Source: Candidatus Accumulibacter meliphilus (GTDB lineage: Bacteria > Pseudomonadota > Gammaproteobacteria > Burkholderiales > Rhodocyclaceae). From it: a DNA stretch of 64,000 bases. Positions 1 through 64,000 of the stretch are shown here, piece after piece. The notes under the pieces were generated by a model. That model worked only from the letters and a program-made list of their open reading frames with translations. It was not told the origin of the DNA and did no database searches. Made by a program: the position numbers and the translations under genes. The DNA is taken from contig QPGA01000006.1 of assembly GCA_003332265.1 (NCBI GenBank), forward strand, positions 1 to 64,000, written 5' to 3'. Each line of letters starts with the position of its first letter. The first letter of the stretch is position 1.

Positions 1-423
1 CCACTGCGCTGCGGTTTCGCCCTGCGTCGTGTCCATCCGCATATCCAGCGGTGCGTCGTAGCGGAAGCTGAAGCCCCGTTCCCCTTGATCAAGCTGTGGC
101 GAAGAGACGCCAATATCGAGAAGCACGCCATCAACGCCTTCCTCGAGGTCGACTCCTGCCGACCGCAAGGCCGCACTCAACTCGCCGAAGCACTGGTGCA
201 TGACCAGCAACCGGCGATCCTGAGTCTCGCCAGCCAGCGCCACCGCGTTCGGGTCGCGATCGAGAGCCAGTAGGCGACCCTCCGGCCCCAAGCTATCGAG
301 GATCGCCCGGCTGTGTCCACCACGACCAAAAGTGCCATCGACATAGGTTCCGGCAGGCTTTATCTCCAGGGCGCGAACCGCCTCCCGCAGCAAGACCGTC
401 TGGTGCTGCGCCGACAAGATCAC
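1..423 (-). CDS. rsmH: 16S rRNA (cytosine-1402-N4)-methyltransferase RsmH (MraW), N-terminal part
   Basis: RsmH uses S-adenosylmethionine to methylate C1402 in the ribosomal P site; its gene normally follows mraZ at the head of the division and cell wall (dcw) cluster. Translating the minus strand from GTG at 423 gives [10 protein letters not shown], then the SAM-binding motif [11 protein letters not shown] and [20 protein letters not shown], all RsmH hallmarks. The gene runs off the left window edge, so only about 141 N-terminal codons are present. The GTG overlaps the mraZ TGA stop (GTGA), which suggests translational coupling and decides the start. Family identity is secure; the start is likely but not proven. 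Confidence 0.95.
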
Positions 424-866
424 AGCGCCAGGTCCTCAAGCCCCGGCGGTAGGCACTGATCGCTGAGGGCAAAGACCGCTTCCTGCTGTTGCTGCCAGCC
501 GAGGTCGGACCAGATTTCGAAATGACTCCCCTGCCCGACCAGCCAGACCTGCTTTTCCAGCGCTGCGAACTGACGCAACTCGGGAGCGATCAGCAGGCGA
601 CCCGCCGCGTCCATCGTTTCTTCGCGCGCATTACCGACCAACAGGCGTTTGATTGCGGCCGATTGTAGATTCATGCTCGACGCAGCCAGAACCTTGTCGC
701 GAATCGGCTCCCAGGCCGGCTCGGGATAGAGGAGCAAGCAACGATGCGGGTGCGCCGTGAGCACCAGGCGGCCGTCAGCGGCCGCGGCCAAAGCCTCCCG
801 ATGACGTACCGGAATAGCCAGCCTGCCCTTCACATCGAGACTCAACGCCGCCGCACCCTGAAACAT
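420..866 (-). CDS. mraZ: Transcriptional regulator MraZ
   Basis: MraZ is a ring-forming AbrB-type DNA-binding protein that represses its own dcw promoter. The 148-residue product begins [19 protein letters not shown] and has a second half with [14 protein letters not shown], the two DxxGR SpoVT/AbrB repeats of the family, and the length is normal. ATG at 866 is chosen because it gives the canonical N-terminus and follows a purine-rich stretch (GGGGTG); longer in-frame starts up to 989 would run through the operator and promoter. It is followed by rsmH with a 4-base overlap. Direct repeats of GTGGG upstream (separate entry) fit autoregulation. Confidence 0.95.
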
Positions 867-913
867 CACCCCAACTCTTCCCCTGCAATCTTTCCGAGAA
901 CACCGCAATATTT

Positions 914-965
914 CCCACTTTCTACTACTTGCCCCCACTTTAAGACAAAGCTTGCACGAAAGCAA
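914..965 (-). promoter_or_regulatory. mraZ promoter with MraZ-box direct repeats
   Basis: On the minus strand, GTGGG occurs at 938-934 and 918-914, with a degenerate GTAGT at 928-924. The 10-bp period matches the (GTGGGN5)3 pattern known as the MraZ operator. A candidate promoter, TTGCTT (965-960), a 16-bp spacer and TTAAAG (943-938), lies just upstream, so the first box touches the -10. Binding would block the promoter. The repeats are seen directly; the promoter assignment is inference. Confidence 0.75.
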
Positions 966-1031
966 GGTCTCTCTCAGTGCTTTTCTCAATAGCTACAAGG
1001 ACTTATAGACGACTTCTGAAGCACATCAAGA

Positions 1032-1062
1032 GGCGCCATTGTTTTTATAAAACAATGGCGCC
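1032..1062. repeat. Perfect 14-bp inverted repeat with 3-nt loop
   Basis: Bases 1032-1045 (GGCGCCATTGTTTT) are the exact reverse complement of 1049-1062, with TAT between. It lies between the rnpB 3' end and the mraZ promoter. Neither side carries a T-run outside the stem, so it is not a standard intrinsic terminator. It could be a terminator variant, a protein-binding palindrome or an RNA-end stabiliser for a read-through transcript. No function is asserted. Confidence 0.8.
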
Positions 1063-1240
1063 ATTCCTGTAGTTAAAGTGATTTCTCAAGAAGCGCTTCT
1101 AAACCGGCCCTGCACACGACTTAAGCGCGCTAGAGGCGGCCGACTGGCGGCCAAAGGGAGGCAATGGAGGGGGGGAAAGGCTGAAATGGCGGCCGCGAGA
1201 ACAGCCGGTCAGACGGGAAAAAAAGTGGGCAGCCGAGCGA

Positions 1241-1616
1241 AGGTGGGAAGCCGATCGATAAGCCGGGTTCTGTCGTGGACAGCCATTCCTCTAGACGTAC
1301 TGTTACCAGCACGCTCAAGCAGCCTACCCGGAAGCAGCGCGAGCCACGCCCGTGCTTCCCTATTTGGCCTTGCTCCAGATGGGGTTTGCCGTGCCAGCCG
1401 TGTTACCACGGCTGCGGTGAGCTCTTACCTCGCCGTTTCACCCTTACCTGCACGCCCTCGGTTCTCTGAGCGCGGACATCGGCGGTCTGTTTTCTGTTGC
1501 ACTTTCCGTCACCTCACGGTGCCCGGTCGTTAACCGGCATCCTGCTCTACGGAGCCCGGACTTTCCTCTCGGCGCAAGGACTTAACCTTTTGCCCAGCGG
1601 CTGCCTGACCGACTTC
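1241..1616 (-). ncRNA. rnpB: RNase P RNA, bacterial class A
   Basis: RNase P RNA is the catalytic subunit that removes 5' leaders from pre-tRNAs. The minus strand carries the conserved blocks in order: GAGGAAAGTCCGGGCTCC near the 5' end, ACAGAAAACAGACCGCCGAT, GGTAAGGGTGAAACGG, GGTAAGAGCTCACCG, GGAGCAAGGCCAAATAGGG, GGGTAGGCTGCTTGAG and the 3' CGACAGAACCCGGCTTATCG. The length of about 376 nt is normal. The 5' end is set by homology and by the TATAAT at 1630-1625; the 3' end by the closing helix partner. A seven-T tract at 1224-1218 follows on this strand, but its stem is not clear, so the terminator is left open. Confidence 0.97.
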
Positions 1617-1624
1617 CCGCGCTG

Positions 1625-1630
1625 ATTATA
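1625..1630 (-). promoter_or_regulatory. -10 element of the rnpB promoter
   Basis: A perfect TATAAT on the minus strand is placed so that transcription would begin near 1618, within a few bases of the predicted RNase P RNA 5' end. The hexamer overlaps the stop codon of the upstream DUF3025 gene. No good -35 hexamer is visible at 16-18 bp, only GC-rich sequence. Confidence 0.7.
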
Positions 1631-2414
1631 CCCGCCGCCGCGTTCGGCCCGCGCGGAATTGCCAAGCATCATCGTAGTACGATGGGCTTTCGTTGGCCTC
1701 CGTCACCCCGGGCAGACCCAGCAATGGAAAAGGGTGAAAAGCGCGTGGGTCGCGGTGTCGTCCGGCCGCCACTTCGCTCGCCAGACGCCGGTCGACATCA
1801 GCCAACTGTTCGCACAGCGGCGCGCGCAGCCAATCCTCACCGACCTCGTGCAGCACGGCCTTGGCTGTCAGCCCGCGAAACGGTTGCAGCAGTTGCTCGT
1901 AGGTGGCGTGACCAAAGACAAAGCAGCGCAGCGCGCGACCGAGATCAAGGCGCCGCTCCCAGAACAGGGTTTTCCATTGAAAGCCGCGCAACAGGGCCAG
2001 CAGCGAGCAGTCGGAGGAGACAACGACAACCCCGCATTCATCGAAATGAGTCAGCGCATCGCGATCGCGACCGCGACCGCAGCGCGCGCCGGGCGCCGCC
2101 ATCGCCTCGACGTGGCTGGCATTCAGCGCCGATTTACTCAGCGGAAAACTGAGCCAGACCAGAGCGTTAAAGAAATGGTGCCAGTTGCCGGGACGCGTCT
2201 CGACCTCGCCGCGCGCCCAGATACGAGTTTCGTAATCGACACCATCGCCTTGCGGCGCAACGAAAGACAGCCGTCGACCGCCAGCGCTGCGTAGATCGCA
2301 GCGCGCGCTGAGCAGCTCGAGCGACGCCAGCTCCGGGGCAAAGGGAAGGCATTCGATGAGCGGTGACAGTGGCGCGAACAAGCCACCCGGCGACGGCCAG
2401 GCTGCCAGGGTCAC
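1626..2414 (-). CDS. DUF3025 domain-containing protein
   Basis: A 262-residue protein of a family (DUF3025) found mainly in Beta- and Gammaproteobacteria, with no established biochemical role. The core HHFFNALVWLSFPLSKSALNASH is the characteristic signature, followed by a conserved middle segment (SSDCSLLALLRGFQWKTLFW) and FVFGHATYEQLLQPF. No signal peptide or membrane segment is evident, so it is probably cytoplasmic. The start used is GTG at 2414, directly after the upstream lipoprotein gene and preceded by GGTGAGGAA, although the SD spacing is tight. The stop lies inside the rnpB promoter. Confidence 0.85.
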   Translation of the reverse strand: MTLAAWPSPGGLFAPLSPLIECLPFAPELASLELLSARCDLRSAGGRRLSFVAPQGDGVDYETRIWARGEVETRPGNWHHFFNALVWLSFPLSKSALNASHVEAMAAPGARCGRGRDRDALTHFDECGVVVVSSDCSLLALLRGFQWKTLFWERRLDLGRALRCFVFGHATYEQLLQPFRGLTAKAVLHEVGEDWLRAPLCEQLADVDRRLASEVAAGRHRDPRAFHPFPLLGLPGVTEANESPSYYDDAWQFRAGRTRRRV

Positions 2415-2426
2415 TTCCTCACCTGC

Positions 2427-2879
2427 TCACTGCTGCGCCGGCGCGCCAGCGTCCGTCGGCGTATCCCTCTGCGCAGCGGCAACGAAGCTCAAGCTGCCAT
2501 TGCGCATCTCGAAGCTGCCCTGTAGGGGACCCATACCCTCCGCCGGCGCCTCTTCAAGCCGGGCAAAGCCCTCACAGGTCCGCGTCTCGACGACCAGCAT
2601 GCGGCGCCCCTGCTTGAGAATCCAGGCACCGTTCCCGGGCGCGTACACCTCGACCGGAGTTGTGGCACCGCCCTTGCCCATGTCATGGCGGCGCATGCAC
2701 TCGGGCATCCGTGCGGCAACAATGGAATAGGAAGCCGACTTCTCCCAGAAGAAATTCTGGATGCGAATCAGCGTCAGCGCGTGCTGGCTGGAGCCGTCGA
2801 TCTCGAAGGACGCACGCTGATCGGAGCAGGCCACCAGCAGGGGCAGCAAGAACAGGGCCAATAAGGTCTTTCGCAGCAC
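2427..2879 (-). CDS. Putative lipoprotein, unknown function
   Basis: A 150-residue protein with an N-terminal lipoprotein signal (LRKTLLALFLLPLLVACSDQ; the lipobox Cys follows LLVA). The mature part has scattered cysteines (MPECMRRHD, TRTCEGF) and no domain I recognise. I place the start at GTG 2879, because TTGAGGAG lies about 6 bases upstream and this puts the signal peptide at the N-terminus; an ATG at 2939 would overlap the pyrC stop and add an unlikely prefix. It sits between pyrC and the DUF3025 gene on the same strand and is probably co-transcribed with both. Confidence 0.75.
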   Translation of the reverse strand: MLRKTLLALFLLPLLVACSDQRASFEIDGSSQHALTLIRIQNFFWEKSASYSIVAARMPECMRRHDMGKGGATTPVEVYAPGNGAWILKQGRRMLVVETRTCEGFARLEEAPAEGMGPLQGSFEMRNGSLSFVAAAQRDTPTDAGAPAQQ

Positions 2880-2935
2880 AGGAAGTCTCCTCAAGCGAAT
2901 CCCGGAGCAGGCCGACGCGGGGCGATTCCCCGACA

Positions 2936-3970
2936 TCAATCGAGCATCCGCCAGCGTAGCCGCTCACCGGCACGGAGCGGAACCAGCGCATCGTCGCCGA
3001 GATAGGAGAAAGCCTCGGCAACGCGCCACTCCTCCTGCACCAGCGTCACCGTCCCGGAATTGCGCGGCAGACCATAGAAATCGGCGCCATTGAAGCTGGC
3101 AAAAGCCTCCAGCCGATCCAGGGCGCCGACCGAAGCAAAGGCTTCCGCATAGAGTTCCAGAGCCGCGTGCGCCGTGTAGCAACCGGCACAACCACAACTG
3201 GTTTCCTTGCTGGTCCGTGCATGCGGCGCGGAATCGGTCCCCAGGAAGAATCGCTTGCTGCCGGAAGTCGCTGCGCGTATCAGTGCCAGCCGATGCGTCT
3301 CACGCTTGAGAACCGGCAGACAGTAATGGTGAGGGCGAATACCACCGGCAAAAATGGCGTTGCGGTTGTAGAGCAGGTGATGCGCGGTAATCGTCGCCGC
3401 CAGGTTCGGCCCCGCACTGCCCACGAAATCAGCAGCATCGCGGGTCGTGATGTGCTCAAAAACGAGCTTGAGACCCGGGTAACGCGCCAGCAGGGGCTCC
3501 AAGACGCGTTCGATGAAGCGTTTCTCGCGATCGAAAACGTCGACCTCCGGATCGGTCACCTCGCCGTGCACCAGCAAAGGCATTCCCGAGCGCTCCAGCT
3601 CGGCAAGGGCCGGCGCGCATTTGTCGAGATCGCTGACGCCGGCGTCCGAATTGGTCGTCGCGCCTGCCGGATACAGCTTCACCGCATGTACGAACTGGCT
3701 AGCGACGGCCAGCCGCACTTCATCGGCCGAGGTACGGTCGGTCAGGTAGAGAGTCATCAGGGGCTCGAACGACCAAGCCGGCGGTAATGCCGCCAGGATC
3801 CGCGCGCGATATTCACCCGCTGCAGCAACGGTGGTCACCGGCGGGCGCAGATTGGGCATCACAATGGCGCGGGCAAACTGACGCGCGCTATGCGGCAAAA
3901 CCGTGCGCAGCGCATCCCCGTCGCGCAGATGAAGGTGCCAATCGTCAGGACGAGTAAGAGTGATCTGCAT
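2936..3970 (-). CDS. pyrC: Dihydroorotase PyrC
   Basis: PyrC cyclises N-carbamoyl-aspartate to dihydroorotate, the third step of pyrimidine synthesis. The metal-binding HxH is in [10 protein letters not shown] (H12, H14). It is followed by the carbamylated lysine region ([14 protein letters not shown]), [15 protein letters not shown] and the catalytic aspartate in [10 protein letters not shown]. At 344 residues it matches the type II enzyme of E. coli. ATG at 3970 gives the family N-terminus [12 protein letters not shown]; longer forms add a non-conserved prefix. The upstream rsmI gene is on the same strand 124 bp away. Confidence 0.96.
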
Positions 3971-4094
3971 TCTTGAGCCGCGGCGAGGAAAAGCCTGAAT
4001 TCTAGATGATTTTCTCGCTTCGGCCGAACCTGGTCGAGCCGACGACGCAATGGCCAGCGGCATGATGGGCGTCGCACCTCCACCCGCGCAGCGC

Positions 4095-4934
4095 TCAAGC
4101 CCTCAGTCGCAAGGCCAATTCGTACAAGGTTTTCTTGCCGACACCGGTAATGGCGTGCGCCAGGCGGCTCGCCTGACTAACCGCCAGGCCATCGTCCAGC
4201 AACAGCTTGAGGACTCTTTCCCCTTCGATGCCGTCGTCAAGCGATGCGGCCCCGGAAACCACCAGCACAAACTCGCCACGCTGCCGGTTTCCGTCGGCCA
4301 GCAGCCAGTCATGCGCTTCAGCAAGCGGACAGACATGGATGGATTCGAACAGCTTGGTCAGTTCCCGGGCCAGGACCACGGTCCGCGCCGGACCGAAGGC
4401 ATCAGCCAGGGCGAGCACGGTGTCGAGAATGCGGTGCGGCGCCTCGTAGAAAACCAGGGCGTAGGGCAACTGGAGCAGCCCGCGCAAAGCCTCGGCGCGC
4501 TGCCCCGCCTTGTTCGGCAGAAAACCGTAGAACAGGAAATGCGGGTCCTCGAGTCCGCTGGCGGAGAGCGCCACGATCGCCGCACAGGGACCCGGCAAGG
4601 GGACCACGCGATAGCCGGCAGCGCGCACCCTGGCCACCAGCCGCGCCCCCGGATCGGACACCGCAGGGGTGCCGGCATCGACCACCAGCGCCACCGACTC
4701 GCCGTTCGCCAGGCGCGCGATGACCTGTTGCGCGGCAGACTGCTCATTATGCTGATGCGCCGCCAGCAGACGTGCAGTACAGCCATAATGTCTGAGTAGC
4801 AGCCCGCTGTGACGCGTGTCCTCGGCAGCCACCCACGCCACCTGCCGCAGAACATCGATGGCACGCTGACTCATGTCGCCAAGATGGCCGAGCGGCGTCG
4901 GTACCACATACAGTGCAGGGAGTTCTTCGCTCAT
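4095..4934 (-). CDS. rsmI: 16S rRNA (cytidine-1402-2'-O)-methyltransferase RsmI
   Basis: RsmI methylates the ribose of C1402, the same nucleotide that RsmH (at the left edge of this window) methylates on the base. The 279-residue tetrapyrrole-methylase fold shows [16 protein letters not shown] near the N-terminus, [28 protein letters not shown] and ARELTKLFE, all typical. ATG at 4934 fits the usual N-terminus (E. coli 286 residues). The start codon overlaps that of divergent yraN within one CATG. This rsmI|yraN-diaA-dolP order parallels E. coli yraL-lpoA-yraN-diaA-yraP, with lpoA absent here. Confidence 0.95.
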
Positions 4935-5346
4935 GACGATCCATCGGCAGGTGAACGACAAAGATAGCACGGCCGGGGCAGGCGAACGCCCGGCAACACC
5001 GGGTTTGCTCGCCGAACGCCTGGCCGCGGCCTTCCTCGAACGGAACGGCCTGAGCATCCTGGCACGCAATTACCGTTGCCGCGGCGGCGAGGTGGACCTG
5101 ATCTGCGAGGACCGACAGGTGCTCGTCTTCGTCGAAGTGCGCCTGCGCCGTAACGCCTGCTACGGCGGTGCTGCGGCCAGCATCACCCGCGCCAAGCAGG
5201 GCCGCATCGTCCTCGCTGCACGCCATTACCTGGCCTCGCATACAGCCACTCGGCGGGAGCCCGAATGCCGCTTCGACTGCCTGCTCCTGGACGCCCTGTC
5301 CGAAGCGGCGATCGAATGGTTGCGCGACGCCTTTGCCGCGGCGTGA
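4933..5346 (+). CDS. yraN: UPF0102 / YraN family protein
   Basis: A 137-residue member of the YraN family, a predicted PD-(D/E)xK nuclease-like fold of unproven function. The signature is ARNYRCRGGEVDLICEDRQVLVFVEVRLRR, containing the candidate catalytic D and ExR/K residues. Two starts are possible: ATG 4933, which overlaps the divergent rsmI start, or GTG 4951, which would avoid the overlap and give 131 residues, nearer the family norm. It is followed 143 bp later by diaA. Confidence 0.88.
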   Translation: MTIHRQVNDKDSTAGAGERPATPGLLAERLAAAFLERNGLSILARNYRCRGGEVDLICEDRQVLVFVEVRLRRNACYGGAAASITRAKQGRIVLAARHYLASHTATRREPECRFDCLLLDALSEAAIEWLRDAFAAA

Positions 5347-5417
5347 GGCAGGCCGCCGCCCGCCACGCCCGAAGCACCCGGGTCTGAATCGTCAGTTCGG
5401 CGGGCCGTGCACCGTGA

Positions 5418-6730
<1,313 letters not shown>

Positions 6731-6805
6731 TGTTCCGCTAGTCCTTCCGGCCAGCAGCGGCGGCCGTTTCCGGTCGCATCCTCCTTGTCCGCGTAATCAG
6801 CGTAG

Positions 6806-7174
6806 TCAGCGTCGACCACCAGGATCTGCCGGCTTTTTCTTGCCCCAGTTGGCGTGGGCGTTGCGGCTGACAATATAGTCGGCAAAGAACTTCATCCAGA
6901 TGGTCGACCCGGCAATCGCCGTCCAGGTGTCGTAGGCGACGCCGCCGATCACCACCATCAGGATCACCGCCACAGCGATGGCTCCGGCAACCAGGTTGAT
7001 GGCGGCCACGTAGGGCGCATACTTCGCCGCATCCGCGGGCGGCTCGCCGCGCTTCAGCGCCACCTGGGAAAAGTCCTGTTTGAAGAGAATTTGCCACGCC
7101 CGCCGCAGCCAGAAAAAAGCGATCGGGAAGAGGCCAAGAAACAATATCCATGTAATCGCAACGCTGATAGTCAT
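6806..7174 (-). CDS. Small inner-membrane protein, unknown function
   Basis: A 122-residue protein starting MTISVAITWILFLGLFPIAFFWLRRAW. One hydrophobic segment spans about residues 3-24; a second spans about 55-80 (AAINLVAGAIAVAVILMVVIGGVAYDTW). The C-terminus is basic (GKKKPADPGGRR). ATG 7174 is chosen for its AGGAG 9 bases upstream (ACAAGAGGAGTACTGGATG). I do not recognise a family. It lies downstream of the acetate symporter genes but behind a strong terminator, so it probably has its own promoter in the intervening 70 bp. Confidence 0.7.
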   Translation of the reverse strand: MTISVAITWILFLGLFPIAFFWLRRAWQILFKQDFSQVALKRGEPPADAAKYAPYVAAINLVAGAIAVAVILMVVIGGVAYDTWTAIAGSTIWMKFFADYIVSRNAHANWGKKKPADPGGRR

Positions 7175-7240
7175 CCAGTACTCCTCTTGTTCCGTGCACG
7201 GGTGCCCACGAAAAGAAACCAAGCACGTCGGCAAGCGAGC

Positions 7241-7274
7241 AAAGAAAAACCCCGCCACAGCTGCCGGCGGGGTT
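7241..7274 (-). terminator. Intrinsic terminator after the acetate symporter operon
   Basis: AACCCCGCC (7248-7256) pairs with GGCGGGGTT (7266-7274) around a 9-nt loop. On the minus strand the stem is followed by TTTCTTT, so it would stop transcription leaving actP (ending at 7338). Confidence 0.85.
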
Positions 7275-7337
7275 CTTCTTGCCCGCTACCGCCGGCGCGA
7301 AGGCCGGACGGCAGCATGATCATAAAGCTAACACGGC

Positions 7338-9146
7338 TCAGTGAGCACCCGAAACAGCCCCGGAGCCGCGCGGGATGCGCACCGACTCGACCATTGCCTG
7401 GATGTGCTCCGGGGGTTCCGGAGTCATCTTGTCGACAATGAAGGCAACGGCGAAGTTGACACAGGCTCCGATGGCACCGAAGGCTTCCGGCGTGATGCCG
7501 AAGAAGCTGTTCGGCCCGCCGATCAGGTCGACGTATTCGGTACCCTTGATGAAGAAGATACCCTTGGCTGCGAAGACGTAAAACAGGGTGACGAAGAGGC
7601 CGGCCAGCATGCCGCTGATTGCGCCTTCCTTGTTCATCTTCTTCGAGAAGATACCCATCATGATGGCCGGGAACAGCGAGCTCGCCGCGATCCCGAAGGC
7701 CAGCGCCACGGTACCAGCTGCGAAACCCGGCGGATTGAGGCCCAGATAGCCAGCGATGACAATCGCCACGGCCATCGAGATCTTGCCCGCCAGCAGCTCG
7801 TTTTTCTCGCTGATGTCAGGAACGAAAACGTTCTTGATCAGGTCGTGCGAAATAGCGGCCGAGATGGCCATCAACAAGCCAGCGGCAGTCGACAGAGCGG
7901 CAGCCAGGCCACCGGCAGCAACCAGCGCGATGACCCAGTCCGGCAGCAAGGCGATTTCCGGATTGGCGAGAACGATGATGTCGGCGTTGACCGTCAGCTC
8001 GTTGCCTTTCCAGCCGGCACCTTCGGCCTTGGCCTTGAACGCGTCGTTCTTGGACTTGTCGTTGTAATACTGAATGCGACCGTCGCCATTCTTGTCTTCC
8101 CACTTCAGCAGGCCGGTCTTCTCCCAGCGCTTCATCCAGTCCGGACGCTCCGCGTACACCAGTTGCGAATCGGCGGCGTACGGATCGGCGTTGCCCATTA
8201 CGACACCCGGGGTGATCGTGCGCAGCAGGTTGGTCTTGGCCATCGCCGCCACGGCAGGCGCAGTGGTGTAAAGCAGGCCGATGAAGATCAGCGCCCAACC
8301 GGCGGAACTACGTGCAGCAGCAACCGTCGGCACCGTGAAGAAGCGCATGATCACGTGCGGCAGACCGGCGGTACCGATCATCAGCGACATCGTGTACACG
8401 AACATGTTCAACATGCCGCCGGCGTCCGACGTGGTGTAGTTGGCGAATCCCAGATCGCTTACGACCAGGTCCAGCTTGTGCAGCAGCGAAACATCCTGGC
8501 CGACTATGTTGGAACCTAGACCCAGTTGCGGGACGGGGTTGCCGGTCAGCTGGATCGAGATGAAGATCGCCGGGATGATGTAGGCCGAGATCAGCACGCA
8601 GTACTGCGCGACCTGCGTGTAGGTGATCCCCTTCATGCCACCAAACACCGCATACACGAAAACGATGCCCATCCCGACGTAGATCCCGGTTTCGCTCGTC
8701 ACTCCCAGGAAGCGCGAGAAAGCAACGCCGACGCCGGTCATCTGACCGATGATGTAGGTCAGCGAAGCGACCAGCAGGCAGAGAACGGCAACCGTGCTGG
8801 CGGACTTCGAGTAGAAGCGATCGCCGATGAACTGCGGCACGGTGAATTTGCCGAACTTGCGCAGGTAAGGCGCGAGCAGCATGGCCAGCAACACGTAACC
8901 ACCGGTCCAGCCCATCAGGAACAGACCGCCGCCGTAACCCATGTTGGAGATCAGGCCGGCCATCGAAATGAACGAGGCGGCCGACATCCAGTCCGCGCCG
9001 ATCGCCATGCCGTTCATCACCGGCCCGACTTGGCCGCCAGCGGCGTAGAAATCGCTGGTGGTCCCGGCACGCGCCCATAGTGCAATCGCAATGTATAGGG
9101 CGAAAGTCGCACCGACCACCAGGTAAATCGTTGTTTGCAGTTCCAT
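7338..9146 (-). CDS. actP: Sodium:solute symporter, VC_2705 family (acetate permease ActP-like)
   Basis: A 602-residue sodium/solute symporter with about 13 membrane segments. The start METQ-like N-terminus (MELQTTIYLVVGATFALYIA) and FYAAGGQVGPVMNGMAIGADWMSAASFI are typical of the acetate/propionate branch of SSF carriers. An extramembrane insert near residues 345-400 holds EDKNGDGRIQYYND, resembling an EF-hand loop, as in other VC_2705 members. It is preceded by a DUF4212 gene with a 9-bp gap, the standard pairing for this family. Substrate (acetate or another short monocarboxylate) is inferred, not shown. ATG 9146 has AAGGGG upstream. Confidence 0.9.
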   Translation of the reverse strand: MELQTTIYLVVGATFALYIAIALWARAGTTSDFYAAGGQVGPVMNGMAIGADWMSAASFISMAGLISNMGYGGGLFLMGWTGGYVLLAMLLAPYLRKFGKFTVPQFIGDRFYSKSASTVAVLCLLVASLTYIIGQMTGVGVAFSRFLGVTSETGIYVGMGIVFVYAVFGGMKGITYTQVAQYCVLISAYIIPAIFISIQLTGNPVPQLGLGSNIVGQDVSLLHKLDLVVSDLGFANYTTSDAGGMLNMFVYTMSLMIGTAGLPHVIMRFFTVPTVAAARSSAGWALIFIGLLYTTAPAVAAMAKTNLLRTITPGVVMGNADPYAADSQLVYAERPDWMKRWEKTGLLKWEDKNGDGRIQYYNDKSKNDAFKAKAEGAGWKGNELTVNADIIVLANPEIALLPDWVIALVAAGGLAAALSTAAGLLMAISAAISHDLIKNVFVPDISEKNELLAGKISMAVAIVIAGYLGLNPPGFAAGTVALAFGIAASSLFPAIMMGIFSKKMNKEGAISGMLAGLFVTLFYVFAAKGIFFIKGTEYVDLIGGPNSFFGITPEAFGAIGACVNFAVAFIVDKMTPEPPEHIQAMVESVRIPRGSGAVSGAH

Positions 9147-9155
9147 GTTGGCCCC

Positions 9156-9410
9156 TTATTCTTCGTGAACGTCGAATTGACGGTCGATTTCGCCCATCTT
9201 CTTCCGGTAGTAGAAGATCAGCGCGATGAATATGTACATCGCTCCCTGTTGGGCAAACCAGAAACCCAGGGGATAGCCACCCAGATGGATGCTATTGAGT
9301 GCGGGTGCGAACAGGATGCCCGCTCCAAACGAAACAAGGAACCATACTATGAGGATCTTGGTGAGCAACCCGAGGGTCGCCGACCAGTAGGCCTTTGCGC
9401 TGTCTTCCAT
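9156..9410 (-). CDS. DUF4212 small membrane protein, symporter partner
   Basis: An 84-residue protein with two membrane segments: LLTKILIVWFLVSFGAGILF and WFAQQGAMYIFIALIFYYRKKM. DUF4212 proteins are almost always encoded immediately before VC_2705-type sodium symporters and are treated as a small subunit. ATG 9410 has a strong GGAGG 7 bases upstream, which rules out the longer frame starting at 9539. The upstream 196 bp to the repeat at 9607 must hold the operon promoter, but I could not choose a -35/-10 pair there. Confidence 0.9.
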   Translation of the reverse strand: MEDSAKAYWSATLGLLTKILIVWFLVSFGAGILFAPALNSIHLGGYPLGFWFAQQGAMYIFIALIFYYRKKMGEIDRQFDVHEE

Positions 9411-9606
9411 GATTACCTCCTCCAATTTTTTTTGATCGATTGAGCGGCCCCCAAAGCCTCCAAGGGAACCACCGGGGCGATTATTGATGTCGATTCTTAC
9501 TGGAAGCTGACACCACTCTGGAAAGTCAGGCTTGCGCACAGGCTGTCGTGGGGTCGCGCGGTCGCGGCAGCAGTCGCCGTTGCGCGAAGGGCAGACGGCG
9601 CCTGCC

Positions 9607-9731
9607 TAACGGTCATGACAGTCGAGATACCCCGGATGATGAAAGTCATGACCGTCCCACTCTTCCCCCGGCCCTTCTCCCGCAAGGGGCGAAGGGAGGT
9701 TCGTGAGTCGCTTGCGCGACTTTCACATTAA
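9607..9731 (+). repeat. TAA-bounded dispersed repeat, copy 1
   Basis: A 125-bp intergenic repeat starting TAACGGTCATGACA and ending GCGCGACTTTCACATTAA. Inside are three palindromic blocks: GTCATGAC-type arms at the left, a CCCTTCTCCC/GGGGCGAAGGG hairpin, and GTGAGTCGC/GCGACTTTCAC at the right. Four further copies occur in the window. The right end supplies the TAA stop of trkH (minus strand, 9728-9730). There is no coding potential inside. Confidence 0.85.
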
Positions 9732-11188
9732 CTCCGCCAGAAACCCGGCGTCAGCAGGACCAGCAGAGTGAAAATCTCGAGGCGTCCTCTTCCGATCTCC
9801 CAGGTGCACACCCAGGTCTGCAAGTCGGTCAGCACGGCGTAGGTCGAGGCCGGGCCGACGAGATTCAGTCCAGGACCGGTGTTGTTCAAGCAGGCGACGA
9901 CGGCGGAGAAGGCGGTGATGATGTCCAGTCGCGTGGCGACCATCAGTAGCGTCATCACGACGATGCTGACCACGTAGATGAACATGAAGCCAAGTATGGC
10001 GTGCAGCACCTGGTCCGGAATGACCGTCGCGCCGAAGCGCACCGTCTGCAGGCCGCGCGGGTGCATGGCCCGAGTCAGTTCGCGCGACACCTGCTTGTAG
10101 AGCACGACCGCGCGCATCATCTTGATACCGCCGCCGGCCGAGCCCGAGCAGGCGACGAAGCTGCCCAGAAAAAGGATCCACAGTTGCCCGAACAGGGGCC
10201 ACTGCACGTAATCGGTGGTCGCGAAGCCGAGCGAAGTGGCCAGGGATACCGAGTGGAAAGCGACGTAGCGCAGGGTCGTCAGGAAATCCGCGTAGATCGC
10301 CTCCGGCCAGAGGTAGACCGAAAGCGCCAGGATGCTCAGTGCCAGAATGCCCAGGAAATAGTGCGCCTCGATGTCGGCCAGATAGGCACGCAGCGATCGC
10401 TGCGAGAAGGCCAGGAAGTGCGTGCTGAAGTTGATGCCGGCGAGCAGGGCGAAAAAGATGACCACCAGTTCGATATCGAGACTGTCGAAGTGGCCGAGAC
10501 TGGCATCCTTGCTGGAAAAACCGCCGAGACCCATCACCGAGAAGGCGTGCATCAACGCGTCCCAGCCGTCCATGCCCAGGAAATACAGACTGCCGGCGCA
10601 GGCAGCGGTAAGGATCACGTAGACGACCCACAGGCCCTTGGCCGTCTCGGTGATGCGCGGCGTGATCTTGGAATCCTTCATCGGACCAGGGGTTTCGGCC
10701 TTGAGCATGCCGCGGCCGCCGAAACCGAGCAAAGGCAAAATGGCGACAGCGAGCACGACAACGCCAAGGCCACCGACCCAGTGCATGAAGGTACGCCAGA
10801 AGTTGATCGACAAGGGCAGTTGATCAAGTCCGGACAAGGCCGTCGCACCGGTCGCCGTGAGGCCCGAAACGGCTTCGAAGTAGGCGTCCGTCCAGGTCAG
10901 TCCGTCGATGTGCAGATACAGGGGTAGCGCGCCGAAAGCCGGCAGCAGTACCCAGATCAGGGCGACCAGCAGGAAGCTCTCGCGCACCCGCATCTCGCGC
11001 TGCTGCCTGCCTATCGAAAACGACAGCAGAACGCCGCTGAGGACGGTGATCAGCACCGCTTCGTCGTACGCGCCTTGCGCGCCATCGGCCGTCAGCCACG
11101 AGATGGCGAGCGGGATCAGCATCAGGAAACCGAAGCCGGTAACCAGCACGCCGAGGACATACAGCGCCGGTGCGAAACGCCCAAACAT
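9728..11188 (-). CDS. trkH: Trk-type potassium uptake protein TrkH
   Basis: TrkH is the membrane channel subunit of the Trk K+ uptake system. The 486-residue product shows the four filter-type loops: SGLTATGATALSG, HAFSVMGLGGFSS, SLATSLGFATTDY and ACLNNTGPGLN. It has about 10-12 membrane segments in the order expected. ATG 11188 (MFGRFAPALYVLG) is preferred, as GAGGTG precedes it by 6 bases and the length matches E. coli TrkH (483); GTG 11251 would add 21 polar residues. The stop codon lies within repeat copy 1. No trkA is in the window. Confidence 0.93.
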   Translation of the reverse strand: MFGRFAPALYVLGVLVTGFGFLMLIPLAISWLTADGAQGAYDEAVLITVLSGVLLSFSIGRQQREMRVRESFLLVALIWVLLPAFGALPLYLHIDGLTWTDAYFEAVSGLTATGATALSGLDQLPLSINFWRTFMHWVGGLGVVVLAVAILPLLGFGGRGMLKAETPGPMKDSKITPRITETAKGLWVVYVILTAACAGSLYFLGMDGWDALMHAFSVMGLGGFSSKDASLGHFDSLDIELVVIFFALLAGINFSTHFLAFSQRSLRAYLADIEAHYFLGILALSILALSVYLWPEAIYADFLTTLRYVAFHSVSLATSLGFATTDYVQWPLFGQLWILFLGSFVACSGSAGGGIKMMRAVVLYKQVSRELTRAMHPRGLQTVRFGATVIPDQVLHAILGFMFIYVVSIVVMTLLMVATRLDIITAFSAVVACLNNTGPGLNLVGPASTYAVLTDLQTWVCTWEIGRGRLEIFTLLVLLTPGFWRS

Positions 11189-11451
11189 GCGCGCACCTCG
11201 CGAGTCGGTGGAAAGCGACGAAGAACCCGAGTTTTTTTCGATACTGGCCACCAGCGTTCTTGAGACCCGCCACGAGCATCGCCAAGCGACCCGCCAGGGG
11301 GCTATGCGCGAGGATCAGGGACCGAAATAAGCAGCCGCAGGAGCGAGAGAGCATCACCGATCCTGGCAGCCGCGATGTGGCGGGCATTCTATACCGAAAG
11401 TTTCGCCAAGGCGCCGCAGCGGGCCACGCAAGGCGTTTATCGCTTGCGCGC

Positions 11452-11577
11452 TAACGGTCATGACATGTCAAGATACCTCGATCATGAAAGTCATGACCGT
11501 TCCCCCTCTTCCCCAGACCCTTCTCCCGCAAGGGGAGAAGGGAGCTTCGTGAGTCGCATACGCGACTTTCACATTAA
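11452..11577 (+). repeat. TAA-bounded dispersed repeat, copy 2
   Basis: A 126-bp copy: TAACGGTCATGACATGTC at the left, CCCTTCTCCCGCAAGGGGAGAAGGG hairpin in the middle (split here: CCCTTCTCCC / GGGGAGAAGGG), and CGCGACTTTCACATTAA at the right. The right end provides the TAA stop of the FAD/Fe-S oxidoreductase on the minus strand (11574-11576), exactly as copy 1 does for trkH. The rest of the 11189-11451 gap holds no gene I can see. Confidence 0.85.
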
Positions 11578-14500
11578 AGCAGCACCCGTTCGATGCCGCC
11601 GTTGTTGGCCTGGCCGACGTAGCGCGCCAGCCAGTCGTCGCCAAGCAGGCGCTTGACCATTTCGACGACGATGTAGTCGGCCTCTGTGCCGCTGTCATCG
11701 TTGTAGCGGGACAAACCTTGCAGGCAAGAGGGGCAGGAGGTAAGCACCTTGATCGGACCGCTAAAGCCATCCGCCCGCTGCCGATCGACGCCGTTGGCGA
11801 TCTCCTCCTGCTTGCGGAAGCGCACTTGGGTAGACACGTCGGGACGCGTCACGGCCAGGGTTCCCGACTCGCCACAGCAACGCGCCGAGAGTTCGACCTG
11901 CTGGGCCATCAGGCTGTTGACCACCTTGATGCCGGGCATGGTCCGCATCGGCATGTGACAGGGGTCGTGATAGAGGTAGCGAGTGCCGCTGACACCGTCG
12001 AGGCAGACACCTTTTTCGAGCAGATACTCGTGAATGTCGAGCAGACGACAACCGGGAAAGATCTGCTCGAAGTGGTATTTTTCGAGCTGGTCCATACAGG
12101 TGCCACAGGAGACGATGACGGTCTTGATATCCAGATAGTTCAGGGTGTTGGCGACGCGATGGAAAAGCACCCGGTTGTCGGTGGTGATCCGCTGCCCCTG
12201 GTCGGCCTCGCCGGCCGCCGTCTGCGGATAGCCACAGCACAGGTAGCCCGGCGGCAGCACGGTTTGCGCGCCAATCTCGTAGAGCATCGCCTGCGTGGCC
12301 AGAGCGACCTGAGAAAACAGGCGCTCGGAGCCGCAACCCGGGAAATAAAAAACCGCATCGCCGTCATAATCCGGGGCGCTGACTTTTTGCGGATCGCGGA
12401 TGATCGGGACGATCTTGTCGTCCTCGATGTCGAGCAGCGCACGCGCCGTGCGTTTGGGAAGTCCGCCAGGCATCGGTTTGTTGATGAAGTGGATGATCTG
12501 CGACCGGAGCGTTGGCGAACCGAGCGTCGCCGGCGGTTGCCGCGTTTGCGCCTGGATCAGGCCCAGCGACTTCGCCGCCCGGTAAGCCAGGCGCTGCGCC
12601 CGATAGCCCCAGTCGATCATCAGCTTGCGCACCAGCTTGATGGTCGCTGGATCCTTGATCGTCAGGAAAGCCATGGCCGCCGCCTTCGCCGGCACGAATT
12701 TCTTCTTGCCCTGCTCGCGCAGGAGATTGCGCATGCGAATCGAAACATCGCCGAAATCGATATCGACCGGGCACGGCGTCAGGCACTTGTGGCAGATCGT
12801 GCAGTGATCGGCGACGTCATTGAACTCGTCGAAATGGCGCAGCGAAACGCCGCGCCGGGTCTGCTCCTCGTAGAGAAAAGCTTCGATCAGCAAGGAGGTG
12901 GCAAGGATCTTGTTGCGCGGCGAGTAGAGCAGGTTGGCGCGCGGAACGTGCGTCGAACAGACCGGCTTGCACTTGCCGCAGCGCAGGCAGTCCTTGACCA
13001 TCGCCGAAATGTGGCCGATTTCCGACTGCTCCATGATCAGAGACTCGGTGCCGAGCAGCGAGAACGACGGCGTGTAGGCCTTGCTCAGATCGCCGCCCGG
13101 CAGCAGCTTGCCCTTGTTGAAATGGCCTTCGGGATCAACCCGGGCCTTGTAGTCGCGAAAAGGCTGGATTTCCTCATCGCTGAGGAATTCCAGCTTGGTG
13201 ATGCCAATGCCGTGCTCGCCCGAGACAACGCCGTCGAGCGCCCGCGCCAGCGCCATGATCCGCTCGACCACGGCATACGCTGTCTGCAGCATCTCGTAGT
13301 TGTCGGAGTTCACCGGAATATTGGTGTGCACGTTGCCGTCACCGGCGTGCATGTGCAGGGCGACAAACAGGCGGCTGCGCAATGTCTGCTGCTGAATCGC
13401 GGCGATACGTTCGACGACCGGTCGGTAAATGACGCCGTCGAAAATGTCTTCGAGCTGCGGCTTGAGCTCGCTCTTCCACGACACGCGCAGCGAGTAGTCC
13501 TGCAAGCGATGAAAAAGCGTCGGCCTGGGCGCCCGATTCTTCAACTCGCCACTGCTCAGGCCACGTGTGGCGAACTGCGCTTCGGCCTCGTGCAGCGGCT
13601 GGTCGAGGCTGTCGAGCAACCACTGCCAGCGGGTGCGTACGCTGGCCACCGTTTCCAGCGCGGCGGCTCGACGTTCGCCGATCAACAGCTCCTTGTCGAG
13701 GTCGGCGTCGCCACGGTGCAGGGGCAGGTCGCCCTGCAGGAATTCGCTCAGGGCGTCGCAAAGGGCCAGCTTGTTGCCGATCGACAGCTCGATGTTGATG
13801 CGCTCGATGCCGTCACAGTATTCGCCCATCCGCGGCAGCGGAATCACCACGTCCTCGTTGAGCTTGAAAGCGTTGGTATGGCGTGAAATGGCGGCGGTGC
13901 GCGAGCGATCAAGCCAGAATTTCTTGCGCGTTTCGGCGTCGACGGCGATGAAGCCTTCGGCGCCGCGCAGATTGCACAGGCGCACCACTTCCGACGCGGC
14001 GCTCATCACCGCCGACTCATCGTCACCGACCAGATCACCGATGAGCACCATTTTCGGACGCCCGGCGTTTTCCGCTTTGCGCTTGGCCTTGGTCGCGTAG
14101 CCGACGGCGCGCAGATAGCGCTCGTCGAGGTGTTCGAGTCCGGCGAGCAGGACGCCAGCGGCCTTGCCGCCGCCCCCAGGCGAAAAATGATCGGTAATCT
14201 CGACAATCGCCGGCACCGCCTCGCGTACATGGCCGAAAAACTCGAGGCAGACGGTGCGGGTATGTTGCGGCATGCGGTGCAGAACCCAGCGCGCGGCGAC
14301 GACCAGGCCGTCCGTGCCCTCTTTCTGGACACCGGGCAGACCGGCCAGAAACTTGTCGGTGACGTCCTTGCCGAGACCCGCCTTGCGAAAGCTTGAGCCA
14401 AGAATCTCCAGCATTTCGGGCTCGCCATAGAGCGTCTTGCCATCTTTGCGAAAACGCCTGATCTCGAAGCGCACCGTCTCCTGTTCGTGGATCTTGCCGA

Positions 14501-15449
14501 AGTTGTGGCCGATGCGCGTCACTTCCATCAGATGACCACTGGGGTCGACCATCTTCCACCAGGCCAGATTGTCCACCGCCGTTCCCCACAGCACCGCCTT
14601 CTTGCCGCCAGCGTTCATCGCCACGTTGCCGCCGATGCACGAGGCATCTGCCGAAGTGGGGTCGACCGCGAACACCCGCCCGGCAGCCGTCGCGGCTTCC
14701 GCGACGCGAGCCGTGACCACCCCGGCACCGGTACGGATCGTTGCGTAGGGGCGATCACATCCGGGCAGGCGCATTTCCTCGACAGCACCGATGTTCATCA
14801 ACTTCTCGGTGTTGATCACCGCCGCCAACGGCGTCAGCGGAATCGCACCGCCGGTGTAACCGGTACCGCCACCGCGCGGAATGATGGTCAGCCCGAGTTT
14901 GATGCAGGCACGCACCAGGGCGCCGATCTCTTCCTCACTGTCCGGATTGAGCACCACGAACGGGTATTCGATGCGCCAGTCGGTGGCATCGGTGACGTGC
15001 GAGACGCGCGCCAGGCCGTCGAAAGCAATATTGTCGCGGCGCGTATGCCTGGACAGGGCTTTTGTGACCTTGCTGCGCAGCCTGGCCGTAGCGTCGAAAT
15101 GGTGCTCGAAAGCGTCAACCGCCGCCGCGGCGGCGACGATCAGTTGCTGCACGCGTTCATTGCCCTGGCGACGCTTCTCGATCTCGCACAAACGATGGCG
15201 AAGCGCAGCGATGAGCGCCACTCGCCGCTCGCGACTGGCGAGGAGATCGTCCTCCAGGTAGGGATTGCGCTGTACCACCCAGATATCGCCGAGCACCTCA
15301 TAGAGCATCCGCGCCGAGCGACCGGTAACGCGTTCGGCGCGCAACTGGTCGAGCAAGGCCCAGTTTTCCGCGCCGAGCAGACGAATGACAATCTCGCGGT
15401 CGGAAAAAGAGGTGTAGTTGTAGGGGATCTCGCGCAGGCGTGCGTTCAT
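11574..15449 (-). CDS. DUF3683 / FAD-binding oxidase / Fe-S / CCG-domain oxidoreductase
   Basis: A 1,291-residue fusion. An N-terminal DUF3683 region (about 1-170) precedes a PCMH-type FAD domain ([15 protein letters not shown] near 195-205; [22 protein letters not shown]). A FAD-oxidase C-terminal domain follows, with [18 protein letters not shown] and [14 protein letters not shown]. Two 4Fe-4S clusters come next ([11 protein letters not shown] near 820, [14 protein letters not shown] near 880), then two CCG motifs (CCGYPQTA near 1073, CCGESG near 1190). The layout resembles a fused GlcD-GlcF or D-lactate dehydrogenase feeding electrons to the membrane pool. A 2-hydroxyacid substrate is inferred. 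The stop is supplied by repeat copy 2. Confidence 0.9.
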
Positions 15450-15671
15450 TGATACTCTCTGCTAGCAGCAAAGCGCGAATTCTAGCTTATTGCAGTGCAA
15501 CAGCGATGGCCGCCGGGCAGGCGAGCTTTCCGCTCGAACCAGTCGCACGGCCTGCCGCTTCCTCCGGTATCCTGTCGCCATCAGCTTGGGAGGGCGCATG
15601 TACAGGAACACTTGTCGGGCGACTGCTTTCGCCAGCGGGCCTGGACTTTGCCGGCGGCGGGACCGGCCGGC

Positions 15672-16865
15672 TTGATTCACGAAACACTGCTCGACCTCCT
15701 GGCCAGCATTGCCTGGCCGGCGGCGATCGCCATCGCCTGGACCGTCGGCGAACTGGCTTACCGCTGGCTAGCGCTGCCGCGGATCAGCAGTTATGGCATC
15801 GCCGGCTTCTTGATGACCGCCAGCCAGGGGGGATTTCTCCACAATCCGTCGGGAACGCCGATCGCTCTCCTGGCTCATTTCGCTTTCGGACTGATCCTGT
15901 TCGAGCTTGGCTATCGCATCAATCTGCGCTGGCTGCGGGTCAACCCGTGGCTGGCAATCACCGGCGTGGTCGAGGCGAGCGGCTGTTTTGCGGCGGTGTT
16001 CATGCTCGCGCAAGCTTTTTCCTTGCCAATGGTGCCGTCACTGCTTCTCGCCGCCCTGGCCATGGCCACCTCGCCGGCAGCTGTGCTACGGGTGGCCAAC
16101 GAACTGCAAAGCTCCGGCCAGGTCACCGAGCGCCTGTTCCATCTCACCGCCTGCAACTGCCTGCTCACTCTGTTCATCTTCAAGGCCGTCGTCGGCTACT
16201 GGGTGCTGGCCAGCGCTGGCAGCGCCTTCGAAGCGGTCTGGAATACCCTGGTAGTGATCGGCGTATCGGTCGCCATCGGCGCCACCTTCGGCGTTGCCGT
16301 TCCCGCGCTGCTCCGCCAACTCGGCAACATCGACCGCAATGCGACCGTCGCCTTTGCCGCCGCGGCCTTGCTGCTGACGGCTGTCACGCACGCCTTCAAG
16401 TTCTCGCCGCTGCTGGCGGCGCTGGCCTTCGGACTGGTCGCTCGGCACCGGCGCGCGATTCTCTCACAGGCGCAGCGCAACTTCGGCACCCTGGGCGACC
16501 TGCTGACCGTGCTGTTATTCGTTTTTATCACCGCCTCGCTCGACTGGCAGCAGGTACGCAACGGACTCACCCTGGCATTGGCCGTCATCGCCGTGCGTCT
16601 GACGGTCAAGATGGCAGCCACCACCGTCTTCGCGCATCTCAGCGGCGTCAGTTGGCGGAAAGGCGCGTTGACCGGCCTGGCAATGACGCCGATGTCCGGC
16701 CTGGTCATCGTCCTCCTCGAACAGACCCGACACCTCAAGCTCTACGCACTCGATCAGGTGGCCGGCCTGGCGGCGATCGTCCTGCTGCTGGAAGTGATTG
16801 GCCCGGTCGTTACCCGCCGGGCACTGGTCTGGGCTGGTGAAACGCATCAGCCAGAGGGCCGCTGA
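15672..16865 (+). CDS. Kef/CPA2-type cation:proton antiporter, membrane domain only
   Basis: A 397-residue integral membrane protein with about 12 hydrophobic segments, including [18 protein letters not shown]-like N-terminal repeats, [36 protein letters not shown] and [21 protein letters not shown], characteristic of monovalent cation:H+ antiporters. No C-terminal TrkA-N or nucleotide domain is present. The start is uncertain: TTG at 15672 gives [17 protein letters not shown] after the first residue, placing the first membrane segment near the N-terminus; an ATG far upstream at 15495 would add about 59 implausible residues. It is followed 2 bp later by ybdK. The transported ion is not known. 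Confidence 0.8.
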
Positions 16866-16867
16866 AC

Positions 16868-17998
16868 ATGCCTCTCGACCCCTTCAAGCCCAGCGCGTCC
16901 CTGAGCATGGGAATCGAGCTCGAACTGCAATTGGTCAACTGGACCGACTTCGACCTCTCGGGCTCGGCCAGCGATCTCCTCCACCTGCTCGGCCACCGCA
17001 CTTTCCCCGGCGACGTCAAGCCCGAGATTACGCAAAGCATGATCGAAATCTCGACCGCCGTTCATCACCAGCACGCCGAACTGTTGGCACAACTGCGCGA
17101 CATCCGCGACGCCTTGGTGCGCGGCGCTGACCGCCTCAACGTGGCCGTCTGCGGCGGTGGCACGCATCCCTTCCAACGCTGGTCGCAGCGGCGCATTTTT
17201 CCCAATCCGCGCTTCAATCAGCTATCCACGCTCTACGGTTATCTTGCCAAGCAGTTCACCGTCTTCGGACAACACATTCACATTGGCTGTACCAGCGCCA
17301 ACGAAGCGCTCTACCTGCTCCATTCATTGAACCGCTACGTGCCGCACTTCATCGCCCTGTCGGCGTCCTCGCCTTTCTTCCAGGGAGTCGACACGCAATT
17401 CGACTCGGCACGCCTGAATTCGGTCTTTGCCTTCCCCTTGAGCGGCCGCGCACCCTTGCTGCTCGACTGGCACGAGTTCGAGCATCGCTACTTTGCAAAA
17501 ATGGAAACCACCGGCGTCGTCAAGCACATCAAGGACTTCTACTGGGATATCCGCCCAAAACCGGAGTACGGCACGATCGAGCTGCGCGTCTGCGATACGC
17601 CGCTCACCGTTGACCGGGCGGCGGCGCTCGCCGCCTACCTGCAGGCGCTCTGCCGCATGCTCCTGCAACGCGACGAAGCGCCACCCGTCGAAGACGATTA
17701 TCTGGTCTACAACTACAACCGCTTTCAGGCCTGCCGCTTCGGCCTCGATGGCGTGCTGGTTCACCCCAAGAGCCACGACAGTCGGCTGCTGCGCCAGGAC
17801 ATCCTGGCCACCCTCGCCAGACTTGAACCCCATGCCGCGGCCCTGGACAGCGTCGGGGCACTCGAGCAGCTACGCCATGAAGTGAGCTCGGAAGGCAACC
17901 ACGCCAGCTTCCTTCGCCAGCACTTTGCCGATGCGGGTAGCGTTCAGGGCGTGGTCGACGCCGCGGTAACGCTCTTCCGGCGGGGGAGAAGCAGGTAA
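16868..17998 (+). CDS. YbdK-family carboxylate-amine ligase (glutamate-cysteine ligase type 2)
   Basis: A 376-residue GCS2-family protein. The opening [15 protein letters not shown] holds the metal/substrate-binding EIE-like motif; [33 protein letters not shown] and [14 protein letters not shown] are family motifs. E. coli YbdK has weak gamma-glutamylcysteine ligase activity, and the physiological product is often unknown. It sits directly behind the antiporter gene (2-bp gap), a recurring pairing that may link it to glutathione-gated cation efflux; that link is inference. Confidence 0.88.
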
Positions 17999-18079
17999 GG
18001 CAGCTGCCGCGAAGTGAGCGGCGACCACTTCACCTGCTAGAATCCTCGTTTTCCCTCGCTGCACACCGCCGCTGCCAAA

Positions 18080-19591
18080 ATGCCCATGGACTACCTCGAA
18101 AGAATACTCAACGCCCAGGTCTACGATGTTGCCAGCGAAACCCCCCTTGATTTTGCACCCGGCCTGTCGGCGCGTACAGGTAACCGGGTGCTGCTCAAAC
18201 GCGAAGACCTGCAGCCCGTTTTTTCCTTCAAGCTGCGCGGCGCTTACAACAAGATCTTTCATCTCTCGGCCGACAGACTGAAGCGTGGAGTGATCTGCGC
18301 TTCGGCCGGTAATCATGCGCAAGGCGTGGCGCTGGCAGCAGCCAAGCTCGGTTGTCGGGCGGTGATCGTCATGCCGACGACGACGCCGCAGATCAAAATC
18401 CAGGCAGTACGAGCCCTTGGCGGTGAAGTGGTGCTGATCGGAGAATCGTTTGACGACGCCTTCACACATGCTCGCGAACTCGAGAAATCCGAGAAACTGA
18501 GCTTCGTGCACCCTTTCGACGACCCGGAGGTGATTGCCGGCCAGGGGACGATAGGCATGGAGATCCTCCGCCAGCACGCCAAGCCGATTCATGCCGTGTT
18601 CTGCTGCGTCGGTGGCGGTGGACTGATTTCGGGCGTTGCCGCCTACGTCAAACGGGTCCGGCCGGAAACCCGGATCATCGGCGTTGAAGCCAGCGACGCC
18701 GACGCCATGACCCGGTCGCTGGCCGCCGGCAAGCGCATCCGGCTCGACCATGTCGGCCTCTTTGCCGATGGGGCGGCGGTCAAATACGTCGGCGAGGAGA
18801 CCTTCCGCCTCTGCCAGATGTACGTCGATGAAATGGTCCTGGTGAATACCGATGCCATATGTGCAGCAATCAAGGACGTCTTCGAGGACACCCGCGCGGT
18901 GCTCGAACCGGCAGGTGCTTTGGCGGTCGCCGGTGCCAAAGCATACGCCCGCGCACACAAGCTGAAAGACAAGGCGCTGGTCGCCATCGCCTCCGGCGCC
19001 AACCTCAACTTCGACCGTCTGCGCTTTGTCGCCGAACGCGCCGAACTCGGCGAGCAACGCGAAGCCGTTTTTGCCGTCACTCTGCCCGAGAAGCCCGGCG
19101 CCTACAAAAACTTCGTGGCGCTGATCGGCTCACACAACATCACCGAATTCAACTACCGCTACAACGACCAGCGTGACGCGCACGTCTTCGTCGGTATCCA
19201 GGTCTCTTCCCGGGCCGAGTCGATAAAGCTGCTCGAACAGCTGCACAAACACGATTACCCGGCCCTCGATCTGACCGACGACGAAATGGCCAAGGGGCAC
19301 ATTCGCCATCTGGTGGGCGGCCACTCACCAGGCATCAACAACGAGCTTCTTTACCGTTTCGAATTTCCCGAGCGCCCCGGCGCGCTGATGAAATTTCTCA
19401 ACAGCATGAGCGCCGGCTGGAACATCAGCCTGTTTCATTACCGCAACCACGGCGCCGATTACGGGCGAGTCCTGGTCGGCATGCAGGTGCCGCCAAGCGA
19501 AATGAACGAATTCGAGGACTTTCTGCAGAAAGTCGGCTACGCGCACTGGAATGAGACCAATAACCAGGCCTACAAGCTGTTTCTTGGCTAG
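18080..19591 (+). CDS. ilvA: Threonine ammonia-lyase, biosynthetic (IlvA)
   Basis: IlvA deaminates threonine to 2-oxobutanoate, the committed step to isoleucine. The 503-residue protein has the PLP lysine in FSFKLRGAY (K51), the glycine loop CVGGGGLISG, and a C-terminal regulatory half with two ACT-like units (FAVTLPEKPGAYKNF and YRFEFPERPGALMKF), so it should be isoleucine-feedback-regulated. The length equals the E. coli biosynthetic enzyme. ATG 18080 gives MPMDYLERIL; ATG 18086 is nearly equivalent. Confidence 0.96.
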   Translation: MPMDYLERILNAQVYDVASETPLDFAPGLSARTGNRVLLKREDLQPVFSFKLRGAYNKIFHLSADRLKRGVICASAGNHAQGVALAAAKLGCRAVIVMPTTTPQIKIQAVRALGGEVVLIGESFDDAFTHARELEKSEKLSFVHPFDDPEVIAGQGTIGMEILRQHAKPIHAVFCCVGGGGLISGVAAYVKRVRPETRIIGVEASDADAMTRSLAAGKRIRLDHVGLFADGAAVKYVGEETFRLCQMYVDEMVLVNTDAICAAIKDVFEDTRAVLEPAGALAVAGAKAYARAHKLKDKALVAIASGANLNFDRLRFVAERAELGEQREAVFAVTLPEKPGAYKNFVALIGSHNITEFNYRYNDQRDAHVFVGIQVSSRAESIKLLEQLHKHDYPALDLTDDEMAKGHIRHLVGGHSPGINNELLYRFEFPERPGALMKFLNSMSAGWNISLFHYRNHGADYGRVLVGMQVPPSEMNEFEDFLQKVGYAHWNETNNQAYKLFLG

Positions 19592-19726
19592 TTGTCCGCC
19601 TCTGCGTCACAGACGGGCGCAGCAATGATAGGCTGTGCCGACGACGCCACCGGTAACGACTTGTCACATGCCGCTGTTGGTTCCTGAACCAGTCCACACA
19701 GGACACTTTCCGAGGAGAGCATCCAC

Positions 19727-20665
<939 letters not shown>

Positions 20666-20670
20666 GCGGC

Positions 20671-21837
20671 GTGCGGCCGGAGAAACACGACGCTTTCGCC
20701 GGCGTCATCGACCGGCGCGGCGGTGATTCGCTCAAGTGGAACCGCTACGCTGGCCGCGACGTTCTCCCCTTGTGGGTTGCGGACATGGATTTCGCGGCGC
20801 CGCCCGCGATTGTCAGGGCTCTTGAAAAACGCATCGCGCACGGCTGTTTCGGCTACGCGGAGGCCACACCGGCTCTGCTCGAGGCCGTCCTCGGACATCT
20901 CCAGCGCGCCTACCGCTGGCAGGTGGAAGCGGACTGGCTGGTCTGGTTGCCGGGCCTGGTCAGCGGACTCAACGTCGCCTGCCGGGCCGTCGACGGCGAT
21001 GTGCTGACGGCGACGCCGATCTATCCCCCCTTCCTCTCGGCACCCGGCCTGTCCGGCAAGGCGTTGGCAACCGCCGCCCTGCAGCAGCTTGCCGGCCGCT
21101 GGCTCTGGGACTTCGCCGCCTTGCAGCGCGCGCTGACCCCAAACAGTCGCCTGCTGCTGCTCTGCCACCCGCACAACCCGGTGGGACGCGCCTGGGACGA
21201 CGACGAGCTGGCGCAAATCGCCGCCTTCTGCAACGAGCACCAGCTGATCGTCTGCTCGGACGAAATCCACTGCCAGTTGCTGCTCGACCAACAGCGGCGG
21301 CACCGGCCCCTGGCGATGATTGATGCCGACCTCGCCCAGCGCAGCATCACCCTGATGGCACCATCGAAAACCTACAATATTCCTGGCCTCGGCTGCGCTT
21401 TTGCAGTCATCCCGAACGCCGCGCTACGGCGTCGCTTCACGGCCACGATGCGCGGCGTCGTCCCGCATGTGAACGCCCTTGGCCTGGCGGCCATGGAAGC
21501 CGCCTATCGCGACTGCGACGACTGGCAGCAGGCGCTGCTCGCCGTTCTACGCGAGAACCGTGATCGGGTCACAGCTGTCCTCGGCGACATTTCGGGTCTG
21601 CGCGTAAACCACGTCGAGGCCACTTACCTGGCATGGATCGACGCGCGCGGTCTGGGCGTCGGCGATGCCACGGCTTTCTTCGAAGAAGCTGGCGTCGGCC
21701 TCTCCAATGGCGCAGATTTCGGTCTCCCCGGCTGGCTGCGACTCAATTTCGGCTGCCCGCGCGCGACGCTGGATGCGGCCCTCGAACGCATGCTGAACGC
21801 CTGTTCGAGATTGCCCAGGGCGGCGACGACTTCCTGA
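20671..21837 (+). CDS. PatB/MalY-family pyridoxal-phosphate C-S lyase
   Basis: A 388-residue fold-type I aminotransferase-like enzyme. PLWVADMDFAAPPAI at the N-terminus is the hallmark of the PatB/MalY group; NPHNP-like CHPHNPVGRAW, CSDEIHCQLL and the PLP lysine in APSKTYNIPGLGC follow. Members cleave cystathionine or cysteine to pyruvate, ammonia and a thiol; substrate cannot be read from sequence. GTG 20671 lies 5 bp after the cysK stop. It converges with the folate cyclo-ligase gene. Confidence 0.9.
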   Translation: MRPEKHDAFAGVIDRRGGDSLKWNRYAGRDVLPLWVADMDFAAPPAIVRALEKRIAHGCFGYAEATPALLEAVLGHLQRAYRWQVEADWLVWLPGLVSGLNVACRAVDGDVLTATPIYPPFLSAPGLSGKALATAALQQLAGRWLWDFAALQRALTPNSRLLLLCHPHNPVGRAWDDDELAQIAAFCNEHQLIVCSDEIHCQLLLDQQRRHRPLAMIDADLAQRSITLMAPSKTYNIPGLGCAFAVIPNAALRRRFTATMRGVVPHVNALGLAAMEAAYRDCDDWQQALLAVLRENRDRVTAVLGDISGLRVNHVEATYLAWIDARGLGVGDATAFFEEAGVGLSNGADFGLPGWLRLNFGCPRATLDAALERMLNACSRLPRAATTS

Positions 21838-21902
21838 ACCTCCACGAAGACACCCGCGACCGCGAGTCGGCGGCACGGCTCGCGGACCGGATTCAGCAGC
21901 GC

Positions 21903-22535
21903 TTAACGCAGCGGTCGGAAGACACCGGCTTCGGTCACCATTGCGTCGAGTCGCTGGTCGTGCGGCTCGGGGGAAATGCTGTCCAGCCGGGCGAGTTCGA
22001 ATCCCACCCCGACCACCAGCGGTCGCGGCGAAAGAGATACCAGAGTGCGGTCGAAATAGCCGCCACCGTAACCAATGCGGTAGCCGGCGGCGTCGAAACC
22101 GTTCACCGGCAAGAGCAGCGCCTCGGGAATCAGGAAGTCGCCGCAGGCCGGCGTCGGGATGCCATAGCGATCGGCGAACATCGCCGTGCCCGCCGACCAG
22201 GCGCGAAAAGCCAGCGCTCGCTGTTCCTCGATCACCACCGGCAGCAAAGCCCGAAAACCTGGTTTGCCCGCGCTGGCCCATTCGTCGATCAGCGGTCGCA
22301 GGTCGGCTTCATTCTTCAGCGGCCAGCAGAAGCCGACAGCCAGCACCGCCAGTTGCGGAAAACCATCACGCAGATGCGTACGGACCCGACGGGACAGCTG
22401 CACGCACTCATCCGCAGTCAGAGCCAGCCGGCGCGCGAGCAGGCTTTTGCGCAGCGCGCGGCGGGCGGCAAAGCGCTCGTCGGCGACACGATCAAGCCCA
22501 TCGATGGTGATTCCCGGCATCGCTCCAGCAGCCAT
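21903..22535 (-). CDS. 5-formyltetrahydrofolate cyclo-ligase
   Basis: A 210-residue member of the YgfA/MTHFS family, which converts 5-formyl-THF to 5,10-methenyl-THF with ATP. The signature RIGYGGGYFDRTL lies near residue 150, after LLLPVNGFDAAG; the N-terminal basic helix RRALRKSLLARR is typical. It is divergent from slt, with only about 44 bp between start codons. In E. coli this gene lies beside 6S RNA, but there is no room for one here. Confidence 0.92.
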   Translation of the reverse strand: MAAGAMPGITIDGLDRVADERFAARRALRKSLLARRLALTADECVQLSRRVRTHLRDGFPQLAVLAVGFCWPLKNEADLRPLIDEWASAGKPGFRALLPVVIEEQRALAFRAWSAGTAMFADRYGIPTPACGDFLIPEALLLPVNGFDAAGYRIGYGGGYFDRTLVSLSPRPLVVGVGFELARLDSISPEPHDQRLDAMVTEAGVFRPLR

Positions 22536-22579
22536 GTGATATGCTCAAAACAGATATTTTTCGAGAAATCCAGCTTACC

Positions 22580-24541
22580 ATGAAGTTTCGCCACAGCCTC
22601 CGCCACAGCTTTCGGTACACCCTTCTGGCCCTCCTCGGCGCCTCGCTGCTGGCGCCGCTTGGCACCTTGGCGAGCAGCTCCGACGAGCAGTTTCTGGCCG
22701 CGCGCAGCGCCGCTCGCAACGGCGACAAGGCCCGCCTGGAGCAACTGGCGCCAACGTTGCAGGATTACGAACTGGCATCCTACGTCGATTACTGGCAGCT
22801 TCTTCTCGACCTGAAGGAAGCCGATCCAGCAAGCGTCACCGCCTTCCTGAACCGCAACCCGAACAGCTATGTCGCCGAAAAGTTGCGCACCGACTGGCTC
22901 CGCCAAACCGGCAAGCAGCAGCAGTGGGCGGCTTTTGATGCCGAGTTCCCGCGTCTGCTGCAGACACCGCCCCAAGACATTGCCTGCTATTCGCTGCAGA
23001 GTCGGCGGGCTCAGGGCGACCCGAGCATGCTCGACGACGCCTTGCCCCTGTGGTTGAGCTTGCTCGAGCCTCCGGAACCCTGCTACCCGGTGCTCGAGGC
23101 GCTGATTCTCGAAAAGCGCGTCCTCGCCGATCTCGTCTGGGAACGAATCCGCAACCAGTTCGAGGCCAACAAGACCACCGCCGCCGCGTACAGCATGAAT
23201 TACCTGCCGCCCAGCCAGACCCCGGACGCGAAACTGGCGCAAACGATCATCACCGCGCCGCTGCCCTGGCTGATCCGTTTGCCGAGCGACTTTTCAGCTA
23301 ACCGCATGCAGCGCGAGCTGGCCATCCTCGGCATCCAGCGCATCGCACGCAACGACCCGCGCATGGCGGCACAGCAACTGCAGCGGATCGCGCCTTCGCT
23401 GAGCAAGGAGGAACAGGGCTGGGCGTGGACTCAGATCGGCCGCCAGGCGGCGCAGGACCACATGCCCGAGGCCATCGAGTGGTACCGCAAGGGTGGCGAT
23501 ACGCCACTTTCCGATGACGCGGCGGAATGGAAAGTGCGCGCGGCGCTGCGTGTCCAGGACTGGGGCGCCGTGCGCTCGACGATCGAAGCAATGCCGCCGG
23601 AACTGGCCGCGCAATCAGCCTGGGTCTACTGGCTGGGCCGCGCCTACCGCGCCGGCGGCAGGCTGGCCGAGGCCGACGCACAGTTCGCGAAAATCGCCGG
23701 TCAGCCCGATTTCTACGGCAACCTGGCCAGCGACGATCTCGGCCAGGCCATTGCACTACCGCCGCAGGCATCGCCACCGAGCCTGGATGAGCTGGCGGCG
23801 CTGCAGGCCAAGCCCGGCGTGCAACGCGCGCTGCTCTTCTTTCGCCTCAACCTGCGCTCGGAGGCGGTCCGGGAATGGAACTGGTCCCTGCGCGAAATGA
23901 GCGACCGGGAACTGCTCGGCGCGTCCACCATCGCCATGCGTGCGGATATTTACGACCGCGCCATTGCCAGCGCCGACCGTACCCGCAACGAACACGACTA
24001 CTCGCTGCGCTACCTGGCGCCATTCGGCGATCAGGTGCGACCGGCAGCGCGCAGCCAGGCGCTCGACGACGCCTGGGTCTATGGGCTGATGCGCCAGGAG
24101 AGCCGCTTTGTGACCAATGCGCGCTCGGGGGCCGGCGCTTCCGGGCTGATGCAACTGATGCCGGCCACCGCCAAATGGGTAGCCGGCAAGATCGGCCTCA
24201 AGAATTACCACCAGGGCCAGGTCAACGACACCGAAACCAACTTGCTGCTCGGTACCAGCTACATGCGACTGGTACTCGAGGACCTCGACAATCACCCGGT
24301 GCTCGCCTCCGCTGCCTACAACGCCGGGCCGGGTCGGGCGCGCAGGTGGCGTGCCGACGTGCCGCTGGAAGGTGCGATCTATGCGGAAACGATTCCTTTC
24401 AGCGAAACCAGGGACTACGTAAAGAAGGTCATGAGCAATTCGGTTTACTACGCGGCGCTCTTCGATGGCCGACCGCAAACGCTCAAGAATCGGCTCGGGA
24501 CGATCGCTCCGCGCACCGGCGGCGAAGCCAAGGGCGAGTAA
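22580..24541 (+). CDS. slt: Soluble lytic murein transglycosylase (Slt70-like)
   Basis: A periplasmic enzyme cleaving the MurNAc-GlcNAc bond to 1,6-anhydro products. From ATG 22580 the 653-residue protein has a signal peptide (RYTLLALLGASLLAPLGTLAS), a long superhelical U/L domain rich in W and A, and a C-terminal lysozyme-like domain with catalytic Glu507 in RQESRFVTNARSGAGASG, then LMQLMPATA and ASAAYNAGPGR. ATG 22541 is less likely because it would bury the signal sequence. It leads a block with the NDUFA9-like and cca genes. Confidence 0.94.
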   Translation: MKFRHSLRHSFRYTLLALLGASLLAPLGTLASSSDEQFLAARSAARNGDKARLEQLAPTLQDYELASYVDYWQLLLDLKEADPASVTAFLNRNPNSYVAEKLRTDWLRQTGKQQQWAAFDAEFPRLLQTPPQDIACYSLQSRRAQGDPSMLDDALPLWLSLLEPPEPCYPVLEALILEKRVLADLVWERIRNQFEANKTTAAAYSMNYLPPSQTPDAKLAQTIITAPLPWLIRLPSDFSANRMQRELAILGIQRIARNDPRMAAQQLQRIAPSLSKEEQGWAWTQIGRQAAQDHMPEAIEWYRKGGDTPLSDDAAEWKVRAALRVQDWGAVRSTIEAMPPELAAQSAWVYWLGRAYRAGGRLAEADAQFAKIAGQPDFYGNLASDDLGQAIALPPQASPPSLDELAALQAKPGVQRALLFFRLNLRSEAVREWNWSLREMSDRELLGASTIAMRADIYDRAIASADRTRNEHDYSLRYLAPFGDQVRPAARSQALDDAWVYGLMRQESRFVTNARSGAGASGLMQLMPATAKWVAGKIGLKNYHQGQVNDTETNLLLGTSYMRLVLEDLDNHPVLASAAYNAGPGRARRWRADVPLEGAIYAETIPFSETRDYVKKVMSNSVYYAALFDGRPQTLKNRLGTIAPRTGGEAKGE

Positions 24542-24589
24542 TTGCCTTAAAATCATGTTTTTCGACACTCATTTCACCGGTAGGACGCT

Positions 24590-25555
24590 ATGGAACTCAA
24601 GAACGTGTTGTTGATTGGCGGCAGTGGTTTTGTCGGCGGCTGGATTGCCAGCTGCCTTTCACAACGCGGCGTACGGGTGACGATAGCCACCCGCCACCGT
24701 GACAACACCAAGAAACTGATCATGCTGCCGACGGTCAAGATGGTCGAAGCCAAGGTGAACGATCAGCAGGCACTCGTCGAACTGATGCGTGCTCAGGACG
24801 CGGTCATCAACCTGGTCGGAATCCTCCATGACCGGGATTCGCGCCTGCCGTACGGCAAGAATTTCGCCGCCGCGCATGTCGAGCTGACGAAAAGCATCGT
24901 TGCCGCCATGAAGCAGAGCGGCGTGCGTCGCCTGCTACATATGAGTGCGCTCAATGCCGCAAGCGATGGGGTGTCGGAATACCTGCGCTCGAAGGGAGAC
25001 GGCGAAGCCGTGGCACAGGCGGCGATGGCCGAGTTGGACGTCACCGTGTTTCGACCGTCCGTGATTTTTGGGCCGGGCGACGCCTTCCTCAACATGTTTG
25101 CCAAGTTGCTGAAGCTTTTCCCGATCTTCCCGCTTGCTGGCGGTTCGGCACGCTTCCAACCGGTTTACGTCAGCGACGTGGCGAAAGCCTTCTGCGACAG
25201 CCTCGGCGAGCGCAGCACTTTTGGCCAGACTTACGATCTCTGTGGTCCGAAAGTCTATACGCTTCGCGAACTGGTCGAGTACACCGCCCGGATGGTCGGC
25301 AAGACGCGCCGCATCATCGATCTTGGCAACGGTGGCTGGGCTTACCTGCAAGCGGGCCTGCTGTGGCTGCTGCCGAAGCCGCCGATGTCGCCGGACAACC
25401 TGCGCTCGATGGACGTCGACAGCGTTACCGATGGTAGCCATGACTATCCGGATTGGCGGCCAACGGCACTTGAAGCCGTGGCCCCGAGCTATCTGTCGCC
25501 GGCCGAGATTGGGCAGGTTCGCCGCGACCGCTATCGCCTTCGTGCCGGTCGCTGA
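24590..25555 (+). CDS. Complex I NDUFA9-subunit-family NAD(P)-binding protein
   Basis: A 321-residue atypical short-chain dehydrogenase. The Rossmann motif is VLLIGGSGFVGGWIA at residues 6-20; INLVGIL and FRPSVIFGPGD follow. It belongs to the NDUFA9-like group, whose mitochondrial member is a structural NADPH-binding subunit of respiratory complex I; bacterial function is not established. Preceded by slt (48-bp gap) and followed by cca. Together with the MidA/NDUFAF7-like gene at 26876 it forms a small cluster of complex I-linked genes away from any nuo operon in view. Confidence 0.88.
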   Translation: MELKNVLLIGGSGFVGGWIASCLSQRGVRVTIATRHRDNTKKLIMLPTVKMVEAKVNDQQALVELMRAQDAVINLVGILHDRDSRLPYGKNFAAAHVELTKSIVAAMKQSGVRRLLHMSALNAASDGVSEYLRSKGDGEAVAQAAMAELDVTVFRPSVIFGPGDAFLNMFAKLLKLFPIFPLAGGSARFQPVYVSDVAKAFCDSLGERSTFGQTYDLCGPKVYTLRELVEYTARMVGKTRRIIDLGNGGWAYLQAGLLWLLPKPPMSPDNLRSMDVDSVTDGSHDYPDWRPTALEAVAPSYLSPAEIGQVRRDRYRLRAGR

Positions 25556-25594
25556 GCAGGCCAGCGCGCCGCGCCAGGTGCCAGCACTGCGCTG

Positions 25595-26839
25595 ATGGAA
25601 ATTTTCACGGTCGGCGGGGCGATCCGCGACGAGTTGCTCGGTTTGCCGGTTCAGGATCGTGACTACCTTGTCGTCGGCGCCTCGCCCGAGGAAATGCTGG
25701 CCCGCGGCTTCAAACCCGTCGGCAAGGATTTCCCGGTCTTCCTGCACCCACAGTCGCACGCCGAATACGCGCTGGCGCGAACGGAACGTAAGACCGGCAA
25801 CGGTTACCAGGGCTTTGCTTTCCATGCCGCCCTGGAGGTCAGCCTGGACGAGGATCTGGCGCGCCGCGACCTGACCATCAACGCCATCGCGCGGAGCGCC
25901 GATGGCGTACTGATCGACCCCCACCATGGTATCGACGATCTGGCGGCACGCGTGCTGCGCCACGTCGGGCCGGCCTTCGTCGAAGACCCGGTGCGCGTTC
26001 TGCGCCTGGCGCGCTTTGCCGCGCGCTTCGCCGCTTTCACGGTGGCTCCGGAAACCGTGGTGCTGGCGCAAAAAATGGTCGCCAACGGCGAGCTGGACCA
26101 TCTGGTTGCCGAACGCGTCTGGCAGGAACTGGCCAGGGGCCTGATGGAAGAGAAGCCGTCACGGATGTTCGAGGTGCTGCGCGAATGCGGCGCCCTGGCC
26201 CGGCTCCTGCCGGAGCTGGACCGCCTTTACGGCGTACCGCAGCGGGCCGAGATGCACCCGGAAATCGATACCGGAGTGCATGTGATGATGGTTGTCGATC
26301 AGTCTGCGCAGCGCCACTACGGACTGCCGGTGCGCTTCTCTACGCTGCTCCACGACCTTGGCAAAGGCGCCACGCCGGACGCCGATTTGCCGCGTCATCC
26401 GAACCACGAAGCGCGCAGCGTCAAACTGGCGGCCGAGGTCTGTGCGCGCCTGAGGGTGCCGCGCGAGTGCCGTGATCTGGCGCTACTGGTCGCCCGTTAT
26501 CACGGCGACATTCATCGCGGTCCACAATTGGCGGCAGAGGACATCGTCGGCTTGCTTGAAAACACCGACGCCCTGCGCCGCCCCGAACGCTTCGAGCAGC
26601 TGCTCGAAGCCTGTGCCTGTGACTTCCATGGTCGCCTGGGCTTCCAGGAAGCGGCGTATCCGGCTGCGCCGCTGTTTCGCCAGGCACTGGCGCTGGCACG
26701 CGGCATCGACGCCGCGGCGATTGCCCGCAGTTGCAGCGAGCCAACCAAGATCGCTACGCGGATGCATGCCGCACGCGTCGCCGCGGTTGTACCACTCCTG
26801 ACGCCTGAACAAGAAACTGCCCATCGACCGAGAACGTAG
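25595..26839 (+). CDS. cca: Multifunctional CCA tRNA nucleotidyltransferase
   Basis: Adds or repairs the tRNA 3' CCA end without a template. The 414-residue protein has the class II nucleotidyltransferase head (FTVGGAIRDELLGLPVQDRDYLVVG) with the catalytic DxD in QDRDY, then LARRDLTINAIA and EDPVRVLRLARFAARF. A C-terminal HD domain follows (LLHDLGKGATPD and VARYHGDIHRG), which in E. coli has phosphohydrolase activity. ATG 25595 gives the canonical start. Its C-terminus converges with the MidA-like gene. Confidence 0.96.
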   Translation: MEIFTVGGAIRDELLGLPVQDRDYLVVGASPEEMLARGFKPVGKDFPVFLHPQSHAEYALARTERKTGNGYQGFAFHAALEVSLDEDLARRDLTINAIARSADGVLIDPHHGIDDLAARVLRHVGPAFVEDPVRVLRLARFAARFAAFTVAPETVVLAQKMVANGELDHLVAERVWQELARGLMEEKPSRMFEVLRECGALARLLPELDRLYGVPQRAEMHPEIDTGVHVMMVVDQSAQRHYGLPVRFSTLLHDLGKGATPDADLPRHPNHEARSVKLAAEVCARLRVPRECRDLALLVARYHGDIHRGPQLAAEDIVGLLENTDALRRPERFEQLLEACACDFHGRLGFQEAAYPAAPLFRQALALARGIDAAAIARSCSEPTKIATRMHAARVAAVVPLLTPEQETAHRPRT

Positions 26840-26875
26840 TCGACCGAAGCCGGACAGCAGGCGAATCCGAACCCT

Positions 26876-28036
26876 TCAGAGCGTCCGGCTGCGATCGCCG
26901 CTGACAAAGCCGAGCAGTGGCTCGGCAGCAATACCTTTGCCGAGCGCCATGACCTTGAACAGCTCACCCATTTCTGCTGGCGAGACCAGCTTGTTGGCGG
27001 CACTGGCCAGAGGCAGATAGCGCTTGGCGTCGCTGGCCGGGGTTCGCGCCAGGACTTCGCCTAGCCCACAGTTGAAGAGAAAGCTGGACTGCGTACTGTA
27101 GCCGAGCAGTTCCAGCCCTGCCTGACAGCCACTTTCAACGATCGCCGTGAAATCGACGTGCGCGGTGATGTCCTGCAAACCCGGGAGATAGAAGGGCTCG
27201 CCGTGCGCGTGGTGGCGATAGTGGCACATCAGCGTGCCGCTGCTGCGCTGCTGGTGGTAATACTCGCGCCGCGGGAAACCGTAGTCGATCAGCAACAGCG
27301 CGCCGCGCCCGAGGCGTGCCGCCCACTCCGCGACCCAGGCGCGTGCTGTCAGCGAGACCTCACTGAGGTAGTCCGAGGGCATTGCGCATGCGGCGGCCAG
27401 CGCCAGACCTTGTTCGAGCAGCCTGCCGCTGGCCGGGCGATCGACCCAGACAAAGCGCCCGTGGTCGACGGCAACACCGCGTTCGGCAAGCCCCGTCGGC
27501 TTCCAGACCAGGAGATGTACCGGCATCGCATCAAGCACTTCGTTGGCCAGCACCAGCCCATCGAAGCGCTCGGGAAGGCGCTCGATCCAGTGCACGCGCG
27601 ACAGCAGATGCGGCGCCTGAGCGGCAATCGCCTGGCGCTGGCGCGCCTGCAGTTCGCCGGAGAGTTCGAGGATGGCGTAGCTGTCGGGCAGCCGGCCACG
27701 CCACTCGAGCTCGCGCAGCAAATCGGCGGCCAGCTGCCCGCTGCCAGCGCCAACTTCGACGATCTGCGGGGAGCTGAGTGCGAGGAGCTGTGCCACCTGT
27801 GCCGCAAGCGTCTGCGCAAAAACCGGCCCGAGTTCCGGGGCGGTGACAAAATCGCCCTGCGCACCGAACTTGTGAGCACCACCGGAGTAGTAGCCCTTCG
27901 CCGGCGCGTAGAGCGCCAGGTCCATGAACCGATCAAAACCGATCCAGCCGCCGGCTGCGTCAATCTCGCGAGCAAGGAGATCGCTGAGCGCCGCGCTGAA
28001 AGCCAGCGCGGCGGCGCTTGGAGCAGGCAAACCCAT
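26876..28036 (-). CDS. MidA / NDUFAF7-family SAM-dependent methyltransferase
   Basis: A 386-residue class I methyltransferase of the family to which mitochondrial NDUFAF7, a complex I arginine methyltransferase, belongs. GGWIGFDRFMDLALYAPAKGYYS at the N-terminal side, FVTAPELGPVF, the SAM motif IVEVGAGSGQLAADLLREL, VLANEVLDAMPVHL and LLIDYGFPRREYYH are all family hallmarks. ATG 28036 (MGLPAPSAAALAF) is preferred; GTG or other starts as far as 28084 are possible. The bacterial substrate is unknown; a NuoCD-type target is conceivable given the NDUFA9-like gene close by, but that is inference. Confidence 0.9.
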   Translation of the reverse strand: MGLPAPSAAALAFSAALSDLLAREIDAAGGWIGFDRFMDLALYAPAKGYYSGGAHKFGAQGDFVTAPELGPVFAQTLAAQVAQLLALSSPQIVEVGAGSGQLAADLLRELEWRGRLPDSYAILELSGELQARQRQAIAAQAPHLLSRVHWIERLPERFDGLVLANEVLDAMPVHLLVWKPTGLAERGVAVDHGRFVWVDRPASGRLLEQGLALAAACAMPSDYLSEVSLTARAWVAEWAARLGRGALLLIDYGFPRREYYHQQRSSGTLMCHYRHHAHGEPFYLPGLQDITAHVDFTAIVESGCQAGLELLGYSTQSSFLFNCGLGEVLARTPASDAKRYLPLASAANKLVSPAEMGELFKVMALGKGIAAEPLLGFVSGDRSRTL

Positions 28037-28123
28037 ACTCGCGCTCAGAGCTGGCGGCTCCGCACGACGATCAAGCACCGCCACCTAACTGCCGAAGGCC
28101 TCGCCCGCCAACCGGGCGACGGC

Positions 28124-28969
28124 TCATTTTTCAGAACCCACAAAACGGACTTGTCCGTAGAGCTCGGGATGGGTAATCGCCAGCCAATGTTCAGCCTCTG
28201 ACTGGGCTCGCTCCCAGGTCGCAGCGCGCAAGGCAACGAACTGCGTAGTGCCGTCGTCGCGCGGCCATTCGAGGCCATAGGAGTGGAAGCCGCCACGCCC
28301 TTGCAGGTGGATCTGACGGGTCAGACTCGGCAGCTCGCGGCGCAACTGCGCGCTGCCGGCGTCCACCTGCCGCAGCCGGAACCTGGGTCCTTTGCCCTGA
28401 TGCTGGACGATGCACTCCTGCTTCGCGGCGTCTTCCTCAAGGACCATCCAGTCGCTGCAGCCTTCAATGATCGCGCCCATCGGCAAGCCGTCTTCCTCAC
28501 GGACAATCTCGGCGCTAACGATCTGCGTCTGCGCACCGCCTTCGACGAGCTCGTGCCATGGCAGGCCCTGCCGCGTCGGTGGTGGGAAGGGAAGTGCATG
28601 CCGGCCTTGGCGAATGCGCGCGAACAGCGAAGACTTCCTGACGTCTTCGAGATCGATCGCCGGAAACGCCGCGCGCGGCTGCGCACGGAAATTGCCGGCC
28701 CCCATGTAGCCGACCTCCCAGAGCGTCTTCAACCATTCGGCCGTATCGAGGGCGACCTGTGCCATCTGTTCGTCAAACTCACGCTCGTCCGGCCCCTGCT
28801 CGCCACTGCTCGCCTGCCCGGCCAGCAGTTCCCCCTCGTGTGCGCGTGCGCGCAGCAACTCCTGCAACAAGCGATTGACCCACTCGGCGTCGTCTGCCGA
28901 TAACTGCTCGATGCGCTCCGCCAGAATCATCAGGTCGTCGGCGTCAAGTGGCTGCTCCAGTTTGCTCAT
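28124..28969 (-). CDS. Hypothetical protein, unknown function
   Basis: A 281-residue acidic soluble protein I do not recognise. The N-terminus is helical and acidic (MSKLEQPLDADDLMILAERIEQLS). The middle contains VRKSSLFARIRQGRHALPFPPPTRQGLPWHELV, and the C-terminal third is beta-rich, ending HPELYGQVRFVG. There is no signal peptide or membrane segment. Sequence composition matches the neighbours, so it is probably a native gene. ATG 28969 gives a clean N-terminus. It lies 39 bp upstream of the MidA-like gene on the same strand and may share its transcript; it is divergent from the pteridine reductase. Confidence 0.75.
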   Translation of the reverse strand: MSKLEQPLDADDLMILAERIEQLSADDAEWVNRLLQELLRARAHEGELLAGQASSGEQGPDEREFDEQMAQVALDTAEWLKTLWEVGYMGAGNFRAQPRAAFPAIDLEDVRKSSLFARIRQGRHALPFPPPTRQGLPWHELVEGGAQTQIVSAEIVREEDGLPMGAIIEGCSDWMVLEEDAAKQECIVQHQGKGPRFRLRQVDAGSAQLRRELPSLTRQIHLQGRGGFHSYGLEWPRDDGTTQFVALRAATWERAQSEAEHWLAITHPELYGQVRFVGSEK

Positions 28970-29095
28970 GGCTTTTTCCCCAAGTGTCTCGAGCGCTAGT
29001 CTACCGCGGCGACACCGGGACGGGTTGTTTTTCCAGAAGGAGGGGCAAAAATCCGTTAAAATCAGATCCTTGTTGCTGCCGGCCTGGAACGGGAG

Positions 29096-29835
29096 ATGAG
29101 CGGAAAAACGATATTGGTGACCGGCGCCGCGCGCCGGCTAGGCAGTGCGATCGCCCGCGAATTGCACGCCACCGGCGCCAACCTGATACTCCATTATCGT
29201 CAGGCCTCGGCTGCCGCCGCAGCGCTGGCCAGCGAGCTGAACGCTGTCCGACCGTCTTCGGCGGCCTGTCTACAGGCGGACCTGCTGGACGTCGAGACTT
29301 TGCCACGGCTGGTCGCCGATACGGTCGCGCGCTTCGGCCGCCTCGATGCCCTGGTGAACAATGCATCGAGCTTCTTTCCAACTCCGCTGGGCACGATCGA
29401 CCTGGCCAGCTGGGACGATCTGATTGGCAGCAATCTGAAAGCGCCGCTGTTCCTGACGCAGGCGGCCGCACCGCACCTGATCGCGGCGCAGGGGTCGGTG
29501 GTCACAATATCACCGACATTCACGCCGAGCGCCCGCTGGCGGCGTATCCGCTGTATTGCGCGGCGAAGGCCGGACTGCTTGGCCTGACGCGCGCCCTGGC
29601 CATCGAACTGGCACCGCGGGTGCGGGTCAACGCGGTCGCGCCGGGGCCGATCCTGTGGCCGGACAGCGGTGTTTTCGACAACGCAGCGCGCCAGGACATC
29701 GTCGCGCACACCCTGTTGCAGCGCGCCGGCTGCCCGCAGGATATCGCCCGGGCAGTGCGCTATCTGCTGAACGACGCGGACTACATTACCGGTCAGGTGA
29801 TCAATGTAGACGGCGGTCGCACCGCCCATCTGTGA
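29096..29835 (+). pseudogene. Pteridine reductase (short-chain dehydrogenase), frameshifted
   Basis: Two frames together encode one SDR protein of about 245 residues. The first frame (29096 to about 29505) has TGAARRLGSAIARE, the TGxxxRxG motif of pteridine reductases, and VNNASSFFPTPLG. The second frame (about 29505-29835) continues NITDIHAERPLAAYPLYCAAKAG with the catalytic YxxxK, then NAVAPGP and GQVINVDGGR. The break is in GTGGTCACAATATCACC: deleting two bases (CA) restores VVNITDI. It could be an assembly error, a recent inactivation or, less likely, recoding. It precedes ttcA by 28 bp, a common betaproteobacterial order. Confidence 0.85.
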
Positions 29836-29862
29836 CTGCTGACGCCGATTGAGAGGAAACGG

Positions 29863-30750
29863 TTGGAACAATCGAACACCCTGCAGCGCCTGAGGAAGCG
29901 CCTGGAGAGCAATACCGGCAAAGCCATCGCCGACTACAAGATGATCGACGACGGGGACACCGTTCTGGTCTGCATTTCCGGCGGCAAAGACTCCTACACC
30001 CTGCTCTCGGTCCTGATGGCACTGCGTCAGCGCGCGCCGGTGGATTTCCGGCTCATCGCCATGAACCTCGACCAGAAGCAACCGGGCTTTCCGGCCGAGA
30101 TCCTGCCCGCCTATCTGGCCAAGCTGGGCGTCGAATATCGCGTCGTCGAACAGGACACCTATAGCATCGTCAAGAGCAAGATCCCCGCGGGAAAGACCAC
30201 CTGTTCGCTGTGTTCTCGCCTGCGCCGCGGGGTCATCTATCGCACCGCCAAGGAACTCGGGGCGAACAAGATTGCGCTTGGCCACCATCGCGACGACATC
30301 GTCCATACGCTGTTCCTCAATCTTCTTTTCGCCGCTCGGCTGAAGGCGATGCCGCCGAAACTGCTGACCGACGACGGCGCGCACGTGGTCATCCGCCCGC
30401 TGGCCTATTGCAGCGAAAAAGACATCGCCCGCTTTGCCCGCGGCATGGCCTACCCGATCATTCCGTGCAATCTCTGTGGCTCGCAGGACAATCTGCAGCG
30501 CCAGAAGGTCCGCGAAATGATGGCCGACTGGGACCGCCGCTACCCGGGACGTACGGAGGCGGTGTTCTCTGCGCTGCAGCAGATCGTGCCCTCGCACCTC
30601 GCCGACCAGAAGTTGTTCGATTTCCAGGGTCTGCGCCCCGGCGATGATCCGGCGACCATGGATGGCGGTGATCTCGTCTTCGACCCGGCGCCGCTCAGCG
30701 AAATGCTGCCCCGCCTGCAAGGCTTGCCAGTAGCGGTGCTCGACCGGTGA
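29863..30750 (+). CDS. ttcA: tRNA 2-thiocytidine(32) synthetase TtcA
   Basis: TtcA thiolates C32 of certain tRNAs using an Fe-S cluster. The 295-residue protein has the PP-loop [13 protein letters not shown], the pair of cluster cysteines in [27 protein letters not shown], and a further Cys pair [11 protein letters not shown]. The start is TTG 29863 with AGAGGAAA upstream, giving [14 protein letters not shown] after the initiator; no ATG is available at the right place. The stop overlaps the next GTG (GTGA). Confidence 0.95.
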
Positions 30751-31655
30751 GTAGCAAGGAAGAGATGCGTTCGATACTGATTGCCGCCATCGCCGGAAGC
30801 TCGAAATTGCTCGAAAAACGGGGCGGAACAGAAGAAGCCGCGCACGCCGTCGAGCGTTGCCGGAAGCGCATGGCGCGGGGGATAGAGGGCTTCCGCGGGC
30901 GCATCCTGCAGGAGGGCAAGCGCGACGAACTCACGGCGCTTTTCGAGAGCGCCGATGACGCCTGTCAGGCGGCCATCGCCATGCAACGGCGGGTAGCCGA
31001 CCTGCCGCCGGTGTCTGGCGTCCAACTGGCAATCCGTGTCGGCTTTCATCACGGCCCGGTGCGCGAGAATGGCGCGGGTGCTCTTGGTGAAGGACTGAGC
31101 ATCGCCGAGTCTCTTGCCAATCAGGCCACTGCCGCTCAGACCTTGACCAGCGGCCCGACCAGAGCTCGGCTGGCAGCACCCTTGCAAGCGGCGACGCGTT
31201 CCCTGCAGCAGCACCCGGAAAGCAGCCTGCCGGCGGCGTACGAGGTATTCGAAGTCCTGTGGTCTGAAGCCAAGGCACCGTCCAGCAAGACGCTCGTCGC
31301 TTCGCCCGCACCCTTGCCACCCAGGGACGGCGATTTGCGCCTGTGCGTACGCTATGGGGGTCAGGTCAAGTTGCTCGACAAGACGCGAGCGCGCGTCGAC
31401 ATGGGCCGTGACGCCAACTGCGCAATCACTATTCGCGACCGCCGCGCATCGCGCAAGCACGCGACGATAGAGCGGCGCGGCGAGCACTTCGTACTCAGCG
31501 ATCTCAGTACCAATGGCACTTTCGTCACCATTAGCGGCGAGAACGAGCTGTTTCTGAGATGTGAGGACTTCGTCTTGCGTGGCAGCGGAATCATCGCCTT
31601 CGCTGCCTCGGCGAGCAGCTCGTCGGCAGACATCGCCGAATTCGAGCATCTTTGA
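30747..31655 (+). CDS. Degenerate nucleotide-cyclase domain fused to FHA domain
   Basis: A 302-residue protein. Residues about 8-165 resemble a class III adenylate/guanylate cyclase ([44 protein letters not shown]), but the usual metal aspartates are missing (IAAIAGS where active enzymes have FxDixGfT), so catalysis is doubtful. Residues about 195-285 form an FHA phosphothreonine-binding domain ([32 protein letters not shown]). It probably acts as a signalling adaptor. The GTG start overlaps the ttcA stop, so the pair is coupled. Confidence 0.85.
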
Positions 31656-31730
31656 GCGCAGGAGACACCCGGCACGCGCTGCCGGCGACCGTTTCCAGGG
31701 GCATCCTGGCGACTTGGCAAAGCAATCCGC

Positions 31731-32441
31731 TCAAGCCGGCGGCAGAGCGCGCGCGACAACCAGCAACGTTACCTGTTCGGCGCCCTGCAAGCGCACGCTC
31801 CGCGCCAGTTCGTCGAGAGACGCGCCAGTGGTCATTACATCGTCCACCAGCAGCACTCGCTTGCCGGTGAAATCGGCGGTGCACTGGAAGGCGCCGCGAA
31901 CGTTTGCAGCGCGTTCGCGCCAGGGGAGATCGGCTTGGGCGGGAGTATGCCGAATGCGCCTGCAGCTCCGCAGGTCGATCGGGATGCGCCAGGCTCTGCT
32001 CACCGGACGCGCCAACTCGAGCGCCTGATTGAAGCCGCGCGCGCGCAAACGTAGCGGGTGTAGCGGCACGGGAACGATTAGATCAGCACAGCCGCTGGCC
32101 AGCAGCGCGGCAAGGCGGGCGCCGAAATAGCTGGCCAGAGCCAGGCGATGACCGTACTTGAACGACTGCACCAGCTTGTCCAGCGGAAAATCGTAACGCA
32201 ACGCAGCCAGGGTGAAATCGTAGTGGGGTGGCTTGGCCAGGCAGCGACCACAGACCTCACCATGCGGCGTTGGCAGAGCACAGCGCGGACAGCGTCGTGC
32301 TGGCAGTTGCGGCAAGTCGGCCTCACAGGCGGAGCAAATCAGGCGGGCGCCGCTGCTCGCAGCGCACAACAGGCAGTCCTGGGTCAGCAGTCCGGCGCAG
32401 GATCTGAGGATCCGTCGGGCAGTTTGAGTTAAGATTGGCAT
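31731..32441 (-). CDS. comF: ComF-family phosphoribosyltransferase-like protein
   Basis: A 236-residue ComF protein. An N-terminal cysteine-rich zinc region (QDCLLCAASSGARLICSACE, RRCPRCALPTP, CGRCLAKPP) is followed by a type I phosphoribosyltransferase fold with VPVPLHPLRLRARGFNQA and the PRPP loop RVLLVDDVMTTGAS. ComF takes part in natural DNA uptake in competent bacteria; GntX-like members differ little. ATG 32441 is selected because AAGGAG lies 10 bases upstream. It is divergent from bioB, with 89 bp between. Confidence 0.9.
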   Translation of the reverse strand: MPILTQTARRILRSCAGLLTQDCLLCAASSGARLICSACEADLPQLPARRCPRCALPTPHGEVCGRCLAKPPHYDFTLAALRYDFPLDKLVQSFKYGHRLALASYFGARLAALLASGCADLIVPVPLHPLRLRARGFNQALELARPVSRAWRIPIDLRSCRRIRHTPAQADLPWRERAANVRGAFQCTADFTGKRVLLVDDVMTTGASLDELARSVRLQGAEQVTLLVVARALPPA

Positions 32442-32530
32442 CCTCGGAAGGCTCCTTACGAGCTCATCAATGCATGCATGAACGGTGGCCCAGCCGGCCT
32501 CAAACCACCCCCCAACCATAGGTCTAACCA

Positions 32531-33520
32531 ATGAACGCAATTCCTCAAGCCGCGACACTTAGCCCGGATCGCGCCGTTTCGGCCCCAGCAGGCAAGTGGA
32601 CGGTTGCCGATGTCGAAGCACTTTACCAGCTTCCCTTGATGGATCTGCTGTTTCGCGCGCAACAGGTGCACCGCGAGAACTTCAACGCCAACGAGATTCA
32701 ACGCTCGACGCTGCTTTCGGTAAAGACCGGCGGCTGTTCGGAGGATTGCGGCTATTGTTCGCAGGCGGCGCGCTACAGCACCTCCACCGAACGCGAAGCG
32801 CTGATGCCACTCGATGAGGTGATCGCCGCCGCCCAGGCTGCCAAGGACAAGGGCGCCTCGCGCTTCTGCATGGGCGCCGCCTGGCGTGGCCCGAAAGACA
32901 AGGACCTGGCCAAGGTCACCGAGATGATTCGCACCGTCAAGTCCATGGGTCTGCAGACCTGCGTCACCCTGGGCATGCTCAAGGACGGCCAGGCCGACGA
33001 ACTCAAGGAGGCCGGCCTCGATTACTACAACCACAATCTCGATACCGACGCCTCCTTCTACGGGCAAGTGATCACCACCCACAAGCACGCCGACCGGATC
33101 GACACCCTGGGACAGGTGCGTGAAGCAGGTATCAAGGTCTGTTCCGGCGGCATCATCGGCATGGGCGAATCGCGCCGCAACCGCGCCGCACTAATCGTCC
33201 AGCTCGCCAACCTCAATCCGGCGCCCGAATCGGTGCCGATCAACAATCTGGTGCCAATCCCCGGAACGCCGATGGCCAATGTTTCGCCGGTCGACAGCTT
33301 CGAGTTCGTGCGTACCCTGGCTGCCGCGCGGATCACCATGCCGACCAGCTTCGTGCGCCTGTCGGCGGGTCGCCAGGAAATGTCCGACGAGCTGCAAGCG
33401 CTCTGCTTTCTGGCCGGCGCCAACTCGATCTTTTATGGCGACAAGCTGCTCACCACCGGCAATCCGGAAGCGGATCGTGACGAAGCCCTGTTCGAGAAAC
33501 TTGGCCTGCGCCCGATCTAG
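32531..33520 (+). CDS. bioB: Biotin synthase BioB
   Basis: A radical-SAM enzyme that inserts sulfur into dethiobiotin. The 329-residue protein has the cluster motif [41 protein letters not shown], and [16 protein letters not shown], all expected; it is slightly shorter than E. coli BioB (346). It is followed by bioC with a 6-bp gap. No BirA operator (long inverted repeat) was recognised in the 89-bp region shared with comF. Confidence 0.97.
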
Positions 33521-33526
33521 TCACTC

Positions 33527-34417
33527 ATGAAAGCACCGGCGCAGTTCGTTGATCAGCGCCAGGTGCGACGCAGTTTTGCCCGCGCCGCGGCCAGCTACGA
33601 TGAAGTGGCCGTACTGCAGCGCGAGATCGCGAGCCGCATGCTGGCCAGGCTGGACTACGTGCGCATCGAGCCGCAGCGCATTCTCGATCTCGGCTGTGGT
33701 ACCGGCGCCAGCCTCACCGCCCTGCACGAGCGCTATCCCGGCGCTCTGCTCATCGGCGCCGACCTCTGCGAAAACATGCTGCGCGCCAGCCAGGCCTCGC
33801 GCTCACGCGTGCGCTGGCTGATGCCCTTCCTGCGTCGCCAGCGAACGCCCTTGCTGGCGGCGGATGCCGGCGCTCTGCCGTTTCCGCCGCAGTCGATCGG
33901 CCTGCTCTGGTCGAACCTGATGCTGCACTGGCTTGACGACCCGCTGGCGGTGTTTCGTGAAGCGCATCGCCTGCTCGACGTCGGTGGCTTGCTGATGTTC
34001 TCTGCCTGCGGACCGGACACCTTGAAGGAACTGCGCGCCAGCTTCAACGACGGCCAGGTGCACACGCAACGCTTCAACGACATGCATGACTACGGCGACA
34101 TGTTGCTTGAATGCGGCTTTTCCGACCCGGTGATGGACGCCGAGTTGCTGACCATGACCTACGCCGGCTTCGATCAGCTGCTCATCGATCTGCGCCATAG
34201 CGGCTCGACCTGCGCCATGCAGACCCGCAACCATGGCTTGACGGGACGTGCGGCGTGGGCAAGGGCACGCGCGGCGTACGCGCGGCTCGCCGCTGACGAT
34301 GGCCGCGTGCCGGCGACGGTGGAAGTGGTTTACGGTCACGCCTGGAAAGCGGCGCCGAGAAAACCCCCCGCCGGACTGAGCATCGTCCGCTTCGACCCGC
34401 AGCAGCGGATGCGTTGA
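33527..34417 (+). CDS. bioC: Malonyl-ACP O-methyltransferase BioC
   Basis: BioC methylates malonyl-ACP to disguise it as a fatty-acid primer for pimelate synthesis. The 296-residue SAM methyltransferase starts DQRQVRRSFARAAASYDEVAVLQREI, a BioC signature, followed by ILDLGCGTGASLTAL and LLWSNLMLHWLDDP. Located 6 bp after bioB. The other pimelate and biotin genes (bioF, bioA, bioD, bioH) are not in the window, so the pathway is split. It converges with ilvN; a GC-rich hairpin without a T-run lies between them. Confidence 0.93.
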   Translation: MKAPAQFVDQRQVRRSFARAAASYDEVAVLQREIASRMLARLDYVRIEPQRILDLGCGTGASLTALHERYPGALLIGADLCENMLRASQASRSRVRWLMPFLRRQRTPLLAADAGALPFPPQSIGLLWSNLMLHWLDDPLAVFREAHRLLDVGGLLMFSACGPDTLKELRASFNDGQVHTQRFNDMHDYGDMLLECGFSDPVMDAELLTMTYAGFDQLLIDLRHSGSTCAMQTRNHGLTGRAAWARARAAYARLAADDGRVPATVEVVYGHAWKAAPRKPPAGLSIVRFDPQQRMR

Positions 34418-34459
34418 GCGGGCCGCCAGCCACGAGCGCCGGCGGCCGAACTTTCCGAC

Positions 34460-34768
34460 TTAGCGGAAGAACTCCTCAAGGCGGATGAAGACCTCGTGTT
34501 CGGCGCCGTGCCGACGCACCCCCAGGACGTCCTCCAGCTTCTCCACCTGCTTGACCATCTGCTCCAGACGTTGGTCTTCATTGACCAACAGCCAGATGCG
34601 ACTGGTCGCGCCACTGCCCACCGGCATCACCAGGATACCTTCGACGTTGTAGGCGCGGCGCGAGAACAGACCGACGACGTGCGACATGACACCCGGGTGG
34701 TTGTAGACGTCCAGTTCCAGCACCGTACGAGCCACAGCCTGGTTTTCCATTCTTGAGATCGTGTTCAT
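34460..34768 (-). CDS. ilvN: Acetolactate synthase small subunit, IlvN type
   Basis: The regulatory ACT-domain subunit of acetohydroxyacid synthase, conferring valine feedback and boosting activity. At 102 residues it matches the short IlvN (E. coli 96), not the 160-residue IlvH. ELDVYNHPGVMSHVVGLFSRRAYNVEGILV is the ACT core. ATG 34768 has GGAGG 9 bases upstream, lying inside the end of ilvB, so translation is probably coupled. Co-transcribed with ilvB under the attenuator upstream. Confidence 0.93.
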   Translation of the reverse strand: MNTISRMENQAVARTVLELDVYNHPGVMSHVVGLFSRRAYNVEGILVMPVGSGATSRIWLLVNEDQRLEQMVKQVEKLEDVLGVRRHGAEHEVFIRLEEFFR

Positions 34769-34773
34769 GGTTT

Positions 34774-36456
34774 TCAGCCTCCGATCATGTCTTTGTTGGC
34801 GGCACCGGGCGGCACCATCGGCAAAACCTGTTCGTGCATGGCGATACTGGCGTGAATCAGCATCGGGCCGCGGCTGGACAACGCCGCGGCCAGGGCTGCA
34901 CGCGGATCGCTGGCCGTATCGAGATCGATGGCCGGCACGCCAAAGCCTTCGGCAACGCGAACGAAGTCGGGCATGCCCTTGAACTTCGAAGCGTAGATGC
35001 GCTCGCCGTAGAACATCGTCTGCTGCTGGAAAACCAGGCCCAAAGATGAATTGTTCATCAGCACGATCTTGACATTGACCTTCTCCTCGGCGGCGGTGAC
35101 CAGTTCCTGGATATTCATCAGAATGCTGCCGTCACCGGTAAAGCAGACCACCGTCCGTTCCGGTTCGGCGAGAGCCGCGCCGATCGCTGCCGGCATTCCG
35201 AAGCCCATCGTGCCAAGACCGCCCGAGGTCAGCCACTGGCGCGGCCGGCGCAGCGGGTAAGCTTGTGCCACCCACATCTGATGCTGGCCGACGTCGGTGG
35301 TGATCGTCGCCTGATCGTCAAGGCAATCGGCGACGGCGCGGATCAAGCCGTAAGGCGTCCGCGGATCGTCGATTCCCGGCAGGCGTAACGGATGTGCTGC
35401 CTTCAGGCTGGCGACGCGCGCCAGCCAGGCTAGCCGCTGTTGCGCCTCAACGGCCGGCAACAAGGTCTGCAGCACCGCACCCACATCGCCGGCGATACCG
35501 ACATGCGCGGTCTTGATCTTGTCCAGTTCCGAGGGGTCAATGTCGATATGGACGATCTTCGCCTGCGGGCAGAAACCGGCCACTTTGCCGGTCGCACGGT
35601 CGTCGAAACGCGCACCGACGGCGATCAGCAGATCGCACTCATCCAGCGCGAGGTTGGTAAAACGCGCGCCGTGCATGCCGAGCATACCCAGCGACAGCGA
35701 ATGCTCGACCGGCATCGCACCGAGGGCCATCAGGGTCATCACCGTCGGCAGAGCGGCTTTTTCGGCCAGAGCCACAGCGGCTGCGGACGCTCCCGAATGC
35801 ACGACCCCCCCGCCGAGGTAGAGAATCGGGCGGGAAGCCTCGTTGATCATCGCCGCGGCGACCGCGACCCGTTCAGCCACTGGCGCCGGAACGAGCTCGG
35901 CGACGCCGACCGCGGGCCACTCGCCGACCTCGACCACTTGATTCTGGACGTCCTTCGGGATGTCGATCAGTACCGGCCCCGGACGACCCGAAGCGGCGAT
36001 CCGGAAAGCCCGCGGGACGACTTCGAGCAGATCCTCGGCACAATTGACCAGGAAGTTATGCTTGGTAATCGGGATACTCAGACCATAGGTATCGACTTCC
36101 TGAAAGGCGTCGCTGCCGATCATCGCTCGCGGCACCTGCCCGGTGATCGCCACCAGCGGAATCGAATCCAGCTTGGCGTCGGCAATCGCCGTCAGCAGAT
36201 TGGTCGCCCCGGGGCCGGAAGAAGCCAGGCACACCGCCGGCATGCCGGTGGCACGAGCAATCCCCTGCGCCATGAAGCCGCCGCCCTGTTCGTGCCGCGC
36301 AAGCACGTGGTGAATCAGCGCCGACTGTGACAAGGCATCATAAATGGGCAGTATTGCTCCGCCGGGGATGCCGGCCAGGGTGCGAACCCCCTGTCGTTCC
36401 AGCAGGCGCACGACAATCTGTGCGCCGCTGAGGGTTTCGGATGTTTGCTTGGGCAA
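34774..36456 (-). CDS. ilvB: Acetolactate synthase large subunit IlvB
   Basis: The ThDP-dependent catalytic subunit joining two pyruvates (valine/leucine) or pyruvate and 2-oxobutanoate (isoleucine). Seen: GIPGGAILPIYDAL, the activating Glu region LARHEQGGGFMAQG, GPGATNLLTAIADA, DIPKDVQNQ, and the ThDP motif GDGSILMNIQELVTAAEEKVNVKIVLMNN. TTG 36456 (PKQTSETLSG next) is the preferred start because AAGGAG stands 6 bases before it; TTG 36471 would start within that ribosome site. The 560-residue length matches E. coli IlvB (562). Confidence 0.94.
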   Translation of the reverse strand: MPKQTSETLSGAQIVVRLLERQGVRTLAGIPGGAILPIYDALSQSALIHHVLARHEQGGGFMAQGIARATGMPAVCLASSGPGATNLLTAIADAKLDSIPLVAITGQVPRAMIGSDAFQEVDTYGLSIPITKHNFLVNCAEDLLEVVPRAFRIAASGRPGPVLIDIPKDVQNQVVEVGEWPAVGVAELVPAPVAERVAVAAAMINEASRPILYLGGGVVHSGASAAAVALAEKAALPTVMTLMALGAMPVEHSLSLGMLGMHGARFTNLALDECDLLIAVGARFDDRATGKVAGFCPQAKIVHIDIDPSELDKIKTAHVGIAGDVGAVLQTLLPAVEAQQRLAWLARVASLKAAHPLRLPGIDDPRTPYGLIRAVADCLDDQATITTDVGQHQMWVAQAYPLRRPRQWLTSGGLGTMGFGMPAAIGAALAEPERTVVCFTGDGSILMNIQELVTAAEEKVNVKIVLMNNSSLGLVFQQQTMFYGERIYASKFKGMPDFVRVAEGFGVPAIDLDTASDPRAALAAALSSRGPMLIHASIAMHEQVLPMVPPGAANKDMIGG

Positions 36457-36507
36457 GAGACTCTCCTTCAATTGAATTGCGCTGCTGACTTGGCCGAATG
36501 TGGCGTC

Positions 36508-36548
36508 AGAAAAGAAAACCCCCGCCCGGCTTGCACCGGCGGGGGTTT
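36508..36548 (-). terminator. Attenuator terminator of the ilvBN leader
   Basis: AAACCCCCGCC (36516-36526) pairs with GGCGGGGGTTT (36538-36548). On the minus strand the stem is followed by TTTTCTTTTCT. It lies between the Val-rich leader peptide stop (36572) and the ilvB start, which is the position of a transcription attenuator, not of an end-of-operon terminator. Confidence 0.9.
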
Positions 36549-36571
36549 CTGGAATGAGTTGTCGTTTCTTT

Positions 36572-36733
36572 CTACGCTTTGACTGAACTTCTCCCGGCCC
36601 TCGACGGTGTGTCGTCTGGTACGCGTACCAGGGGTACGACGCCTACCAGAGACACGCCGACAGCAACGACCGCACGTGCGCCAGTGGAAGCAAGCGGATT
36701 GGTATTATGGTCGTGGAAGTGGCGCATCGTCAT
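36572..36733 (-). CDS. ilvBN leader peptide (Val/Leu-rich)
   Basis: A short open frame directly downstream of a good promoter and upstream of the attenuator. From ATG 36733 (or 36727) it encodes about 53 residues; the central stretch ARAVVAVGVSLVGVVPLVRV has nine valines and two leucines in twenty residues. This matches the concept of E. coli ilvBL, in which ribosome stalling at Val/Leu codons favours an antiterminator. The frame ends with TAG, 24 bases before the terminator hairpin. CTGGTACGCGTACCAG (36616-36631) is a perfect palindrome within the valine region and may be part of the alternative stem. No strong ribosome site is visible, so the exact start is uncertain. Confidence 0.8.
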   Translation of the reverse strand: MTMRHFHDHNTNPLASTGARAVVAVGVSLVGVVPLVRVPDDTPSRAGRSSVKA

Positions 36734-36762
36734 CACGTTGAAGTCATTTGAGCCGAAGGCCA

Positions 36763-36791
36763 ATTAGAACCGAGCGTGGAAAATAATGCAA
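36763..36791 (-). promoter_or_regulatory. Sigma70-type promoter of ilvBN
   Basis: On the minus strand TTGCAT (36791-36786), a 17-bp spacer and TCTAAT (36768-36763). Transcription would start near 36756, about 23 bases before the leader peptide ATG, giving a leader of roughly 300 nt to ilvB. Confidence 0.75.
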
Positions 36792-36843
36792 GCCTTACGC
36801 GAGATCAGCAGCACCGAACACGCAGGCTGTTGTAGCAACAGGC

Positions 36844-38130
36844 TCAGTCGTGCCCGCCGGCCTCGGCTCTGCCTTGCGCAGCTCCCGCATCGCCTGCCGC
36901 TGGCAGCGCCTCGTCATCAGGAACTGGCAACGGCGGCGCGTCGAGCGCCGCGGCCAGCGGTACCTGGCGGTTGACTTGATAACTGGCAATCAGAATGAAT
37001 GCCGACGACGCCAGGACCACCAGCATGATCGAACCGTCGAGATAACTGGGCAGCAAGAACGCTTCGCGAACGTGCAGGAAAAGCAGAACCGTAATCAGGC
37101 CGCGCGGGGCAATCCACATCAGAGGCCCGGCAGCCGCCGGCCCCAGCATCAGCCGCAACATGATGAAACGACTGCCGTAGACCACCGCCAGAACCAGGCC
37201 CGCACCCAACCAGGCCGACGACGACGTGAGGTCGGAGAGATCTGTCCAGTAGCCGAAGAGCACGAAGAAAAAGCCGCGCACAACGAAGGTCAGTTCCACG
37301 ACCAGGGTACGAAACTCGGACAGCGTCGTTTCGTAGTCTCGGCTGATCCACAGACTAACCGGCCGAAAGCGGGTAACCAGCGACGGCTTATTGAGCAACA
37401 GGCCCAGAAAGAGCACCATAATCAACGGCGAGAGATGCAGCAACTCGCCTGTCGCGTACAAGGCGAACAAGCCTGCCAGTAGCGGCACAAAGCGGATCGG
37501 CCCCGACACGCGCAGCAAGAGGAGCATCAGCACCAGGGCGCAGAGCATCGACAACAGCAGCGACAGCACGCCGCCACCGAGCAGCGCCAACAGGGCACCA
37601 GAAAGCGTACCGTCCGAACCCAGCAGCGAAAAGAAAACCAGGACGCCGATAATGTCCGACATCGAACTTTCGTAGGTAATGAACTCGCGCGCCTTGGGCG
37701 GCAGAAACGTACAGCTGGGGATGGCCACCGCGCTGCTGATAACGGCTACCGAGCTTGCCAGGAGAAGGGCCTGCACGGCGCCGAGACCCAACACCCAGCG
37801 ACCGGCCAGCGCGAAGCTGAGCGTGGCAATGACAAAACCCGCAGTCGCCAGCAGGAAGGTCGCCGCGATGAGGCGCAGGCGCTGGCGTCGCAATTCGATG
37901 TCCAGGGCGCCTTCCAGCACGATCAACACCAGGCCGATGGTACCGACGATGGGCACCAGGGTACCGGCCCAGCCCAGTGTCACTCCAAAAGAGTCGAGCA
38001 AGGGCCGCGCCAGAAGGCCGCTGGTGACCAATACGATCACCGACGGCACACCCGAACGCCGACAAAGACGCTCGACCGCGAAAACGATGAGCAGGAACAC
38101 GGAAGCGCTGAGGATGGTGGGATAAGTCAT
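36844..38130 (-). CDS. NhaP/CPA1-type cation:proton antiporter
   Basis: A 428-residue membrane protein with about 12 segments. Typical elements are VFAVERLCRRSGVPSVIVLVTSGLL, GTIGLVLIVLEGALDIELRRQRLRL, SSAVAIPSCTFLPPKAREFITYESSMSDIIGVLVFF and MWIAPRGLITVLLFL. The last corresponds to the PRG motif of CPA1 exchangers. The C-terminal 40 residues are soluble and Ala/Pro-rich (DAPPLPVPDDEALPAAGDAG). ATG 38130 gives MTYPTILSASVFLLIV; starting at 38166 adds 12 residues of doubtful value. The ion is not known. The 312 bp between this start and the CBS gene holds no gene I can see. Confidence 0.88.
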   Translation of the reverse strand: MTYPTILSASVFLLIVFAVERLCRRSGVPSVIVLVTSGLLARPLLDSFGVTLGWAGTLVPIVGTIGLVLIVLEGALDIELRRQRLRLIAATFLLATAGFVIATLSFALAGRWVLGLGAVQALLLASSVAVISSAVAIPSCTFLPPKAREFITYESSMSDIIGVLVFFSLLGSDGTLSGALLALLGGGVLSLLLSMLCALVLMLLLLRVSGPIRFVPLLAGLFALYATGELLHLSPLIMVLFLGLLLNKPSLVTRFRPVSLWISRDYETTLSEFRTLVVELTFVVRGFFFVLFGYWTDLSDLTSSSAWLGAGLVLAVVYGSRFIMLRLMLGPAAAGPLMWIAPRGLITVLLFLHVREAFLLPSYLDGSIMLVVLASSAFILIASYQVNRQVPLAAALDAPPLPVPDDEALPAAGDAGAAQGRAEAGGHD

Positions 38131-38442
38131 GGTTCGATTCGAAGGCCAGGCACGCGTCGCGAACAAGAATCATCGCGCCAAGCGTGGGCTCCTGCAGGCA
38201 GCTCGCCAGCAAGGCCTTGAGCAGACAACAGCCGACGCGCTTCCGCCAGCGCTGTCAGAGCCACGACAGCGTCGGCAAGACGAGTGGAAATATGCGTTCT
38301 GGAAAGCTGGCCGGAACGGCGGACGGACGCCCGTCAGACGGAGAAGATGCGCCCGCAGGAAAAAGTGCTGGGAAGCTCCTGGCACTTTCGCTGGCCTGTC
38401 GGCCTCGCCCGGGACTGCGCCCCGGACGAGCCCATACGGCAA

Positions 38443-38874
38443 TCAGCCAGCGATATACTTTTCCAGCTGCTGGATGATGAACTGCTGTTCGGAAATCGTT
38501 TCCTTGACCACGTCGCCAATGGAAACGATGCCGAGAAGCGTGTGATCGTCATCGAGAACAGGCAGGTGACGGAAGTGCCTTTCGGTCATGATCGCCATGC
38601 ACTCGTCCACCGTCTGGTCGGGCGTCACGTACAGCACCTTGTCGCTCATGATGTCGCGAACCCGCGTGTCGCGCGAGGATTTGTCCAGCAGGGAGACCTT
38701 GCGAGCATAGTCACGCTCGGAGAAGATGCCCAGCAAATGCTCCTTCTCGATCACCAAGACGGCACCAACGTTGTATTCGGCCATCACCTGCAAGGCGGAG
38801 AAAACCGATTCGTCCGGTGCAACGGTTACCAGCTTCCCATCCTTGCTAGCAAGGATTTGCTTGAGCGTCTTCAT
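38443..38874 (-). CDS. Tandem CBS-domain protein
   Basis: A 143-residue stand-alone CBS pair. CBS1 (about 12-65) has LVTVAPDESVFSALQVMAEYNVGAVLVI and LLGIFSERDYARKV; CBS2 (about 75-130) has VRDIMSDKVLYVTPDQTVDECMAIM, RHLPVLDDDHTLLGIVSIGDVV. Such proteins bind adenine nucleotides and act as energy sensors; the partner is unknown. ATG 38874 (MKTLKQILASK) is the family start, with AAGGACG upstream. It is a single gene, with cytochrome c4 next on the same strand 138 bp upstream of its... transcription start side, so co-transcription is not assumed. Confidence 0.9.
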   Translation of the reverse strand: MKTLKQILASKDGKLVTVAPDESVFSALQVMAEYNVGAVLVIEKEHLLGIFSERDYARKVSLLDKSSRDTRVRDIMSDKVLYVTPDQTVDECMAIMTERHFRHLPVLDDDHTLLGIVSIGDVVKETISEQQFIIQQLEKYIAG

Positions 38875-39011
38875 GAAACGTCCTTTCTGGTCAAGAAGTC
38901 ACGCCACCATACTAGAGCGTCCGCCGCCCATTGCCAAGGAAAGTCTTCCCCGTGCTACGGTGTCGTGAAATTCGCCGCCAAGTCCTGCGAGAAAGTCAGC
39001 AGCCAGAGCGC

Positions 39012-39647
39012 CTAGCGCAAACCGGCAACGTACTCGGCGACAGCATTGATCTGCGGGTCGGAGAGCTTGCCGGCAATGACGCGCATCATGCTCTCGGCGT
39101 CGTTGGCGCGTTCGTGGCTACGAAAAGTCTTCAACTGGTTCACCGTGTACTCCGCGTACTGTCCTGCCAGGCGCGGATACTGCACCGGCAGACCGGCACC
39201 GGCGGGTCCGTGGCAGCCTGCGCAGGCCGGAATGCCCTTTTCGAAATCGCCCTTGCGCCACAACGCCTGGCCTTGGGCAAGCAGTTTCTCGTTGGTCGCC
39301 ACCGAAGGTGTCATCTTTTGCTGCGAGAAATACACCGCCAGACTATGCATGTCTTCATCGGAGAGCGCCGCGACCATGCCAGCCATGATCGCGTTATCAC
39401 GTACCGGTGGCTTGCCGTCAACGGACTTGAAGTTGGTCAACTGCTTGTACAGGTACTGCGGGATCTGACCAGCCAGAATCGGATTGGCCGAAGTCGGACT
39501 GTTGCCATCGGCGCCGTGGCAAGCAACGCACAGGTCTTTCGCAATTTCCTTGGCTTTTGCCAAGTCAAGCTTTGCTGGTGCCTGCTCTGACGCGAAGGCG
39601 GGTAAACTGGCGGCCAGGAGAACCGCAACTGCCGTTGTACGAATCAT
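39012..39647 (-). CDS. Cytochrome c4-type diheme c protein
   Basis: A periplasmic diheme cytochrome of 211 residues: signal peptide MIRTTAVAVLLAASLPAFAS, then two homologous halves with CVACHGADGN and CAGCHGPAGAG heme sites. Axial Met candidates are MAGMVAALSDEDM in the first half and MMRVIAGKLSD in the second. Cytochrome c4 carries electrons to terminal oxidases. ATG 39647 gives the signal peptide at the very N-terminus. It is divergent from engB, a widespread betaproteobacterial arrangement, with 122 bp for both promoters. Confidence 0.93.
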   Translation of the reverse strand: MIRTTAVAVLLAASLPAFASEQAPAKLDLAKAKEIAKDLCVACHGADGNSPTSANPILAGQIPQYLYKQLTNFKSVDGKPPVRDNAIMAGMVAALSDEDMHSLAVYFSQQKMTPSVATNEKLLAQGQALWRKGDFEKGIPACAGCHGPAGAGLPVQYPRLAGQYAEYTVNQLKTFRSHERANDAESMMRVIAGKLSDPQINAVAEYVAGLR

Positions 39648-39769
39648 GTCCAAACTCCCATTGACAACAATGACTGATCTGAGGCCGGCGAAGCCAAGCG
39701 ACAAACCTGATATTCTATATCAGTTTGCTGTCTGGACACGTGCCGGTCCATCTACTCTCGGGTTCCCTG

Positions 39770-40483
39770 ATGCCACTCTTCCAGAAAGCTGCTTTCAGCA
39801 CGACGGTTGCCAAGCTGCGTGATCTACCCGCCGATTCACAGTGCGAAGTCGCCTTTGCCGGACGCTCGAACGCCGGCAAGTCGTCGGCGATCAATACGCT
39901 GGCCAATCACACCCGCCTGGCCTTTGTCTCCAAGACACCGGGACGAACGCAGCACCTCAATTACTTTTTGCTCGAACCAGGAAAATACTTCGTCGACCTG
40001 CCAGGCTACGGCTTCGCCAAAGCCCCGGAGGAGATCCGCTCGCAATGGGAAGGCTTGCTGGCGCCCTACCTGCGCCACCGCGACGCCCTCTGTGGTCTGG
40101 TGCTGATCATGGACAGTCGCCATCCACTCACCGAACTCGACTTGCAGATGTTCGGCTGGTTCGCGCCAACCGGCAAACCAATTCACGTCCTGCTGACCAA
40201 AGCTGACAAGCTGACTCGCCAGCAACAGCTACTGGTTTTTCGCGAGGTCCAGGAGGTATTGGCGGAAATTGGCGAGAACTTCAGCCTGCAGCTTTTTTCG
40301 AGCCTGCAGAAATCCGGCGTCAAGGAAGCGGAGGCGGTCCTCGCTGGCTGGCTTGACCTGCCGCTGAAAGACGACCCGGCGCCACGCACTGGGCTAGCCA
40401 GCGAGAAGAAAGCCCGCCCCAAGAAGCGCGGAGCCATGGGTTGGAGTGCGCGCAGCGGCAGCAGCGTCACCAAGAGTCATTAA
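39770..40483 (+). CDS. engB: Ribosome biogenesis GTPase EngB (YihA/YsxC)
   Basis: An essential GTPase needed for 50S assembly. The 237-residue protein shows G1 [15 protein letters not shown]2/G3 [11 protein letters not shown] and [10 protein letters not shown]4 LLTKADKL, and G5 near [11 protein letters not shown]. The C-terminus has a basic tail ([15 protein letters not shown]). ATG 39770 gives the standard start [16 protein letters not shown]. The stop TAA (40481-40483) falls at the start of a tandem pair of dispersed repeats. Confidence 0.95.
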
Positions 40484-40605
40484 TGTGAAAGTCGCGCAAG
40501 CGACTCACGAAACTCCCTTCTCCCCCTGCGGGAGAAGGGTCTGGGGAAGAGGGAAACGATCATGACTTTCATGATTCGGGGTATCTCGACATGTCATGAC
40601 CGTTA
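40480..40605 (-). repeat. TAA-bounded dispersed repeat, copy 3 (tandem with copy 4)
   Basis: Opposite orientation to copies 1 and 2 on the plus strand: TTAATGTGAAAGTCGCGCAAG at the left (hairpin GTGAaAGTCGC/GCGACTcAC), CCCTTCTCCC/GGGAGAAGGG, then GACATGTCATGACCGTTA at the right. Its first TAA is the engB stop, in the same codon phase as copies 1 and 2 (NNT TAA TGT). The right TTA is shared with copy 4. Confidence 0.85.
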
Positions 40606-40729
40606 ATGTGAAAGTCGCGCAAGCGACTCACAAACCTCCCCCTTCTCCCCTCGCGGGAGAAGGGTCAGGGGAAGAGGGGACGGTCATGGCTTTCATCATC
40701 AGGGGTGTCTCGACATGTCATGACCGTTA
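40603..40729 (-). repeat. TAA-bounded dispersed repeat, copy 4 (tandem with copy 3)
   Basis: A second full copy, fused head to tail with copy 3 through a single shared TTA (40603-40605). It reads TTAATGTGAAAGTCGCGC, CCTTCTCCC/GGGAGAAGG, GACATGTCATGACCGTTAG. It differs from copy 3 at several positions (for example CAAACCTCCC against GAAACTCCC), so the pair is not a very recent duplication. Confidence 0.85.
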
Positions 40730-40739
40730 GTCAAGGCGC

Positions 40740-43033
<2,294 letters not shown>

Positions 43034-43039
43034 CTCGCT

Positions 43040-46000
43040 TCAGCCGGCAAGGAAACGCAGCCGGAACTCGTCGAGCGGCATCGGCTTGCCGCGCAGGTAA
43101 CCCTGCATCTCATCACAACCTTCACCAGCCAGAAAATCGCGCTGCGCCTCGCTCTCGACGCCTTCAGCGATAACCGTCAGTTGCAGGCTATGGGCAAGGG
43201 CGATCACGGCGCGGGTGATCGCCCGATCCTCGGCGTCGCTTGGCAAGCCACGCACAAAACTCTGGTCGATCTTCAGCTTGTTGAGCGGCAGACGTTTCAG
43301 GTAGGCAAGCGAGGAATAGCCGGTACCAAAGTCGTCGATCACCAGGCCCAGTCCCATGGCCCGTAGCGCGTCGAGGACCTGGACGCTGTTTTCGGCCTGG
43401 GTCATGATCGCGCTTTCGGTGATCTCCAGTTCGAGGAATTGCGCAGGCAGGCGCGACCTGGCCAGCGTCTTGCGGGCGGTTTCCTGGATGCGGCCGCGCC
43501 GGAACTCGACGCCGGAGACGTTGATCGACAGCACACCCGGCTTGAAGCCGGCGGCGACCCACGCCGCCCACTGGCCAGCGGCGGTCTGTTGGACCCATTC
43601 GCCGATCGGGACAATCAGCCCCGATTCCTCGGCAAGTTTGATGAACTCGCCCGGCATCACCAGACCCAGCTCTGGACGCAGCCAGCGCACCAGCGCTTCG
43701 GCGCCGACCAGCTCACCGCTGCTCAGCGAGAACTGCGGCTGCAGAAAGACCCGCAACTCGCCGCGGTCGATGGCCCGCCGCAGGTCAGTTTCCATCTGCA
43801 GGCGCGCCAGTGAGGACTGGGTCAACTCCTTGGTAAAGAATTCGTAGGTGTTACGACCGCGCTCCTTGGCCCGGTACATGGCCACGTCGGCATTCTTCAA
43901 CAGCGTTTCGGCATCACCGCCATCCTGGGGAAAGAGGCTGATACCGATGCTGGCGCCGACGTAGAACTCCTGTTCGACGGTCACCGGCGAGTCCTGCAAG
44001 AGGGTCAGAATCTTGTCCGCAATATGCGATACAGCTGCAGGATCGGCGAGATCCTCGATGATGATCAGAAATTCGTCGCCGCCGAGGCGACCAACAGTGT
44101 CCGCCTCGCGCCTGAGCCGGGTCAGCCGCCGCGCCACTTCACAGAGAACGCGATCGCCAACCTGATGGCCGAGGGTATCGTTGATGTTCTTGAAGCGATC
44201 GAGGTCGACGAAGAGGACCGCCAACCCGCGCTCGTCGCGATGGGCACGCTGCAGCGCCTTGTGCAGGCGATCCCCGAGCAACAGACGATTGGGCAGGCCG
44301 GTGAGCGGATCGTGATGCGCCTGATGATCGAGCTGATCGTGCGCCTTGCGCAGTTCGGTGATGTCCGAGAAGACGCCAACATAGTGCGTCACGCAACCCT
44401 GGGAGTCCTTGACGGCGCTGACCGTCAAGGACTCCAGAAAGGCCTGGCCGTCCTTGCGCCGATTCCACAATTCTCCCTGCCAGCGCCCACAGGTGTGCAG
44501 GGTCCGCCACATCTCACGGTAAAACTGCGCGCCCTGAAGTCCGGACTGCAGAATGCGCGGGTTGACGCCAAGGACATCGTCCTCGCAGTAACCGGTGATC
44601 TCGGTAAATGCACGATTGACGGCGATGATTTCGCCCTTTGGAGAGGTGATGGTAATGCCTTCGGCGCTGCTGTCGAAAACCGTCGCCGCCTGCTGCAGGC
44701 GCTGCTCCATACGTTTGCGCTCGGTCACGTCGAGCATGATTCCGACGAGACCGCAAACTGCTTCGCCGGGAACGCCGTAGATCGCTTTGTGAAAAACGAC
44801 GTCGCGGTACTGGCCATCGGCGCGCAGCACCTGCGCTTCGAAAACCTGCGAACCCGCGCGCTGGAAGAGTTCTTCGTCAGCCGCCATATAGCGATCGGCA
44901 AGCGCGCGCGGCGCGACGTCGTAGACGCTTGCGCCGACCACTTCTGCGCGTGACTTGCCGATCATTTCGAGGAAAGCCTGATTACAACCGAGGTAGCAGC
45001 CTGCACGATTTTTGTAGAACACCGGGCCCGGAATAGCCTCGACCAATTGGTGCATGAAGTCAAGCTGTTGCGATAACTCATGAGTGCGTTCGGCAACGCG
45101 TTGCTCGAGTTCGAGATGGCTTTGCCGCAGTGCGTCCTGGGCAGCGCGATGCGCCGTTACGTCCTCGTGCGTCCAGATCCAGATCTGGCGTTCGTCCTGT
45201 TCCTCGATCGGGCGGCCGCTGACATGGACCCAGATCGGAGTGCCATCGCGACGGCAGAAAAGGACTTCCCCCTCAAAGGCCTCAAGCGCTGCACTCTGAC
45301 CATAGAGCTGCTGCCCGGCGTCTTCCCACGCTTGCTGGCTGGCATAGAGAAGGCGCGTGGGCTGTCCCGTAAGAGCACCTGGCGGAAAGCCGTAGATCTC
45401 CTCGAATCGGCGATTGCAGCGCAAGATCGTGCGCTCACGCTGATACGCGATGCCGATCATCGCGTTATCGAAAATCAACTGCTGCTCCCAGAGGCTTTCG
45501 ACCAGGGCCTCTTCGGCCGCGCGGCGTGCGGTGATGTCCTGAAACAGCCAGACGTGGCCTTCGTCATGATTTGCCGGGTTGAGCAGACTACCGGTCACCT
45601 GGCACCAGATCGGCGTGCCATCGGCCTTGCAGTACTCGACCTCTCCGACGAAGCTCCCGCCTTCTTCGATACCGCGCCGAGCGCGTTCGCCGGCGGCGCT
45701 CCAGGCCGGCTCAGTGGCAAAGCAAACGCGCGTTGACTGGCCGATCAGTTGACCTGGCAGCGAGCCGAAGATCCTCTCGAAGCTCGGGTTGCAGCGCTGG
45801 ATGATGCGGTCACGCAGAAAAGCGATGCCGATCGGCGCACGTTCGAAGATCAGCGTCTGCTCGCGCAGCAACTGCGCGCTGCACTTGCGCGCGTCGACCT
45901 CCTGCGTGATGTCGAGCACGGTCCAGACGGCACCCTGACCCGGCGCGGCAGTGTCGATCGCGCGGGCGATGAGATGAGCGACAAAGCTGCTGCCGTCGCG

Positions 46001-46273
46001 GCGCGCCAGCTGCATTTCGATATCGAGTATCTCGCCGACGCTCAGTGCCGCACGTGCTTGCTCGCGCAGCGCTTCACAGGCCGCGCTGTCGGGATGGAAG
46101 ACAAGATCCTGCTGGCCGACAAGAGTTCCCGCCGGCCAGCCAAAAAGCGCCTCGGCGCGCGGGTTACAGCGGTACACGCGGCGATTTCGCGTGCACACCA
46201 CGGCAATCCCCGAATGCTCGAGGATAGCCTTGTACTCAAGTAGCTGCTGTTCCAGTGAACCTGACTCTCTCAT
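43040..46273 (-). CDS. PAS(x5)-GGDEF-EAL cyclic-di-GMP signalling protein
   Basis: A 1,077-residue cytoplasmic protein without membrane segments. Five PAS domains lie at about 10-125, 135-255, 260-385, 410-525 and 530-645; a short coiled coil (LELEQRVAERTHELSQQ) separates the third and fourth. The GGDEF domain (about 655-815) has intact RLGGDEFLI and no obvious RxxD inhibitory site immediately before it. The EAL domain (about 830-1070) has intact GAEALVRW, DDFGTGYSS and KIDQSFV, so both cyclase and phosphodiesterase activities are possible. ATG 46273 is used; TTG 46282 is also open. Ligands of the PAS domains are unknown. Confidence 0.93.
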   Translation of the reverse strand: MRESGSLEQQLLEYKAILEHSGIAVVCTRNRRVYRCNPRAEALFGWPAGTLVGQQDLVFHPDSAACEALREQARAALSVGEILDIEMQLARRDGSSFVAHLIARAIDTAAPGQGAVWTVLDITQEVDARKCSAQLLREQTLIFERAPIGIAFLRDRIIQRCNPSFERIFGSLPGQLIGQSTRVCFATEPAWSAAGERARRGIEEGGSFVGEVEYCKADGTPIWCQVTGSLLNPANHDEGHVWLFQDITARRAAEEALVESLWEQQLIFDNAMIGIAYQRERTILRCNRRFEEIYGFPPGALTGQPTRLLYASQQAWEDAGQQLYGQSAALEAFEGEVLFCRRDGTPIWVHVSGRPIEEQDERQIWIWTHEDVTAHRAAQDALRQSHLELEQRVAERTHELSQQLDFMHQLVEAIPGPVFYKNRAGCYLGCNQAFLEMIGKSRAEVVGASVYDVAPRALADRYMAADEELFQRAGSQVFEAQVLRADGQYRDVVFHKAIYGVPGEAVCGLVGIMLDVTERKRMEQRLQQAATVFDSSAEGITITSPKGEIIAVNRAFTEITGYCEDDVLGVNPRILQSGLQGAQFYREMWRTLHTCGRWQGELWNRRKDGQAFLESLTVSAVKDSQGCVTHYVGVFSDITELRKAHDQLDHQAHHDPLTGLPNRLLLGDRLHKALQRAHRDERGLAVLFVDLDRFKNINDTLGHQVGDRVLCEVARRLTRLRREADTVGRLGGDEFLIIIEDLADPAAVSHIADKILTLLQDSPVTVEQEFYVGASIGISLFPQDGGDAETLLKNADVAMYRAKERGRNTYEFFTKELTQSSLARLQMETDLRRAIDRGELRVFLQPQFSLSSGELVGAEALVRWLRPELGLVMPGEFIKLAEESGLIVPIGEWVQQTAAGQWAAWVAAGFKPGVLSINVSGVEFRRGRIQETARKTLARSRLPAQFLELEITESAIMTQAENSVQVLDALRAMGLGLVIDDFGTGYSSLAYLKRLPLNKLKIDQSFVRGLPSDAEDRAITRAVIALAHSLQLTVIAEGVESEAQRDFLAGEGCDEMQGYLRGKPMPLDEFRLRFLAG

Positions 46274-46394
46274 GGCGACCAACGGAAATTTTTCGGGGAA
46301 AGTCTACACGACTGTGGAAGGCCGCGGTGGAGCAACACTTACTGGGAAAAGAAGGTGAAGGAAGCGCTGTCGTGGCAGATGTATCGGCCGTGCT

Positions 46395-47042
46395 TCAGAG
46401 CCGGGCGAGATGGCGCGGCAAGTCGAGAATCGAAACCAGCCGCACGTCGACCCAGGCCGGCTGGCGCGTTTCCGCACTCACCCAGACGGTCTTCATGCCG
46501 AGTCGCTTCGCTGTACGCAGATTGGGCCGAGTATCTTCGACCATGATGCAGCACTGCGCAGTCAAACGCTCGCTGCGCAAGAGGTGGCGAAAGCCAGCGA
46601 CTGCCGGTTTCGGTTGGAAGCGAAGGCGTTCGACCGAATAGATGGCGTCGAAACAGCGGCGAACACCGGTCATTTCCAGAACCGCCTCACTATAACCCAG
46701 CGGCGCGTTCGAGAAGACGATCTTGCGCCCTGGCAAGCGATCGAGCATGGCCTTCAGGGCGCGTTCGAAGACCAGTATCCGCTTGAGGTCCGGAAACTGG
46801 TGCGTATGCCAGAGAAAATGCCTGGGATCGATGGCATGATGGCGCATCAGGCCGAGCAGCGTGGCACCGTAGCGCTGCCAGTAATCCTGCCGAATACGCG
46901 TTGCCTCCTCTTCGTCCACACCGAGGTGCTGGCGGATGTACGCCACCATCGAACGGTTGATCTGCGGAAAAATATGCGGACTGGCGTCGTGCAGAGTGTT
47001 GTCGAGGTCGAAAAGCCAGACCGGCGCGGACGCTCTCAGCAG
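46395..47042 (-). CDS. Pyrimidine 5'-nucleotidase (HAD family)
   Basis: A HAD phosphatase of the family that dephosphorylates pyrimidine nucleotides. The catalytic motif VWLFDLDNTLHDA (DxDxT) is encoded upstream of the first ATG (46949), so the true start must lie between the upstream in-frame TGA and about 47010. No ATG, GTG or TTG exists in that stretch. CTG at 47042 or 47039 is the best candidate, with CAGGGAA before it, giving about 216 residues. Other motifs: KIVFSNAPLGYS and KPAVAGFRHLL with VEDTRPNLRTA. It follows argB by 10 bp on the same strand. Confidence 0.85.
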   Translation of the reverse strand: MLRASAPVWLFDLDNTLHDASPHIFPQINRSMVAYIRQHLGVDEEEATRIRQDYWQRYGATLLGLMRHHAIDPRHFLWHTHQFPDLKRILVFERALKAMLDRLPGRKIVFSNAPLGYSEAVLEMTGVRRCFDAIYSVERLRFQPKPAVAGFRHLLRSERLTAQCCIMVEDTRPNLRTAKRLGMKTVWVSAETRQPAWVDVRLVSILDLPRHLARL

Positions 47043-47052
47043 AGTTCCCTGA

Positions 47053-47970
<918 letters not shown>

Positions 47971-48030
47971 TTACGCGGCAGCGGTGGAAATACAAAGGCA
48001 GCGCACGCTGAACGCTGCGCCGCGAGCCCA

Positions 48031-48972
48031 ATGATCGCGACCACGGCGACAGAGGAGCACGCTCAGCGCCCGCCGCCACCCTATCGCGGCCGCTTTGCGC
48101 CTTCACCAAGCGGCCCGCTGCACTTCGGTTCGCTGGTCGCCGCCGTCGGCAGCTATCTCGACGCCCGGGCCCACGGCGGCCAGTGGATGCTGCGCATCGA
48201 GGACGTAGACCAGCCGCGGACGGTTGCCGGTGCCGCCGACGACATCCTGCGCACGCTGGAAGGCTTCGGCTTCGCCTGGGATGGTGAAGTGCTCGTCCAG
48301 AGCCGGCGTCTCGACCTCTACCACGCCGCACTGGTGCGCCTGCAACTCGAGGGCGAGGTCTACCCCTGCGCCTGCTCGCGAACGGAAATTGCTGCCTGCT
48401 CGCCGCCACGATCGGTCGATGGCGGCCTGGTCTACCCGGGAAGCTGCCGCAACGGCCTCGCCGCGGGCCGAGCGGCACGCGCCTGGCGGCTGCGCGTCGC
48501 CGACGCGACGATCACTTTCGGCGATCGCGTTCAGGGCGATGTGCAGCAGAATCTCGAACGCGCCGTCGGCGACTTCATCCTGCTGCGTGCCGACGGCCAG
48601 TACGCGTACCAGCTGGCAGTCGTCACCGACGACGCCGCGCAAGGGATCAACGCGGTCGTCCGCGGCGTCGACCTGCTCGACTCGACGCCACGGCAGATCT
48701 GGCTGCAGCAACGTCTGGCGCTGACTACGCCGACTTACGCGCACCTGCCGGTGGTGACCAATGCCGCCGGCGAGAAGCTCTCCAAACAAACGCGGGCGGC
48801 CGCCGTCGATCTCTCAGGCGGCAGCGCTGTCCTGTCGGCAGCCCTAAAATTTCTTGGCCACGCTGTTCCGCCGGAAATCAGCGCCGGACCGCTGCGCGAT
48901 TTCTGGCCCTGGGCAATTGCCGCCTGGTCGATCGAGCGTGTTCCGGCCTTGCGCGGCGTCTGCCCCTACTAG
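48031..48972 (+). CDS. gluQ: Glutamyl-Q tRNA(Asp) synthetase GluQRS
   Basis: A truncated GluRS paralogue that glutamylates the queuosine base of tRNA(Asp), not the 3' end. The 313-residue protein starts RGRFAPSPSGPLHFGSLVAAVGS (the HIGH-type motif), holds the zinc cluster YPCACSRTEIAACSP, and has the class I signature EKLSKQTRA in place of KMSKS. The anticodon-binding domain of full GluRS is absent, as expected. ATG 48031 is used. Its last 4 bases overlap the convergent cls gene. Confidence 0.92.
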   Translation: MIATTATEEHAQRPPPPYRGRFAPSPSGPLHFGSLVAAVGSYLDARAHGGQWMLRIEDVDQPRTVAGAADDILRTLEGFGFAWDGEVLVQSRRLDLYHAALVRLQLEGEVYPCACSRTEIAACSPPRSVDGGLVYPGSCRNGLAAGRAARAWRLRVADATITFGDRVQGDVQQNLERAVGDFILLRADGQYAYQLAVVTDDAAQGINAVVRGVDLLDSTPRQIWLQQRLALTTPTYAHLPVVTNAAGEKLSKQTRAAAVDLSGGSAVLSAALKFLGHAVPPEISAGPLRDFWPWAIAAWSIERVPALRGVCPY

Positions 48973-50129
48973 CGCTTGCCGCCGTAACCGACGATGCCGA
49001 CCAGGGTCCGCACCAGGTTGTAGCTTGCCCAACGCAGCAGGCGCGAATGCCAGGGCAGACGCTTCCAGCTATCGATCGGCAGTTCGCGCGCGCCATTGCG
49101 CATCGCCTGTTCGAGACTCTCGCGCAAGCTGTTGGCGAACAGCGGATCCTTGACGACGATATTGGCTTCCCTGGCCAGCAGCAGACTGAAAGGATCGATA
49201 TTCGACGAGCCGACGGTCGCCCAGTGACCGTCGATAACCGCCACTTTGGCATGCAGGAAGCTGCGCCGATACTCGAAAATGCGGATGCCGAAGCCCAGTA
49301 AGCGACCATACAGGGCCTGCGTCGCGTAGTGGAGGAGGCGATATTCGATCCGCCCCTGCAACAGGATGACCACCCGCACGCCGCGCTTTACGGCGTCGCG
49401 CAGGGCGCGGCGAAAGCGCCGACCGGGCAGGAAGTAGGCGTTGGCGAGCAGAATGTCCTGCTGCGCAGCGGCAATGGCCTCGAGATACGCCTCCTCGATG
49501 TCGCGGCGGTGGAGAATATTGTCGCGCACCACGAAGGCGGCGGTCTGCTCGCCACGTGCTCCCGGATCGGTCTGCGCACGCCTGGTAAGGCGGTAACGAC
49601 GATTCAGCTTTGCCCACAACACGATTTCCCACAGTCGCTGCTGGGCCTGCTGAATCGGCGCCAGCAAGGGGCCTTCGACGCGAACTGCGTAGTCGTAGCG
49701 CGGCGGGATCTGATACGGCGTATTGAGGTCGTCGATGACGTTGATACCACCGACGAAGGCGATTTCACCGTCGATCACCGCCAGCTTGCGATGCAAACGA
49801 CGCAGACGATGGCGGCGCAAACGAAAGCGCGCGATGTCGGGTCGGTAAACCATCGCCTGTACGCCAGCGGCGAGCAAGGCCGGTTGCAGAGACTCGGCGA
49901 ACTCCCGAGCGCCGAAGCCGTCGACCAGCACGCGGACCGTGACGCCCCGTCGGGCAGCGCTGGCCAGCGCCGCGGCGACCGCCTGACCGGTCGCATCGTC
50001 CTCGAAAATGTAGCTTTCGAGGTGAACATCGTGCTGCGCGCCGTCGATCGCCCGGATCAGCTCCGGAAAGTACTCGGCCCCGCTGTTCAGCAGGGTCAAG
50101 CGATTGCCGGGCAGGAAGTCAGCGGGCAT
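48969..50129 (-). CDS. clsB: Cardiolipin synthase ClsB-type (two HKD motifs)
   Basis: A phospholipase-D-superfamily enzyme forming cardiolipin. From ATG 50129 the 386-residue product has HKD motif 1 LHRKLAVIDGEIAFVGG and HKD motif 2 LHAKVAVIDGHWATVGSSN, and lacks N-terminal membrane segments, matching ClsB/YbhO. A GTG at 50216 would extend the protein by MPGEA(GV)11NS encoded by a hexanucleotide repeat; I prefer ATG 50129, which starts MPADFLPGNRLTLL and follows GGAGTC 6 bases away. The repeat then lies in the leader and ends in GGAG ribosome-site-like units. Confidence 0.88.
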   Translation of the reverse strand: MPADFLPGNRLTLLNSGAEYFPELIRAIDGAQHDVHLESYIFEDDATGQAVAAALASAARRGVTVRVLVDGFGAREFAESLQPALLAAGVQAMVYRPDIARFRLRRHRLRRLHRKLAVIDGEIAFVGGINVIDDLNTPYQIPPRYDYAVRVEGPLLAPIQQAQQRLWEIVLWAKLNRRYRLTRRAQTDPGARGEQTAAFVVRDNILHRRDIEEAYLEAIAAAQQDILLANAYFLPGRRFRRALRDAVKRGVRVVILLQGRIEYRLLHYATQALYGRLLGFGIRIFEYRRSFLHAKVAVIDGHWATVGSSNIDPFSLLLAREANIVVKDPLFANSLRESLEQAMRNGARELPIDSWKRLPWHSRLLRWASYNLVRTLVGIVGYGGKR

Positions 50130-50135
50130 GGAGTT

Positions 50136-50201
50136 GACTCCGACTCCGACTCCGACTCCGACTCCGACTCCGACTCCGACTCCGACTCCGACTCCGACTC
50201 C
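50136..50201 (+). repeat. (GACTCC)11 hexanucleotide tandem repeat
   Basis: Eleven perfect head-to-tail copies of GACTCC, 66 bp, ending 6 bp from the cls start codon. Read on the gene strand each unit is GGAGTC, so every copy offers a GGAG Shine-Dalgarno-like core. Copy number changes keep reading frame in any extended form. Long perfect hexamer tracts are uncommon in a chromosome like this. Confidence 0.97.
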
Positions 50202-50572
50202 GGCTTCGCCTGGCACACAGCCTTGCTGCCTTGATCCGAAACGCGACCTCGAAAAGGACTTTACCGAACCGGCAGCCGCTCAAGCGCGCTACTCCCCCTA
50301 TGCCCATGACTCCCGCCATCGCCGCCAAGCGCGTCGAGCAGCTATTCTCGACGCTTCGCGCACACGCGTCCAGCGCCGTGCACAAGGCTTCTCGCGCGCC
50401 TCGGAAAATACAGTACAGCCCAAATACGCAAAGCTCATGCCAACCGCAAGCGCGCGGAGCGAAGCTACGATGGTCGCCACTTGCCGACCGGAGAAACGAG
50501 GGTGAGAATGCGACTTTCTCCACTCGGCGAACAGCTGCCTGGCCAGGTTCGCGGCAGCGGATGGGCTGAGCC

Positions 50573-50616
50573 TTGATCCACGTCAAGGCCCAGCCGCCAA
50601 GCCTACCCTCTAATAC
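50573..50616 (+). promoter_or_regulatory. Dnr/FNR-type box and promoter of nirJ-nirN
   Basis: TTGATCCACGTCAA (50573-50586) matches the TTGATN4GTCAA half-site pattern of Dnr/NnrR/FNR regulators. Its centre lies about 42 bp before the start predicted from the -10 TAATAC (50611-50616), the geometry of a class II activated promoter. Which regulator binds cannot be read from sequence. The rest of 50217-50572 holds no gene I can see. Confidence 0.8.
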
Positions 50617-50641
50617 ACGGTTTTCTTTCGGGAAGTGCACG

Positions 50642-51835
50642 ATGTTTCGAATCTCCCAGTACATGCAGGAACTCGCGGCACCCAAGCAGCCCGGCCCCAA
50701 GCAGAATCCACCGGCGCCGGTGGTCATCTGGAATCTCATTCGCCGCTGCAATCTGACCTGCAAGCACTGCTATTCGATCTCTGCCGACAAGGACTTCCCC
50801 GGCGAACTGAGCACCGACGAGATTTTTGCGGTGATGGACGACCTCAAGCGCTTCCGCGTTCCGGTGCTGATTCTGTCCGGCGGCGAGCCGCTGTTGCGAC
50901 CGGACATCTTCGACATCGCCCGGCGCGCAAAAGCGATGAGCTTCTACGTCGGGCTGTCGTCCAACGGAACCCTGATCGACGCCACGAACATCGACCGCAT
51001 CGCCGAGTGCGATTTCGACTATGTCGGCGTTTCGCTCGACGGCATGGGCGCAACGCACGACAAATTCCGGCGCATGGAAGGCGCTTTCGAAGCCTCGCTG
51101 AAAGGCATTCGCCTGTGCCGTGACCTGGGCCTGAAAATCGGCGTCCGCTTCACGATGACCCAGGATAATGCGCACGACCTGCCGCGCCTGCTCGAACTGG
51201 TCGAGGACGAAGGCATCGATCGCTTCTACTTCTCGCACCTCAACTACGCCGGTCGCGGCAACAAGAACCGCAAGGACGACGCGCAACACAAGCTGACACG
51301 CTGGGCCATGGACCTGCTCTTCGATACCTGCTGGGACTATCAGCAACGTGGCCTGCACAAGGAGTTCACCACCGGCAACAATGACGCCGACGGAGTCTAC
51401 TTTCTGTACTGGGTGAAAAAGAACTTTCCCGACAAGGCAGCCAACATCCGCGCGCGGCTGGCGCAATGGGGAGGCAATTCCTCGGGAGTCAATGTGGCCA
51501 ACATCGACAATCTCGGCAATGTCCATCCCGACACCATGTGGTGGCACTACAACCTCGGCAACATCCGTGAGCGGCCGTTCTCGGAAATATGGACAGATGT
51601 TTCCGAGCCGCTAATGGCCGGTCTGAAGCAGTTTCCGCGCAGCGTTTCGGGGCGTTGCGGTGACTGCCAGCATTTCGACATCTGCAACGGCAACACGCGT
51701 GTGCGCGCGCAACAGCTGACCGGCGACCCCTGGGCCGAAGACCCCGGCTGTTATCTCGACGACGAAGAAATCGGCGTCGAACCCGGCCGCGAACGCTTGA
51801 CTGTCACCCCGCACATCAGAATCCGGAGAGCCTGA
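50642..51835 (+). CDS. nirJ: Heme d1 biosynthesis radical SAM protein NirJ
   Basis: NirJ removes propionate side chains from didecarboxysiroheme on the path to heme d1, the cofactor of cytochrome cd1 nitrite reductase. The 397-residue protein has the radical-SAM motif RRCNLTCKHCYSIS, LILSGGEPLLRPD, GLSSNGTLID and a C-terminal SPASM-like cysteine set (GRCGDCQHFDICNGN, DPGCYLDD). ATG 50642 gives MFRISQYMQEL, the family start. Stop and the nirN ATG share one A (TGATG). Confidence 0.93.
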   Translation: MFRISQYMQELAAPKQPGPKQNPPAPVVIWNLIRRCNLTCKHCYSISADKDFPGELSTDEIFAVMDDLKRFRVPVLILSGGEPLLRPDIFDIARRAKAMSFYVGLSSNGTLIDATNIDRIAECDFDYVGVSLDGMGATHDKFRRMEGAFEASLKGIRLCRDLGLKIGVRFTMTQDNAHDLPRLLELVEDEGIDRFYFSHLNYAGRGNKNRKDDAQHKLTRWAMDLLFDTCWDYQQRGLHKEFTTGNNDADGVYFLYWVKKNFPDKAANIRARLAQWGGNSSGVNVANIDNLGNVHPDTMWWHYNLGNIRERPFSEIWTDVSEPLMAGLKQFPRSVSGRCGDCQHFDICNGNTRVRAQQLTGDPWAEDPGCYLDDEEIGVEPGRERLTVTPHIRIRRA

Positions 51836-53442
51836 TGAACTGGCGCCTCGCTATGTCTGCCGCCTGCCTCGCAGCGTCTCTTGCTGGCGGATCGTCGTTC
51901 GCCAGCGCTGCCGGAGCACCCGAGGCAGCCGGCGTCCAGGCACTTTACAAGGAGCACTGCGCCGCCTGCCACGGCGAAACGCGCTTTGGCGGTGTCGGGC
52001 CGGCTCTCCTGCCGGAAAACCTGGCACGACTGCGCAAACCAGAAGCGCTGAAAGTGATCGGCGAAGGGCGCGTGGCGACGCAGATGCCGGCCTTTGGCGA
52101 CAAGTTGAGCGCCGATCAGGTGCAAGAACTGGCCGACTTGATCTACAGCCCGGTGACGCCAGCGCCAAAATGGGACGCGGCCGAGATCCGCGCCTCGCAA
52201 GTGGTCAACGCCGACGCCGGCAAACTACCCGACCAGCCCGGTCCCGGGCTGAAAGGCGCCGACCCGCTGAATCTGTTCATCGTCGTCGAAACCGGCGACC
52301 ATCACGTGTCGGTGCTCGACGGCGACAAACTCGAACGCCTGCACCGCTTTCCCAGCCGCTACGCACTGCACGGCGGACCGAAGTTCTCGCCCGATGGCCG
52401 CTTTGTCTATTTCGCTTCGCGCGACGGCTGGATCACCAAGTTCGACATCTACAACCTGGTCGTCGTCGCCGAAATCCGCGCCGGCCTGAACACGCGCAAC
52501 GCTGCCGTTTCCGGTGACGGCAAGTGGGTGATGGTTGCCAACTACCTGCCGCACAGCCTGGTCCTGCTCGACGCCAAAGACCTCTCGCTGGTGAAGATCA
52601 TCCCGACGCTCAACGCTGCCGGCGACAAGACTTCGCGGGTATCTGCGGTCTACGACGCGGCGCCGCGCAAGAGTTTCGTCGCCGCACTGAAGGACGTTCC
52701 CGAAGTCTGGGAGATCAGCTACGATCCCGACGCCGAACCGGTTGCCGAAGGTCTGGTGCACGACTACCAGTACCGGGAAGGTCACTTCACTCCGGCCATG
52801 TTCTATCCGCGGCGAACCCTGCTCAAGGATTATCTCGACGATTTCTTTTTCACCCAGAGCTACCACGAGATCCTGGGTGCCTCGCGCTCGGCAAGCAAGG
52901 GACAGGTGATCTTTCTCGACGGCCGCAACAAGATCGCCGACCTCGATCTGCCGGGAATGCCGCATCTTGGCTCGGGCATCACCTGGCAGTGGACCGATCC
53001 GACGGGTCGCGAACGGTCGGTGATGGCCTCGCCGAACCTCAACGAAGGGGTGGTGACGGTCATCGACCTCGAAACCTACAACATCATCAAGGAAATAAAA
53101 ACGCTCGGCCCGGGCTTCTTCCTGCGCAGTCACGAGAACAGCCGCTACGCTTTTACCGACTCGATGATGAGCAAGGAAAACAGGAACGTTCTGCAGGTAA
53201 TCGACAAGCAGAGCCTGGAAGTGGTCGGGCAGATCAAGGCCAAACCGGGACAGACGCTGGCCCACGTCGAATTCACTCGGGACGGCCGCTACGCGCTGGC
53301 CAGCCTCTGGGAAGACGATGGCGCGCTGCTCGTGATCGACGCGCAGACGCTCGAGGAAGTGAAGCGAATTCCGGCCAGGAAACCGGTGGGCAAGTACAAC
53401 GTCTGGAACAAAATATCACGTTCCGAAGGCACCAGCCACTGA
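51835..53442 (+). CDS. nirN: Cytochrome c-d1 domain protein NirN (dihydro-heme d1 dehydrogenase)
   Basis: A periplasmic 535-residue protein: signal peptide ending SFASAAG, a cytochrome c domain with CAACH (C42, C45, H46) and MPAFGDKLSADQ, then an eight-bladed d1-type propeller (ETGDHHVSVLDGDKLERLHRF onward). Similar architecture occurs in NirS, but NirN-type features such as HLGSGITWQW and GPGFFLRSHENSRYAF, and adjacency to nirJ, favour NirN, which completes heme d1 and may hand it to NirS. A NirS role is the main alternative. NirF would lack the CxxCH. Confidence 0.82.
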   Translation: MNWRLAMSAACLAASLAGGSSFASAAGAPEAAGVQALYKEHCAACHGETRFGGVGPALLPENLARLRKPEALKVIGEGRVATQMPAFGDKLSADQVQELADLIYSPVTPAPKWDAAEIRASQVVNADAGKLPDQPGPGLKGADPLNLFIVVETGDHHVSVLDGDKLERLHRFPSRYALHGGPKFSPDGRFVYFASRDGWITKFDIYNLVVVAEIRAGLNTRNAAVSGDGKWVMVANYLPHSLVLLDAKDLSLVKIIPTLNAAGDKTSRVSAVYDAAPRKSFVAALKDVPEVWEISYDPDAEPVAEGLVHDYQYREGHFTPAMFYPRRTLLKDYLDDFFFTQSYHEILGASRSASKGQVIFLDGRNKIADLDLPGMPHLGSGITWQWTDPTGRERSVMASPNLNEGVVTVIDLETYNIIKEIKTLGPGFFLRSHENSRYAFTDSMMSKENRNVLQVIDKQSLEVVGQIKAKPGQTLAHVEFTRDGRYALASLWEDDGALLVIDAQTLEEVKRIPARKPVGKYNVWNKISRSEGTSH

Positions 53443-53450
53443 GCCAGGCG

Positions 53451-53756
53451 ATGACCGTGACCATCAACCATTCCTTGCGCATCGTGCTGGCTGGTGCGTT
53501 GCTGCTCGCTTGCACGGAAACTTTGTCGGTACCGAAAGCTGCCGAGAATGCAGCTGGCGAGGTCATCATTGGCGCACCGACGGTGCACTCGAAACCGGCG
53601 CCAAAAGGCGCGACGAGCCCACCAGCGGCGCAAGCCAAGGGGGGAAAATCGAGCCCGGCCGGCAAGGCAACGCCGCGGAAGAAGACGTCGGCCAAGCCGA
53701 AGACCAAGACGAACACGAAGACAAACACGAAAGCGAAGGGCAAGTCACGGAAGTAG
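53451..53756 (+). CDS. Small putative lipoprotein with Lys/Thr-rich tail
   Basis: A 101-residue protein 8 bp after nirN. The N-terminus MTVTINHSLRIVLAGALLLAC has a plausible lipobox (LLLAC). The rest is low-complexity: PPAAQAKGGKSSPAGK and a C-terminal run of Lys and Thr (KTNTKTNTKAKGK). No family is recognised. The spacing suggests it is the last gene of the nirJ-nirN operon. The basic tail might bind membrane, nucleic acid or an anionic partner, none of which is shown. There is no clear ribosome site, so confidence is moderate. Confidence 0.55.
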   Translation: MTVTINHSLRIVLAGALLLACTETLSVPKAAENAAGEVIIGAPTVHSKPAPKGATSPPAAQAKGGKSSPAGKATPRKKTSAKPKTKTNTKTNTKAKGKSRK

Positions 53757-53896
53757 TCGCAAAGCGTAATAGCGCCGACGCCACAGACTTCTCGACGCCT
53801 TGCCGGGACCCACTTTGCGGTACTTTTCTGTGCGCAGGGGAACAGCGAGGGTGACGCTCCTTGCCGTTCAATCCATCCTCCCTCCCGGAGTTCTTG

Positions 53897-54340
53897 ATGT
53901 ACAGACTTCCTTGTTTCCTGATCGCGCTGGCGCCCTTGCTGGCTTCGCTGCCCGTTTCTGCGCAGCTTGCGCGCATCGAGCTCAGCGCCGGCTTTTACCG
54001 TATCGAAGCGGAAGTCGCCGCGGATGACGCCAATCGCGCGCAGGGTCTGATGAATCGCCGCAGCCTGCCGGCCAACCACGGAATGCTGTTCGTCTTTGCG
54101 CAGGCTACCCGCCATTGCATGTGGATGCGCAACACCTACCTGCCGCTGTCGGTCGCGTTTCTCGACCAGGAGGGGCGCATCCTCAACATCGAAAAAATGC
54201 AGCCGCAGACCGAAGACAACCACTGCGCCGCTGGTGACGCACGCTACGCGCTGGAAATGAACCTCGACTGGTTCGCCAGCAAGGGAATCAAGCCGGGGAC
54301 GCGCATTGCCGGTATCGACAAATCGCCGCGTCCACAGTAA
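53897..54340 (+). CDS. DUF192 family exported protein
   Basis: A 147-residue protein with signal peptide MYRLPCFLIALAPLLASLPVSAQ followed by a single DUF192 domain: EVAADDANRAQGLMNRRSLPANHGMLFVF, CMWMRNTYLPLSVAFLDQEGRIL and ALEMNLDWFASKGIKPG. The family is widespread and its function is unknown. ATG 53897 has CGGAG about 8 bases upstream and places the signal at the N-terminus; ATG 53861 is less likely. The stop TAA (54338-54340) is the left boundary of repeat copy 5. Confidence 0.9.
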   Translation: MYRLPCFLIALAPLLASLPVSAQLARIELSAGFYRIEAEVAADDANRAQGLMNRRSLPANHGMLFVFAQATRHCMWMRNTYLPLSVAFLDQEGRILNIEKMQPQTEDNHCAAGDARYALEMNLDWFASKGIKPGTRIAGIDKSPRPQ

Positions 54341-54463
54341 CGGTCATGACATGTCGAGATACCCCAGATCATGAAAGTCATGACCGCCCCCCTCTTCTCC
54401 CTGCCCTTCTCCCGCAAGGGGAGAAGGGCGTTTCGTGAGTCGCTGGCGCGACTTTCACCGTAA
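54338..54463 (+). repeat. TAA-bounded dispersed repeat, copy 5
   Basis: A 126-bp copy: TAACGGTCATGACATGTCG, CCCTTCTCCC/GGGGAGAAGGG, GTGAGTCGC/GCGCGACTTTCACCG, TAA. Here the gene (DUF192) ends at the left boundary, so the element lies in the opposite sense relative to the gene compared with copies 1-3, yet again on the stop TAA. The right edge has CCG in place of CAT before TAA. Confidence 0.85.
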
Positions 54464-54477
54464 GCAAAGCTGGCCAC

Positions 54478-55068
54478 ATGTTCAACAGCAAGGCATACCA
54501 AGGGCCCTGGCGCAGCCGCTTGCTGCGCACGCCGGACAACGTCGCTTTCATCCCCTGGTTGCGTGACCGCGGCTCGCTGACGGCACGCATCCAGGCCAGA
54601 GGACGCTTTGCGGTGCGCGTGCTGCGCCAGGGCTTCAGCCTGCCGACTGCCGATGAAGCACGGCTGCTCGGAATCGAACCGGGCGTACGGGCGTGGGTTC
54701 GTGAAGTGGCTTTGCACTGTGACGAACAACGCGTCGTCTTCGCGCACACCGTCTTGCCCTATCGGCCGCGCGGCCCACTGCAGCTCTGGCTGGCACGTCT
54801 GGGCAGCGGCTCGCTTGGCGCGCTGCTCTTCTCGCACCCCGGCTTCAGGCGTGGAAAAATCAACTACAAGCGGCTCGATGAGCGCCATACACTGTTTGCG
54901 TCGGCGCTCGGCGCTCTGCAACTTGAAGAAGTGGAGGCAGGCCGCCTGTGGGCACGTCGCTCTCACTTTCGCTTTGGCGCGCAATCGGTACTGGTCACCG
55001 AGATCTTCTCGCCGCGAATGCTGCAACTGCGCGAAACCAACAAAAAAGAAGCACACGCAGCAAGCTGA
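54478..55068 (+). CDS. ubiC: Chorismate lyase UbiC
   Basis: UbiC converts chorismate to 4-hydroxybenzoate and pyruvate, starting ubiquinone synthesis. The 196-residue protein shows FIPWLRDRGSLTARI, REVALHCDEQRVVFAHTVLP and the C-terminal YKRLDERHTLFASALG with arginine-rich active-site segments, all UbiC features. ATG 54478 is 14 bp past repeat copy 5. No ubiA follows, unlike the E. coli order. Confidence 0.9.
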   Translation: MFNSKAYQGPWRSRLLRTPDNVAFIPWLRDRGSLTARIQARGRFAVRVLRQGFSLPTADEARLLGIEPGVRAWVREVALHCDEQRVVFAHTVLPYRPRGPLQLWLARLGSGSLGALLFSHPGFRRGKINYKRLDERHTLFASALGALQLEEVEAGRLWARRSHFRFGAQSVLVTEIFSPRMLQLRETNKKEAHAAS

Positions 55069-55071
55069 TGC

Positions 55072-55354
55072 TATAATGCACGGCTGCACTGAGCGGCCAA
55101 AAGCTGCTTGATGCGACGAGCATCGCGAACCTGGCCGTAACTCTCAAGCCCCCCTGCCTTCTGGTGTCGATTCATTCAGCGCCGCACTGGCACAAAGCTT
55201 TTGTGCCGATAGCTGCTGACTTCCGGGAATCGATCGAAGCGATCGACTTGAGCAAAGTCTCCCTCAGCTTTTCGTTGGTTGGCGTTGCATTTGCTTTTTC
55301 GCAACGCACTATGCCGTAGAGGTAGCGTGCGGCGCATCCATAGAAAAGAGAACC
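55072..55354 (+). promoter_or_regulatory. rhlE promoter and long structured leader
   Basis: A perfect TATAAT (55072-55077) right after ubiC predicts a start near 55084 and a 5' untranslated region of about 270 nt. The leader contains hairpins GGCACAAA/TTTGTGCC (about 55189-55207) and TCGATCG/CGATCGA (about 55230-55246). No open frame of note was found in it. The -35 is weak. Long structured leaders are typical of cold-induced RNA helicase genes. Confidence 0.65.
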
Positions 55355-56755
55355 ATGACTTTTGCAGAAATCGGCCTCCACCCGGCCATCCTCAAAGCAC
55401 TCACCGATTCCGGTTACACCGAGCCGACGCCGGTCCAGAAGCAAGCCATTCCGGCGGCTCTCGAAGGCCGCGACCTGATGGTTTCCTCGCAGACCGGCTC
55501 GGGCAAGACCGCCGCCTTCATGCTGCCAGCACTGCATCGCTTCGCGGCGCAGGAACGTGCCCCCGAGGCGGCGCGCACTGCCGCCTCCCAGGAACGTCGC
55601 CCGGCCCGCTCGCGCGGCAACGATCGCCAGCGCTTCCAGCCAGCGCAGCCGAAAATGCTGGTCCTGACGCCGACTCGCGAACTCGCCCTGCAGGTCACTG
55701 CCGCCACCGAGAAGTACGGTCGCCAGGTGCACCACGTGCACGCTGTTGCCATCCTCGGCGGCATGCCTTATCCGAAACAGATGGAACTTCTTGGCCGCAA
55801 TCCGGCGATCCTGGTCGCCACGCCGGGTCGCCTGATCGACCATATGAACTCCGGCAAGATCGACTTTTCCCAGCTGCAGCTACTCGTCCTTGACGAAGCC
55901 GATCGCATGCTGGACATGGGTTTCATCGAAGACATCGAAAAGATCGTTTCGGCCACCCCGACCGAGCGTCAGACGATGCTCTTCTCGGCAACGCTTGACG
56001 GAACCGTCGGCGAGATGGCCAAACGGATGACCCGCAACGCGCTGCAAATTCGCGTCGATGCAAACACCGCCCGGCATGACAACATCGAGCAGCGCATGCA
56101 CTTCGTGGACGACCTGTCGCACAAGAACCGCCTGCTCGACCACCTCCTGCGCGATGCCTCGATCGATCAGGCCGTGGTGTTCACGGCCACCAAGCGCGAC
56201 GCCGATACGGTCAGCGATCGTCTCAACGTCGCTGGCCTCAACGCCGCCGCGCTACACGGTGACATGCATCAGGGCGCGCGCAACCGCACACTGACCGCCA
56301 TGCGTCGTGGCCAGGTGCGCATCCTGGTTGCCACCGACGTGGCCGCACGCGGCATCGACGTCCCGACGATCACGCACGTCTTCAACTACGACCTGCCGAA
56401 GTTCGCCGAAGACTACGTGCACCGCATCGGTCGTACCGGCCGTGCCGGCCGCAATGGTCTGGCCATCTCGCTGGTTCACCATGCCGAACACTTCAACGTC
56501 CGCAAAATCGAGCGCTTCACCAAGCAGCTGATTCCGGTAGCTGTCGTCGAGGGTCACGAGCCGACGCGTCGACCGTCGCCAGCAAAACCGCGACCGACCG
56601 GCAAGCCGGGCTGGAAGGGTGGCGACAACCGCCAGGGCAAACCTTTTGCTCCCCGCCGCGAAGGCCTGCCGCGCACACCTCACCACGAAGGGCCGAAGAG
56701 CGGTCATGGTGGTGGTGGCGCGAACGCCAACCGCCGAGCTTACGGCGATCGCTGA
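55355..56755 (+). CDS. rhlE: DEAD-box RNA helicase RhlE
   Basis: An ATP-dependent RNA helicase of the RhlE group. Motifs in order: Q motif PTPVQKQAIP, I SSQTGSGKTAAF, Ia TPTRELALQV, II VLDEADRMLDMGF, III LFSATLDG, V VATDVAARGIDVP and VI HRIGRTGRAGRNG. The C-terminal 75 residues are basic and Gly/Pro-rich (TRRPSPAKPRPTGKPG to SGHGGGGANANRR), as in RhlE proteins that bind RNA or ribosomes. An insert after motif I (AAQERAPEAARTAASQERR) is larger than usual. ATG 55355, AAAAGAGAA upstream. Confidence 0.93.
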   Translation: MTFAEIGLHPAILKALTDSGYTEPTPVQKQAIPAALEGRDLMVSSQTGSGKTAAFMLPALHRFAAQERAPEAARTAASQERRPARSRGNDRQRFQPAQPKMLVLTPTRELALQVTAATEKYGRQVHHVHAVAILGGMPYPKQMELLGRNPAILVATPGRLIDHMNSGKIDFSQLQLLVLDEADRMLDMGFIEDIEKIVSATPTERQTMLFSATLDGTVGEMAKRMTRNALQIRVDANTARHDNIEQRMHFVDDLSHKNRLLDHLLRDASIDQAVVFTATKRDADTVSDRLNVAGLNAAALHGDMHQGARNRTLTAMRRGQVRILVATDVAARGIDVPTITHVFNYDLPKFAEDYVHRIGRTGRAGRNGLAISLVHHAEHFNVRKIERFTKQLIPVAVVEGHEPTRRPSPAKPRPTGKPGWKGGDNRQGKPFAPRREGLPRTPHHEGPKSGHGGGGANANRRAYGDR

Positions 56756-56792
56756 TCACTGATCACTGATCGACCAAGCCGCCATCGAGAAC

Positions 56793-56823
56793 AAAAAAAA
56801 GCCCGCACTCAGCGGGCTTTTTT
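56793..56823. terminator. Bidirectional terminator between rhlE and the LapA-like gene
   Basis: AAAGCCCGC (56798-56806) pairs with GCGGGCTTT (56812-56820) with A-run on the left and T-run on the right, so it can end transcription from rhlE (plus) and from the convergent LapA-like gene (minus). A small direct repeat (TGATCAC units) lies just before it. Confidence 0.93.
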
Positions 56824-56840
56824 CTACCCGTCGCAATGTA

Positions 56841-57374
56841 TTAGACGCTGCTTTTCGCCGCAAGCACCGCCAGGCCGCCGCCGTTTGTTGTCCTGGAGAG
56901 GCGATCCTCGATTCCACCAAGAGAAGTAACGACATTGTTCCCCGACTGCTCGATGGCCGTTAGCAGCTCGGTCTCGATGCGATCGAGCCGGGCGAGAAGC
57001 GCCGGGTCAGCGCCACCCGACGCCAGCTGGCCCCCGTTGTGCCTGCCCATCGCCTGCAGTTCGGTGGTAATGAAGCCGCGCAGGTCGGTAAAGCGCGAGG
57101 CCTCGGCCCGGTCCGCCAGCTCCTGGTTGGCTTTCAATTCCTGCGCATGGCGACGGGAATCGAAGAGCGCCGAGGCCTGCACGTAAATCACGAAGAGCAA
57201 AAAGTAGGCGGTCAGCAGGCTCACCACGCCCAACATGATCACCCCGATCGGCGCCTGTACTTCAGTCACGCCCAGCGAAAGCGTGCTCGGGGCAATGAAC
57301 GCGCCCCAATTGAGCGCCGAAAAGCCGGCGGTAGCGCCGAGGATGAGCAGCAGAAACAGGGTGCGAAACTTCAT
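56841..57374 (-). CDS. LapA/DUF1049-like membrane protein with C-terminal coiled-coil region
   Basis: A 177-residue protein with two N-terminal membrane segments: TLFLLLILGATAGFSALNWGAF (5-26) and GVIMLGVVSLLTAYFLLFVIYVQA (about 44-67), the pattern of LapA-domain proteins. After that come helical, charged segments (RRHAQELKANQELADRAEASRF and LARLDRIETELLTAIEQ) likely to form a coiled coil in the cytoplasm. Family assignment is from topology, and function is unknown. ATG 57374. Confidence 0.7.
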   Translation of the reverse strand: MKFRTLFLLLILGATAGFSALNWGAFIAPSTLSLGVTEVQAPIGVIMLGVVSLLTAYFLLFVIYVQASALFDSRRHAQELKANQELADRAEASRFTDLRGFITTELQAMGRHNGGQLASGGADPALLARLDRIETELLTAIEQSGNNVVTSLGGIEDRLSRTTNGGGLAVLAAKSSV

Positions 57375-57511
57375 GAGGTAATCACTCCTTCATTGGTTGC
57401 CGGAAAAGGGCTCGCGCGACGGGGACCGAAGCTCGATAGTATCCCAGGATTGGCGAATGGTCGCCATCTGCAAAAGCGCCGGCTGCTGACCGTAGAAGTC
57501 GCGTCCGCAGC

Positions 57512-58207
57512 TCACGGAACAGCCGCCGAACGCATCCGCGCCAGGATAATGTCGCTCTTCGCAAGCAGCGCCGGGGCGTTGCGGTTGCGGTCGTAGAAAC
57601 GCGGCCGTGGAACCATGGCCGCCAGGCGGGCCGCCTGCTCGGCCGACAACTGACTCGCCGAAATGCCGAAATAGTGGCGGGCGGCAGCTTCGGCGCCGAA
57701 AACGCCGCTGCCCCACTCGATGACGTTGAGGTACACCTCCAGGATCCGCTGCTTGCTCCAGACGGTTTCCAGCATCAGGGTGATGATTGCCTCTTCGGCT
57801 TTACGCAAGGGGGTCTTGGCTGGGCTCAGGAAGAGATTCTTCGCCAACTGCTGAGAAATGGTCGAGCCGCCGGCGACAACGCGGCCTTTCTTCTGGTTCG
57901 TCTCGATCGCATTCTGGATGCCTTGCCAGTCGAAGCCTTCGTGATCGAGGAATTTACCGTCTTCGGCGGCGACAATGGCGCGCTTCAGATTGGCCGAGAT
58001 CTGCCCATAAGCGATCCAGCGTTGCTGCAGCTGCGCCCGCGCATCCGCGACGCGCAACTCGGCGAGGCGAATCTCCATGAAACGCGTACTCTCGGGATTG
58101 ACCCAGTTCCACCACAGCACCCAGCCGAAAAGCCAGAACTGTAAGAGCAGCAGCAGGCCGATGACGGCCAGCAGCAGCCGCTTCAGCCAGACGCCGAGAC
58201 GAATCAT
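57512..58207 (-). CDS. mtgA: Monofunctional biosynthetic peptidoglycan transglycosylase
   Basis: MtgA polymerises lipid II into glycan strands. The 231-residue protein has one N-terminal membrane anchor ([23 protein letters not shown]), then glycosyltransferase family 51 motifs: [17 protein letters not shown] with the catalytic Glu, [15 protein letters not shown] and [22 protein letters not shown]. Its ATG overlaps the aroE stop by 4 bases (ATGA). Confidence 0.95.
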
Positions 58208-59055
58208 CCGGCCGGCCCGGTCTCGCTCCTGGCACGTAGCGCGGCAATCACCAGCGCGCTGTCGGGGCGGAGGCCGCGCCAGAAATGGAAGGCTTCGGCC
58301 GCCTGCTCGACGAGCATGCCCAAACCGTCGGCCAAGTGCGCCGCGCCCTGCGCTCTGGCAAAGGCAAGGAATGGCGTGTCGCCTTTACCGTACATCATGT
58401 CGTAAGCCAGGCTGGCGGGTGCGAAAACGCCGGCCGCCACAGGCAGAGGTGGTAGCGCACCGGCGAGACTGGCCGAGGTGGCGTTGATCACCAGGTCGAA
58501 AGACTGCCCGGCGAGTTCCGGGTAGCCACCGGCGCACAGCAGGGAAGCACCAGCGGTAGCGGCGAAGCGCTGCGCCAGCTGCTGTGCTCGGGCGACGTTG
58601 CGGTTGGCGATCACCAGCGTCGCCGGCCGCTGCTCGAGCAAGGGTGCGACGACGCCGCGCGCTGCGCCGCCGGCACCCAGCAGCAGGACGCGCCGGCCGG
58701 CGATCGGGCACGCCAGATTGACGCGGAGGTCGCGCAGCAGGCCGGCGCCGTCGGTGTTGTCGCCGACAATCTCGGCGCCGTCGAAACGCAAGCTGTTGAC
58801 CGCCGCGGCAAGCTCGGCGCGTACGCTCAGGCGAGTCGCCAGACGAAAAGCCTCTTCCTTGAACGGCACGGTGACATTGGCGCCGCGGCCACCGGAAGCG
58901 ATAAAAGTCCGCACGCTGGCGGCGAAACCGTCGATCGGCGCCAGCAGTGCTTCGTAGCGGAGGTCCTGCCCGCACTGCGCGGCAAAGGCCGTGTGGATCA
59001 ACGGCGACTTGCTGTGGCTAATGGGATTGCCGAAAACACAATATAGATCGCTCAT
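58204..59055 (-). CDS. aroE: Shikimate dehydrogenase AroE
   Basis: AroE reduces 3-dehydroshikimate with NADPH. The 283-residue protein begins [21 protein letters not shown] and has [13 protein letters not shown], the catalytic Lys in that motif, [12 protein letters not shown], and the nucleotide loop [15 protein letters not shown] 59055 gives the standard N-terminus. Order tonB-aroE-mtgA is conserved in many Betaproteobacteria; overlaps and short gaps suggest one transcript with RNase II-like and yqiA. Confidence 0.95.
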
Positions 59056-59062
59056 CCTGACC

Positions 59063-59950
59063 CTATTTCTTGCTTTCGAGACTGTCGCTCTGGGTAAAGC
59101 GCAGGCTGCGGGTGAACACCAGAATGTCGGTATCCTCCCGGATCGCTGGTGGGAAATCGCCGTACGGGGCAGCCATGGTGACGATGCGACGGGCGGCGTC
59201 GTCGAGGATCTGGTGGCCTGACGAGCGATTGATCTCAATACGCACGAGGCTACCGTCACTCTTGATGCTGACGGTCATCACCAGTTTGCCGTAGAGCTTG
59301 CCCCTGGCCTCCTCGGGGTAGTTGAGCGTGCCGACGCGCTCGACCTTGCTCCGCCAGGCCTCGATATATTGTGCGAAACGGTATTCGCTGGCGCGGGTGC
59401 CGATGAAGGTCTTGCGCGGACGTTGGTTATAGTCGTTGAGTTTCTTGTCGATCGCCCCCTCGAGGCGCGCCATGGCCAGCGCACTGTGCGCCAGATCGCG
59501 GCCGCTGACGCTGGGCGCCGGCGTCGGTGCGAGCTGCTCTTCCTTGTCCGGCGTTGGAGCGACCAGCGTACGGCTACGCGCTTTTGCGGCCAGTCGCTGC
59601 TGGTGCGCTTCGAGTTCCTGGATACGCCGTTGCGACTGTTCGAGGTCGTCGCCGTCCTGATGGCGCGGTGCCGGCGGCAAGGGCGTCGTCGCGCGGTGCT
59701 CCTGCTCGGTGTTGCCGCCACCGTCGAGATTGGCTTGCGCCAACACCTGCGCATCGGCAGGTTTCCGCGGCGAACGGCTATTGACCAGAATGATATCGAG
59801 CGCCCGCTCCTGAAAAGCCCGCGAAGCGTCTGGAAAGCTGAAATGCACCGCCAGCAGCCCGCCATGCAGGAGCAGGGAAACCGCCACGGCCAGCCACAGT
59901 CTGCCTGCCGCCAGCGGCGATTGATAGCGATCGCGGAGGACAGCGTTCAC
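59063..59950 (-). CDS. tonB: TonB-like energy transducer
   Basis: A 295-residue TonB-type protein. One membrane segment ([21 protein letters not shown], about 17-37) holds the family-specific SxxxH pattern. A polar linker ([17 protein letters not shown]) and a helical charged region ([20 protein letters not shown]) follow. The C-terminal TonB domain has [26 protein letters not shown] and [18 protein letters not shown]. The Pro-rich region is short. GTG 59950 is chosen since GGAGG sits 12 bases upstream and it follows the ribonuclease stop by 1 bp. ExbB/ExbD are not in the window. Confidence 0.88.
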
Positions 59951-59951
59951 C

Positions 59952-61865
59952 TCAATCGATCGCCTCCAGCTGGTCGTCGTCGGCAGCTGCGACACCCGCC
60001 GGAGGCAGCGTCTCGACATAGCGGCAGCCGAGTTCGAGCGTCAAATAGTCGATCGACTCGACACCCACCAGGATTTCCTGACCGGGCTTGAGCTCCGGTG
60101 CCGAGGGCACACGCTGCAGCAGCGGCAGCTGATCGAAGCGCGCCAGGTTCTCGCGGCCGATAATCGTCGCCTTGATCGTTTCGACCTCGTGCTGCCGCAA
60201 CCAGCGCAGGCACCAGTAACGTTCCATGCTGCGCTGGAAGTCGGCGTAGGCGGCGTAGGTCATGTCAAAATCGCTCAGCGCGGCGAAAAGATCATCCGAA
60301 CGCGCGGCAAAAGGCGGTGTATCGCCATTCAGATAGGCCACCAGCTGCCACTGGTTGAGCAGGTCAACATAGCGCCGCAGCGGCGAGGTCGACCACGCAT
60401 ACTGCTTGACGCCGAGACCCTCGTGCGCCTGCGGCGAGGTGCTCATGCGGACTTTGCCGCCAGGCGTCTGGATACGATAGATCGCGGTCACGCCCTTGCT
60501 GGATAGCAGGCCGCCCCAGGTGCTGTTGGTGACGATCATCATTTCGGAGACCAGCTTGTCAAGCGGACTGCCGCGTCGGCGAGCGCTGATCTCGACCGCG
60601 CAGGCGTCGGCGTCGCCGAGGTCGCCCTGGATGCGAAAGTTGTAGTCGAGAAAAGTCTGCGTTGCCGACGGCTTGCCGCGGCGACCTTCGCAGGCATTGG
60701 CCAGCTGCCAGAGAGTCATCAGCTCGTCGCGAAAAGCGAACTCGGAAAGACCGGCGGCAATGCTGGCTTCGTTGAACAGGGGTTCAAGGTCGTGATGGCG
60801 CAGATTGGCGACCACCGGGACGATCTCGATGCGCGACTCGCAAGCGGTGATTTCGAACTCGGGAGTCACCGTCAGGTACAGAGAAATGGCCGCACAGTCA
60901 CGGCCAGCGCAAAGCGTAAAGGCCTCGACCACTTTTTCCGGGAACATGGTGATCTTGCTGCCCGGCAAATAGACCGTAGACAGTCGATCGCGCGCAATCG
61001 CGTCGAGCGGCGATCCCGGCGCCATGCCCAGCGTCGGCGCAGCGATGTGGATGCCGACCTGCCAGCCGAGTCCGGGCAGCACCTGCAGCGAGAAGGCATC
61101 GTCGATCTCGGTGGTTGCCGCGTCGTCGATCGAGAAAGCGCGCACGTCGGCGCGCGGCAGGTTGCTCGGCACAGGGGGCGCGACACAGGCCGCGAAGCCC
61201 GTGCCGCGCGGGAAATACTCGAACAGGAAACGCTGCAGGTGATAGTCGTGAGCCGAGCGGATGGCACCACACTTCTGCAGCAGATGCAGCGCCGACAGAC
61301 CGCTTTCGCTGCACGCCGCTTCGAGGGCCTTGGTCTCACTACGATTGCGGTCGGGCTTGTAGAGCAACTGGCTGAGAATCGGCGTGAACTCCGACGGCAG
61401 CGTGAAGGCCTTCAGTTCGCCGACCATGCGCTCGATGCTCAGTGCTTGCTGGCGCTTCTTTTCGAGACCCGCAAGAGCGGCCTGGAGAATATCGGCTGCT
61501 GCCTTGCGGAAGCGGCCCTTGCCTTTGCGATGGAAATATACGGGCGCCGAATGCAGGGCCAGCAGCAAAGCCGACGCCTCGACCGCCGTCGCGACATGGC
61601 CGAAGTAATCGTTGGCAAAATCAGCAAACGAAAACTCGCCGTCGCCCAGACACTCCCAGAGAAACGCCTGCTCTATGCTGGCGGCGAGCGCCTCGGCCTG
61701 CTCGAGCAAGAGCGTCGGTGCCGGTTCGCCGTAACGCAGCAGAACGTTGGCCGCCTTGATCTTGCTGCGCTTTCCGGAAGCCGTCTCGACCTGCAAGGAG
61801 CTGTCGTTGTCGACCAGAATAGTGGCCGTCCGGAAGGCGCCGTCTTCTTCATATAGAACATGCAT
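59952..61865 (-). CDS. RNB-domain exoribonuclease (RNase II/R-like)
   Basis: A 637-residue protein with the RNase II/R catalytic domain: AFSIDDAATTEIDDAFSLQ has the metal-binding Asp cluster, and SEMMIVTNSTWGGLL, TSPLRRYVDLLNQWQLVAYL are further signatures. N-terminal cold-shock domains are not evident; the first 200 residues are divergent (VLYEEDGAFRTATILVDND) and a short C-terminal S1-like region follows (LKPGQEILVGVESIDYLTLELGCRYVETL). It is the betaproteobacterial single-copy RNB variant. ATG 61865 or GTG 61868 are both possible. Confidence 0.88.
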   Translation of the reverse strand: MHVLYEEDGAFRTATILVDNDSSLQVETASGKRSKIKAANVLLRYGEPAPTLLLEQAEALAASIEQAFLWECLGDGEFSFADFANDYFGHVATAVEASALLLALHSAPVYFHRKGKGRFRKAAADILQAALAGLEKKRQQALSIERMVGELKAFTLPSEFTPILSQLLYKPDRNRSETKALEAACSESGLSALHLLQKCGAIRSAHDYHLQRFLFEYFPRGTGFAACVAPPVPSNLPRADVRAFSIDDAATTEIDDAFSLQVLPGLGWQVGIHIAAPTLGMAPGSPLDAIARDRLSTVYLPGSKITMFPEKVVEAFTLCAGRDCAAISLYLTVTPEFEITACESRIEIVPVVANLRHHDLEPLFNEASIAAGLSEFAFRDELMTLWQLANACEGRRGKPSATQTFLDYNFRIQGDLGDADACAVEISARRRGSPLDKLVSEMMIVTNSTWGGLLSSKGVTAIYRIQTPGGKVRMSTSPQAHEGLGVKQYAWSTSPLRRYVDLLNQWQLVAYLNGDTPPFAARSDDLFAALSDFDMTYAAYADFQRSMERYWCLRWLRQHEVETIKATIIGRENLARFDQLPLLQRVPSAPELKPGQEILVGVESIDYLTLELGCRYVETLPPAGVAAADDDQLEAID

Positions 61866-61867
61866 CA

Positions 61868-62446
61868 CTACGATTGTAACCCACAGAATTCAATGATTTG
61901 CGGTACGAAGTCGGGGAAACGGGTGAAGCTGTGATCGCCGCCTTCGACGACCAGCTGTCGGCAGCCGGCATAGCGCTCGACGGCGAGCCGGTAGTCGAGC
62001 ACCTCGTCGCCGGTCTCGACCAGTAGCAGGTAGCGCGACGGTGTGATCAGCGGCGTATCGAGCGCACGCAGTTGCTCGACGTGCTCGGCGCCAAACTCGA
62101 AGCGGCGACCGCTGTAGTAATTGGCGTGTGTTCCCAGCAGGCCGTCGAGCAGGGTCGGAGCCATCACCGCCGGATTGATCAGGACGGCGTTCAGATCGCG
62201 CCTTTCGGCCAGCCAGGCCGCGTAATAGCCGCCCAGCGAACTGCCGACCAGGGTCGTCGGCGCGTCATCACTGTCCAGCAAGGCCTCGACGGTGGCGATT
62301 GCAGCGTGCGGAACGTGCGACAACACGGGGCAGGAAAAACGGTCGGCAAGGCCCGCCAGAGCCAGAAACTCGGCCAGCAGGCGCGCCTTCCACGACGCTG
62401 GCGAGGAGCAGAAGCCATGCAGATAAATGATGCGTGGGCCGGCCAA
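61868..62446 (-). CDS. yqiA: YqiA/YcfP-family alpha/beta hydrolase
   Basis: A 192-residue small esterase-type hydrolase. IIYLHGFCSSPASWKARLLAEFL has the oxyanion region, VGSSLGGYYAAWLAER the nucleophile Ser, LLLVETGDEVLDY the Asp, and GGDHSFTRF the His. E. coli YqiA has esterase activity on acyl-CoA-like substrates; the role here is unknown. The start is TTG 62446 immediately after the uppP stop (TGAGTTG), so it is probably translated from the same transcript. TAG overlaps the RNB start. Confidence 0.87.
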   Translation of the reverse strand: MAGPRIIYLHGFCSSPASWKARLLAEFLALAGLADRFSCPVLSHVPHAAIATVEALLDSDDAPTTLVGSSLGGYYAAWLAERRDLNAVLINPAVMAPTLLDGLLGTHANYYSGRRFEFGAEHVEQLRALDTPLITPSRYLLLVETGDEVLDYRLAVERYAGCRQLVVEGGDHSFTRFPDFVPQIIEFCGLQS

Positions 62447-62447
62447 C

Positions 62448-63272
62448 TCAGTGATCTCCCCAGGAAATGAAATCGTACTGCCAAGTCAGGAGAATCAGGA
62501 TCCCGAAGGCAATGCGATACCAGGCGAAGATCGAAAAGTCGTGCGTGCTGATATAGCGAAGCAGCCCGCGCACGGCCCAGAAAGCCGAAATGAACGCAGC
62601 AACGAAGCCGACCACCCACATTCCGATATCGTCGACAGAGAGCAGCGCGCGCTCCTTGTAGAGCTGGTAGATGCTCGCGCCGATCAGGGTCGGCATGGCC
62701 AGGAAGAAGGAAAACTCGGTGGCGGCGCGGCGCGAAAGGCCGAACAGCAGGCCGCCAATGATCGTCGCCCCGGAGCGTGAAGTCCCCGGAATCAGCGCCA
62801 GCGCCTGCGCGAAACCGAGCTTGATCGCGTCGCCCAGGGACAGGTCGTCGATCGACTCGACGCGGATGCGATGCTCGCGGCGTTCGGCCCAGAGAATGAT
62901 CAGGCCACCAAGGATGAAGGCCGTCGCCACCACCGGCGCGTTGAACAGATAGGCCTTGATGGTCTTGCCGAACAGCAGTCCGATGGTCGCCAAAGGCAGG
63001 AAGGCAAGCACGATGTTGAGCGCGAAACGTTGCGCGCCGGGATCGCGGGGCAGGCCACGCAAGACCTGCATGATCTTGGCACGGAACTCCCAGCAGACGG
63101 CGAGCATCGCGCCGGACTGGATGACGATCTCGAACAGCTTGCCGCGCTCGTCGTTGAAATCGAGCAGGGCGCCAGCAAGAATGAGGTGGCCAGTCGACGA
63201 GACCGGCAGAAATTCGGTCACCCCTTCGACGATGCCGAGAATCAGGGCTTTCAGCAGCAGCAGCAGGTCCAC
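62448..63272 (-). CDS. uppP: Undecaprenyl-diphosphate phosphatase UppP (BacA)
   Basis: Recycles the C55 carrier lipid of cell-wall synthesis. The 274-residue membrane protein has the two catalytic motifs [22 protein letters not shown] and [18 protein letters not shown], with about eight membrane segments. ATG 63272 ([13 protein letters not shown]). Located upstream of yqiA, with ykgJ 34 bp before it on the same strand. Confidence 0.96.
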
Positions 63273-63306
63273 GTGGCGCTTTCGACAAAAAGGCGCATTT
63301 TAGCAC

Positions 63307-63567
63307 TCACGGTCGCGTTGCCTGCTCCAGCACCGACAACCAGGCGATCGCCTGTTGCCGGTCGTCGCCGCACATTTCGTCGGATGGCTGCAAGCCGGCG
63401 CAAAATGCCGGTCGCTCGGGACGCCCCCACAAGCGACAACGCAGGTCCGTGCTCAAATTGACGCAGGGCTCGCCGGCGGCTTTCCCCTGCGCATGGCCGG
63501 GCATCGGCGTGGTGATCGAAGGTGCGATACAGCAGGCCCCACAGCCGGCACGGCAAGCACCAGGCAC
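63307..63567 (-). CDS. YkgJ-family cysteine-cluster protein
   Basis: An 86-residue protein of the YkgJ (CxxxCxxCC zinc/iron-chelating) family. Cysteines are in GACRAGCGACCIAPS, then GEPCVNLSTDLRCRLWGRPERPAFC and DEMCGDD. All are in family positions, including the RPERPAFC motif. The role is unknown, with metal binding inferred. GTG 63567 is the likely start. It lies 5 bp after the IclR gene end on the same strand. Confidence 0.88.
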   Translation of the reverse strand: MPGACRAGCGACCIAPSITTPMPGHAQGKAAGEPCVNLSTDLRCRLWGRPERPAFCAGLQPSDEMCGDDRQQAIAWLSVLEQATRP

Positions 63568-63572
63568 AGACG

Positions 63573-64000
63573 TCAGCGACTGACTTGCGGCGCAGCGTCG
63601 CCAGCGGCTGTGACTTGCTCACCTGCCGCGCCGTCGCTGCTGCCATAACCAAGACGCCTGGACAGCGTTGCCGCCGCTTCCCGCGTGCCCTGCGCAATCG
63701 AGCTGTCCAGCTCGACGTCAAAGCTGCCGACGACGCCCAGTGCAGTAAGCGCCGCCACCATCCGACCGGTGTGCCCGAAAACCGGCGCACTAACGCCGTT
63801 GATCCCCGGCGTCATGCTGCCCGCCGCACGCGACATGCCGTCACGGCGAATGTCTTCGAGTTGCGAGCTCAGCGCCGACATCACTTCCGCCGAGGTCTTT
63901 CCCGCAGCCTCGGCGGTGGCCTGCACTTCGGCATCGAGCATCTTTTTGAGATAAGGCGAACGGTAAAAAGCGGAAAAGGCCAGCCCGGTCGCCGAGGTCG
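63573..64000 (-). CDS. IclR-family transcriptional regulator, C-terminal part
   Basis: The gene enters from the right edge, and about 142 C-terminal residues are visible. TSATGLAFSAFYRSPYLKKM is the effector-domain start segment of IclR proteins (ATGxAFLA), and DIRRDGMSRAAGSMTPGINGVSAPVFGHTGRMVAALTALG is the typical ligand-domain pattern. The N-terminal helix-turn-helix lies outside the window. A C-terminal extension (DGAAGEQVTAAGDAAPQVSR) is low-complexity. The effector is unknown. Confidence 0.88.
   Translation of the reverse strand, partial: TSATGLAFSAFYRSPYLKKMLDAEVQATAEAAGKTSAEVMSALSSQLEDIRRDGMSRAAGSMTPGINGVSAPVFGHTGRMVAALTALGVVGSFDVELDSSIAQGTREAAATLSRRLGYGSSDGAAGEQVTAAGDAAPQVSR

Follow-up and report, generated by a model that had tools for sequence, protein, structure and literature searches.

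A non-coding repeat of about 125 bp, built from three conserved hairpins and present in five copies, two of them in tandem, in a 64,000-nucleotide stretch of Candidatus Accumulibacter meliphilus DNA (the window), is a mobile element. Its insertion shows a target preference and a head-to-tail polarity, and at the window loci it preserves the stop codons of the genes that it touches.

Architecture of the element

In each copy, two imperfect terminal hairpins stand around a G+C-rich central hairpin. The preliminary description of this DNA had placed five copies, bounded on both sides by TTA/TAA and four of them touching gene stops; all five were found there, with TAA at both ends in 5/5, and their four loci lie on the stops of the trkH, FAD/Fe-S, GTPase and DUF192 genes. 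Copy 1 (9607..9731, plus strand) has its right end on the stop of trkH (TrkH, PF02386; 9728..11251, minus strand), whose TAA spans the junction. In copy 2 (11452..11577, plus strand), the right end likewise coincides with the stop of a gene for an FAD-linked oxidase/Fe-S protein (DUF3683, FAD_binding_4, CCG; 11574..15449, minus strand). Within this copy, the left-end hairpin 1 (11453..11501) and the central hairpin 2 (11518..11542) are supported by folding and covariation, and the right-end hairpin 3 (11549..11572), followed by a terminal ATTAA, by folding; all three are on the plus strand. Copies 3 (40480..40605) and 4 (40603..40729), both on the minus strand, form the tandem pair, in which copy 3 is the right-hand and copy 4 the left-hand member in element orientation and the overlap is exactly their common TAA. 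The right end of copy 3 makes the TAA stop of a GTPase gene (MMR_HSR1, previously called engB; 39725..40483, plus strand). Beside the pair lies an anti-hemB RNA (RF02837; 40741..40825, minus strand), whose terminator-like hairpin and T run stop just short of the copies and are left intact by them. In copy 5 (54338..54463, plus strand), the left TAA is the target triplet and serves as stop codon for the DUF192 gene (53861..54340, plus strand), and the right end reads CACCGTAA. The right terminus is ...GACTTTCACATTAA in 4/5 window copies and ...TTTCACCGTAA in the copy at 54338. Across the family, copies range in length from 125 to 200 bp and hold between three and five hairpins.

Folding of the five copies was better than that of dinucleotide shuffles (z −4.3 to −8.0; 0/200 shuffles as good for each), and 19 cells were altered on both sides of the hairpins, compared to 5.9 in shuffles. 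Taken together, folding and covariation place a hairpin at each end of the element. In contrast, terminal inverted repeats were not found in the window copies: only 5-8/20 position-matched terminal bases agreed, and terminal local scores were mostly within those of shuffles (best case, 33/500 shuffles as high), while an internal TGAAAGTC is common to both end hairpins. The element is short, non-coding, multi-copy and mobile, as classical MITEs are, but the earlier MITE label fails on the absence of classical terminal inverted repeats.

Copy number and distribution in the genus

A genome-wide search, as the preliminary description had proposed, returned hundreds of copies in the source genome and others in relatives. 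Using the right-end hairpin pattern GTGAGTCGCNNNNGCGACTTTCAC with up to 3 mismatches, we found 153 + 163 = 316 places in the 4.7-Mb genome and 0 in the reversed genome at the same limit, which excludes chance. Across 28 Accumulibacter genomes, the number ranged from 0 (G011, G012 and G016 among them) to 302 per genome, with 42 in the fragmented draft G002. Convergent regions are enriched for the element, and copies were also found at contig ends. A plasmid search gave a single hit, covering 44 bp from the center of the element, in one record listed as Aeromonas caviae, and a phage search gave no element match. Among the loci collected, L061-L140 were retrieved by an exact match to hairpin 3, so the conservation of that hairpin in them is ascertained; L217-L305 and some of L061-L140 duplicate copies of the source genome or of its relative G008.

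Empty sites in relatives

Relatives were then compared for sites lacking the element, and all four window loci, together with others elsewhere, have such sites, as expected of the mobile element that had been proposed. The 9607 locus is empty in G008, G004, G002 and G012, where trkH ends in AGT, CGT or CGC TAG, and filled it ends in AGT TAA. The 11452 locus is empty in G008 and G012 (CTC TAG) and in G021 and G014 (TAG), and occupied in G004 and G002. The 40480 locus is empty (CAC TAG) in G008, G004, G002, G012 and G021, while the 54338 copy is also present in G008 and its site is empty in G012, G004 and G021 (TAA) and in G002 and G026 (TAG). Between the source genome and G008, 19 loci of the former were empty, 10 shared, 9 showed another gap and 44 were unresolved.

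In these comparisons the empty site holds a single triplet, mostly TAA, and the filled site has TAA at both junctions, which bears out the earlier expectation of TAA on both sides. The right TAA may be borne by the element (terminal TTAA) or be a 3-bp duplication. Exactly 3 bp separated the flanks at 14 distinct loci, among 31 listed with an empty match of 0-6 bp (or −1); this number excludes one repeat of the 54338 site in G008 and one half-element (L069). The 14 triplets were TAA (8), TAG (3), TGG, TTA and TCA (1 each). The TAG, TGG, TTA or TCA empty sites, set against TAA twice in filled sites, had first suggested that the donor overwrites the target triplet. However, 31/109 ungapped non-coding CTAA triplets of the source genome differ in G008 (14 further triplets with gaps were set aside), so overwriting is not needed; the 6/14 non-TAA triplets are near the level given by divergence alone and do not prove a TAA target each time. 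This control does not account for the 40480 and 11452 loci, where several relatives agree on TAG, unless one prior transition is allowed.

Target preference and polarity of insertion

Insertion favors (G)C-TAA as target, a preference confined to the left side. In non-tandem copies, position −1 was C in 36/45 and the preceding dinucleotide GC in 27/45, compared to 8.1% GC before TAAC, while the right flank showed no base bias. C at −1 was also found in 42/56 other loci and in 11/20 loci of G008. Thus, the target motif stands only 5′ of the left end, on a fixed strand. All 39 same-orientation junctions between a right and a left end (34 distinct contexts) share exactly TAA, and the three opposite-strand neighbors are all overlapping partial hits. 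Two arrays contain a full resident copy and could be dated by comparison with G008, and each has its newer copy on the right-hand side; accretion on the right is therefore seen in few cases, these two arrays being the only unbiased ones. On these draft contigs, orientation showed no bias with local GC skew of the kind expected from insertion into the lagging strand (p 0.47 in the source genome, 0.41 in G008).

These observations bear on two other readings. The first is mobilization, as a MITE, by a DDE transposase with duplication of a 3-bp TAA target, which would fit the TAA at each junction of filled sites and the single triplet of empty ones; we judge this improbable, since the terminal inverted repeats are absent, the target preference is one-sided and the arrays have head-to-tail polarity. 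Moreover, 13 full copies have a left triplet that is no longer TAA, the right TAA being kept in 11 and a matching pair in none. Strict 3-bp duplication by such an enzyme would give the same sequence at TAA targets. The second is an integron-like cassette or another tyrosine-recombinase substrate. The attC core is RYYYAAC, and the element has a VCR-like length and a TAAC core at its left end; nevertheless, the required target G (the complement of right flank +1) is unbiased, and at −2, a position that calls for a pyrimidine in attC, G predominates. Flank bias thus led us to reject this reading, which we regard as very improbable.

Association with stop codons

It had been suggested that the element inserts at stop triplets and recreates them. 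At the four window loci this stands: element-free relatives also have the stop there, so the stop predates the insertion, and it stays TAA or becomes TAA. As a general rule it holds only in part. Within 1.25 Mb of the source genome, 16/52 two-ended loci lie exactly on a called stop and 36/52 do not. An excess nevertheless remains without the four window loci (12/48, or 25%, versus 13.4% of non-coding CTAA sites; p 0.02), and in G008 9/20 loci are on a stop versus 15.6% (p 0.002), with 11/20 off called stops. These counts leave out partial clusters (29 of 82 in the source genome, 32 of 53 in G008) and one mixed cluster in each genome. Gene calls came from purpose-made codon-usage scripts; a related stop test, which recovered 273/306 long-ORF stops, put 14/64 left and 11/68 right ends of source-genome clusters, and 8/33 left and 5/37 right ends of G008 clusters, exactly on a coding stop. 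At the loci counted, none of the called genes runs across an element, but this test is weak because the element itself carries stops. Empty alleles make a better test: among 20 (source genome or G008), the site coincided with a stop in 7 and with a called start in 1, was intergenic in 11 and, in 1, lay inside a gene close to its end.

An element that specifically seeks stop codons, by recognizing gene ends, transcripts or terminators, would fit the 4/4 window loci, the enrichment that both genomes show relative to non-coding CTAA sites and the 7/20 empty alleles at a stop. Yet most loci in each genome are off called stops, and target sequence, intolerance of insertions within genes and convergent-region bias could explain much of the excess; we hold such seeking to be quite unlikely. 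We ascribe most of the excess to target choice and purifying selection rather than to dedicated stop-codon targeting.

Search for the mobilizing enzyme

A transposase with matching ends, which had been suggested as a check, was absent from the 33 Y1 loci examined, and neither these loci nor the split copies yielded an autonomous copy. Y1 matches number 4 in the source genome and 58 in the 28 genus genomes (Y1/RAYT-type genes in 25/28); 33 of the 58 were examined. Only one of the 33, some of which are cut by contig ends, has an element nearby, on one side: a RAYT of G008, with the element shortly after its stop. Three genomes without a copy, G011, G012 and G016, have Y1 genes, and none was found in the fragmented draft G002 with its 42 copies. 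Among the 33 loci, a RAYT/Y1 mobilizer was rejected, showing no link with copy number or position.

This weighs on the reading in which the repeats form a REP/BIME-like family and a resident RAYT mobilizes them. Like REP/BIMEs with RAYT (TnpA-REP) of the GTAG/CGTC super-families, the element is high-copy and intergenic, forms hairpins and lies near 3′ ends and in convergent regions, and RAYT-type genes are widespread in the genus, one next to a copy; REP termini are also reported to supply TAG stops (PMC3733652). Against it, the terminal 12 bases carry GTAG/CTAC in 0/166 and CGTC/GACG in 2/166 copies, so the REP label, in its GTAG/CGTC sense, fails too. The element is 125-200 bp long, not 20-40, forms head-to-tail arrays with TAA junctions and has no linked RAYT at 32/33 loci; a cognate RAYT flanked by the element was not found among them, and genomes lacking the element contain relatives of that G008 enzyme at 70-72% identity. 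We regard this reading as unlikely, though less so than a DDE-moved MITE. Defining tests support neither a classical MITE nor a GTAG/CGTC REP.

IS91-family (Y2) elements do not duplicate their target and, like the present element, insert 3′ of a short motif. Y2 genes occur in 13/14 genomes searched, zero-copy genomes included, and three of the eight Y2 matches in the source genome and G008 were viewed, all with an element within 1.5 kb, although one was picked because that element was already known. The ends of the IS91-like element compared (source genome, G026) are unrelated to those of the repeat, and an IS91/Y2 mobilizer was rejected on this ground and on the Y2 genes in zero-copy genomes.

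Split copies were also inspected. For 38 of the 54 left-only hits, a right-only hit lies within 6 kb, some of these pairs being one locus seen twice. An extra module of 64-80 bp is present in 34 of the 38 and a group II intron in two, and the other two are split short copies, with no transposase inside any of the 38.

Discussion

Taken as a whole, we think it probable that this is a non-autonomous, non-coding element inserted 3′ of YTAA, on one strand, by a trans-acting single-strand transposase. It would insert immediately 3′ of YTAA, preferably GCTAA, on one defined strand, leaving TAA at both junctions. Its right-end TTAA would be a fresh target for the next copy, so that arrays would grow head to tail toward the right. 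Where a gene runs into the left end, its TAA stop would be unchanged, and where one on the opposite strand runs into the right end, T-TAG or T-TAA would become T-TAA; because TTAA is palindromic, stops on both strands would be kept and such insertions tolerated. Selection against other insertions would explain most of the excess at gene ends. We favor an HUH-type (Y1-like) enzyme as the putative mover, and an excised circle would, in this model, carry the junction ATTAACGG.

Among known families, PATE-type non-autonomous IS200/IS605 derivatives have hairpin ends, a left-flank target motif and a single strand polarity. The element shares these features and, like them, has no terminal inverted repeats, but no parent IS with the same ends was found at the 33 Y1 loci, and orientation showed no GC-skew bias on the draft contigs. 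By eye, its left hairpin begins at the junction, with no obvious guide tetranucleotide. The ERIC, Correia/NEMIS and RUP MITEs have TA duplications. Like the element, they are about 100-200 bp, non-coding, intergenic, foldable and often at gene 3′ ends (PMC10969869, PMC3733652), but they are described with terminal inverted repeats, whereas the ends of the element are not inverted and its site is YTAA. Possibly, although we are doubtful, it is a new class, in which both ends spell TAA in a phase that preserves stops on either strand, the right end is targeted by the next copy and one-way arrays form at gene ends through a still unrecognized single-strand transposase that acts in trans.

The host genus is environmentally important and uncultured, the source genome comes from a wastewater bacterium and copies stand at contig ends. 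With a copy range of 0 to 302, species-specific insertions and datable arrays, the element offers a usable system for the spread of hairpin repeats. It illustrates how a parasite of high copy number can fill a compact genome while doing little harm, because its landing triplet is common at gene ends and is restored by the ends of the element.

Structure and distribution of the element

All five copies of the repeat family claimed in the preliminary description are real and lie where it placed them, at 9607-9731, 11452-11577, 40480-40605 in tandem with 40603-40729, and 54338-54463. In element orientation, every copy starts with TAACGGTCATGACA and four of the five end with GACTTTCACATTAA, while the copy at 54338 ends with CACCGTAA. 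The three-hairpin order also held, a G+C-rich hairpin lying in the middle between one at the left end and one at the right, with a fold z of -4.3 to -8.0 across these copies. A longer subfamily carries 64-80 extra bases with two more inverted repeats, which separate the left hairpin from the central one. At one long-form copy (locus L069, 396-591), the two extra hairpins differ in sequence and their pairing pattern is alike by eye. In the window's own genome (G000, contig C44, 130904-130970, in locus L199), two left halves stand in inverted orientation and form an imperfect palindrome of 67 bp, bounded by CTAA and TTAG.

Across 35 copies from several species, 94.4% of hairpin cells were paired, double-sided changes occurred in 19 cells compared to 5.9 ± 2.0 in shuffles, and slid structures scored below the real pairing on every measure. 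Compensatory change keeps the hairpins of the element across species, a signal that comes mostly from the left and central ones; many of those loci had been fetched with the right hairpin. In the end hairpins, TGAAAGYC was found at 139 of 166 left ends and GACTTTCA at 142 of 166 right ends, the match in a single copy being hardly beyond shuffles.

A whole-genome search bore out the repeat family, with the right-end hairpin at 316 places (≤3 mismatches) in the 4.70 Mb and 120 contigs of the own genome, and its reversed pattern at 0. Within the genus, 23 of 28 genomes, own included, had 1 to 302 matches each, and five had none (≤2 mismatches). In the family sample, at least one match was present in 37/395 genomes and 14/68 genera, where lone matches may be chance, since a control match also occurred once each in 3 genomes. 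Contigs with the element were mostly Candidatus Accumulibacter among the matches listed, those from outside including Azoarcus sp. and Rhodocyclaceae bacterium. Since six contigs of the closest relative seen, G008 (C14, C19, C21, C22, C32 and C37), carry a copy at, or within ~250 bp of, the contig start, the element appears to break assemblies. As to the resemblance to a MITE or REP-type element, the family is not a classical MITE and is neither a GTAG nor a CGTC REP. No paper describing it was found among the open-licence papers searched, which is weak evidence of absence.

Mobility, target and polarity

The loci analyzed came from 1.25 Mb of own sequence, with 105 element hits (75 full length), and from 0.95 Mb of G008. 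Identity between the two was 96%, 96% and 90% for three queries from the window, and over 0.61 Mb they diverged by 5.2% in coding and 8.5% in non-coding sequence. When 82 own clusters were compared to G008, 19 sites were empty, 10 shared, 9 of other size and 44 without a resolved ortholog; for 49 G008 clusters with usable flanks, the own genome had 10 empty, 9 shared, 5 other and 25 unresolved. The empty sites that the preliminary description proposed to look for in related strains were thus present, and at 14 distinct loci of the 31 with a short empty match the flanks lay exactly 3 bp apart, the rest being mostly 1-2 bases off because hits were trimmed or flanks had diverged. In one example, G008 reads TCGCC-TAA-AGTTT where own reads TCGCC-TAA-CGG...CAT-TAA-AGTTT. 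The 14 exact triplets were TAA in 8, TAG in 3, and TGG, TTA and TCA in one each, and six non-TAA triplets are about what divergence alone would give (31/109). The 11452-11577 site is filled in own, G004 and G002 and empty in G008; its copies share no obvious common derived bases by eye and have unlike left triplets (TAA vs. TGA), a hint that the element entered this site more than once.

Of 45 non-tandem copies whose left end was intact, 36 had C before TAA and 27 had GC there, compared to a background of 8.1% for GC before TAAC in the sequence examined; the right flank of the same copies had no base bias. Other loci agreed (C in 42/56), and G008 did so more weakly (C in 11/20, G at -2 in 7/20). 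Exactly TAA is shared at every one of the 39 right-end-to-left-end junctions (22 own, 6 G008, 11 from other loci), which represent 34 distinct contexts; the three neighbours on opposite strands were all overlapping partial hits. As a rule, neighbours in an array resemble each other no more than random copies do (median similarity 0.89 in both), so most arrays are not local duplications, although 6 of 19 neighbour pairs exceed the random 95th percentile and may be. Two arrays consist of two full copies in own, with a single copy at the corresponding site in G008; in each, it is the left one of the pair that matches the copy in G008 (0.968 vs. 0.849, and 0.930 vs. 0.828), so the newer copy lies on the right. 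Three more arrays fit right-hand accretion more weakly, since their resident is a right-end fragment, from which the reverse order could scarcely be read. One is a triple in which both species have the left member cut short at an identical point, though with sequence nearer its own neighbours. Another is a solo right end to the right of which G008 alone has a copy (g8C17), and the third is a solo right end after which own carries a short copy and G008 a long one. The polarity argument rests on the two clean arrays and the 39 junctions.

These features bear on how the element moves. A DDE transposase is the less favoured mover, as the element has no terminal inverted repeats, its target preference is one-sided, its insertion polarity is head-to-tail and its ends are hairpins; on the same grounds, we argue for movement by a single-strand, HUH-type mechanism. 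Against HUH-type movement count that no enzyme with matching ends was found at the Y1 loci examined, that no autonomous copy was found, and that orientation had no bias relative to GC skew in own or G008.

Introns and other features

Group II introns (Rfam RF00029 with RF02005 or RF02003) lie in two element copies, at L186:4021-4729 (own contig C25, 24021-24729) and L200:729-1221 (own contig C44, 140729-141221). Both have an assembly gap (N) inside and sit at the same position, directly 3' of hairpin 1. Group II introns thus seem to use this hairpin for landing, much as those of class C use terminator hairpins. An IS91-like element of ~2.43 kb, with a Y2 transposase and a second ORF that is recombinase-like by eye, lies at L414 and L416-L418; G026 has 14 places with a 439-aa open frame (three compared, 98.8-99.96% identical), and own has one relative (92%). 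The window also encodes a class A RNase P RNA (1243-1616, minus strand).

Stop codons and genomic context

Contact with stop codons was confirmed at the four window loci, where relatives without the element end the gene at the same place. With the element, trkH ends in AGT TAA rather than AGT TAG (CGT or CGC TAG in others), the FAD/Fe-S oxidoreductase gene in CTT TAA rather than CTC TAG, and the GTPase gene in CAT TAA rather than CAC TAG; the DUF192 gene ends in TAA in own, G012, G004 and G021 and in TAG in G002 and G026. The window stops are preserved because YTAA reversed is TTAR and the right end of the element is the palindrome TTAA. This stop-codon side has a precedent in a study of REPs, which reports that GTAG REP termini often supply TAG stops and that most REPs are located in convergent and co-directional regions (PMC3733652).

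Insertion at stops stands for all four window loci, but the effect beyond the window is modest. Own two-ended loci fell exactly on a called stop in 16/52 cases (12/48 without the window), against 55/409 (13.4%) of non-coding CTAA sites, and G008 loci in 9/20 against 46/294, the two sets being not fully independent, as some insertions are common to both. Twenty empty alleles in own or G008 comprised 11 between genes, seven at a called stop (window loci in three cases), one at a called start and one intragenic, the last ~25 bp from the called gene's end. Convergent regions were enriched (own 16/79 vs. 32/276, p 0.06; G008 14/48 vs. 23/211, p 0.002) and divergent regions somewhat depleted (own 17/79 vs. 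84/276, p 0.16; G008 9/48 vs. 70/211, p 0.06); in co-directional regions the element was oriented with the genes in 47/71. We read this positional pattern as target choice combined with purifying selection. The window tandem pair is flanked on one side by the GTPase stop and on the other by an anti-hemB RNA, whose terminator-like end it leaves untouched.
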